41,720 nt of DNA from an uncultured Clostridia bacterium (GTDB lineage Bacteria > Bacillota > Clostridia > Christensenellales > UBA1242). The stretch is taken from NCBI GenBank assembly GCA_947624105.1, contig CANQIX010000007.1:1-41720 (forward strand), read 5' to 3'. A program made the position numbers and the translations under genes. A model generated the notes under the pieces. It saw only the letters and a program-made list of their open reading frames with translations, had not been told where the DNA came from and searched no databases. Positions 1 through 41,720 of this stretch are shown in pieces (positions within the stretch are counted from its first letter, which is position 1; every line of letters begins with the position of its first letter).

Positions 1-264
1 ATGAAAGAAAACGGCGGAAATGTCGAAGGGGCAAAAGGCGTCGACGAAAAACTTTTAACAGAGGCGTGCACAAAACATAACGTCTTCAAAATCAACACCG
101 ACACCGACATTCGCCTTGTTTACACCGCCTGCGTAAGAAAATATCTTGCCGAGCACCCAGAGAACTTTGATATACGCAAGCCAAACGCCTGCGCGCAAAA
201 CGAGATTGCAAAATTCGTCTGCGACAAGAACACCAATGTCTTCCACAACAACAATCGCATATAA
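1..264 (+). CDS. fba: Class II fructose-1,6-bisphosphate aldolase, C-terminal part (5' end outside window)
   Basis: This is the last 87 residues of a zinc-dependent class II aldolase, which splits fructose-1,6-bisphosphate into glyceraldehyde-3-phosphate and dihydroxyacetone phosphate in glycolysis. The segment KINTDTDIRLVYTACVRKYL matches the family's conserved C-terminal phosphate-binding strand (N-x-D-x-D) followed by its helix, and the following FDIRKP matches the FDPRKY stretch. The reading frame is open to the first base of the window, and the Met at base 1 corresponds to an internal family position, so the gene is cut by the window edge. The metal-binding histidines would lie upstream and cannot be checked. 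The gene is convergent with walJ and shares a bidirectional terminator with it. Confidence 0.88.
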   Translation: MKENGGNVEGAKGVDEKLLTEACTKHNVFKINTDTDIRLVYTACVRKYLAEHPENFDIRKPNACAQNEIAKFVCDKNTNVFHNNNRI

Positions 265-281
265 ACCACCCCAAAAATATC

Positions 282-310
282 AAAAAAGAGGTATTTTTAC
301 CTCTTTTTTT
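282..310. terminator. Bidirectional Rho-independent terminator between fba and walJ
   Basis: The hairpin has a GAGGTA/TACCTC stem with a TTTT loop, and is flanked by A6 on one side and T7 on the other. It can therefore stop transcription in both directions. The walJ stop codon sits at its edge. Confidence 0.9.
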
Positions 311-1091
311 ATCGCAATTTGAATATTCTTACTGGGGTTGTGAGGGCAACATCGATTCGAACGTGCGTGCCTTCAATTATTCCGCTTTCAGCAAGTTTTT
401 GACAAGTGTATGTATATGCAAGTTCGGGCGTGTTGGTGTTTTTGCTTAAGTGCGAAAGCACAATCTGCCTTGTTCCGTTTTCTACCAGTTGTTTTGCAAA
501 GTCCGCCGCTGCATCGTTAGATAAATGCCCGTGCGGTCCAAGTATGCGCATCTTCAGCGAAAGTGGATATTTGCTGCAGCCCTTAAGCATCGCAATATCG
601 TGATTGGATTCAAGATAAACAAGCGAACTTCCCTTAACTGCGTTTAAGATTTTTTCGTTTGTGTACCCTAAGTCTGTAAGTATGCTTGCCTTACTCTGTC
701 CATTCAAAAAGGAAAAGCCAAAGCATTTTACATCGTGAGGAATTTCAACCGGAGATATCAACAAATCCTTGATTTCAAAATCGCCGGTAAATGTCTTTAT
801 GTTTTTCTCTTTTATTCTCTTTAATTTGTCTTTCAGTCCAACCCAAACTTCGCCGTCAGCAAAAATTGGCAAATCATATCTGCTCGACAACACATCAAGT
901 CCTTTTATGTGGTCGGAATGTTCGTGAGTTATCACAATGGCATCAAGGTCGGCAGGCGTAACGCCGATAAGAGCAAGGCGCTTTGCAATTTCGGTCGACG
1001 AAATACCCACGTCCACCAAAATGCGTGCACTCTCCGTTTCGATATACGTTGCGTTTCCGTCGCTCCCCGATGACAAATTAAAAAGTCTCAA
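309..1091 (-). CDS. walJ: WalJ/YycJ-type metallo-beta-lactamase-fold hydrolase
   Basis: A 260-residue MBL-fold metallohydrolase of the YycJ/WalJ family, cytoplasmic, linked in Bacillota to DNA or cell-wall homeostasis; its exact substrate is not settled. The N-terminus MRLFNLSSGSDGNATYIE matches the family's usual start. The zinc motif HEHSDH is at residues 56-61, and later conserved histidines (PHDVKCFGF, SNHD, LSHLS) are present. Length is normal. The start codon is TTG, placed directly after the TAA stop of uvrA with no intergenic base, so the two genes are probably translationally coupled; a GGGAG lies about 16 nt upstream. In many Bacillota walJ sits with walKR; here it follows uvrA instead. 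The family call is firm; the biological role is inferred. Confidence 0.85.
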   Translation of the reverse strand: MRLFNLSSGSDGNATYIETESARILVDVGISSTEIAKRLALIGVTPADLDAIVITHEHSDHIKGLDVLSSRYDLPIFADGEVWVGLKDKLKRIKEKNIKTFTGDFEIKDLLISPVEIPHDVKCFGFSFLNGQSKASILTDLGYTNEKILNAVKGSSLVYLESNHDIAMLKGCSKYPLSLKMRILGPHGHLSNDAAADFAKQLVENGTRQIVLSHLSKNTNTPELAYTYTCQKLAESGIIEGTHVRIDVALTTPVRIFKLR

Positions 1092-3929
1092 TTATTTTTC
1101 TTGTTTACTCCCGTTTGTTTGTAACATATCTTTTAAAAACTTACCAGTGTAACTAGCCTTGCATTTCACAACCTCTTCCGGCTTTCCGGTGGCAACAATC
1201 GTTCCACCTTCGTCGCCGCCCTCTGGCCCCATATCGATAAGATAATCTGCACATTTGATCACATCAAGATTGTGTTCGATAACAAGCACTGTATTTCCGT
1301 TTTCAACCAATCTATTTAAGATTGCGATAAGTTTTTTGATATCATAACTGTGTAGTCCTGTGGTTGGCTCGTCCAAAATGTAGAGCGTTTTGCCGGTTTC
1401 TTTCTTCGATAGTTCCGATGCAAGTTTAACTCTCTGCGCTTCACCACCAGAAAGGGTTGTTGCAGGTTGCCCTAAGCGGATATATGAAAGTCCAACATCA
1501 TACAAACTTTGAAGTTTGCCCCTAATCTGTGGAATATTTTCAAAGAAAGCAAGTGCCTCTTCAACAGTCATATCTAAAACATCGCTAATCGTCTTCCCCT
1601 TATATTTAACTTGCAACGTTTCTCTGTTATAGCGTTTTCCTTTACATACTTCGCAAGGAACGGTTACGTCTGGCAAGAAATACATTTCAATTTCTTTTAC
1701 ACCAGCACCCTCGCACGCCTCACATCTTCCGCCTTTAACGTTGAAGGAGAATCGCCCTGCGTTAAAGCCGTGTGCCTTTGCCTCCATTGTGGTTGCAAAC
1801 AACTCTCTTATTGGCGTAAACACTCCGGTGTAGGTTGCAGGATTGCTTCGTGGCGTTCTTCCAATTGGCGCTTGGTCGATGCAGATTACTTTGTCTAAAA
1901 GTTCGACATTTTCTATCTTGCTGCACTTTCCAAGTGGCAATTTGCTGTTGTTTAAGATGTTTGACAGATATGGATAGACAATTCTGTTTACAAGCGAACT
2001 CTTTCCACTTCCAGATACGCCGGTAACGGCAGTGAACACCCCAACCGGAATCTCAACATCGATGTTTTTAAGGTTGTTTTCTTTGGCATTTTTAACCTTT
2101 AAAAAGCCCTTTGGCTCTCTTCTAACTTCTGGAACTTCAATCTTCTCATCACCACGCAAAAATTTGGCAGTGATGGAATTTTTATTCTTCATAACTTGTT
2201 CAACTGTGCCGGCAGCAACAATCTCCCCTCCGTGCGCTCCTGCATAAGGGCCTACGTCGACGATATAGTCCGCCGCACGCATCGTTTCCTCGTCGTGTTC
2301 AACAACGATAAGCGTGTTGCCAAGGTCTTTAAGTTTTTTAAGAGTGTTGATAAGTTTCTCATTGTCGCGTTGGTGCAAGCCGATTGATGGCTCATCTAAG
2401 ATATACATAACGCCAACAAGTCCGCTTCCTATTTGTGTGGCAAGCCTAATACGTTGCGCCTCCCCACCAGAAAGTGTGTCGGACGAACGCGTCAATGTCA
2501 AATATCCAAGTCCAACATCGTCTAAAAATCTTAGACGCGCTGTTATCTCTTTGTTTATTGGTTCTGCAATCATTTCTTGCGTTTTGTTAAGTTTTAAATC
2601 GCTCATAATGTTGATCAAGTTTCTTACACTTTGATTGCAAAAATCAAATATATCCTTTCCGTTTATCTTAACCGCCAAAGCGCTTTCGTTAAGTCTTTTT
2701 CCGTGGCACTCCGGACAGGTCATCGACCTCATAAATCTTCCAATTTCAAACTTTGCCCACTCGCTTGTTGTTTCGTTGTATCTTCGGCGCAAGTTGTTGA
2801 CTATGCCCTCATAGGTGGTCGAAACAAGTTTGTTTCTTCCAGAAGTAGCAAGTTCAATTTCGATTTTTTCCTCTCCAGTTCCGTATAGCAAAATTTTTAT
2901 CTTCTCTTTTGACAACTTTTGAACGGGTATGTTTAGGTCGATGCCATATTTTTTTGAAAGCCCTTCAAAATATGCCCTTGACATTGAGCCTTCTTCACTC
3001 TTCCAACCTGTTGTTGCAAACGCGCCATCATTTATCGATAGGTCGGCGTGTCTTAAAACGGCGTTTTCGTCTATGTCGGTGGTGTAGCCAAGCCCCGAAC
3101 AAACCGGACAAGTTCCATAAGGCGCGTTGAAAGAGAAGAGCCTTGGAGTGATTTCTCCCAAACTCCAACCACATTCTGGACAAGCATAGTTCACCGAAAA
3201 CAACTCGTCCTTTTCTTCCGTCTGCACAACGACAAGCCCATCCGACAGTTTAAGCGCCGTTTCCAAACTTTCGGTAAGGCGTGTATCCTTCCCCTCTTTA
3301 ATCACAATTCTGTCGACGATAACGCTTATGTTGTGTTTCAAGTTTTTATCTAAGTTTATTGCATCGTCAAGCATAAACACAGAGCCGTCAATTTCAACAC
3401 GTGCATAGCCCGATTTCTTCAAACTTTCAAGCAATTTTGCCTGCGAGCCCTTTTGTCCGCGCACAACTGGTGCTAAAATCGAAATCTTTGTGCCTTCGCC
3501 ATACGCCTTAACAGAATCGACGATTTGGTCGATCGATTGTTGTTCGATTTTTTTGTGGCAGTTTGGACAATATGGCACGCCGATATTTGCAAAAAGCAAA
3601 CGAAAATAGTCATATATTTCTGTAACTGTTCCAACGGTGGAACGAGGGTTGTGGTTTGTCGTCTTTTGGTCGATAGAGATTGCCGGAGAAAGTCCTTCAA
3701 TTGCATCGACATCTGGTTTTTGACTCTGCCCCAAAAACATACGTGCGTAGGAGGACAGACTTTCGATATATCTGCGTTGCCCTTCTGCAAAGAGCGTGCC
3801 AAAAGCAAGCGAACTCTTTCCGCTTCCTGACACACCGGTAAACACAATAAACTTGTTTCTTGGCAATTTTAAGTTGATATTTTTTAAATTATTTTCTCTT
3901 GCACCTTTAATAACTATTTCATCTTTCAT
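1092..3929 (-). CDS. uvrA: Excinuclease ABC subunit UvrA
   Basis: DNA-damage recognition ATPase of nucleotide excision repair, working with UvrB. Full length (945 residues from the chosen start). The first Walker A (GVSGSGKS, residues 32-39) is followed by the signature DAIEGLSPAISIDQKT. Zinc-binding Cys pairs are visible as CPNC, CPECGW...CPVC, and CEAC...CEVCKGKRYN. Both ABC signature motifs (LSGGEAQR) and the second Walker A (GVSGSGKSSLVNRIV) are intact. Two in-frame ATGs exist (3935 and 3929). I chose the second because an extended -10 box ends 7 nt before it, which puts the predicted transcription start on that ATG; the alternative adds Met-Ala, and some family members begin with MAM. 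No Shine-Dalgarno is visible. uvrB lies 60-70 nt upstream behind a terminator, so uvrA appears to have its own promoter. Confidence 0.97.
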   Translation of the reverse strand: MKDEIVIKGARENNLKNINLKLPRNKFIVFTGVSGSGKSSLAFGTLFAEGQRRYIESLSSYARMFLGQSQKPDVDAIEGLSPAISIDQKTTNHNPRSTVGTVTEIYDYFRLLFANIGVPYCPNCHKKIEQQSIDQIVDSVKAYGEGTKISILAPVVRGQKGSQAKLLESLKKSGYARVEIDGSVFMLDDAINLDKNLKHNISVIVDRIVIKEGKDTRLTESLETALKLSDGLVVVQTEEKDELFSVNYACPECGWSLGEITPRLFSFNAPYGTCPVCSGLGYTTDIDENAVLRHADLSINDGAFATTGWKSEEGSMSRAYFEGLSKKYGIDLNIPVQKLSKEKIKILLYGTGEEKIEIELATSGRNKLVSTTYEGIVNNLRRRYNETTSEWAKFEIGRFMRSMTCPECHGKRLNESALAVKINGKDIFDFCNQSVRNLINIMSDLKLNKTQEMIAEPINKEITARLRFLDDVGLGYLTLTRSSDTLSGGEAQRIRLATQIGSGLVGVMYILDEPSIGLHQRDNEKLINTLKKLKDLGNTLIVVEHDEETMRAADYIVDVGPYAGAHGGEIVAAGTVEQVMKNKNSITAKFLRGDEKIEVPEVRREPKGFLKVKNAKENNLKNIDVEIPVGVFTAVTGVSGSGKSSLVNRIVYPYLSNILNNSKLPLGKCSKIENVELLDKVICIDQAPIGRTPRSNPATYTGVFTPIRELFATTMEAKAHGFNAGRFSFNVKGGRCEACEGAGVKEIEMYFLPDVTVPCEVCKGKRYNRETLQVKYKGKTISDVLDMTVEEALAFFENIPQIRGKLQSLYDVGLSYIRLGQPATTLSGGEAQRVKLASELSKKETGKTLYILDEPTTGLHSYDIKKLIAILNRLVENGNTVLVIEHNLDVIKCADYLIDMGPEGGDEGGTIVATGKPEEVVKCKASYTGKFLKDMLQTNGSKQEK

Positions 3930-3945
3930 AGCCATAATTATACCA
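3930..3945 (-). promoter_or_regulatory. Extended -10 promoter of uvrA, predicting a leaderless mRNA
   Basis: The minus strand reads TGGTATAAT, a perfect extended -10 (TG-N-TATAAT), with its last base 7 nt before the ATG at 3929. No good -35 hexamer (about TTTTAT at the right spacing), as is common for extended -10 promoters. No Gram-positive LexA box (GAAC-N4-GTTC) was seen nearby. Confidence 0.65.
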
Positions 3946-3953
3946 TACTTTTA

Positions 3954-3988
3954 TAAAAAATAAAAGGCAAATGCAAGAAACATCTGCC
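3954..3988 (-). terminator. Rho-independent terminator after uvrB
   Basis: On the minus strand, GGCAGATG pairs with CATTTGCC (8 bp, one G-U pair, 7-nt loop) and is followed by TTTTATTTTTT. It separates uvrB from the uvrA promoter. Confidence 0.75.
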
Positions 3989-3995
3989 CATAATA

Positions 3996-5960
3996 TTAAA
4001 TTTTTTCCTTTTTGTTTAAGCGCTTTTTAAGCAATGCAATTTTGTTTCGTAGTTCAATCGCTCTTTCAAAATCAAGTTGACTTGAAGCAATTTTCATCAT
4101 CGAAGTCAAGCGGTCTATCTGTTTTGGAATATCCTTAACAGGAACATTCTCTTCGTTTATCTTCTTTGAAATTTCCAGCGTGTTTTTAACTTGCTTTATA
4201 ATCGTTTTTGGTGTGATGTTATGCTCGGCGTTATACTTCATTTGAATCTCTCTACGTCTGCTTGTTTCGTCGATTGCGCGTTTCATACTGTCGGTAATAA
4301 CATCTGCAAACATAATCACACGGCCATTTTCGTTTCTAGCAACTCTTCCAATCGTTTGAATAAGTGCCCCTTCACTGCGCAAAAAGCCCTCTTTGTCGGC
4401 ATCAAGTATGCACACAAGTTCAACTTCCGGCATATCGAGTCCTTCACGCAAGAGGTTGATACCCACAAGAATGTCAAAGTCGCCCTGTCGAAGTCCGTTT
4501 ATGATATCGACACGATCCATTGTGTCAATCTCGCTGTGAAGATATTTAACTTTAAAAGAGTGGTCGGATAGGTAGGTTGTCAAACTCTCTGCCATCTTCT
4601 TTGTAAGTGTGGTAACAAGCACCCTTGCCCCACGTGCAATCGTTTTTTCGCACTCTTGCATCAAAACTTCGATTTGGTTTTTGATTGGTCTTACTTCGAT
4701 GGTTGGATCTAACAGTCCCGTTGGCCTTATCACCTGTTCGACAACTTGCCCTGCCTTGTCAAGTTCATATTTGCCGGGAGTTGCAGACACAAAAAGCGTC
4801 TGTTTTAATCTTGTTTCAAATTCGTTAAACTTTAATGGTCTGTTATCTTTTGCAGATTCCAATCTAAATCCATAGTCAACAAGCGATTTCTTTCTCGATT
4901 GGTCGCCATTATACATTGCGCGGATTTGTGGAAGTGTCATATGGCTTTCGTCAATTATCGTCAAGAAATCACTTGGAAAATAGTCGATAAGCGTGTATGG
5001 TGGCTCGCCCTTTTTTCTGCCGTCAAAGTAGCGCGAATAGTTTTCGATTCCGCTGCAATATCCAACCTCGCGCATCATTTCAACATCGTATGCAACTCTC
5101 TGCCCAATTCGTTCCGCCTCAAGAGGTTTTCCCTCCTCTTCAAATTGCTTTATCGCAACTTCTCTGTCCTTTTCAATCTCCTCAATCGCCGCTTGCATAC
5201 GCTCACTTCCAACAACAAACTGCGTTGCTGGGAAGATTGCAATGCTTTCAAGTTCGCTCAGCAAATTGCCGGTAACTGGGTCAAATTCATAAATTTTATC
5301 AACTTCATCGCCAAAAAACCTAACTTTTATCGCAGTTTCGGAGGTGTTTGCTGGAAAAATATCAAGCGTATCCCCTTTAACTCTAAATGTCGTTCGCTTA
5401 AAGTCCATATCATTTCGTGTGTATTGAATGCTGATAAGTTTGTTGATTATTTCATCTCTGTCATACTCTTCTCCCTTGCGCAAAAACACCTGCAATTTAA
5501 GGTATTCTTCTGGGATTCCAAGTCCATATATGCACGAAACAGAGGCAACAACGATAACATCGTTTCTCTCCGACAGTGAAAAGGTGGCAGAAGAGCGAAG
5601 TTTGTCGATATCTTCATTTACGCTCATATCTTTTTCAATGTAGGTGTCTGTGGAAACGATATACGCCTCTGGTTGATAGTAGTCGTAATACGAAACAAAA
5701 TATTCCACTCTGTTGTGTGGAAAAAATTCTCTAAACTCGTTACATAGTTGCGCTGCAAGGGTTTTGTTGTGTGCAATGACAAGTGTAGGTTTGTTCATCT
5801 TTGCAATTATGTTTGCCATAGTAAAAGTCTTGCCCGAACCTGTTACGCCAAGCAAAACTTGCTCTTTAAGTCCGTCATCAAACCCCTGCAAAAGTTTTTC
5901 GATTGCCTCAGGTTGATCCCCTGATGGCTTATAACTTGAAACTAATTCAAAATTTTTCAT
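3996..5960 (-). CDS. uvrB: Excinuclease ABC subunit UvrB
   Basis: Damage-verification helicase-like subunit of nucleotide excision repair; it takes over from UvrA and recruits UvrC. 654 residues, usual length. Visible motifs include Walker A GVTGSGKT (residues 38-45), the beta-hairpin [10 protein letters not shown] (91-100) that inserts between DNA strands, the DESH box, motif VI (QTIGRVARN), and a C-terminal UVR domain (about 618-650) that contacts UvrC. An upstream in-frame ATG (5969) lies inside the -10 box and is unlikely to be used. The ATG at 5960 gives [20 protein letters not shown], which matches family N-termini, and is exactly 7 nt after the -10. No Shine-Dalgarno is present. Confidence 0.97.
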
Positions 5961-5976
5961 ATATTTCATTATAGCA
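5961..5976 (-). promoter_or_regulatory. Extended -10 promoter of uvrB, predicting a leaderless mRNA
   Basis: The minus strand reads TGCTATAAT (perfect extended -10), then 7 nt, then the ATG at 5960. A weak TTTAAA lies 17 bp upstream of the -10. The same geometry as at uvrA. Confidence 0.65.
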
Positions 5977-6018
5977 TATCACAAACAATATTTAAAGCAA
6001 CTTTATTAACTTTTCAAA

Positions 6019-6381
6019 TTATTGCGTTCCAAAAATCGCCTTTAAAATTATTCCAAACACAAAACTTATTGTCGCCAAAAAAATCGACCTTAAAATCAAT
6101 ATTCCAAGTTGTTTTTTCTCTCTTTTTTGGTCAGAATTATATGAAATTCCACATTTTTTTAGCGTAACGCAATACATATACTCGCCACTGCGCTCAGTAA
6201 CGACAAAATCGATATAGTTCTCATTGCTTAATTGCACCATAATTTCATCGATTTCGGCAGTGGATAAAATAAACTTTTTTGAAAGCGCCATTGTGATCTC
6301 TTGTGGCGGTATAAGATATGTCTTCTTTTTTTGACATTTCGAACACAAATATGACATAACAAGCCGCTCTTTTTTTGTCAT
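6019..6381 (-). CDS. Small tail-anchored protein with winged-helix-like N-terminal domain
   Basis: No named family recognised. 120 residues from the ATG chosen here; a TTG 18 nt further upstream would add six residues. Residues 1-82 look like a small alpha/beta, winged-helix-like domain (helices at 2-15 and 40-53, then a beta-hairpin around YIDFVVTERSGEYMYCVTL). Residues 83-91 are polar and basic, and 92-116 form a single C-terminal membrane helix, so the domain should face the cytoplasm. It is a clear relative of the protein at 9700-10074: the starts (MTKKERLVMSYLCSK and MLDTKSMLILKILAK), the hairpin region and the membrane tail all align. It sits between the gatB terminator and the uvrB promoter. 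Function unknown; a membrane-bound regulator is a guess from the architecture. Confidence 0.7.
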   Translation of the reverse strand: MTKKERLVMSYLCSKCQKKKTYLIPPQEITMALSKKFILSTAEIDEIMVQLSNENYIDFVVTERSGEYMYCVTLKKCGISYNSDQKREKKQLGILILRSIFLATISFVFGIILKAIFGTQ

Positions 6382-6420
6382 AAATATATTTTTTGGCAAA
6401 AGCGTATATTTTATTCTATT

Positions 6421-6447
6421 AAAAAAAGAGGGCTAACCCCTCTTTTT
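6421..6447 (-). terminator. Rho-independent terminator of gatCAB
   Basis: AAAAAGAGGG/CCCTCTTTTT stem (10 bp) with a 5-nt loop, followed on the minus strand by a T7 run. The gatB stop codon overlaps the first base pairs. Confidence 0.9.
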
Positions 6448-7861
6448 ATTTCAATTTTTCGTATATCAATTTCTTAACAAGTTCGCTGTCTGCCTTGCCC
6501 TTTGTCTTCTTCATACACTGCCCGATAAAGAATGGCAAAACTCTTTCTGGCGTCTTCTTAAAGTCTTCGCAAGCGTTTGGATTTTCCGCCAAAACTTCAT
6601 CAACCACTTTTTCGATATCTCCGCTTGACAAACTTGACAGCATTCCCATCTTTTCTGCGGTTGCCTTTGCATCGATATCCTCTTCCCAACATTTTGCAAA
6701 CAAAGTTCTGGAATCTTGCTGGCTAATTTGTTTTTTATCTAGCATTTCGATGATTGCAGTAAGATTTTTTGGCGAAATTCTAATAACTTTCTCTTCTTCG
6801 TCTTTAATAATCGTCAGCACGGAAGACATAATCCAGTTTGCAATGCCCTTTGGCTTGTTGTAAAGTTGAACACATTGCTCAAAATAATCCGCATAAGCCT
6901 TTTCGCTTAAAAGCACGCCGGCATCATAGTTTGAAAGATTATATTCTTCGATATATTTTTTCTTTCTCTCTGCTGGAAGTAATGGGATTTCTTTGCGTAT
7001 CTTTTCGACGCTTTCTCTTGGAATTTTTATCGATAAGATATCTGGATCTGGGAAATATCGGTAGTCTTGTGAGTTTTCTTTACTGCGCATTGGATAGTTT
7101 TCACCCTTTAAATCGTCCCATCTGCGTGTTTCTTGCTTAACTGTTCCGCCGTTTTCCAAAAGTTCAATCTGTCTTGCACTTTCATACAAAATAGACCTCT
7201 CAACCGCTTTAATCGAGTTGATATTTTTCATTTCAACCTTTGTTCCAAGTTTTGTTTCGCCTTTCTTTCTAACAGAAACATTGACATCGGCACGCATTCC
7301 ACCCTCTTGCATCTTGCACTCTGCGATGTTTGCATAAATCAAATTATGTCGAAGTTTGGTCATAAACTCAACCGCTTCTGCTGCCGAAGACATATCTGCC
7401 TCACTTACCATTTCGATAAGTGGCACGCCGCCTCTGTTATAATCGACAAGTGTTCCAACTGCAAGGTTTTTATGCACAAGTTTTCCAGCATCTTCTTCAA
7501 GATGTATGCGGTTTAATCTAATAAATTTTCCGCTGTCAAGGGTTACCCCTCCGTGCAAGCAGATTGGTCTTACAAGTTGGCTTATTTGATATGCTTTTGC
7601 AAGGTCTGGATAGAAATAGTTTTTTCTTTCAAAAACGGCAATATCATTTATGTCGCATCCCATACAAAGCCCTGCTTTGATTGTCAGTTCCACAGCGCGT
7701 TTGTTTATCACCGGCAGCGCCCCTGGAAGTCCTACACAAACAGGACAGCAATGGGTGTTTGGCTCTCCACCAAATTCGTTAACGCACGAGCAAAAGCACT
7801 TTGATTTTGTCTTTAATTCTGCGTGCACTTCAAGTCCTATGACGGTTTCGTATTCGCTCAT
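6446..7861 (-). CDS. gatB: Asp-tRNA(Asn)/Glu-tRNA(Gln) amidotransferase subunit B
   Basis: GatB activates the misacylated tRNA with ATP and receives ammonia from GatA, converting Glu-tRNA(Gln) or Asp-tRNA(Asn) to the correct amide. 471 residues, normal length. The N-terminal catalytic cradle begins YETVIGLEVHAEL, with zinc-type cysteines in KCFCSC (residues 21-26) and HCCPVC (37-42) and the family signatures DYNRGGVPLIEMVSE and RRWDD. The C-terminal half holds the helical YqeY-like tRNA-binding tail. Its ATG overlaps the gatA stop as ATGA, so the two are translationally coupled. Presence of gatCAB implies that the organism makes Gln-tRNA, and probably Asn-tRNA, by the indirect route. Confidence 0.97.
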   Translation of the reverse strand: MSEYETVIGLEVHAELKTKSKCFCSCVNEFGGEPNTHCCPVCVGLPGALPVINKRAVELTIKAGLCMGCDINDIAVFERKNYFYPDLAKAYQISQLVRPICLHGGVTLDSGKFIRLNRIHLEEDAGKLVHKNLAVGTLVDYNRGGVPLIEMVSEADMSSAAEAVEFMTKLRHNLIYANIAECKMQEGGMRADVNVSVRKKGETKLGTKVEMKNINSIKAVERSILYESARQIELLENGGTVKQETRRWDDLKGENYPMRSKENSQDYRYFPDPDILSIKIPRESVEKIRKEIPLLPAERKKKYIEEYNLSNYDAGVLLSEKAYADYFEQCVQLYNKPKGIANWIMSSVLTIIKDEEEKVIRISPKNLTAIIEMLDKKQISQQDSRTLFAKCWEEDIDAKATAEKMGMLSSLSSGDIEKVVDEVLAENPNACEDFKKTPERVLPFFIGQCMKKTKGKADSELVKKLIYEKLK

Positions 7862-9297
7862 ACGTTTTCTCCTTTCAAAAGTTTTTCGATATATTTGGCA
7901 ATCTCATACATCTTTCTTTCCTCAAACTTATTGCACATAATTTGAAGTCCAAGTGGCATATCGCCCTCACCCTTTCCGCAAGGAATAGAAAAACTTGGCA
8001 CGCCTGTGATGTTTGCAAGCGTTGTGAACAAGTCTTCAAGATACATATCGATTGGGTTGTCGCCCTTGCTTCCAATCTTAAATGCAACATTTGCAGTTGT
8101 TGGAAGGAGCACTGCATCGCACTCTTTGAAAGCGTCAGTCAACTGATTTGTGAGTCTTCTTTGCAGTTTCTTTGCCTTGTTGTAGTAAGCATCGTAATAT
8201 CCCGAACTTAAAACATACGAGCCAAGCATAATTCTACGCTTAACCTCTTCGCCGAAGCCCTCACTTCTGCTTTTTGTGTAAATTTCTGGAACATTGTCCG
8301 CTCTTTCCGACCTTACGGTATATTTAACTCCGTCAAATCTTCCAAGGTTACTTGTTGCCTCAGCGGTGGATAGAACATAATATATTGGCAAGCACAAATC
8401 AAAGTCTTTTATCGAAAAATGCACAAATTCACAGCCATTTTTCTTTAATTTTTCGATTATTTTATCATAAACTGGCTTTGTTACAAGATTTGTCAGTTGT
8501 TTTTCAACCTCGTCGCAAATGCCAAATTTATAACTCTTCTGCGACTTTATCTCGTTATAGTCATCAACAGAAGCACTTGCCGATGTCATATCGTGCTCGT
8601 CTTTCCCAGAGATAACTTTAAGCAAATAGGCGTTGTCTTCGATGTTTTTGGTTATTGGTCCAATCTGGTCAAGCGAACTTGCAAACGCAATCAGTCCATA
8701 TCTTGACACTCTGCCATAGGTAGGTTTAACACCATACACCCCATTGTAAGATGCTGGCTGACGAATTGAACCGCCCGTATCACTTCCAAGTGATGCGCAA
8801 GCAAGGTTTGCTCCAACTGCCGATGCCGATCCACCAGAAGAACCGCCTGGAACTCTTGATGTGTCAAGCGCGTTACGGCAGATGCCATAGCACGATTTTT
8901 CGGTCGAACTGCCCATCGCAAATTCGTCCATATTTGTTCTGCCTAAAAAGATTACGCCTTCGTTGCGCAGTTTAGCAATTACAGTTGCATCATAAGGCGC
9001 AACAAAGTTTTGCATAAATCTGGAGGCACAGCCAGCGTGCTTCCCAGTAATCAAAATGTTGTCTTTTATGAGCATTGGAACGCCCTCTAAAGCCCTAAGT
9101 TTTTCGCCGTTTTTAACTCTTTCGTCTACTTTTTTTGCTTCATCGATGGCGTCGTCAAACACCTCAACAACAGCATTTAAAACAATCTTCTCTTCGATGT
9201 TTTTGATGTATGCCCTTACAACTTCCTCGCAACTAACTTTCTTCTCGCGAATAAGTTTTGCAGTTTCAAGCACCCCAAGTTTAGTTACGTCTGTCAT
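7858..9297 (-). CDS. gatA: Asp-tRNA(Asn)/Glu-tRNA(Gln) amidotransferase subunit A
   Basis: The glutaminase subunit, which releases ammonia from glutamine and channels it to GatB. 479 residues, normal length. The amidase-signature catalytic triad is visible: Lys78 (PMLIKDN), cis-Ser153 (GGSSGG) and nucleophile Ser177 (GSDTGGSIRQPAS). The start is 1 nt after the gatC stop, and the stop overlaps the gatB start by 4 nt, so this is the middle gene of a tight gatC-gatA-gatB operon. Confidence 0.97.
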   Translation of the reverse strand: MTDVTKLGVLETAKLIREKKVSCEEVVRAYIKNIEEKIVLNAVVEVFDDAIDEAKKVDERVKNGEKLRALEGVPMLIKDNILITGKHAGCASRFMQNFVAPYDATVIAKLRNEGVIFLGRTNMDEFAMGSSTEKSCYGICRNALDTSRVPGGSSGGSASAVGANLACASLGSDTGGSIRQPASYNGVYGVKPTYGRVSRYGLIAFASSLDQIGPITKNIEDNAYLLKVISGKDEHDMTSASASVDDYNEIKSQKSYKFGICDEVEKQLTNLVTKPVYDKIIEKLKKNGCEFVHFSIKDFDLCLPIYYVLSTAEATSNLGRFDGVKYTVRSERADNVPEIYTKSRSEGFGEEVKRRIMLGSYVLSSGYYDAYYNKAKKLQRRLTNQLTDAFKECDAVLLPTTANVAFKIGSKGDNPIDMYLEDLFTTLANITGVPSFSIPCGKGEGDMPLGLQIMCNKFEERKMYEIAKYIEKLLKGENV

Positions 9298-9298
9298 A

Positions 9299-9586
9299 TT
9301 AGTCGTCCTCCATCATAAGTGGAACAGCGAACGCTCCATATTTTTGTTTTGGCGCATTTGCAAGAATCTTCTCAACTGGATACGACTCTTTTGGTTCGTC
9401 TTCACGCAGAGTGTTCATATCAACTGCATCTTCAACAGAAACATCTTCGTCAACGTCAGCGTTCTTAATTTGACTTACAAATTCTTCCATCTGACTTAAA
9501 CGTCTCTGCAACACTTCAAACTCTTCATCGTCTGCTTCCAATGAAGATAGTGCAAGAATGTGTTTTACCTCTTCTTTACTAAGCAT
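9299..9586 (-). CDS. gatC: Asp-tRNA(Asn)/Glu-tRNA(Gln) amidotransferase subunit C
   Basis: A 95-residue scaffold protein that wraps around the GatA-GatB interface. The sequence MLSKEEVKHILALSSLEADDEE and the later LREDEPKES match the family's N-terminal helix and its conserved LREDEP box. First gene of the operon. AAGGAGA lies 6 nt before the ATG, a strong Shine-Dalgarno, in contrast to the leaderless genes nearby. Confidence 0.95.
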   Translation of the reverse strand: MLSKEEVKHILALSSLEADDEEFEVLQRRLSQMEEFVSQIKNADVDEDVSVEDAVDMNTLREDEPKESYPVEKILANAPKQKYGAFAVPLMMEDD

Positions 9587-9608
9587 ATTTTCTCCTTAAA
9601 ATTTATCT

Positions 9609-9645
9609 ATTTAACATTTTACAATACACCGCTATAAAATGTCAA
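9609..9645 (-). promoter_or_regulatory. SigmaA-type promoter of gatCAB
   Basis: TTGACA (9640-9645), 18-bp spacer, TAAAAT (9616-9621), predicted start near 9609, then a short leader with a strong Shine-Dalgarno. Confidence 0.75.
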
Positions 9646-9662
9646 ATAAAAGCAAATTTGTG

Positions 9663-9668
9663 TAGAAT
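9663..9668 (+). promoter_or_regulatory. Possible -10 box of the divergent small membrane-protein gene
   Basis: TAGAAT, with TGTCAA 17 bp upstream (the same bases that form the gatC -35 on the other strand). Would start transcription near 9676. Weak match on the -35. Confidence 0.35.
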
Positions 9669-9699
9669 AAAAATCTCTCTGCAATGCAAAAATATAGGT

Positions 9700-10074
9700 A
9701 TGTTAGACACAAAATCGATGCTCATCTTAAAAATACTCGCAAAGCAAAGCGCAGGCGGAAGTTATAAAATTTTTGAAAGTGCCGATCTTATCTCCTCTCT
9801 ACCCACGCGCTATCGCACCGACAGTGATGGAATCAGGCACATTTTAACGCACCTCGAACACCTTGATATGATATCAATCAAGTATGATGATGACGATGTC
9901 TATTGCCTGTCTGTATTGCCTTATGGGCTTGAAGTTCTCGAAAACACAAAACTAAAACCCGGACGAAGCGAAAAAACTCCTAAAAACAGCCTACCTGCAC
10001 TTGTTTTTATTCTATCATTTATTGGTGCATTTTTAGGTGCTTTAATCTCATATTTTTTAACTAAATTTATTTAA
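9700..10074 (+). CDS. Small tail-anchored protein with winged-helix-like N-terminal domain (second family member)
   Basis: No named family recognised. 124 residues from ATG 9700; a TTG at 9658 would add 14 residues (MCRIKIS...) that find no counterpart in the relative at 6019-6381, so the ATG is preferred. Residues 1-82 form the same small helix-helix-hairpin domain (helices about 2-16 and 42-57, hairpin around MISIKYDDDDVYCLSVL), residues 83-98 are a basic linker, and 99-121 a C-terminal membrane helix. Transcribed divergently from gatC and one of only two plus-strand genes in the window. Only AGG, 1 nt before the ATG, resembles a Shine-Dalgarno, so initiation may be atypical. Function unknown. 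Confidence 0.7.
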   Translation: MLDTKSMLILKILAKQSAGGSYKIFESADLISSLPTRYRTDSDGIRHILTHLEHLDMISIKYDDDDVYCLSVLPYGLEVLENTKLKPGRSEKTPKNSLPALVFILSFIGAFLGALISYFLTKFI

Positions 10075-10079
10075 TTTTA

Positions 10080-10175
10080 ATTATTTTTTAATTATTTTTT
10101 TAGCGTATTTTAACGAATTATTAATTATTTTTAATTTTTTTATTGTTTTTTAATATTTTTTATCAAATTTTTAAT
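10080..10175. other. AT-only stretch with roughly helically spaced T tracts
   Basis: Almost pure A/T. T runs centred near 10086, 10098, 10109, 10130, 10138, 10148, 10158 and 10170 are mostly 10-11 bp apart, the spacing that makes DNA intrinsically curved. No gene or hairpin seen. It lies between the 3' ends of radC and the small plus-strand gene. Confidence 0.5.
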
Positions 10176-10180
10176 AATTA

Positions 10181-10218
10181 AAAAAATAAAAACGGCAAGA
10201 AATTATAGTCTTAGCCGT
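10181..10218 (-). terminator. Rho-independent terminator of the giant gene-radC unit
   Basis: On the minus strand ACGGC and AAGA (one bulged T between them) pair with TCTT and GCCGT, followed by TTTTTATTTTTTT. Confidence 0.8.
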
Positions 10219-10236
10219 CTTTATTTTCACTAAATT

Positions 10237-10971
10237 TTAACCTCTAATTGCGATGTTTCGATTTAGCAGTTCAGAGTCGTAATACTCTCTTACAAGCCTG
10301 TTTTCTCTAAAACTGTATATGCCGTTTTCACCAACTATATACGAATCTAACAGCCTTATGCCACAATCAAAACACAACTTTTCAACAAGACTAAACGCCG
10401 AAAAGTCTGCTTGTGATGGATACGCCTCGCCATAAGGGTGGCAATGCGCAATCACAAACGTTGTCGGCTTGGTCGATGAAAGAAACGAGGTAAGTTCCAA
10501 AATTGGAATAGCAACCGTGTCTTGCGACATCGCCCTTATGCGTTTTTGTCCGCATAGACGCCCTGCCTTGTTGAACGATAAGAAAACCATATTTTCAGTT
10601 GTTTGGTGTCTAAGCATATCTTCAACAATGTTTATTATATCCGCAACTTTAGTAACCTTTCCAAGCGTTTTCGCTCTGGACGAAGCGCAGGCAGTGAGAA
10701 GACTTTTAAGCAATTTAATCTTCTTTGCACTGCGCTCATTTATTCCAGAGATTGTCATCAAATCACAAACTTCGGCATCGAAAATCCCACTGAGCGTTCC
10801 ATAGGCATCAAGCAATCTGTGTGCAAGCGGATTTACGTCGCCACGAGGGAAGATGTATGTAAGCATAAATTCAACAATCTGCACATTCGACAAATTGTCG
10901 ACGCCCACATCGTTAGCAAGGTCTAGCAGTCTTTTTCTGTGTCCGTCATGCTTGACATCATCATTCTTCAT
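10237..10971 (-). CDS. radC: RadC family JAB/MPN-domain protein
   Basis: 244 residues. The N-terminal helix-hairpin-helix region (HDGHRKRLLD; LMTISGINERSAKKIKLLK) is followed by a JAMM metalloprotease-like domain. The zinc motif is H176-C-H178-P-Y-G...P-S-x-x-D189, so the metal ligands are kept, but the usual HNHPSG is HCHPYG. RadC was once thought to be a recombinational repair protein; that role is now doubted and its activity is unknown. It starts 21 nt after the stop of the 23-kb giant gene, with AGGAG just before the ATG and no terminator between, so it is probably transcribed with it. In many Clostridia radC is a housekeeping gene next to mreB; here its neighbour is unusual. Confidence 0.92.
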   Translation of the reverse strand: MKNDDVKHDGHRKRLLDLANDVGVDNLSNVQIVEFMLTYIFPRGDVNPLAHRLLDAYGTLSGIFDAEVCDLMTISGINERSAKKIKLLKSLLTACASSRAKTLGKVTKVADIINIVEDMLRHQTTENMVFLSFNKAGRLCGQKRIRAMSQDTVAIPILELTSFLSSTKPTTFVIAHCHPYGEAYPSQADFSAFSLVEKLCFDCGIRLLDSYIVGENGIYSFRENRLVREYYDSELLNRNIAIRG

Positions 10972-10992
10972 TTTCCTCTCCTCATTTGTAAA

Positions 10993-13900
10993 TTATTTAA
11001 GTGCGATAAGGTTTCTTGTCTCACCATACATTCCAGCCTTTGTTACAACATCGTCCCTCGACATAAATTCAGACAAGCCACCACTATATGCTGAATAGTA
11101 CCCATATATGTTCCTTGTCCATGGGGTTCCACCATGTATTGCAACAGTGTAAGGTCCGTTAATTCCTGCAGTCGTAGTTGTGACTGTAGAGTCGGAGTTA
11201 AGAGTAACAGTTACTTCTTTTCCATTAAATTTAATGAAATAACTTAATCGCCCGGCAGATCTTTTGGTTTCTATCTTGTAGTTTGTTGGAATAGTAACTA
11301 CTCCCTCATTAACATTGTATACTTTACCATTGATATTAACTTGATTTTTATTTTTGTCAACTCTGTATTCGACATCTGAATATTTGATATATTTATAGTC
11401 TTGATTTTCAACGATGCCTAATGTTAGAGGTGTATCAACTATTACTCCATCTTGATCAAACTTCACAATAGCCTTTCCATCCTCGTTTATATAAACATTA
11501 TAGTTTTTTCCAACAGATGATATAGTTGAATCTATCTTAACATCTTCTCCACTTTCTAAAGTAATGTAATTATATGCTCCATCATCGGTTAAAACATTAT
11601 ATATAGTATCTGCTATTTCAACTGTTTTCTTTCCATCACTAGTTGTTACATATGATGTAGAATCATAATATTTTACAACTTCTTTGGATTCTCCATCTTC
11701 ATCAACCATGCTACATAAAAATCTTTGTCCGTTAACAACAACATAATCAAATGGTTCTGTCTTAGATTTTATGTCGTATGTTTTATTTTCTCCAGCAATT
11801 TGCACTTTTCTATCGTTGTTTATATAACAACTTTGCTCCTTATTACCAATTAATACTGTAGAACTTATCCTATACTCGGTTGAATCCACACCAGAATTCT
11901 GTATTACTGTGTTATATGATTCTATTCCATCTTTAACTTCGTAATTTGTATCGATTTGAACATAACCATATCCACCTTGTCCACCAACAAAATACTTGTT
12001 CCAAGTATTTTGATAATCTACTAACCAAGCTTCAAAGTGATCTCCATAGCCGACTTGACACGGATTACAGAAATGCCCATTTATTAATGTAGGTAAAGGA
12101 TAAAATAGGTTTCCAGGGAAATCATATTCTGCATGAATTTCGCCATATTGGGTATATCCATAACGAACCATGGAATCTTTTAGTCCAGCAATCGCCTCTG
12201 CCAATCCAACAACACATATTGGTACTATATACCATGCTTTAGGATTAAACCATGCAGTCACCGCAAATATAGCGCCATAGAATCCATAGTAAACAATATC
12301 ATGTGTGTTTTTCATAAAGTCTCTATTAGGAGATCCAAATACTTTGGCTAGTGCGTAAGTTAATGCATCATGGTTTGAACCATAAAGTCCTGTAGAAACC
12401 ACCCTTCCATCGCTACTACCTGAAAGTTTACCATTCATTGAAAGAACAGTATAGTCATTTGAATATGTAAACGTTGGAATCATTTGTAAGTTACCAAACA
12501 ATCTTTCACTATTATTACTCCAATAATACATTGCATAATGTTCATAGCCATCAGAAACACTATTTTTAGCAGCAACAAAATCTTTTCCGTCTTCACCGCT
12601 TGCTTGTGTAATACCTTCAAATAATCCTGATGCACCACCACCAGCAGCTGTCATATACACAGATTTACTACCTACGGAACCTCCGTAGCCATAGTTTTGC
12701 CCTCTATCCAAAACTACATCACTTCCGTTTTCTCCTAAAAGTCCAACATATCCAAGTCCGCCAGTTCCACCAGAACCCGCAAGACGTTTTTGGGTTTCAT
12801 AATTTCTGTTTCTCCTGAAGACATTTTCTCCTGTTGTTGGCATTGAACCATAGTTTCCGCCGGCTCCGCCACCTTCGGCAACACTTGAATAAGTTGCATT
12901 TGCACCATGAGCGCCATTACCACCGCTTCCTGCAACCCCAGAAGCCCCTCCAAGCACAATAGAAGTTTTGCTGTCAACTACCGAAATTGTTCCCGCTTTT
13001 CCAGCAGTTCCACCATTCTTACCATTATTAGAGAAAGTTGACGCATCAACACCATTTGCTCCGTTTGAGCCATCTCCAGAGACAAATATTGACTTGCTGT
13101 CTCCTGAAATTTCCTTAATTGTCTCAGTTACTTCAAGCAAGTTGACTCTTACATCGTTTCCATCTAGTTTATTCTTTGAATAATTTGCCACATTATCAGC
13201 ATTTCTGCCTATCAATGATACATACGAAATAATTCCTGGTAGTCTTATATTTGCTGTATCACTTGAAACAATGCTAAACTTCAAGCTATAGTTTGGATCT
13301 ATGTTTTGAGCACTTCCATACATTCTTATATTCTCAACGCTTGCATCATTATCATCATATTTATTTACTATAAATATCGATCTGTCGTTATTACTTACTT
13401 CTGTAGTTTCATTTAATTGAGCTGCTTCAAGAACAAAGCAAAATCTTGTATTAACAATTTTTCCAGATATTCCATTGCCTACACTATCAACTCTGACCGC
13501 AGGTTTCTTTTCACTCAAACTTGCATATTCAAAGATTATATAGTTATCGCCATATATTTTTGAATCGGCATTAGAAACTGTATTTGTCATAAATATATTA
13601 TCAATTAATATTACATATTTCTGACTTTGTGCCCCCAACTTCTTTTCTTTACTGTTTGACCATGTTGATTCTATATTTTCAGCTTGGATTAAGCTAGATA
13701 CTGAGGCTATTACGGTATAATAATTCCCGCCATATTTAATTCTATCAAGTTTTGATGCGACATCTATTACTAAACTTTCTACTCTATCGCCATTTTGCAG
13801 CGTTCTTACAACATCTAAATTATCAAGGTAATCATTTTCTCCTTCATCCGTTACATTCAATACGCCGTTTACAAAAGAGTTGTGTGTTGAAACATTCTCT

Positions 13901-16900
13901 CCATTGGTAGATTTTGTTTCTGTTAATGAGAAGTATATGTGATTTTCTGTTGATTGTCGGCAATAAAGCTTTAATGGCAGTCCATAAGTATCCCTAATTA
14001 TATTACTTATATCAGAATCGTCTCCACCAGTATTCAAAGTTCCATAGATATAATCATAACGCATATTATCGTTTTCATAAATGACACCGGCATCTTTATC
14101 AGCATATTCGTCTGCATCTGTTGAAATCCCAACTTCATCGTGATAATTAATCACCCCTCTTTCCGTGGCCAAATTTATAATCCCCGACTCATCATACCTT
14201 AAGGTATATTTGTTTGTCAATTCAATTGTTAAATCTGTTATCGTGTAAGCAAAATTTGATATATCAACAAACATATTTGTCATTGAAGCCCTAAAGTCTG
14301 TCGTTGTTCCTATAAGATCGAAACTTTCAATTCCACCAACATTTGAAACAACTAAAGTCTCATTTTTAGATAATTCTATAGAGTCGTTTACTACTTCTTG
14401 TTGTGCTCCTTCAACATCTTTAAACACTTCAAATTCTCCAGCCTTGTATGTAACAAATATGTGATTTCCACTACTGTCTTTATATGTATGCTGAACACAC
14501 TCATTGCCATTTTCATCTCTTCCCAGTGCAGTATACGTATGCTCCACACCTTTTGAGTCTGTATATTTATGAACTCCCGATGCTGAGAATGTATGGCGTT
14601 TCCCACTTACGTCTTCATTAAAAGTTTGGACAACGCTAACTTGATCTGGTCCTTTCTCATATTCACCCTTGTCATTTAAAGTAGCAACAGATTTAGTCAT
14701 CTCTCCTTTAATGTCTATTTTTATTGTTGTCATTTGGTTCCCTTGGGAAATAGTTTGACTGAACTCTCCCATGTTATTTGTAAACGAAGAAACCTGGTAA
14801 GGCTCAGAAGAATCGCCTTTATAATTTTTTGATGTAGGATCAAATTCTTCTTTATAATATTGATAATATTCTGGAGCGAATTTCTCAGCTACACTTCTAG
14901 ATACAGTAATCTCTGCGTTTTCATACATTACATACACAATAGGATTATTAACTGTATTTTCTTTTGTGGTGTATTCTGTAGTTGTCTTTCCTTCAGAATC
15001 TTTGCTTTTTATTATTTCTTCTCTAAACAGCAAAGGCCTATTTAATGTATATTTTACATATGTAAGGTTTTCTATTTCTTTAAATTTATTTGCAACATTG
15101 TCACGATTTTCTCCATTACTATCGCCTTCATTTTCTCTACCAGTTATTTCTATACATATGGTAGGTAGGGTTGCAAAAGCTTCAGAGTAATACTCTTTCC
15201 CTATATCATATCCCTGAGGGTCTACTTTTTGGCAAAAATATTCGTCAATAGCAGGATCTGCTTTACTATTAGTCTTAACATAAACAACATAATTGTTATT
15301 TTCATTGTCTACAAGGTAATAAGATTTTTCTGCTACAGTATTATACACATGGGTTTCAAACTTCATATTACCCGTTACACTATTCATCAAATCGTCTGCT
15401 ATATCACCAACATCCAAATCACCTACATTTGGCGTTTGCATTTCGACTTCCTGAACATCAATTCTATGTGATTGTAGCTCTCCTAACTTGTATGATGTAT
15501 AACTATTCTTAATAGTATTTCCATTCTTAATAACGTATTTTGTAACCTGCAGCTTTAAATTATTATTGTATTGTTTAGTTATTGCAATAATTTTATCAGA
15601 ATCACCAAGAATACCACCCTTTGAGTATAGGCTTCTTACAACCATATCATCCGATTCTTTAAAATTAGATATTTCTTTAAACTCGGTAGTATACTCAGGA
15701 GGATCAGATATTGAAAGTAATGTTGCAAATATAAGATCCTCTCCAAACTCTAAATCAAATACATTCTGTGCATAATATAGTTTATAATCACTTGTTACAT
15801 AAACTTGATGAGTTGCGGATACAGGAGCAGTTTCGTCAACACTAAAGAATGTAGGTGTGTAACTAATATTTCCAAATCCAGAGGAGATAATTGTGTAGCC
15901 CTCCATACCTATTTTTATAGTCATTTTCTCTACTGAATATTTTATTGGTATGTTTCTTAGATATATGCTTGAAGAGAAGGTATATCCATCCCCGCTTGCA
16001 TTTAATTCAGCCTTAGCAACAGGATTTATAGATTCTATGCTACTAACTTCAACATCAACGCTAACATTACCTCTTTGATAGATATTTATTGGTATTCTTG
16101 CCCCTGGAGTTCCTATTTTCAATTCTTCCTGATATCTAATTACTCCACTTGTTTTATATATCCTTATGTTAGAACCAGTGCCTTTATTTTCAAAGTATTC
16201 CGCAAATGCTGGAGGAACAGTTGCTCCTTCATAGGTAAATAAGATCTTATTGCTATCCTCTTGATACTCTACCCTAATTGTATCATTTACGTTTGTTAAA
16301 TTCCATCCGCGTATATATGTTCCATCTGTATTAGCTTCGTTATAACCTTTTTCAAAAGTGCCATCTTTATTAAATGCAAATGTAATAATGTCGCTTATGT
16401 TGTTTGCTCCAATGTTAACTACCAATTTATCAAAATCGCCTACCAATTCTTTGCTAAGCAAACTACCAACATCTAATACGCCTTGCTTCTCTGTATGATC
16501 CATTTTATAACCAGTTACCTCAACAATGCTCTGAGCGTTGATAGGCGTTACCGTAATACTAGTTGTGGATAAATCTGCATTTCCCCTACTAATTTCTAGA
16601 TCCTTACCTTCAGTTACATAATAAGAGTATTTCAATCCAAGAGACTTTTGATCAAGAGTTTTAACAAATTTATTGAAAGCCAACTCATCCATATTTTCAT
16701 TTGAAATTGCCATTCTTCCATAATAATCGCTTAATTCGTTTTCTTCAATGCTTACATTATATCCGGCAGAAGTTCTCGATTCGCTATCATATAGGACATC
16801 TGCATCAAGATATACAATTACATCTTTTATTGCTGGAGAATCAAAGCCGCTTGCAAGACCTGGAAGAGTTGTGAATCCTCCCTCAACTTCAACACCATCT

Positions 16901-19900
16901 TTGTAATATAAGATATAAGCAACGCCATCGACTACGGCCACATTGTCTTTTACAATTTCAACTATTGATTTAATATTGTAATTTGCAGTATAGCTTACAC
17001 TAATGTAGAAATTTTCGATTGTAGAAACATCTAACCCTGGAACTGCTTTGTTTACAGCAGCGACCAATTCACTTTCTGTGTAGAACACTTTAAATTTGAA
17101 TTGATATATATTTGGATTTTCGTTAGAATTTTCGGCAGAAATCATTCTGCTACCATTAGGTTCTATAAATTGATCCTTATCTCCTAATTTTAATGGTATT
17201 AAATTTTCGCCATCTTTATAGAAGATTGTAAATTTCAAATCTTTAACACAATTCTTTGGATTTATAGAAATTTCAGCACCTTCTATGTTTGGAAGGATTA
17301 CGTCAAATGAAACTTCAAACTCTAAGTCCGAAACATACTTAGATAATTGAGCCTCATTTTCAACCAACGAATAGCTCTTTCCATTGATATTAACAACTTC
17401 TTCATTGTTGTTTGATGTCTGCTTTTTGGTTGCAATATCGTTGTATAGATCTTTTACTGTTTTATTTCCATACGTTCCACTAACAACGTTTGAAGAATAG
17501 CCGCACAAGGCTGTAATTATTTCGTCATAAGCAATTTCGCAATTATCAAACAATTCGTTTATTTTAACAGATTCCAAACTACTTAATGCTTCTGTCGTTA
17601 AACTTTGTGTAAATTGACCTTTTGCCCCATCTGCAGTATTAAAGAATGCATTATTTTCATCGCCAGCACGATAGAAGAATGGAAGCGAGAAATAATATTC
17701 TGTAGTTCCGCCAGGGGTCATATTTTCCATATTAGTATTAATTTCTTCAAACCCATTATCTTTTTCTCTATATCCTTTCCCGTCCGTGCCTCTATTGAAT
17801 ACAAAATTTTCATAATCATTAATATGAAATTCAAGCAGGCCACTTCCGCCATTTTTATCGTTTCTCTTGCTCCAATAAATATTTTCCGCACCATTCTCAC
17901 GGCTTGGTTCTCCGTTAGTCCAACCCGGACCACCATATATATAACTTCCTTGATCCTGGATATCTATAAATTTCCAATTAGGATAATTAAGCGTATAAGT
18001 ATAGTAGTAATTTAATCTATTAGGGAATCCATAAGCATCGTATCCACTAATTTTAACTAATGGTTTTTCCCCATCACCAACATTATAATCATATAATTCC
18101 TCAATTACATAGTTTCCGTCTGGATCTGTATAGTGTGGTGCTTTCATATTGTATTGCATTACAATTTCATATTTACCTACGTTACCATCAATAACAACGT
18201 CAGAATTCTCGTTGTTTCCATTGATATAAGGGCCTTCCTCTTCTTTGTCTACACCATCATAATAACCTAATGCATAAGCATAAACTGTGCGAATAGAATT
18301 TTCCTCATTGTATACTATTGTTACAGTAATAACAGGAAGAGAATCTGAATCATTTTTCTTCGATAGCGATGTTTTTATCGAATAATTATCTTTGTTTACA
18401 TAACTGATTGCTTCGACTTTCCCGGAGTTAATAACATCGGCCATTGTTCCAAAACCTGTAGTATAACCCGCTATACCACCAGAAACTGCCGTTCCAAGAT
18501 TGTCTTTATATCCTGTGGTTACATACCCTTGGTTAAATGATTGTCTAATAGCAATCTCCGAGTAACCAACAAGACCGCCAGTAACAAGCTTTATATTTTT
18601 TGCTTTTGAAGTATCGTTATTTATTATCGAGCCAGTGTTATATGAATTGTTAATACTGTTTGTGGCGGATTTTGCATAACCAACAAGACCGCCGGCTACA
18701 CTATTCATTTCAAGAGGAGGCTCGACATCAGCATCAACTTCATAAAATTTTTTACCATCATCTGCTGTAATTACTGTGCTTGGCTCATTTAGGTTCAAGG
18801 AAAGAGAAGTTGCTTGCTCGGTTACAATGATCTTTGGAACGCCCTGAGTGGCATTTTCTGGGAAATTAAGTTGAATATCTTCCACTGCTTTAGCCGTAGT
18901 ACTCTTCCCGTCTCGAATTAAGATATTGCCTGCATTAGAAGAGTAAGAAATTTCTCCGTTTATAAGCACTGATGCAAGCCCACCAACATAGCAGCCATAA
19001 GCCGACGATAAAGTAATGTTGACTAAACTATCAACAGATTTCATATTGCCTTTCATTATGCCGACTATACCGCCGTCCAACTGCGTTTTATTTGTTGAAT
19101 TTTCAACATTAATTTTTCCTTCAACAGTTACATTGGTTAAATTACCAATCATTTTTTCAGCAAGAATGCTGTATATAACAAATTCATTACTGTCATCAAC
19201 ACTTGCGGAAGTTTTTACTGTATCTTCATTGATTAAGTTGAAGTTTTCGATATCACCACAGATCTCTTTAAACATACTTACACTAGACTTTATGATAACA
19301 ATATGATCACAACCATCGAGATAGAAAGGATTTGCCTTTGTGTTAGAAGCAATTGCGCTATATGCTTTAGTCCAAGTGCATTTATTTGTGTAATCTAGGT
19401 TTGTAGTAAGGAAGAACTTGTTGTTTCTATTTATATCAACTGTCGAGCCATAGCCACCTCGTGATTGGAAAGTGCTTGCGCTAAGTTCAACTGCACCGAT
19501 AAGCAACTCTTCATTTATTATTGCGGAGTAGAAATCGGTATATCCTTTATTTTCATCAAACAATTTCTCTACTTCTTCTACAGAAAGTCTACTATATCTG
19601 TATTCTGTGTATGCCATCTCGCTTGAATCATCTTCACCTGTAGAAACTTTTTCTCTTCTATAAACAGATATATTTCTTAAATATCCAAATCCGGTTGTTG
19701 CATATCCATAGTTTCTGTATGGAGAGAAGAACCAATATGAAGTTGATGTATTTTTACTATCGTTTGAAGGATTGCACTCTATCGAATCGTTTATTCTATG
19801 TGTAGTTGACACTGCTTTTGCGTTGATAGACATTTGATATGGTTCAATTCCGTTATTTTCAGCCAATCTATAATCAAGGCTAAATTTCTCTATTGTCGAA

Positions 19901-22900
19901 CCATAGTTTGTTCCTTTGCCAGATTCAGTGCCTCTATACTTAACTAGTTTTGCAACACCCTCCCCATAGTTGATACTTTCATCTACATCAGTTGCTGTAT
20001 AAGAATCGAAGACTCTCCATTCTCCGGTATTGCCAATTGTCATATTATACGTAAATGCATTCAATTTTACTGAAGCGTATGCCTTCATTCTTCCCATTGC
20101 AAAAGAGTTGATTATATCAGCATAATATCCTGGTTGAGTATTTGTGCCAATAAATGATGATACATACCCACATTCATTCGACTCAGTATTTTGTTTAACC
20201 GCTCTGTATATTATATCAAGGTCTGTGTAGCAATTTGAAACAAGCCCTTGATACATTCTTCCAATAAGGCCTCCAATATCTACGTGTGCCGTTCCTCCTA
20301 TTGAGATATTTCCTATAGCCCCAGATGCATAGAGTATATCAGTAGAATATCTGCCTAAAGAATTAGACACGCCACCAAATGTATTTAAAATACCAAATAT
20401 CTTGTTATTTCCAGATCCGTCCATTATATCAAGATCTATATTGACATTAAACAATAGCCCGGAAAGGACATTGATAGTATATTCATAGCCATTTCCGTCG
20501 ACAGAAGAGATGCTGCCACCAAAGTTTTTAATAAGCCCAAATTGGTCGCCATCATCAGCCGTATATCCATTTTCTCCAGTTCTCTCGTCGTCAACGTATG
20601 TAATAGTTCTACCATTTCCAACAATGACAATATTGTTTAAAACGTTCCTCCAATCTCCGTTTGCTTCAACTGCAAATCTGTCTAACTTTAAGTCGCCGGC
20701 AATATAATACCACTTAATGTCAGTTCCGCTTCCGTTTGTGAAAGTGCTGCTTGAATCACTAAGCCCCAAAGCATCTATTGTGGCTTTTCCCTTTCCAGTT
20801 GTGTTGTTATACGACACATTTGTAAGTTTTACTGGATTAAGTTTTGGCACTACTGAAACTTCAATTCTTCCGTTAAGTGCACTAACAAGTTCATCAACAA
20901 TATTCGTGGACGAAGAGCCTAAAGCATAAGCGCTAGGAGAATATCCATAGAAGGCATTGCCACTCTCTAATGTTCCATAAGGAAGATCCTTATTTTGATT
21001 TACGTCTTCATTTGTATAATTTCCTTCTTGGCCTTCCTCTGTGTTATATGGCAATGTGTGTAGCGCTGGTTGATTAGCTAGGTTTACACCTGAAGAATAC
21101 TTGTTTTGGCTATAATCAAGTGCTTCATAGTTATTTCCAACAATAGCATTAACCCTGTAATTTACAGTCTTACTATTTGACACCAATGTTTCTGTAACCA
21201 TATCGTTAAATGACGTCATAAGCGTTATACAATCAATTACAGCCAATCTATTAGATCCGCCCGAGGTGCTTTCTACTGCTTGGCTAGTAATAACACTTCC
21301 AACAATACCACCATAATAGTAGGTTTCAAGCAATGTTTCATGGTTGTAGTATACATATACATTTCCATAAGTATAGCAACCGGAAATTGTATTACCACCT
21401 AGGGTTGGTTCATCTATTTGCCCAGCGATACCACCAACGATCAATTTTTGTTTTTGACTATCGTTATATTCAGTAAATACACGCAGATTTCCGCCATATA
21501 TATCATTAGTCATACTAAATCTTGAAGATACTTGTGCTAGCCCAATAGTTCCGCCAAAGTATATATCGTCTGCTCCTACAACGACATCGCCGTTATACAA
21601 GAAGTTTGAAACAATAATTGATGATTTTTCAGTAAATCCTCCAATAAAGCCGCCAATATTTGCATTGCCACCCGTGCGACCAACATAAGAGAATATGTTC
21701 ATTGAAGCATCTACATACAGACTAGACTCAATAGTTGCAACAGCAGAAACAAGTCCAATTGCGCCAATTGCAGCGGTTGGGGTTCCGTTGTCTTTATAAG
21801 TTGAATCTTCATCTTTAGTTCTGTAGAATAGCATATCTCCCGTCAAAATTGACTTCTTAGAGTTGTTTTCGCTGGTAGCCGTAATTCTTGCTGTATTCTC
21901 ACCAAAAATCCAACCTGCATATACTTGCTTTTTGTATACGAATGAATATTTAACACCATTTTCAATCGCAGCCGATTCGTTTGCATCACCTACGCTTGGT
22001 GTTTCACTCCAATTTTTCATATAGTTGTTGTTGAATATACTGTTATAAATATCAGTATTTGTCGCGTCGTGTTGATATGCACTTGATTCTGATGCATAAC
22101 TTCCAACAACAGACAAATCTACTTTAAAGTTCAAGGTTGCATTAAAGGCAATCTTGTTTACACCAGCAATACCACCAATATGAGCAGTTTCAACAGTGAT
22201 ATTGTTTGGTTGATAGATCTTCCCTGTGAATGAAATCAAATCCAAATTGCCGTTTGCAAATGTGCTAGATCCACTACCTGATGCAGAACTATCCATTGCA
22301 CCAGCAATAAGGCCGATGTATGCATTCTTGACATTTATATGTTGATAGATATTTAAGTTTCTAACATATTCAATTTCTGGCCCGCCGACAATTGAAGTTG
22401 TAAGAAGGGCAAAGTGCTTGGTATATCCAAAGTATCCGCCAAGGTATAGATCATCTATAACTTCAGAAGCATCACTCACACCATTGCCTTTTTGAATAAT
22501 AATCTTTGTGTTATCAAAACCTTTGTTAAGAGAGCCGATATTTACCATTACATTTGCTAAATCTGGGTCATTTTTATTATAACCAACATATCCGGCAACA
22601 ATTCCAAAGTATAATGTAGGACAAGTTAACCCCTCTAAATCTACAGTAAATGTAATTGTTTTTGGGTGTCCATCAGAGCCACTTGCCAAACTTGTGATAC
22701 CAGTTTCGCCAACTTCAACATCACTATATCTTGACTCTAGCAATACTCTTCCAGCGTTTAATCCAAAGGACAATGAAGCGTAAGATGTGATATTTTGTCC
22801 TCTTGCAAAGATAACTTCCATTCCTTCGTCAAAGTAGTATTGCATACCTGCAAAACTACTATCCAAAGCGGTTGGAGCAATCATTCCGGCATATCCTTGT

Positions 22901-25900
22901 CTGGTTTCATCATTTCCACCATCATCAATTGGGTGTAAGTAGAGTTTGTTTGCATCTTCAGCCCCTGTAACCACTTTCCTTATATAGATGTTTAAGTTAG
23001 TAAATTCAGAGTTATTTGCCGAACCGCTTACAAGTATCGAGGATTCACTGCCGGTAGCAGTATAACTGCCTGGGTTTGGAACGAAATAGATATTAAGCGA
23101 AGAAATAGAGAACTCGCTTTGACTGAAGATAGGTCTTGCTATCAAAATACCTACATTTTCGTTGAGTCTGCCACCATATTCAACCGTTGCCTGAACAACG
23201 CCTTCTTCTCTATCCTTTGAATATGCCTCATAAGACATAAACTTACCGAAGAAGTTTGAAATTGCAGAAATTGTTTGCAAATTAACGTCTGTGTGAATTG
23301 AGTTTTTGTCATTTACATCTGTTCTTCCACGAACAACAACCGTAATAAATGGGTTGTTTTGAATTGCACGCAACATACCATTTATACTTTCAGTTGTTGC
23401 ATCAAGATAGTAAACACTAAGTTGTGGAACGAGCATAATTTCTGGGAATACCATTGTTTCAAGGTGCTCCCAAACATCTGGATCCCAATCCATCATTAAG
23501 AATTTGTCATACATACCAGAGTATGCATTTGTTCTATCTGTGTAGTTTGGAAGAGTTTGAATATCAAATGTCAATCCCTCTATTTCAAGATTTTTATCTT
23601 GATTGCCACCTTGAATTTCAACTTTTGCCATAAAGGAAGTTCTATTGTCGCCCGTTTCATCGGTTCTGTAAACAGATTTAAGCATATCAACTGCAACGCC
23701 GACACTTGACTTTCCAACGCTCGCGGCCGTGTCAGATATAACTTCCGCTATACGATTCTCTTCTCCTGTGATATAAAGTCTTGGTGTTGAACCAAGTTTG
23801 TTGTTGCGAACAATTCCAACAATTGCCGAAGTGTTGTCCAATGCCGTTTTATCTAATGAAATATCAAAATATGGAACGCTGTTTACAAGATCAAGCACAA
23901 GGCCAGTGCTTTCTTTCATTCCACCAACAACACCTCCAACATAGGAGTTGCCTGTTGCTGTAACGATTGAAGAACTTGTGTATGCTTTATCGTGATATGA
24001 TGCAAGCACACCGCTGTAGTATACCTCGCCTATGTAGTAAGAAACAGAAGGCATTGATTCGATGTATGTTGCATAGTATGAATAATCTTCCGAAGAGTCA
24101 ATTGCGCCAACAATACCACCTATCTGTTTAGTTCTGCTGTTGTAATAGGTATCACCATTAGGGAATATTTCGTTTGAAACAACGTTAAGTTTGCTATAAC
24201 TATCTCTTATGTATCCGCTTCCTGCATAACCAACAAGTCCGCCGATATATAGAGGGTTGTTAAGTCTTACACCTAGGTAAGTTGTGTCGTTTTGTGTATA
24301 TGAGAAGATACTTGTTTGTCCAACGCTTCCGCCTGTTGCCGAAGCGCCACTAATCATATTATCTTCGATTTGAGATTGAATCTCTCTGCCGTATTGTGCA
24401 TACGATGCATAGATACCACCATAACTTTCTCCGACAAGTCCGCCGGCATACAAGTTGATTGCTGTGATGTAAGATTTATCATTGTCATCGGTAGTTCCAA
24501 TTTCAACTCCAACATCATAGATCATCGTGTTTTCGCCGATATATCCAAATGCACCACCTGCAACTTCGGCATAAACTTTAACTGACGAGAGAACTCTTAT
24601 TGTAACGATGTCGTAGTTTACAATTGTATATCCGCTTGAATATTTAACAAATTCGCTATCTCTTTCGTCATATACATCCACATATCCAACAACGCCACCT
24701 GCATAAGACATATTTCCGGCGATTGTTGTGATTGATGCGCGGTCTTTAACTGCCGTTCTTATTCTTGCTGCATTATCTTTTGAGTTCAAATCCTCTTCTG
24801 TTGCATCACGGTTTGTATAATAAGCGGTTTGAACATCGATGTCTGTAATTGTGATATCGCTAAGTTTAGAGTCGCCAATAAGAGCTCCAACAAGTCCACC
24901 AACGATGTTTTGACCTTGAATAGACACTGCCGATTCGATAAGTTCGGAATCGTCTGATTGTGTTTCTAATGGAGAGATTGAAATTGCAACCAAAGTAGAG
25001 TCGATAGCAGAACCAGCGATAAGTCCAACCATATTAGCCGAACTGTTACGAACGCCGGCAACCACAAGATCCAAACTCATAATTGTTCCGCCATCAAGTT
25101 GTGCAAACATACCATAGTTTTCGGTGGCGGTGTTATCACCAAGTTCGATATTTTCGATTGTAAATCCGTTACCATCGATAGTTCCAGAGAACTTCTTTGT
25201 TGTTGTAGTAAGAAGATAGTCATTTTCGCCAACATTTTGTGTCTCTGAAGTCTTCTTAATAAGAATTTCGCTAAAATCAATGTCTTTTACAAATCTATAA
25301 TATCCATATACTTCGTTTTGTGTGTAGAATTGTTTGTAAGAAGAAATCTCATAATTTTCTTTAGATTCTCCCATTGCTTTTGCAAAGTCAACTGCATTTC
25401 TAATGATAATTGGGTTGTTTTCAGAGCCATATCTAAAGTCTGGCATTCTTCCCGTTGTGTAATCTTTAAGTGTTGTTGTGTAAGTGTATACATACGCCTC
25501 ATCACTTGTGTATCTTATCGTTCTGTGCGAGAACGCAACATCGTCAGCACTTGCAAGTGAAACAAAGTCATCATCGATATACCAAATTCCATCAACAAGT
25601 CCATTCTCGCTTACAAAACTAAATCTGTAGAATGTTTCTTGCTCGTTTACATCGGTTATTGCATAAGCGCCAACACGATATCCTGACTGAGCGGTGTTAT
25701 CAACACGTTCTGTGCTGTAATAGTATGAATATTCAATACCACCGGCATCATTATCGTTTAGCACGCTATCTCCCGATACGCTAACTCCAATGAAACTCAT
25801 TTCGTCAATGCTCTTATTTGTCATTTCTACGGCAGAATAGCAGAGGTTGATTTCTCCAGAGTCGCCGTTGTGGTAAACAAATCCGGCAGCCAACGAACTT

Positions 25901-28900
25901 CTGTTTGTTTCTATTTCAAGAGCGATATTTACGTAAGAATTCTTAATTTGGCCGTTGTTATAGTATACAAACCCACCAACATACCCAGAGGCTTGTATCT
26001 TTGTTATATTGCGGTAGAATACTCCGCCAGAAGTTTCTGGTTTTCTACCTGCTGTATATGATGTTTGAATGCTTCCGCTGTTGCTGTTTACAAATCCAGC
26101 AGTTTGAGAAGCGGTTGAATCCATTTCGTTGTAAATTGAAACGTCTGATGCATACGATGCAGCGATTGCGCTGGTGTTATCGTAAACGAATCCAGAAACA
26201 ACGCCCTGTCCACAAATTGTAAAGGTTGGAAGTGCGGTGTCAAATTTATAGTCTTCGTTGTCGATAGTTGCCATTCTTGCAACACTTGCTCCACCAACAC
26301 GGCTGTTTGTGATGTATCCTTCGTTCGTGTTAACAAATCCGGCTACATTAAAGATAGTTAAGTCGGAGTAAGCAGTTGAATCAAGTTTTACTGGAGCAAA
26401 TCCATCACCTGTAACATACTTAACAACTAAACCTACATCTCCCACAATATTGCTTGAGCCTGGAATTTGTGAGTTATAAAATGCAACAACGTGGCTGTTG
26501 TAGATAATACCTTTGTTTGTGTTTGCAAAACCTGCTATCTCTACGCCGGCAGAGTAGGTATTTACATTTGCGGTTATCTGCCCTGCGTTGTAAACGTTTA
26601 CGATAACGTTCTTAATAAGGGTATTTTCTGCTACTTCGCTAAACAGTGCCAAATGCAAACTGTTAGTTTCTGGCATAGCAAAACTATTGATATAAATTAC
26701 ATATCCATTTCCGTCAAGGCTTGCAAACAAGTCTGTTGCTCTTGGTGTGTAATTATTCAAAACGATGTCGTTCATCAAGATGTAGTTTTCTGCTTGTCCT
26801 GCAACTTGTCCTGGACTTTCAACGCCATCGAGGTATCTTAAGAATTGGTCTGCATTGTAGATTGGGAATGGAACTTCCTCATCGGTGTATACTTCAACCA
26901 CAATAGCAAAGTCATAATTATATCTAAACACAACTTCTCCAACGACAACCGTTGTAACAAGTCTTAAATAAACTGCTCCTTGCGATAGACCACTTACCTT
27001 GATTCCATCGCCATCGATTTTTTCAAATTCAACATATTGATTTTCTGTGAATCTGTCTGTAACAGCACTGTGAACCGAACTAAATGAACCATCTCTATTG
27101 ATGTAATATAAGCGGTCTTCCATCTCAATTTCGGTATATGTGCCTGTGTAAATGTCGTAGTTATAGTTGATGTAATATGGATAGCCATCTGCCATATACG
27201 TTCCATTATCTAAGAATTTGTTTCTTTCGTTCATAAGGGCATCAACAACTTCTTGTTCATTTGATGAGTAATTGTATTGTTCTGGGTTAAATTTATATTC
27301 AAATGTCAAATTAGATGCATCTGTGCCAATGTATGTGTAATAAACATCGAAAACGCCCGTTCTGTTGCCGGTGATATCTCCAATTGTGTTGTCTTGGATT
27401 GTATTTCCGGTATCTCTTAATCTTGTTGCATTGCCATCGATTGCAAAGTCAACAAGGAAGATTGATGCGCTTGTTATTATTTGAGGTTCTCTAACTCCGT
27501 TTACAACTCTGCTGATGCTGATGTTTATCTTAAATTCTCCGCATCTAGTGCCATCGGCAAGAGTAGCCCCAAAGCCTGCTGAGAGTCTTGCAGAAATTAT
27601 TGTTGCGCCTATTTCCTCAGTTTCTGATACGATGTCAAATCTTACTCCGTTTACATTTTCAACATTTATATCTTCAAAAGTTTGTCCTTCAAGAAGAGTG
27701 ATTGTTACATCTACCGAGCCGCCCTTAGGAAGAACAGCAGTTGTGCCATCTCCAATCTTGATTGTTGCAGAATTGAAGTAAGTTACTGCATAACTATATT
27801 GAGAAATCTTAACCACTCCACTTTCATCATAGAAGTTGAAAGTTAAAGCAACAGAGCCAACGCCAACAAAGTCAGATGATATATACAATCTAAAGTAATA
27901 TAATCCATTTACTAGATCATTTTGTGATGGAATAACTGTCAAAACTCTTGTTGAAGCATCGTAAGATGTCGTTGCAGAACTTGCATAGTATCCATAAACG
28001 CTGTCAAGCATCACTCTTGAAAGCATTGCAGAACCACCACCTGTTACTTCGGCAGCAACTGTGAAGTGTGTGATGTGAGAATATCGTTTGTCAAGTTCAA
28101 CCGACATAATTGCGTCTGAACCCGGGGTAAGAGTTGTTGCGATTGATTCGTCAGCAGCATAATACCAGATTGCGTTGTGGCGCATTCTCGATGTGATGAG
28201 GTAAGAGTTAACGATAACATCATCGATGCTTTGCTTATCAACCGAAACAACAACTTCAGCCTTGTGCACTGGATTTGATTTTGCTGCTATATTCAATGTG
28301 ATATCATAAACCTTTTCAACTCTGTGCAGATATTCATTGATAACACCAACTGTTACCAAAAATTCATCTATTGTGTTAGTTCTTCCTACCTTTGTCCAGT
28401 TTACATAGATTCCTATATTTTCATCTAAAACAACTGTTCCACTTTGAGTTCCGTTTAAAGTCGATGTGGTCAAAGAGTATGCTCTGTCGTTATAAGTGAT
28501 TGAAATATCAAGATCTTCATCTGCGGCATCTGTGTCAACATAAACGTGGAATTGTGCCCTTTCTGATGGAACAAGTGATACACCACCACTTACGTCGGTG
28601 TAAAGATTGTTTGCCCCATTATATGTCGATATTAAGAAAACTCTGGTAAGTTTTTGCAAAATCAAGTTGTTAAGGTTCTTATATGCAACATCTGCGCCTT
28701 CATTTGTTGCAGCCTTTTTAAGTTCAACAACCTCTGCGGTGATTGTTGCCTCGATATTTGATGGAGTTGCCTCTTTTGCAATTATCGTTGTGGTATTTCC
28801 AATCAAAGAGGTTTCAATATATTGCTTATATGCATCTTTCTTTTCAACTGCAGGCATATTAAACGTTGCGCCAAATACATATTCGTTGCTAATAAGTTTA

Positions 28901-31900
28901 TATTCCGTTCCTGCAAGATATACACTGCCGTTGTCAACCACGAATGTTACTCTTTCTTGGTTGTTGCTTCCAGTCTGGATTCTAAGCACTTGAGTTGTTT
29001 GAAGTTCAAGCCCGCTTTGTGTTACCGCAACAAGGTCAGGCATAGAGTATACAACCATCAAGTTGTAATTTTCTGATTTTGTGAAGTCAATTCTGCTGTA
29101 AATGGTAAGTGTTACAAAGAAGGCATCTCCGCCCTTTCTATAAGTAACCCCACTTGCAGTAATAGAGTTTGTTGTAAAGTCGATGTATGCCATATTGCTT
29201 GATGCAACAAGCACACTTCTAACGTTTTGTATACTTGGGAACAAATCCCTTACAGCAATGCTGTTAAGTGCGCGAAGTTCGGCAGTTTCTCTGTCGTTTA
29301 AGATTGAAGTTGTGTCGTAGTAGAACATAACTGCATTCTTTCCGCTTTCGTCCGTCATAAGTTTGCCGTCAATATCTCTCATCTTTTGCGATGTAACATC
29401 GACATTTTCTGTTTGGCGAACATCTCTTAAATATGAGAAGCCAAAGTTTACAGATTCGTCAAATCCATTATCATTTCTATCCATCCAGTTGCTTGGCATA
29501 TTCGCTGTGTTTGTTTGATATCTTTCTTCGTTTACATTTTGATTCTCTGGCACGCCATTATAGCCATTTCCTGCCGTATAGAACTTAAATACAGGGTTAA
29601 CAGAAGTTCCGCTGGCACTATCTTGACGATCTTCAAGGTATGTGATATACGATTCAGATATCAATGCATCGCCCGTTCCAATAGTTAAGTTATATCTGCC
29701 CATATATCCAAATGAGTTTCTAATAGTTGCGCAAGATGCTACGCCTCTTCCAATGAACACACCAATTTGTCCGCTTGTTTCAACAATTGGAAGTTCGCCC
29801 TCTTCATAATTTTCTAAGCTAAACGCGTAGACATAAGAAGAATCGATAATATCGTTTGCGTCGGTAGAATCTCCAACAAGTCCACCAATATCGCCACCGA
29901 TAAGTTTGTTGCTAATCTTTCCAGTTTTTGTTTGATAGGTATAGAATTCAACACCGCAGCCAATTACACTTCCGTGTTGCGATTCATCACAGTTTTTGCC
30001 GACAAGTCCGCCTGCAACAGCAGATCCAGCATTAACTTGTGCGCCATAGTTGAAGCAACCGCGAACTGTTCCTCTGTTTATACCAACAATTGAGCCAACA
30101 TAGCCGCCTCTACCTATTATTTCGCTGTATGTGTAACGTCCATCTTTATAGCGAACATCAACAATAACATTTTCAACCGTTCCAGAGTTTACTGTGGCAA
30201 CAAAACCATCGCCACCAACTCGCCCAACAAGAGTCAAATCTTTGATAGTTCCGGTCAAGGTGTCAACAAGAGGATTGCACAAATCTTCTGGCTTATTGCT
30301 TTCCTCATTTCCTGCAAAAGTGATTGTTATATCTGGAGTATTTCCAAAAATCATACCCGAGAACTCTACACCATCGTTTTCCCAATCTGTAAGGGTGATG
30401 TCGTTCATAACGCGGTAATAGAGGTATGGTTTTTCAACTGCGTTTTTAAGGTCGTCTTGAGAGTATACTCTAATTGCGGTCGCTTCAGTAGTTCCGTCCG
30501 CGATAACAAGAGGAATCTTCAGTATGATATCTCTGTAGTATACCCTTTCGTTTCTGTTGTTCAAGAAGTAATTTGCAACAGTGTCAGTTCCATTGACAAG
30601 GTCGTTATACCAATCGTTTATTCTGTTTAGTTCAAGGTATTCTGCCTGTTTTGAAATTCCATATTCTTCTGTGCTTGAAAGTGGATAGTAAACAACGCTT
30701 GGAGTTCCGTCGTTTTGTCTTATCATATCTTCTGGAAGAAGGTAAATATATCCATACGCGCCAAGGTCAGTGTTGATTGTTATGCTGATGTTTTGTCCGC
30801 TTGCCTGTCCTCTATCCGAAGTGAGGTCATACATATCTACGATATTGTAAGAAGAATCTTTTGATGAAAGCAGTGATGCAATTGGATACAAACTATAGTT
30901 TCTTGCGGTTGCTGGCTCTACTGCCGCTTGCAAGATGTAAGAATTTTCGTTTGATGTTAGATCAATGTAAATTTCGCCATCTACCGTTTGATTTTTCCAA
31001 ATAACCCTTTCAACTCTGTCTGCCTGCAAAATAGTTAAATCAATGTTAGCAGATTTTACGCTGTTCTTAAATTCGTATCTAACCGAAACGCTCTCTTGCA
31101 CTCTTGAGAGTTGTTGTGTTGACATAGCAACGATTCTAAATGTCATCAGTTTTCCGCTGATTCTTATATTTCTAACTTCGACAAAGTCGTTATAAACTCT
31201 CTCGATGTTTCTAGAATTGCCCTCAGAATCAGTTACAACAAGAGGAACACTTGCATAAGTGTTTGTGTTGCCGTCATATCTAACACCGTTTGTAAGAGAG
31301 ATTGTAAACAAAGATCTGTCGGTGTAAGTTGGGATATTTTCGTCTGTTCTTAGTTGAATTGTTACATCAACATAAGAGAGTGATTCGTCTTGATAACTTA
31401 CACTTTCAAAGGAATACATATTATCTCTTGTGTCAACGTTAGAATCTAAAGATGTTACTGGATAGAAACTTTCAAGTCTAAAGAATCTTATCATTGTAAC
31501 GCTTTCGTGCTTATCGTTGTAACCATCAGCAAGCACTGCAACATAGATTGTATATTCTAAGTTTGAAAGCGACAAAAGGCTCGTTTCGTCGAAGAATCTA
31601 AAGTATGAATTGCTGCCCGCCTTAAACATATCAAGATATCTTGGGCAGAACAATTGATTTTCTACTTTACCTACCATCGAAAGACTTCTAAACCACGCCA
31701 AGTATTTTTGATATTGTTCAGGTTGCAAATCTTCAAAGTTTTGAGGAAGTTCAAGGTCGTCGATATTGATAGCAGCATATTGCCCATATAGAGCCTTCAT
31801 ATCGAGAAACATAAATTGATATCCGTTTGGAATCGAGTCAGTTTTAATAAGAGATGCATTGTTAAAGTTCAAAGCGAGGTTGATGTTTGTTCCTGCTGTC

Positions 31901-34065
31901 AGCATAATTGAATCAAGCGATTCGTTTTGATATTGTGAATCAGTGTAAATTACATACTCTCCTTCACGCCCCTCAATCGTATCTCTGTAACTAGCATCAG
32001 TTTGCTCTTCTGCTCTTTCTGCTGGAACAGCATAGAATGATTGTTCAGAGTGCACTTCGTCATATACGTTTGAAGAACCATTTACAGCGTTCAAAACAGA
32101 AGCCGAAGTCAAAGGAACAAAGGCATAAACGGAGAAGTTCTCCGATTTCATTCCAGTTCTGTGAGTCAGTATAAACTCAACCTTCCCATCAAAGTATGAT
32201 GCCTTTAAGTTTACCACTATCGCAATCAAAACATAGGTGTTTTCAATTCCAGAGCCAAGTTCTTGATTTTCTGCACGAACATCGATGCTTATATCAAAGT
32301 TGTCCTTTGCCCCATAGTTTGGTGCATATTCCCAATCGAGTCCGTTTGCATAAGCCATTCCAAAAACTCTTAAAACGATTTCGCCACTTCTGTTGTGTCC
32401 GTCTTCGTCTGGAGAAGATGAGATGTATAAAGGCTCATACGTGTATGCAAAGTTATCTTCATCTCTAAGCACCATTGTATCTACGCTGTTAACAGCATAG
32501 AGGTTGGCTGTAACTGTCGTTCTAGCAGATGTGTTGCTGCTTGAAACGAAGTTGATCTTAAAGTTAGATTCGGTCGAAACTAACCCACTTCTAAGGTAAA
32601 GGGTTGTTCCGTTTACGATGTTCTCTGTAACGTAGTTGTTTGCCCCTTCATCAGCACGTCTCCAAGTAATTTCGTCAAGAGCGTTACTTCCGGTGAGTGT
32701 AAAGATTCTTACGTAATAGTCAGGGTTGTTGCCCATCCATTTTCCATCGTCGGTAACCGAAATGAAGAATGTGTTGTCTGCCAAAGCCTTTTCTGGTTCC
32801 ATCTTAACTGTTACAGCATAGCCGTATGAGTTTGTGTAACTTGAATAAAGGTCGATTGCCTTGCTGTTATCTAAAACATCGTCAGTTCCAATGTCGTGGC
32901 CAGTTGAGTCATAAACATTCAAACTGTCTGCGATGTAATATGTTGAAACTGCAATCTCTGTCTTTTCGGAAGTTGAAAATTCGTAGTTATATGCAGAATA
33001 TGAGAAGACAAATTCAAGATAGAAGTCCCCATACTTGTTTGTGTATTGTTGTCCAGAGTCGATGCAGTTAAGGGTATAAGAATATGTCCAAAGTCCAGTC
33101 GATGGATCATAGTTTGTGTCGGATTCATAAGAGAAGTAGTCTTCTAATTTTATGTATTCTTTTTCTCCGCCTCTAACCTTGTTATAAATTTTAGGAGTAA
33201 TTCTCTGTGCATCTTGGTTGTATTGTGTGTTTTGTCCAATATTTACAGAGATTTTTCCGGTTACTTGCGATTGATTGTTGTCGTTTCTAACAAGCGAAAT
33301 TTCGGTGCTTGGCTTTAAAACTTCGCCCTCGCCAATAAGGTTTTCACTTCCAAAGTCAAAAGTTTGGAAGTTTGCAGCCTCGATAACTGCAAACGTAAGT
33401 GTTGTGGTTATCTGTGAGTTTTCTGTAAATGTTGCAGAAACTTTAATTATTCCGCAATTTTCATAAACGTATAAAAATCTGTTATCCTTGATTTCAGCAA
33501 CTAAATCGTTTCCGCTGTAAAATTCAGTTTTGTTGTCATTTTCTGCAAAGCCCCACCTAATATCTTTTACGTTTGCGTATGCTTCTGTGAAGGTGAGAAA
33601 TTTGTCAGGATCAAGTTCAACAAATTCGCCGTTAACAGCAAACAAATCTCCACTTGTGATTGTTTGCGATTGTGTTACCCCAGTGATGAAAGTTTTAACG
33701 TAGGCCGTGATAAATTCCTCTTTTGTTGGGTCGTCCTCAGCATAAACTCTAACGCGAGAAGTTCCACTCTTTTCTGCTGCAGCAGTAATTTCAAGGTTAT
33801 ATCTTCCTTGACGGTCGCGAGCAACCTTTGCTGGCACTGTAACAGATTCGCCGGAAGCAACTTCCGCACAAACATTTCCCGTTGAATTTTCAAGCGTAAT
33901 AGAAACAGTAGCCTTCAGATAGTTGTCCGCTGCTTGGTTATTGGTGTAAATTTCAACCTCGTTGTTTGAAACTGAGATCGAAATTTCATCGCCGGTGCAC
34001 GCTGATAAGAACAGCCCGCCCAAAATCATAAATATGCTTAGAAGTCCTACGACAAATTTTCTCAT
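10993..34065 (-). CDS. Giant GLUG-motif surface lipoprotein (7690 residues)
   Basis: One uninterrupted reading frame, about 840 kDa. Residues 1-22 are a lipoprotein signal peptide with lipobox LSAC (Cys23 lipidated), so the protein should be anchored to the outer face of the membrane. Regions in order: about 30-235, Ig-like beta domains; to about 1190, beta-rich; about 1196-1530, 2399-2800, 2882-3460, 3540-4360, 4450-4720 and 4900-5215, beta-helix-like modules with GLUG-type motifs (GGLVGKN, GGIVG, AGFVNTN); about 5300-6990, other beta-rich repeats; about 6996-7160, Gly-rich; about 7256-7296, hydrophobic; then short beta repeats to the end. No LPXTG, peptidase or other enzyme motif seen. GLUG proteins are often adhesins or surface fibres, so adhesion, inter-cell contact or surface-layer function is likely but unproven. 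Strong Shine-Dalgarno (AGGAGG, 4 nt before the ATG). The 5' third is richer in GC than the 3' half. Confidence 0.93.
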   Translation of the reverse strand: MRKFVVGLLSIFMILGGLFLSACTGDEISISVSNNEVEIYTNNQAADNYLKATVSITLENSTGNVCAEVASGESVTVPAKVARDRQGRYNLEITAAAEKSGTSRVRVYAEDDPTKEEFITAYVKTFITGVTQSQTITSGDLFAVNGEFVELDPDKFLTFTEAYANVKDIRWGFAENDNKTEFYSGNDLVAEIKDNRFLYVYENCGIIKVSATFTENSQITTTLTFAVIEAANFQTFDFGSENLIGEGEVLKPSTEISLVRNDNNQSQVTGKISVNIGQNTQYNQDAQRITPKIYNKVRGGEKEYIKLEDYFSYESDTNYDPSTGLWTYSYTLNCIDSGQQYTNKYGDFYLEFVFSYSAYNYEFSTSEKTEIAVSTYYIADSLNVYDSTGHDIGTDDVLDNSKAIDLYSSYTNSYGYAVTVKMEPEKALADNTFFISVTDDGKWMGNNPDYYVRIFTLTGSNALDEITWRRADEGANNYVTENIVNGTTLYLRSGLVSTESNFKINFVSSSNTSARTTVTANLYAVNSVDTMVLRDEDNFAYTYEPLYISSSPDEDGHNRSGEIVLRVFGMAYANGLDWEYAPNYGAKDNFDISIDVRAENQELGSGIENTYVLIAIVVNLKASYFDGKVEFILTHRTGMKSENFSVYAFVPLTSASVLNAVNGSSNVYDEVHSEQSFYAVPAERAEEQTDASYRDTIEGREGEYVIYTDSQYQNESLDSIMLTAGTNINLALNFNNASLIKTDSIPNGYQFMFLDMKALYGQYAAINIDDLELPQNFEDLQPEQYQKYLAWFRSLSMVGKVENQLFCPRYLDMFKAGSNSYFRFFDETSLLSLSNLEYTIYVAVLADGYNDKHESVTMIRFFRLESFYPVTSLDSNVDTRDNMYSFESVSYQDESLSYVDVTIQLRTDENIPTYTDRSLFTISLTNGVRYDGNTNTYASVPLVVTDSEGNSRNIERVYNDFVEVRNIRISGKLMTFRIVAMSTQQLSRVQESVSVRYEFKNSVKSANIDLTILQADRVERVIWKNQTVDGEIYIDLTSNENSYILQAAVEPATARNYSLYPIASLLSSKDSSYNIVDMYDLTSDRGQASGQNISITINTDLGAYGYIYLLPEDMIRQNDGTPSVVYYPLSSTEEYGISKQAEYLELNRINDWYNDLVNGTDTVANYFLNNRNERVYYRDIILKIPLVIADGTTEATAIRVYSQDDLKNAVEKPYLYYRVMNDITLTDWENDGVEFSGMIFGNTPDITITFAGNEESNKPEDLCNPLVDTLTGTIKDLTLVGRVGGDGFVATVNSGTVENVIVDVRYKDGRYTYSEIIGRGGYVGSIVGINRGTVRGCFNYGAQVNAGSAVAGGLVGKNCDESQHGSVIGCGVEFYTYQTKTGKISNKLIGGDIGGLVGDSTDANDIIDSSYVYAFSLENYEEGELPIVETSGQIGVFIGRGVASCATIRNSFGYMGRYNLTIGTGDALISESYITYLEDRQDSASGTSVNPVFKFYTAGNGYNGVPENQNVNEERYQTNTANMPSNWMDRNDNGFDESVNFGFSYLRDVRQTENVDVTSQKMRDIDGKLMTDESGKNAVMFYYDTTSILNDRETAELRALNSIAVRDLFPSIQNVRSVLVASSNMAYIDFTTNSITASGVTYRKGGDAFFVTLTIYSRIDFTKSENYNLMVVYSMPDLVAVTQSGLELQTTQVLRIQTGSNNQERVTFVVDNGSVYLAGTEYKLISNEYVFGATFNMPAVEKKDAYKQYIETSLIGNTTTIIAKEATPSNIEATITAEVVELKKAATNEGADVAYKNLNNLILQKLTRVFLISTYNGANNLYTDVSGGVSLVPSERAQFHVYVDTDAADEDLDISITYNDRAYSLTTSTLNGTQSGTVVLDENIGIYVNWTKVGRTNTIDEFLVTVGVINEYLHRVEKVYDITLNIAAKSNPVHKAEVVVSVDKQSIDDVIVNSYLITSRMRHNAIWYYAADESIATTLTPGSDAIMSVELDKRYSHITHFTVAAEVTGGGSAMLSRVMLDSVYGYYASSATTSYDASTRVLTVIPSQNDLVNGLYYFRLYISSDFVGVGSVALTFNFYDESGVVKISQYSYAVTYFNSATIKIGDGTTAVLPKGGSVDVTITLLEGQTFEDINVENVNGVRFDIVSETEEIGATIISARLSAGFGATLADGTRCGEFKINISISRVVNGVREPQIITSASIFLVDFAIDGNATRLRDTGNTIQDNTIGDITGNRTGVFDVYYTYIGTDASNLTFEYKFNPEQYNYSSNEQEVVDALMNERNKFLDNGTYMADGYPYYINYNYDIYTGTYTEIEMEDRLYYINRDGSFSSVHSAVTDRFTENQYVEFEKIDGDGIKVSGLSQGAVYLRLVTTVVVGEVVFRYNYDFAIVVEVYTDEEVPFPIYNADQFLRYLDGVESPGQVAGQAENYILMNDIVLNNYTPRATDLFASLDGNGYVIYINSFAMPETNSLHLALFSEVAENTLIKNVIVNVYNAGQITANVNTYSAGVEIAGFANTNKGIIYNSHVVAFYNSQIPGSSNIVGDVGLVVKYVTGDGFAPVKLDSTAYSDLTIFNVAGFVNTNEGYITNSRVGGASVARMATIDNEDYKFDTALPTFTICGQGVVSGFVYDNTSAIAASYASDVSIYNEMDSTASQTAGFVNSNSGSIQTSYTAGRKPETSGGVFYRNITKIQASGYVGGFVYYNNGQIKNSYVNIALEIETNRSSLAAGFVYHNGDSGEINLCYSAVEMTNKSIDEMSFIGVSVSGDSVLNDNDAGGIEYSYYYSTERVDNTAQSGYRVGAYAITDVNEQETFYRFSFVSENGLVDGIWYIDDDFVSLASADDVAFSHRTIRYTSDEAYVYTYTTTLKDYTTGRMPDFRYGSENNPIIIRNAVDFAKAMGESKENYEISSYKQFYTQNEVYGYYRFVKDIDFSEILIKKTSETQNVGENDYLLTTTTKKFSGTIDGNGFTIENIELGDNTATENYGMFAQLDGGTIMSLDLVVAGVRNSSANMVGLIAGSAIDSTLVAISISPLETQSDDSELIESAVSIQGQNIVGGLVGALIGDSKLSDITITDIDVQTAYYTNRDATEEDLNSKDNAARIRTAVKDRASITTIAGNMSYAGGVVGYVDVYDERDSEFVKYSSGYTIVNYDIVTIRVLSSVKVYAEVAGGAFGYIGENTMIYDVGVEIGTTDDNDKSYITAINLYAGGLVGESYGGIYASYAQYGREIQSQIEDNMISGASATGGSVGQTSIFSYTQNDTTYLGVRLNNPLYIGGLVGYAGSGYIRDSYSKLNVVSNEIFPNGDTYYNSRTKQIGGIVGAIDSSEDYSYYATYIESMPSVSYYIGEVYYSGVLASYHDKAYTSSSIVTATGNSYVGGVVGGMKESTGLVLDLVNSVPYFDISLDKTALDNTSAIVGIVRNNKLGSTPRLYITGEENRIAEVISDTAASVGKSSVGVAVDMLKSVYRTDETGDNRTSFMAKVEIQGGNQDKNLEIEGLTFDIQTLPNYTDRTNAYSGMYDKFLMMDWDPDVWEHLETMVFPEIMLVPQLSVYYLDATTESINGMLRAIQNNPFITVVVRGRTDVNDKNSIHTDVNLQTISAISNFFGKFMSYEAYSKDREEGVVQATVEYGGRLNENVGILIARPIFSQSEFSISSLNIYFVPNPGSYTATGSESSILVSGSANNSEFTNLNIYIRKVVTGAEDANKLYLHPIDDGGNDETRQGYAGMIAPTALDSSFAGMQYYFDEGMEVIFARGQNITSYASLSFGLNAGRVLLESRYSDVEVGETGITSLASGSDGHPKTITFTVDLEGLTCPTLYFGIVAGYVGYNKNDPDLANVMVNIGSLNKGFDNTKIIIQKGNGVSDASEVIDDLYLGGYFGYTKHFALLTTSIVGGPEIEYVRNLNIYQHINVKNAYIGLIAGAMDSSASGSGSSTFANGNLDLISFTGKIYQPNNITVETAHIGGIAGVNKIAFNATLNFKVDLSVVGSYASESSAYQHDATNTDIYNSIFNNNYMKNWSETPSVGDANESAAIENGVKYSFVYKKQVYAGWIFGENTARITATSENNSKKSILTGDMLFYRTKDEDSTYKDNGTPTAAIGAIGLVSAVATIESSLYVDASMNIFSYVGRTGGNANIGGFIGGFTEKSSIIVSNFLYNGDVVVGADDIYFGGTIGLAQVSSRFSMTNDIYGGNLRVFTEYNDSQKQKLIVGGIAGQIDEPTLGGNTISGCYTYGNVYVYYNHETLLETYYYGGIVGSVITSQAVESTSGGSNRLAVIDCITLMTSFNDMVTETLVSNSKTVNYRVNAIVGNNYEALDYSQNKYSSGVNLANQPALHTLPYNTEEGQEGNYTNEDVNQNKDLPYGTLESGNAFYGYSPSAYALGSSSTNIVDELVSALNGRIEVSVVPKLNPVKLTNVSYNNTTGKGKATIDALGLSDSSSTFTNGSGTDIKWYYIAGDLKLDRFAVEANGDWRNVLNNIVIVGNGRTITYVDDERTGENGYTADDGDQFGLIKNFGGSISSVDGNGYEYTINVLSGLLFNVNIDLDIMDGSGNNKIFGILNTFGGVSNSLGRYSTDILYASGAIGNISIGGTAHVDIGGLIGRMYQGLVSNCYTDLDIIYRAVKQNTESNECGYVSSFIGTNTQPGYYADIINSFAMGRMKAYASVKLNAFTYNMTIGNTGEWRVFDSYTATDVDESINYGEGVAKLVKYRGTESGKGTNYGSTIEKFSLDYRLAENNGIEPYQMSINAKAVSTTHRINDSIECNPSNDSKNTSTSYWFFSPYRNYGYATTGFGYLRNISVYRREKVSTGEDDSSEMAYTEYRYSRLSVEEVEKLFDENKGYTDFYSAIINEELLIGAVELSASTFQSRGGYGSTVDINRNNKFFLTTNLDYTNKCTWTKAYSAIASNTKANPFYLDGCDHIVIIKSSVSMFKEICGDIENFNLINEDTVKTSASVDDSNEFVIYSILAEKMIGNLTNVTVEGKINVENSTNKTQLDGGIVGIMKGNMKSVDSLVNITLSSAYGCYVGGLASVLINGEISYSSNAGNILIRDGKSTTAKAVEDIQLNFPENATQGVPKIIVTEQATSLSLNLNEPSTVITADDGKKFYEVDADVEPPLEMNSVAGGLVGYAKSATNSINNSYNTGSIINNDTSKAKNIKLVTGGLVGYSEIAIRQSFNQGYVTTGYKDNLGTAVSGGIAGYTTGFGTMADVINSGKVEAISYVNKDNYSIKTSLSKKNDSDSLPVITVTIVYNEENSIRTVYAYALGYYDGVDKEEEGPYINGNNENSDVVIDGNVGKYEIVMQYNMKAPHYTDPDGNYVIEELYDYNVGDGEKPLVKISGYDAYGFPNRLNYYYTYTLNYPNWKFIDIQDQGSYIYGGPGWTNGEPSRENGAENIYWSKRNDKNGGSGLLEFHINDYENFVFNRGTDGKGYREKDNGFEEINTNMENMTPGGTTEYYFSLPFFYRAGDENNAFFNTADGAKGQFTQSLTTEALSSLESVKINELFDNCEIAYDEIITALCGYSSNVVSGTYGNKTVKDLYNDIATKKQTSNNNEEVVNINGKSYSLVENEAQLSKYVSDLEFEVSFDVILPNIEGAEISINPKNCVKDLKFTIFYKDGENLIPLKLGDKDQFIEPNGSRMISAENSNENPNIYQFKFKVFYTESELVAAVNKAVPGLDVSTIENFYISVSYTANYNIKSIVEIVKDNVAVVDGVAYILYYKDGVEVEGGFTTLPGLASGFDSPAIKDVIVYLDADVLYDSESRTSAGYNVSIEENELSDYYGRMAISNENMDELAFNKFVKTLDQKSLGLKYSYYVTEGKDLEISRGNADLSTTSITVTPINAQSIVEVTGYKMDHTEKQGVLDVGSLLSKELVGDFDKLVVNIGANNISDIITFAFNKDGTFEKGYNEANTDGTYIRGWNLTNVNDTIRVEYQEDSNKILFTYEGATVPPAFAEYFENKGTGSNIRIYKTSGVIRYQEELKIGTPGARIPINIYQRGNVSVDVEVSSIESINPVAKAELNASGDGYTFSSSIYLRNIPIKYSVEKMTIKIGMEGYTIISSGFGNISYTPTFFSVDETAPVSATHQVYVTSDYKLYYAQNVFDLEFGEDLIFATLLSISDPPEYTTEFKEISNFKESDDMVVRSLYSKGGILGDSDKIIAITKQYNNNLKLQVTKYVIKNGNTIKNSYTSYKLGELQSHRIDVQEVEMQTPNVGDLDVGDIADDLMNSVTGNMKFETHVYNTVAEKSYYLVDNENNNYVVYVKTNSKADPAIDEYFCQKVDPQGYDIGKEYYSEAFATLPTICIEITGRENEGDSNGENRDNVANKFKEIENLTYVKYTLNRPLLFREEIIKSKDSEGKTTTEYTTKENTVNNPIVYVMYENAEITVSRSVAEKFAPEYYQYYKEEFDPTSKNYKGDSSEPYQVSSFTNNMGEFSQTISQGNQMTTIKIDIKGEMTKSVATLNDKGEYEKGPDQVSVVQTFNEDVSGKRHTFSASGVHKYTDSKGVEHTYTALGRDENGNECVQHTYKDSSGNHIFVTYKAGEFEVFKDVEGAQQEVVNDSIELSKNETLVVSNVGGIESFDLIGTTTDFRASMTNMFVDISNFAYTITDLTIELTNKYTLRYDESGIINLATERGVINYHDEVGISTDADEYADKDAGVIYENDNMRYDYIYGTLNTGGDDSDISNIIRDTYGLPLKLYCRQSTENHIYFSLTETKSTNGENVSTHNSFVNGVLNVTDEGENDYLDNLDVVRTLQNGDRVESLVIDVASKLDRIKYGGNYYTVIASVSSLIQAENIESTWSNSKEKKLGAQSQKYVILIDNIFMTNTVSNADSKIYGDNYIIFEYASLSEKKPAVRVDSVGNGISGKIVNTRFCFVLEAAQLNETTEVSNNDRSIFIVNKYDDNDASVENIRMYGSAQNIDPNYSLKFSIVSSDTANIRLPGIISYVSLIGRNADNVANYSKNKLDGNDVRVNLLEVTETIKEISGDSKSIFVSGDGSNGANGVDASTFSNNGKNGGTAGKAGTISVVDSKTSIVLGGASGVAGSGGNGAHGANATYSSVAEGGGAGGNYGSMPTTGENVFRRNRNYETQKRLAGSGGTGGLGYVGLLGENGSDVVLDRGQNYGYGGSVGSKSVYMTAAGGGASGLFEGITQASGEDGKDFVAAKNSVSDGYEHYAMYYWSNNSERLFGNLQMIPTFTYSNDYTVLSMNGKLSGSSDGRVVSTGLYGSNHDALTYALAKVFGSPNRDFMKNTHDIVYYGFYGAIFAVTAWFNPKAWYIVPICVVGLAEAIAGLKDSMVRYGYTQYGEIHAEYDFPGNLFYPLPTLINGHFCNPCQVGYGDHFEAWLVDYQNTWNKYFVGGQGGYGYVQIDTNYEVKDGIESYNTVIQNSGVDSTEYRISSTVLIGNKEQSCYINNDRKVQIAGENKTYDIKSKTEPFDYVVVNGQRFLCSMVDEDGESKEVVKYYDSTSYVTTSDGKKTVEIADTIYNVLTDDGAYNYITLESGEDVKIDSTISSVGKNYNVYINEDGKAIVKFDQDGVIVDTPLTLGIVENQDYKYIKYSDVEYRVDKNKNQVNINGKVYNVNEGVVTIPTNYKIETKRSAGRLSYFIKFNGKEVTVTLNSDSTVTTTTAGINGPYTVAIHGGTPWTRNIYGYYSAYSGGLSEFMSRDDVVTKAGMYGETRNLIALK
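12180..12300 (-). other. Hydrophobic stretch near the C-terminus of the giant lipoprotein
   Basis: Encodes about 40 mostly apolar residues (around YGAIFAVTAWFNPKAWYIVP and ICVVGLAEAIAGL) broken by one NPKAW turn. Could be a membrane hairpin or a buried domain core. It is the only strongly hydrophobic segment I saw after the signal peptide. Confidence 0.5.
12580..13085 (-). repeat. Gly-rich region of the giant lipoprotein
   Basis: Irregular short GGxGG, GxNGxxG and GAGG repeats across about 165 residues, and a later GGQGGYGYVQI. Resembles the glycine-rich domains found in bacterial surface and phage tail proteins; not a regular Gly-X-Y collagen repeat. Confidence 0.65.
18420..30110 (-). repeat. 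GLUG-type repeat region of the giant lipoprotein
   Basis: About 30 motifs counted by eye of the form [AVIY]-G-G-[LIFV]-[VIA]-G-x-N/x followed by G-x-I-x-[ND]-S/C-Y, for example GGLVGYAGSGYIRDSYS, AGFVNTNEGYITNSRV and GGLVGESYGGIYASY. They come in clusters, several preceded by a cap-like segment ending in DGNGF/YxI (for example GTIDGNGFTIENI). This is the Pfam GLUG pattern, predicted to form right-handed beta-helices. Copies are too diverged at DNA level to be recent duplications. Confidence 0.8.
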
Positions 34066-34122
34066 AATGCCTCCTAGATAATATCTGCAAAACGAAGATA
34101 ATTACACGCGCGTTACGCAATA
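34066..34122 (-). promoter_or_regulatory. 5' leader of the giant gene with palindromes
   Basis: About 57 nt from the predicted start to the ATG. Contains GCGTAACGC (perfect inverted repeat), the GC palindrome ACGCGCGT, and AGATATTATCT directly before the AGGAGG Shine-Dalgarno. Possible RNA hairpins or operator; no known family recognised. Confidence 0.4.
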
Positions 34123-34129
34123 TATTTAT

Positions 34130-34158
34130 ATTATAATATCTAGAGCCTCAAATGTCAA
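34130..34158 (-). promoter_or_regulatory. Perfect-consensus sigmaA promoter of the giant gene
   Basis: TTGACA (34153-34158), 17-bp spacer, TATAAT (34130-34135). All twelve bases and the spacing are consensus, the best promoter in the window. Confidence 0.85.
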
Positions 34159-34455
34159 TAAATTCAAAAAAAATGCCACTAAAATCAATTTAAAAATTTA
34201 TGCGCAATTTTTTGCAAAAAAATAATATTTGCAAAACAAAAAAATAAAGCAGAAACAATTTACACTCACAAGATTTCTACTCGTAAAAAGAATTGTAAAA
34301 ATTATTTAAAAAATTAAAAAAATACAAAAAAATCAATTTTTTTCGCATTTTTTTGCATTTTTTCGCTATTTTTTTATTATTTTTTGCAAATTTTTAATTT
34401 TTTTATTTTTTCAAAATTTTTCAAGGCGTCTTTTGAAGGCAAATTTTACCCCTCT
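34159..34455. other. Gene-free AT-rich stretch with phased A/T tracts (curved DNA)
   Basis: No coding signal. A runs dominate the plus strand to about 34332 and T runs after it. Six T runs start at 34337, 34348, 34358, 34369, 34380 and 34391, each 10-11 bp after the last; A runs centred at about 34299, 34310, 34319 and 34329 continue the phase. Such phasing bends DNA. It lies about 180 bp upstream of the giant-gene promoter and directly after the spoIIID stop. Confidence 0.7.
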
Positions 34456-34710
34456 TTACACGGCGTTTTTAAGGTATCTTTTCTTTGTTGATTCCCCTCC
34501 TCTTATGTGCTTTTCGGAAAAGTTTTGTTCAAGAATTTCTTTGACAGAGTCGAAAAGTTTGACATCAATTTTAGGTAATCTTGTGGAAAGATCGAAGTGC
34601 ACCGTGCTCTTTGACAGGTCAAAAATTTTTGCTGCGCAGCGTATCGTCGTTTTATTCTCAAGTATATAGCAAGCGATTTCAAGCGTTCGTTCTTTGATAT
34701 ATTCTTTCAT
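34456..34710 (-). CDS. spoIIID: Sporulation transcriptional regulator SpoIIID
   Basis: A small DNA-binding protein (84 residues) that controls many mother-cell sporulation genes after sigmaE activation. The sequence MKEYIKERTLEIACYILENK, the helix-turn-helix around residues 22-42 (AAKIFDLSKSTVHFDLSTRLP), and the basic tail HIRGGESTKKRY match the family from end to end. One change from the usual STVHKDL in the recognition helix is STVHFDL (Phe39 for Lys). The ATG is preceded by GGGAG with 8-nt spacing, but this Shine-Dalgarno lies inside a long hairpin. It is good evidence that the organism belongs to a spore-forming lineage. In Clostridioides difficile spoIIQ and spoIIID are neighbours; here acpP sits between them. 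Confidence 0.95.
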   Translation of the reverse strand: MKEYIKERTLEIACYILENKTTIRCAAKIFDLSKSTVHFDLSTRLPKIDVKLFDSVKEILEQNFSEKHIRGGESTKKRYLKNAV

Positions 34711-34746
34711 AAAAAATCTCCCATAAACTAAGTTATGAGAGATTTT
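34711..34746 (-). terminator. Hairpin after acpP that also covers the spoIIID Shine-Dalgarno
   Basis: On the minus strand AATCTCTCATAA pairs with TTATGGGAGATT (12 bp, one G-U, extendable to 14; 6-nt loop) and is followed by T residues up to the spoIIID ATG. It has the form of a Rho-independent terminator for acpP, and its 3' arm contains the GGGAG of spoIIID. Confidence 0.75.
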
Positions 34747-34773
34747 GTCTAATTATGTTAAATTTTGTCTAAT
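34742..34773 (-). promoter_or_regulatory. Tandem SpoIIID-like boxes upstream of spoIIID
   Basis: ATTAGACAAAAT occurs twice (34762-34773 and 34742-34753), 20 bp apart, in the same orientation. Each matches 9 of 10 positions of the published SpoIIID consensus WWRRACARNY. Autoregulation is known for B. subtilis spoIIID. A weak sigmaE-like pair (CATAATT, then CATAACTT after 13 bp) overlaps. Confidence 0.5.
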
Positions 34774-34779
34774 CAAAAA

Positions 34780-35010
34780 TTACTTCTGGCAACTTTCGAT
34801 CAATTCAGCAACTTCTTTAACTGTTTTAACTTGACTTATTTTATCGTCTGGAATTGTGATTCCAAATTCCGTTTCTAGATTCATAAGCATTTCAATAACG
34901 TCCAAAGAGTCTGCACCCAAATCCTCTAAGATATTTGCATCATCTTTGATGTTTTCAACTTTAAGGTTTAACTGCTCTGCTAAAGCCTCTTTAACTTTTT
35001 CAATAACCAT
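34780..35010 (-). CDS. acpP: Acyl carrier protein
   Basis: Carries growing fatty-acyl chains on a 4'-phosphopantetheine arm. 76 residues from the chosen ATG, the usual ACP size. The attachment motif GADSLDVIEM is intact, with Ser35 the modified residue. An in-frame ATG 15 nt upstream overlaps the Shine-Dalgarno (ATGGAGG), so the inner ATG, 8 nt after GGAGG, is the likely start. ACP genes normally sit in a fab cluster; here it stands alone between spoIIQ and spoIIID with its own promoter-like sequence and its own terminator. Whether it is the main ACP or a second copy cannot be told from this window. Confidence 0.93.
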   Translation of the reverse strand: MVIEKVKEALAEQLNLKVENIKDDANILEDLGADSLDVIEMLMNLETEFGITIPDDKISQVKTVKEVAELIESCQK

Positions 35011-35026
35011 AGACTTCGCCTCCATA

Positions 35027-35055
35027 ATTGTATGTTACCACAAAAGCGAGTGCAA
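35027..35055 (-). promoter_or_regulatory. Probable acpP promoter
   Basis: TTGCAC (35050-35055), 17-bp spacer, TACAAT (35027-35032). The predicted start is so close to the GGAGG that the exact start site is uncertain. The -10 region also reads CATACAAT, a sigmaE-type -10, but no sigmaE -35 is seen at the right place. Confidence 0.5.
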
Positions 35056-35078
35056 AAGCAACTTATTTACATATTTTT

Positions 35079-35660
35079 CTATTTTGCTTGCAAATCTAGA
35101 TAGTTGTTAGGGTCGATATCTGTGCCATTTTTGTAGAGAGCAAAGTGAAGTCTTGCACCCTCCCCATCTTCTCCGGTTGCACTTGCGCCAGCAGTTCCAA
35201 TAACTTGACCTTTTGTTACCAAATCGCCAACTTTTACAAGAATGTTTGAATCGAGCGAAGAATATTCACTTAAAAAGCCGTCGCTATGTTCAATTTCGAC
35301 CACATTTCCCTCTAAACTGTTGTATCTCACATCAACCACCTTGCCGTCAAGCACCGAGAAAACGTCATTTGAATCGTTTGAAACAAGGTCAACTCCAAGG
35401 TGAGATTCAAATCTCTCTAACACGCTGTTATACATAAGAAGTTCGCTGTAATCTTTTGTTACCGATGCATTTGTCATTGGCGAAGTAAAAATCACCGCAT
35501 TTGTATTTCCAACGTCCTCGGTTGGTTCTTCTTGCGGAGCGTTTACCGATGCAGTTATGCCAATCATCAAAACGCACGCAAAAACTAACACTGCGGTAAG
35601 CGTAATCGCGCCATATCTTTTGAAAAATGTCTTAAATTTGTTTTCTTGTTTTATTTGCAT
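35079..35660 (-). CDS. spoIIQ: SpoIIQ-type LytM/M23 protein, probably catalytically inactive
   Basis: A forespore membrane protein that meets SpoIIIAH across the engulfing membranes. From the chosen ATG it has 193 residues; numbers below count four residues more (from an upstream ATG that overlaps the GGAGG). One N-terminal membrane helix (about 21-41), a linker, then an M23/LytM domain. The zinc ligands H91-LGV-D95 and the second His of the HxH motif (H176) remain. The first His of HxH is Arg (R174-L-H176), and the usual YxHL is YSSL, so both catalytic histidines are missing. B. subtilis SpoIIQ is also degenerate. The call rests on the fold plus the neighbouring spoIIID; a general M23 protein is the alternative. 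Confidence 0.8.
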   Translation of the reverse strand: MQIKQENKFKTFFKRYGAITLTAVLVFACVLMIGITASVNAPQEEPTEDVGNTNAVIFTSPMTNASVTKDYSELLMYNSVLERFESHLGVDLVSNDSNDVFSVLDGKVVDVRYNSLEGNVVEIEHSDGFLSEYSSLDSNILVKVGDLVTKGQVIGTAGASATGEDGEGARLHFALYKNGTDIDPNNYLDLQAK

Positions 35661-35677
35661 ATTTGCCTCCATACGCT

Positions 35678-35707
35678 GTTTATTGCCGCTTATGAAAAAA
35701 TTTATAC
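35678..35707 (-). promoter_or_regulatory. SigmaF-like promoter of spoIIQ
   Basis: GTATA (35703-35707), 15-bp spacer, GGCAATAAAC (35678-35687), resembling the sigmaF forms GYATA and GG-N2-A-N-A. spoIIQ is sigmaF-dependent in B. subtilis. One or two mismatches in the -10. Confidence 0.45.
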
Positions 35708-35708
35708 A

Positions 35709-35737
35709 TAAAAAATAGCACGTTTTTCGCGTGCTAT
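35709..35737 (-). terminator. Rho-independent terminator of the two-helix membrane protein gene
   Basis: ATAGCACG/CGTGCTAT stem (8 bp, 7-nt loop) followed on the minus strand by T6. It ends just before the spoIIQ promoter. Confidence 0.88.
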
Positions 35738-35759
35738 CTTGTAATTTATCTCTTAAAAA

Positions 35760-35996
35760 CTATTTTTTATGTATTTTTCTAACGATAAGTGCTGCAAAAA
35801 CCCACACAAGTAGAACCATCGCTACTGCAATTCCATAACACAAGAGCGGCAAAACAAATGCCGTCCAAGTTGGCATACTTGTCATAGTCTTATCCCACAT
35901 AATCTCAGCAGTAATCCAGGCGGCGATTCCGTGTATAATCCCTATTGCAACAATCGTAAGCGCCGTTATTCCAAATGCAAGATTAAGTTTTTTCAT
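35760..35996 (-). CDS. Small membrane protein with two predicted transmembrane helices
   Basis: No family recognised. 78 residues: a first helix at about 7-31 (with a short charged AEIMWDKT loop after it), a second at about 45-72, and a basic end (RKIHKK). Lies 26 nt after the Pro-rich protein gene in the same direction and is followed by a good terminator, so it may be the last gene of a two-gene unit. No Shine-Dalgarno precedes the ATG (AAAAAACT), and an AT-rich CATAAA 5 nt upstream is too weak to call a leaderless promoter. Confidence 0.7.
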   Translation of the reverse strand: MKKLNLAFGITALTIVAIGIIHGIAAWITAEIMWDKTMTSMPTWTAFVLPLLCYGIAVAMVLLVWVFAALIVRKIHKK

Positions 35997-36022
35997 AGTT
36001 TTTTATGCACCAATCTGTTAGA

Positions 36023-36598
36023 TTAAAGCAAAATGATGGCAATGATGCAACCAATAAGAGCAACTATTGCAAGAAACATAATGATATACAAAGCAATAAG
36101 TTTGCCCATCTTTACCTTAGGTTGCTTTTTCTGTTGCTGTTTTTTTGCTTTTTCTGCTTCTTTTTCAGCCTTTTTCTCTTCTTTGCTCTTCTTTTCTTTC
36201 TTGCCTTTCTCTTTAACTTGTTTTTCAGCGGCAGCGCCTTCAGTTTGCGCTACTTTCACCTCCTCTGGTGCTTTTACCTCTGCTGCCTCTGGCTGTGCCT
36301 TTGGTGGTTGTTGAGGTTGTGCTTGCTTAGGTTCTGCTTGAGGAGCAGGCTGCCCTTGTTGTGGTGCTGTCTGTCCTTGTTGTTGGGAAGGTTGAGGCGC
36401 TGGTCTAACCGGCTGTCCATTTACGCCTGTTTTTGGTGGAACTGGTGCTTTTGGAGGAACAGGTCTTGCCCCAGGCGCAGTTTGAGTTGGCGCTTTTGGT
36501 GGCACTGGCCTTGTTCCGCCTGCGTTAGGTTGAACAGGTGGTCTTTTTGGTGGAACTGGTGCTCCGTTATTTGGAGTTGTGTTATTTATTTCGCTCAT
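36023..36598 (-). CDS. Pro-rich, Lys/Glu-rich tail-anchored membrane protein
   Basis: No family recognised. 191 residues: a disordered Pro/Gln/Ala-rich region (1-115) with four VPPK repeats (residues 15-18, 32-35, 47-50 and 53-56), a highly charged Lys/Glu stretch that may form a helix (about 120-160), and a C-terminal membrane helix (167-191) with almost nothing after it. By its shape it would hang in the cytoplasm from the membrane and could bind SH3-like or other Pro-binding partners; that is inference. AGAGGA 7 nt before the ATG is an acceptable Shine-Dalgarno. A weak promoter (TTGGAC, 19 bp, TATTAT) lies upstream. An antisense reading frame of similar length is a composition artefact. 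Confidence 0.8.
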   Translation of the reverse strand: MSEINNTTPNNGAPVPPKRPPVQPNAGGTRPVPPKAPTQTAPGARPVPPKAPVPPKTGVNGQPVRPAPQPSQQQGQTAPQQGQPAPQAEPKQAQPQQPPKAQPEAAEVKAPEEVKVAQTEGAAAEKQVKEKGKKEKKSKEEKKAEKEAEKAKKQQQKKQPKVKMGKLIALYIIMFLAIVALIGCIIAIILL

Positions 36599-36697
36599 AA
36601 TTATATCCTCTAATTAAATAATACCGCATTTTTCTATAAAAAGTCCAATAAAATAATAAAAATATGCGAAATTTTCTAGTTTTTAAGCGATATTTTG

Positions 36698-37219
36698 CTA
36701 ATTCCACACCATTTCTGCATCAAGTTCACTGTCAAGCGTTTCAAATAGGATTGTTATTATATATTTTTCATCGCATCTAAGCCTTAAATCTTGCTCCAAA
36801 TTCACCGACACAACTGCCGGAATTATCGTCTGTGAGTTTAGCACATCTTTAAGGTAGTAATAGCCGTCATCACCGGCAACAAAGTCGTCCGTAAAGCCAA
36901 GCGAAAGCGCTCTCTCCTCTCCCTTGTCGTCAACTAACGCCCTTGCACGCACCTTGACGTTTTTGTCATTTGCTCCGCGCACTTTTATCGAAATTGGAAT
37001 CTTCTCATAGTTCAAAAATTCGCCGTCAATTAGGTAGGAAATCGAACTAGCAGAATTGCTGTTTAGTTGCACAACCGCGCTGTCGCCCGGCGTCAGTTCG
37101 TTTTCTTTAAAATCCTTCGCAAGCGAAAAAAGATGTCCTGAAAAGCCCAAAACGAGCGAAATTACCAAAAAAATCGCCAAAATTATCGTAGATAAAATAA
37201 AAGGATATGTCTTTTTCAT
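36698..37219 (-). CDS. Exported membrane-anchored protein with TasA/camelysin-like domain
   Basis: 173 residues. A signal peptide or signal anchor (residues 7-26, after MKK) precedes a beta-rich domain. The order of a GDSAVVQ strand, IKVRGANDKNVKVRARALV and then DGYYYLKDVLNSQTIIPAV resembles the TasA/camelysin type of exported beta-sandwich, where a DGYYYY...L...T motif is typical. The match is partial and no SipW-type signal peptidase is in the window, so the call is tentative. It lies 43 nt after the flippase-like gene. AAGGA precedes the ATG by only 1-2 nt, and both sit in a hairpin. Confidence 0.6.
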   Translation of the reverse strand: MKKTYPFILSTIILAIFLVISLVLGFSGHLFSLAKDFKENELTPGDSAVVQLNSNSASSISYLIDGEFLNYEKIPISIKVRGANDKNVKVRARALVDDKGEERALSLGFTDDFVAGDDGYYYLKDVLNSQTIIPAVVSVNLEQDLRLRCDEKYIITILFETLDSELDAEMVWN

Positions 37220-37225
37220 ATCCTT
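37201..37225 (-). terminator. Hairpin spanning the start of the TasA-like gene, possible terminator of the flippase-like gene
   Basis: AAGGATATG pairs perfectly with CATATCCTT (9 bp, 7-nt loop) and is followed by TTATTTTAT on the minus strand. The 5' arm is the Shine-Dalgarno plus start codon of the next gene. Confidence 0.5.
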
Positions 37226-37262
37226 AGTTTATTTTAATTGTGCTTATTTATTCAAAAAACAA

Positions 37263-38657
37263 CTATTTCGCGCGGGTCAATTTCTCCTTTTTGCGTTGTC
37301 GTTTTCGCTCCTCTCTAAAGGCGTTTATGCACTCCTTCTTAAACTCGACACTCTCTGCCTGCAACTCGCGAGCCTTTTTCGTCCATAGGTATTTTCGGTC
37401 GCCACGCACAGTTTCGTAGGTGATGACAGCAATTCCCTGCAAAAGAATGTTGTAATAGTTGAAGAATCTCCAAAGCAGTAACGCCCAGAAGGTTTCTCCA
37501 CCCATCCACGAACTAAATAACACCGTGAAGGAAATTTCGTTGAAACCTAATCCACCGGAAATAGGAATCCAACTAACCGACAACTCAATTAACGCAGCCG
37601 AAATGAAGAGTGCTAGGTATGTGTCGAAGCCGCCACTTGCTGGAAAACCATTGAAGATGCAGTAGATAACAAATGGAATTGAGTAGTAAATTATGTGTCT
37701 TATAAGGTGCAAAATGATTTGAATAAGTGTCATAAATGGCGTGCGAACCAAATCTCTCATAAGGTTTTGATAGTCGCCAACCGCCTTTACTGCTTTTGCG
37801 TAAAAGGTGTCGTAATCTTTAATAATGTGCATTTTTAGCAGTAATTTACAGCCCCACGCAAGCACTTTTTTGGTAAATCGTTTGAACACGGAAACGAAAA
37901 TCATAACCGAAACGCTCACAATTCCAATGATAAAACCGATAATACTTAACGCACCCACATAAGACAATCTGCCTGCCTTTGAAGAGAAAATGAACGAAAA
38001 TAGCGCAATCATAAGCCAAGCAATTTGATATGCGATAAGTTTTGTCATTGGAATATAATATGATATCGCCCCTGGAACATCTCTTCTTCGTAGGTATGAC
38101 GCCATAAAGGTCTGTCCGCCGCCGGCAAGTGGCACAATGTTGTCATAATGACGCCCTATCGCCATCGCCTTATAGGAAAGAGAAAAACTGTTTCTATACG
38201 TCTTTCTGTATATCAAAAGATGAACGCAAAGGGTGTCGACAAGTGTTGCCACAAGCAACAACAATATATATAGCAGCATCGCCGTTATGCTTATATCTAA
38301 AAATGGAAATGGGTTGAAGTCTGTGCCAGAGTCAACGATGTTCCAAATCAAAAGGCCAACAACCAGCAAAATATTAAAAATTAAGTAGAGGGCATTCTTT
38401 ATTCTTTTCTTTGTGAGGCTTGCAACCTTTTTATCGTGTTCGACTTCTTCGGACTCCTCGCTTTTCATTTTTTGTTCGAGTTCTTTCTTTGCCTCTTCGC
38501 TATCTTTTTTTGCCTCTTCGTCAACCTCTTTTAAGGCCTCTTTTTTATCTTCTTCTAACTTGTGTTTAAAACGAGAAAAGAAAGACTCTTTTTTTATTAA
38601 AGAATCCTCCTGCTTATCTTCCTTATTCTTGTAAGCGTTCTCGTCCTTTTCGTCCAT
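37263..38657 (-). CDS. Flippase-like integral membrane protein (LPG synthase TM-domain family)
   Basis: 464 residues. Residues 1-85 are a highly charged cytoplasmic extension (Lys/Glu-rich, coiled-coil-like). The remainder has six to eight membrane helices with the marks of the lysylphosphatidylglycerol synthase/flippase TM family (PF03706, as in the membrane part of MprF): PLAGGGQ at 176-182 and WIPISGGLGFNE at 363-374. No C-terminal aminoacyltransferase domain, so it is not a full MprF; such stand-alone proteins are thought to flip lipids or glycolipids, substrate unknown. The end is strongly basic. No Shine-Dalgarno; the ATG is exactly 7 nt after the -10 box. Confidence 0.85.
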   Translation of the reverse strand: MDEKDENAYKNKEDKQEDSLIKKESFFSRFKHKLEEDKKEALKEVDEEAKKDSEEAKKELEQKMKSEESEEVEHDKKVASLTKKRIKNALYLIFNILLVVGLLIWNIVDSGTDFNPFPFLDISITAMLLYILLLLVATLVDTLCVHLLIYRKTYRNSFSLSYKAMAIGRHYDNIVPLAGGGQTFMASYLRRRDVPGAISYYIPMTKLIAYQIAWLMIALFSFIFSSKAGRLSYVGALSIIGFIIGIVSVSVMIFVSVFKRFTKKVLAWGCKLLLKMHIIKDYDTFYAKAVKAVGDYQNLMRDLVRTPFMTLIQIILHLIRHIIYYSIPFVIYCIFNGFPASGGFDTYLALFISAALIELSVSWIPISGGLGFNEISFTVLFSSWMGGETFWALLLWRFFNYYNILLQGIAVITYETVRGDRKYLWTKKARELQAESVEFKKECINAFREERKRQRKKEKLTRAK

Positions 38658-38664
38658 ATAAATT

Positions 38665-38694
38665 ATCTTAACAAAAAAAAGAAACCTTTGTCAA
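38665..38694 (-). promoter_or_regulatory. Promoter of the flippase-like gene, predicting a leaderless mRNA
   Basis: TTGACA (38689-38694), 18-bp spacer, TAAGAT (38665-38670), 7 nt, then the ATG at 38657. The -35 lies inside the loop of the upstream terminator and the spacer includes its 3' arm. Confidence 0.65.
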
Positions 38695-38710
38695 ATTTCT
38701 AGGTTTCTTT
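38673..38710 (-). terminator. Rho-independent terminator of the PrsA-like gene
   Basis: AAAGAAACCT/AGGTTTCTTT stem (10 bp, 13-nt loop) followed by T-rich sequence on the minus strand. Confidence 0.85.
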
Positions 38711-38725
38711 TTAGTTTTTTATTGC

Positions 38726-40645
38726 TTATTGCATCAAATCTGCGTATCTATCTACATAGATTTGGATTGCTTCTTCGTTGCCCTCTTTTGTAAGTCTAGA
38801 CTTGATTGAGTTCATTCTGGCTTCGTCGTATGCATCGAAGGAACTTCCGGCATAGAGGTCGCTGTAAATTTTGTCAAAGTAAGTTTGCTTGCTGAAGATG
38901 TCAACTCTTGTGTATCCAAGTTTTGCAAGGTCCTTTTCGGTGAGTTGGAAGTTCTTTGTGATTCCGGTAAATAAGTTTTCTACCTTGCCTGCATAGAACA
39001 AGATGTAATATCCATCTTCGCCTTCAACAACTTCGCTAAGTTTTCCAACTTTTGCTTGTCCATCTGCATAGAGGTCTCTTATTGCATCTGAAAGCGCATC
39101 GCACTCGCTATCAGCAAAATCTTCACTGTAACCTACGTTTCCAGCACCATCGATTCCAAACACAGAGGTCTTGTCTGCTTTTACATTTGCATAGTTGTCG
39201 TTGTATTGATATAGATATTTCACAAATTCGTCTGCCTTGTTGTAAGCAACTTGCAGATTTGTTCTTTCAACATATTCACGAACTTGCAATCTTTGTGCAT
39301 CTGTTAAAGTTTCAATCGTTGTTCCAAAATATTCACTTAACCACTCGTTGTCGTTAACTACCGTTTCAAAGTCGAGGTATTCGCCGCTTCTTGTGTTTTG
39401 TTCGATAAGAGCGCGGAGTTCTTCTGCCGTATAGTCCTCGCCATCAACAACGTTGCCATACTCATCTCTTGCGGTAAGTTTGGTGTTGTAAAGACTTTGT
39501 AATGCTTCTTGATAAGCCTCATAGTCGTGGTCTTGTTCGTAAGCGGCTTCTATATCTGCTTTTGAACCATTGTAGTTGATTTTGATTACCCCAAGGTTGA
39601 AGTAACTTACTCCATTGTCAAAAACGTAGTCAACTTTTGTTGAAGCAGAAAGCATATCGGTGTTTGTTGTTTCAGCATCTCCGTTATACTTGCTGTAACC
39701 TGTTCTTACGGTTGTTGCATAGTTATCTACAATACTGTAAGGAGTTATGTTTGTAAGCACTGAGCCGTCTTGTGCCATCAAGTCGTTTATCTGTTCATAC
39801 TTTTCTACTAAGAAGTTGTCTTTTACAATTCCGTAAATTCTGTTCATTTCAAAGTAGAAACATTTTTTGCTGTCTTTTAAATTTTCATAGGAATAGTTGT
39901 TTCTTATTGCATTCATATATTTGTTGAATGCTGTTTCCCAAGCGCTCTTCTTGTTTCCAGAAACTCCGCTTGAAAATAGTGCAGTGATTTTGTTGTAGAT
40001 AAGGTCTTTAAATTCTCCGCTCTCTGCCTCATAGTCGTAAGGTTTTGTTCCGCTATACATAACTTCTACGTTTGCAGCATATTTTGCAGCGTTGTAACGT
40101 CTTACAACTGTTCTGCCATTCTCTTCAGTTTTGTAGTAACCTGATGGTTTATACTCGGTGTAGAGAGGTGTGTTTTCATCTGTTGTTGTTTCGTCTTCAG
40201 TTTCTTCAACATCAAGCACTTCAAGGTAATAGTTCTTCAAGTTGTTATAGATTGAAGTGTAAGTCTGTTGCCATAGGTATGTCTTTTCATTGTCGGTGAT
40301 AAGTGGAAGGTCTTCTTCTAAGCAATATCTTTCAACTTCTGCTTGAATAAAACGTCTGTTAATAACTGTGTCAAGAGTTTGTTCAATCGCTCCACTAACT
40401 CCGCCATCGCCATACTGAGTATAGTAATTTCCATAACTGCTGTAGGCGTTTAAAAGATCTCTCTTTGTTATGTCAACTGTGTATTTATATTCCTTGTTTG
40501 TGCGTGCAATTGTGTATTCAAAATTTATTGATGCAACAACCGTGTTGTAATACGCTTCCATATCTGTGCTCCAAGGGTCGCAGCCGGCAAGCACGGTTAA
40601 ACACATTAAAAAACAAATTAAAAGTGAAAATATCTTCTTTTTCAT
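38726..40645 (-). CDS. PrsA/SurA-like lipoprotein foldase
   Basis: 639 residues, longer than usual PrsA (about 300). Signal peptide with lipobox LAGC (Cys22 lipidated), so it sits on the outer face of the membrane. The N-terminal half (residues 40-130, TKRDLLNAYSSYG...INRRFIQAEVERYCLEE) looks like the helical SurA-N chaperone region. The later FNLGVIKINYN and DGYYILFYAGKVENL resemble the first and last strands of a parvulin domain, with large insertions and without clear catalytic residues. The gene follows mfd, the same neighbour as PrsA-like genes in many Clostridia. Likely role: folding of exported proteins, perhaps including the giant lipoprotein (inference). GGAG precedes the ATG by 5 nt. 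Confidence 0.75.
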   Translation of the reverse strand: MKKKIFSLLICFLMCLTVLAGCDPWSTDMEAYYNTVVASINFEYTIARTNKEYKYTVDITKRDLLNAYSSYGNYYTQYGDGGVSGAIEQTLDTVINRRFIQAEVERYCLEEDLPLITDNEKTYLWQQTYTSIYNNLKNYYLEVLDVEETEDETTTDENTPLYTEYKPSGYYKTEENGRTVVRRYNAAKYAANVEVMYSGTKPYDYEAESGEFKDLIYNKITALFSSGVSGNKKSAWETAFNKYMNAIRNNYSYENLKDSKKCFYFEMNRIYGIVKDNFLVEKYEQINDLMAQDGSVLTNITPYSIVDNYATTVRTGYSKYNGDAETTNTDMLSASTKVDYVFDNGVSYFNLGVIKINYNGSKADIEAAYEQDHDYEAYQEALQSLYNTKLTARDEYGNVVDGEDYTAEELRALIEQNTRSGEYLDFETVVNDNEWLSEYFGTTIETLTDAQRLQVREYVERTNLQVAYNKADEFVKYLYQYNDNYANVKADKTSVFGIDGAGNVGYSEDFADSECDALSDAIRDLYADGQAKVGKLSEVVEGEDGYYILFYAGKVENLFTGITKNFQLTEKDLAKLGYTRVDIFSKQTYFDKIYSDLYAGSSFDAYDEARMNSIKSRLTKEGNEEAIQIYVDRYADLMQ

Positions 40646-40687
40646 AAAATCTCCAAGTAAATAATATGTGCATTATTCGACATACTA

Positions 40688-40716
40688 ATTATACATATAT
40701 AACACTGAAATTTCAA
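40688..40716 (-). promoter_or_regulatory. SigmaA promoter of the PrsA-like gene
   Basis: TTGAAA (40711-40716), 17-bp spacer, TATAAT (40688-40693), with a TG directly before the -10. An 11-bp direct repeat, CAAGTAAATAA on the plus strand, occurs at 40654-40664 and 40714-40724 and may be chance. Confidence 0.75.
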
Positions 40717-40734
40717 GTAAATAAGGGCAAATTC

Positions 40735-41720
40735 TTAATCTTTTTTCTCATTGAGGGCGTCTGCAAAGAAGTGTTGGAGCGCTTTCATCTTGTTTTCAAC
40801 GCCTGCATCTGCTGTCAGTTTTAGAATAGGTAAATCTTCAAATTTTAAACTGAACTTATAAACTTCCCCTAAATTCGACAATCTTTTATCGATTATCTCT
40901 TCGCTCTTATAGAAGTAAACAAGGCAATCGCTGGAGGTGATTCGAATGAGTTTGACATTAAAGTTTATCGCCAAATTCTTTAAAAGTGCGATATTTGTAA
41001 GGTTCACAACTTCCTTAGGAACATCGCCATTTGTAAGTTGCATCTCCCTTAAAAGAGAGTCCCTCTCGGCAAAACTTGAAATGTTGCTTATGCGGTCATA
41101 ATAGATGATTCTTTCGTCCTGCGATTGCACGTATTGATCGCTGATATACGCGTCAAGAGGCATTTCAATCTTAATCTCTTTATCTGCGTTTGCAGTGCCA
41201 TTTTTAAGCCCTCTTGTTACCTCGTCAAGCAGTTTAACATACATATCATAGCCCACTTTCTGCATATGTCCGTGCTGCTGCTTGCCCAAGATGTCGCCCG
41301 CCCCACGAATTTCAAGGTCGCGTATCGCAATCTTGAAACCGCTTCCAAGTTCGCGAAATTCCTTGATTGCCTCCAAGCGCTTGTAAGCATCCTCAGTCAA
41401 AATCTTGCCAGCGTTGTAAGTCAGATAGGCATACGCCAACTTGTTTGAGCGCCCAATTCTGCCGCGAATTTGATAGAGTTGCCCAAGTCCCAGCATATCG
41501 CAATCCACAACAAAAAGTGTGTTAAGATCCGGCAAATCAATGCCATTTTCAATCAGCGTTGTGGAAATCAAAAGGTTGAACTTGTTTTCATAGAGGTCAT
41601 TTATCACTCTGGCAAGTTCTCTTTCTTCCATCTGCCCGTGCGCCACGCCAATTTTTGCCTGAGGAAGCAGACTTTGAACACGCGCCCGAAAAGTGTAAAT
41701 CTCCGCCACGCGATTGAAAA
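40735..41720 (-). CDS. mfd: Transcription-repair coupling factor Mfd, C-terminal part (5' end outside window)
   Basis: Mfd removes stalled RNA polymerase and brings UvrA to the lesion. Only the last third is present. The translocase second RecA lobe is visible: HGQMEERELARVI, the STTLIENGIDLPDLNTL motif, then QIRGRIGRSNKLAYAYL. After it come RDLEIRGAGDILGKQQHGHM and the TRCF C-terminal domain, ending in DALNEKKD. The frame is open to the window edge; the residues just before the GTG at 41709 also fit the family (FNRVAEIY), so the true start is outside. With uvrA and uvrB at the other end, the window holds three excision-repair genes, although they are not in one operon. Confidence 0.95.
   Translation of the reverse strand, partial: FNRVAEIYTFRARVQSLLPQAKIGVAHGQMEERELARVINDLYENKFNLLISTTLIENGIDLPDLNTLFVVDCDMLGLGQLYQIRGRIGRSNKLAYAYLTYNAGKILTEDAYKRLEAIKEFRELGSGFKIAIRDLEIRGAGDILGKQQHGHMQKVGYDMYVKLLDEVTRGLKNGTANADKEIKIEMPLDAYISDQYVQSQDERIIYYDRISNISSFAERDSLLREMQLTNGDVPKEVVNLTNIALLKNLAINFNVKLIRITSSDCLVYFYKSEEIIDKRLSNLGEVYKFSLKFEDLPILKLTADAGVENKMKALQHFFADALNEKKD

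Follow-up and report, generated by a model that had tools for sequence, protein, structure and literature searches.

A stretch of DNA from an uncultured Clostridia bacterium of the UBA1242 family (the window: all 41,720 nucleotides of positions 1 to 41,720 of contig CANQIX010000007.1, assembly GCA_947624105.1) encodes a giant lipoprotein of 7690 residues. This protein is real and conserved, and it has GLUG-type parts. We propose, with a probability of about one half, that it is a lipid-tethered stalk with a putative variable recognition tip, which would attach the cell to a partner cell, to mucus or to a glycan.

A single giant frame with its start signals and neighbours

The gene, the signals ahead of it and two of its neighbours are the following.

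34158..34130, minus strand: promoter TTGACA-17-TATAAT, matching the consensus at 12 of 12 positions
34070..34075, minus strand: Shine-Dalgarno sequence AGGAGG, four bases 5' of the ATG
10993..34065, minus strand: giant lipoprotein gene, 7690 aa, with an ATG start, a single terminal stop and 18 full-length homologues with common neighbours
10237..10971, minus strand: RadC-like gene, directly downstream; 14 of 18 relatives also have it downstream, on the strand of the giant gene
35079..35672, minus strand: M23 peptidase gene, upstream; found upstream in 13 of 18 relatives

The first-pass annotation had described a single uninterrupted frame of about 840 kDa, with a lipobox LSAC, a strong Shine-Dalgarno sequence and a perfect promoter, and had held that 23 kb could not stay open by accident. 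All of this was borne out. The frame has 7690 codons and one terminal stop, its product has a computed mass of 846,028 Da, and the gene takes up 2.4% of the draft genome (958,864 bases). The longest open run in 200 base shuffles of the ORF was 157 codons, and the two other forward frames of the ORF contain 466 and 797 stops. Tandem Repeats Finder (TRF) detected no tandem array within it. The start signals recur: a sigma-70-like site with 0-2 mismatches lies 49-86 bases 5' of the chosen start in 19/19 sequences (a count that, for the relatives, has no chance control), and GGAGG precedes the chosen start in 18/19, the exception being G003, where the scripted choice of start fell too far inside the frame.

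All 18 fully read relatives have one unbroken frame of 6284-7385 aa without internal stop, so a private misassembly is not required as an explanation. Each shares at least two neighbours with the window, and UvrB is encoded further downstream of the giant gene in 15 of the 18. The sequences do come from metagenome assemblies, but the comparable size and common neighbours in 18/18 genomes, the lack of internal stops and the purifying selection measured below leave an assembly artefact or a decaying gene with a negligible probability.

Distribution across the genus and the family

Proteins of this length had been called rare, which holds in general but not here: no genus genome that we searched lacked a relative. 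A query with residues 1-3000 gave a match in 59 of the 60 other genomes of the genus and in none of 40 more distant genomes (those listed belong to other families of the order). The 60th genus genome (G030) matches the distal profile A7 only (E 5.3e-37), in a frame of 3607 aa. This profile matches 47 of the 61 genus genomes, the window's own included, and 0/40 of the others. Used as a single-sequence query, residues 5001-7690 match only 10 of 100 relatives, which indicates that the distal part diverges. The search with residues 1-3000 also listed a frame of 30488 aa, which we treat as not real because a piece of its genome contains a long run of N, and a putative frame of 26158 aa.

A profile of residues 2390-3330 matched 57 of 396 genomes of the order at E<=1e-10. 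Among these, 33 belong to the UBA1242 family: 21 to the genus (the window's included) and 12 to eight other genera. For 32 of these genomes a single match covers 893-908 of the 909 profile positions; the 24 matching genomes from outside the family reach at most 285 of 909 and, among the matches listed, show only short GLUG-type ones. No family genome was among the non-matching order genomes listed. Putative long frames, measuring 7393, 4274 and 4044 aa, are present in three genomes of other families of the order (G133, G348 and G166). Their GLUG-type matches are short, and large GLUG proteins may thus occur elsewhere in the order.

A single-sequence scan of named genomes confirmed no relative. 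A profile scan of them confirmed at least 226 loci, of which 80 were retained and 77 used (L092, L098 and L149 were left out as partial or short). All 80 come from uncultured Clostridia-like or Firmicutes assemblies, including Christensenella sp. UBA1242 (L145; NCBI order Christensenellales), and the animal sites named for them are deer caecum, colon and rectum. A literature search, with bioRxiv and subscription journals outside its reach, returned no publication that deals with a giant protein from UBA1242 or Onthoplasma.

A predicted lipid anchor

The N-terminus, MRKFVVGLLSIFMILGGLFLSAC, reads as the signal peptide of a lipoprotein, with LSAC as its lipobox and Cys23, the sole invariant cysteine of the 19-sequence alignment.

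33997..34065, minus strand: signal peptide and lipobox LSAC, with lipidation predicted at the invariant Cys23

A lipobox is present in 19/19 full sequences. It was also found by pattern in 68 of the 73 named-locus frames whose upstream stop falls inside the locus (a set that overlaps in part with the 18 fully read relatives), and by eye, after a non-ATG start, in four of the remaining five; the fifth, L139, has no lipobox, and its frame begins late. Genes for Lgt and LspA are present in the window's own genome and, across the 13 genus genomes searched (own and 12 others), in 11 and 13, respectively. Sortase had no match in the own genome and was matched in one of the 13 (G004), and no LPxTG motif occurs in any of the 19 giants. 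The earlier proposal of lipid anchoring in place of LPXTG attachment thus stands, and the predicted anchoring of the N-terminus is backed by the Lgt and LspA genes and by the lack of a match to sortase in the own genome. A penicillin-binding transpeptidase is matched once in the own genome and in 13/13 genus genomes, which makes it plausible that the protein spans a cell wall.

GLUG-type modules and a conserved central block

Between the anchor and the distal end we distinguished four regions.

30526..33996, minus strand: residues 24-1180, N-terminal stalk, possibly Ig-like (weak; sub-threshold Invasin_D3/Big_1 matches only)
29506..30528, minus strand: residues 1180-1520, GLUG-type beta-helix module 1 (Glug in homologues, cap motif, hhalign)
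24076..26898, minus strand: residues 2390-3330, the best-conserved block, modelled as two right-handed beta-helices
17866..20868, minus strand: residues 4400-5400, GLUG-type region (Glug matches, hhalign)

Ig_NUP210_15th was matched in 3 of 19 segments homologous to residues 24-1180, with a best E of 4.8e-4. Of the 19 segments homologous to module 1, 15 contain Glug (E<=0.1), the window's own copy not being among them; the module aligns with the central block in hhalign at 97.0% and has a cap motif at 1216. The region 4400-5400 aligns with the same block at 99.2%; Glug reaches E<=0.1 in 12 of its 19 homologous segments and 23.9 bits near residue 5024 of the window's copy, above the Pfam cut-off for Glug (PF07581) of 20.5 bits.

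The Glug score depends on the piece scanned. Two overlapping 4000-aa pieces returned no Glug from Pfam and only a sub-threshold DUF4298; the 941-aa piece 2390-3330 gave Glug 13.1 bits, below the cut-off, and the 200-aa piece 3201-3400 gave 28.3 bits near residue 3272. We therefore keep the first-pass designation of a GLUG protein for parts of the sequence, on the strength of the matches at 28.3 and 23.9 bits and of the beta-helix model, and note that the 4000-aa pieces show none. A purpose-built GLUG model (>=6 bits) found 3 matches in the window's protein and 97 over all 19 giants, whereas 19 shuffled and 19 reversed proteins gave none. A model of the beta-helix cap recognised three modules in the window's protein (1216, 2427 and 2921) and nothing in 19 shuffled and 19 reversed proteins; further caps are visible by eye near 4450, 4884 and 6817, below what the model detects.

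The structure model of residues 2390-3330 (pLDDT 85.6) consists of two right-handed beta-helices, and its closest fold matches are chains of M26 IgA1 proteases. The GLUG-type right-handed beta-helix fold is found there and, with less confidence, at 6778-7086. The GLUG beta-helix region resembles those of the M26 IgA1 metalloproteases of Gram-positive bacteria (Pfam Peptidase_M26_N) and of BACOVA_03286 (3n6z). The giant differs in having no HExxH zinc motif (0/19 sequences) and no match to a protease domain, in being several times longer, and in having a lipobox and several modules. Searches of the PDB gave no match up to E 1 for profiles A1, A2 and A4, none convincing for A5, and only Obg (E 3.7) for A7; a PHROGs search gave nothing significant.

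The distal end: shaft, beta-helix, collar and tip

Beyond the GLUG-type region, which ends at 17866, the protein comprises the following parts.

13735..17865, minus strand: residues 5401-6777, fast-diverging shaft, with 1 invariant residue in 1377
12808..13734, minus strand: residues 6778-7086, distal beta-helix (model, lower confidence than for the central block)
12508..13083, minus strand: residues ~6995-7186, glycine-rich collar of period 3 (glycine periodicity)
10996..12507, minus strand: residues 7187-7690, hypervariable tip, with no invariant residue
12181..12372, minus strand: residues 7232-7295, hydrophobic helical hairpin in a tip insert (low-confidence model)

The order of beta-helix, glycine collar and tip is kept among relatives. 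The period-3 glycine pattern is significant (p<=0.05) in 24 of 27 tails, and one tail, that of G010, has no glycine collar. The collar may form a polyglycine-II sandwich that carries recognition loops, as in gp38-type adhesins; the model of collar and tip is of low confidence. Tip length ranges from 5 to 532 aa among the 27 tails. The distal end is poorly modelled (overall pLDDT 51.8), and Foldseek returned no match for it at E<=0.001, so that recognition of targets by the tip is something we infer.

Purifying selection and probable exchange of distal segments

The gene had been said to be under selection, and this could now be measured. For five close species pairs our own Nei-Gojobori-type script gave a full-length dN/dS of 0.17-0.39. 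The values for columns 2001-3000 are 0.05-0.26, and those for the columns beyond 5000 are 0.21-0.64. Within the first 3500 columns, four pairs stay at 0.05-0.26 and L124/L148 reaches 0.52 (columns 1501-2000), with a second high value of 0.76 at columns 4001-4500. At the protein level the pairs are 85-98% identical in columns 2001-3000 but only 37-76% identical past column 5000, and the 19 sequences have 12.4 invariant residues per 100 in the block 2390-3330, 0.07 in 5401-6777 and 0 in the tip. Only in L081/L097 and L108/L115 do both members of the pair have the end of the frame within the locus, so that the tips lie mostly outside these pair comparisons. Purifying selection is clear, and it is strongest in the central block.

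In four of the five pairs dS is also higher distally than in the middle, as in L121/L123, where it rises from 0.08 to 1.5; L108/L115 shows the opposite trend, with dS falling distally, and L124/L148 has its highest dS (0.91) in the first 500 columns. The raised distal dS points to exchange of distal segments or to saturation, and not to relaxed constraint alone. We take the sequence comparison to suggest exchange, which would not be unique to the distal half, since the dS of flanking genes also varies (0.09-0.82 in three comparable pairs). Spearman correlations with UvrB distances (15 genomes, 105 pairs; RadC, 0.69) are 0.72-0.77 for residues 1-3330, 0.66-0.72 for 3330-6800 and 0.41 for 6800-7180. 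They indicate mainly vertical inheritance, least so for the collar, the only part with a clear fall. GC at third codon positions drops along the window's gene from 0.36 to 0.22; at four-fold sites the trend is downward in 18 of 19 sequences, with p<0.05 in 7 of the 19.

Other large exported proteins

A 639-aa putative lipoprotein without Pfam match is encoded after mfd at 38726-40645 of the window. Its place after mfd is reminiscent of PrsA-type foldases, and it could be a folding helper for the giant exported protein. The small genome G000 appears from its sequence to carry several large exported proteins. One contig (C5; L156:7891-18846) encodes a second giant putative lipoprotein of 3652 aa with a lipobox-like VGC, adjoining two long genes that by eye resemble rpoB and rpoC; frames related to it, about 3100-3800 aa long, are found repeatedly in the genus. 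Two other contigs (C19 and C13; L157:5284-15195 and L158) carry more GLUG sequences: a protein of 3304 aa or more, whose frame is still open where the contig ends, and frames of 1257 and 963 aa. A different genus of the family (G302 and G239; L168-L171) has a second giant, beginning with a lipobox-like sequence, after the first; the paired frames measure 7768 and 5642 aa in one genome and 7698 and 5647 aa in the other. A putative frame of 8323 aa is found in G250.

A proposed attachment arm and its alternatives

The first-pass reading of the protein as an adhesin or fibre stays the best interpretation, of a function that we infer. In the mechanism that we propose, Lgt would lipidate Cys23, and the N-terminus would thereby be held in the cytoplasmic membrane. 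From there the protein would extend outward through the wall, and the rod could reach beyond it. The C-terminal tip would recognise a glycan or protein on a bacterial partner, on the host epithelium or in mucus, and its diversity would arise from fast sequence change and exchange of distal segments, fitting the tip to changing targets.

A structural coat would agree with the length, the beta-helices and the lipid anchoring as well as an arm does. Many copies would then form a fuzzy protective or spacer layer, and the distal variability would reflect immune or phage pressure; fast distal change also fits evasion, and a coat was proposed for a giant ORF of an Omnitrophota bacterium (PMC10066038). 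Such a coat has, however, no obvious need for the strongly conserved block 2390-3330 or for the kept order of beta-helix, glycine collar and tip, and TRF finds no tandem arrays. We regard it as possible but distinctly less probable than an attachment arm.

The arm can also be pictured more specifically, as a membrane-tethered fibre like that of a phage tail but turned outward, in which beta-helices form a conserved base and shaft and a polyglycine collar leads to a recognition tip that can be swapped, used family-wide, locking each species to its own partner and diversified by distal exchange. We hold this extended version to be speculative and rather unlikely. The tip protein gp38 of T-even phages likewise has a beta-helix, a glycine-rich part and a hypervariable recognition part in this order (PMC12892980). 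There, gp38 sits on a gp37 trimer, whereas the window's protein would combine stalk and tip in one polypeptide; gp38 was not among the fold matches listed for the distal models.

Doubtful, too, is a scaffold active on or capturing polysaccharides, in which the beta-helices would bind or cut mucin or dietary glycans as do pectate-lyase-like folds. A variable C-terminus on a giant surface stalk could also suggest a contact-dependent toxin stick, the C-terminus being a polymorphic effector delivered to neighbours. The hydrophobic hairpin in the window's tip would suit this, as would the hydrophobic stretches in the tips of two relatives, G040 (two stretches) and, by eye, G217; among the 19 sequences, one such stretch also lies near the end of G002. 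Yet a common final motif stands behind the variable part in 13 of 27 tips by pattern, and typical polymorphic toxins are not known to have such a motif. A search of 19 distal segments listed no toxin family up to E 1, the single SUKH_6 match (E 0.11) not being significant; variable tips may nevertheless conceal toxin domains of a new sort. The downstream gene is RadC in 14/18 relatives and not a variable immunity gene. We consider a toxin stick very improbable.

Comparison with other giant surface proteins

Giant surface proteins of dependent bacteria are an already known kind. They were proposed to serve attachment in Vampirococcus (PMC8080830) and Omnitrophota (PMC10066038), and in Apilactobacillus kunkeei, which has a small genome, Giant1-5 are extracellular proteins of 3000-8000 aa with a beta-solenoid in Giant1-4 (PMC12863079). 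By the tests made, the window's protein is a member of none of these families, and most likely it would work like them.

The giants of Omnitrophota and Vampirococcus resemble it in being probably surface proteins of small, partner-dependent bacteria with a proposed role in attachment (PMC10066038 and PMC8080830). The giant ORFs of Velamenicoccia are described as mostly poorly conserved, with few annotated domains (PMC10066038), whereas the window's one gene is kept across the family with a defined module order. With the A. kunkeei proteins it shares huge size, extracellular location, a small genome, a signal peptide and a beta-solenoid. The A. kunkeei signals are of the Sec/SPI type, and the proteins contain long imperfect repeats, which in Giant1-3 are helical, C-terminal DUF5776 domains and an N-terminal solenoid (PMC12863079). 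In contrast, the window's protein has a lipobox, GLUG-type stretches from residue 1180, a variable C-terminus and no tandem repeats that we could find, and DUF5776 gave no Pfam match up to E 1 in the two overlapping 4000-aa pieces or in 19 distal segments.

Implications for the UBA1242 lineage

UBA1242 bacteria have reduced genomes in which several glycolytic enzymes, biosynthetic pathways and standard uptake transporters are missing; a partner-dependent life was predicted from these genomes in a study that makes no mention of a giant protein (PMC12306168). Given the reported loss of these steps and uptake systems, a grip on a metabolite source would explain why a reduced genome keeps a 23-kb gene. 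What stands out is the near-universal presence in the lineage, the module order and the variable tip. For bacteria predicted to live off other cells, a surface protein of about 8000 residues is a concrete candidate for partner contact, and its species-variable tip a candidate determinant of partner choice. The family also offers a well-conserved case for studying why reduced genomes keep giant genes.
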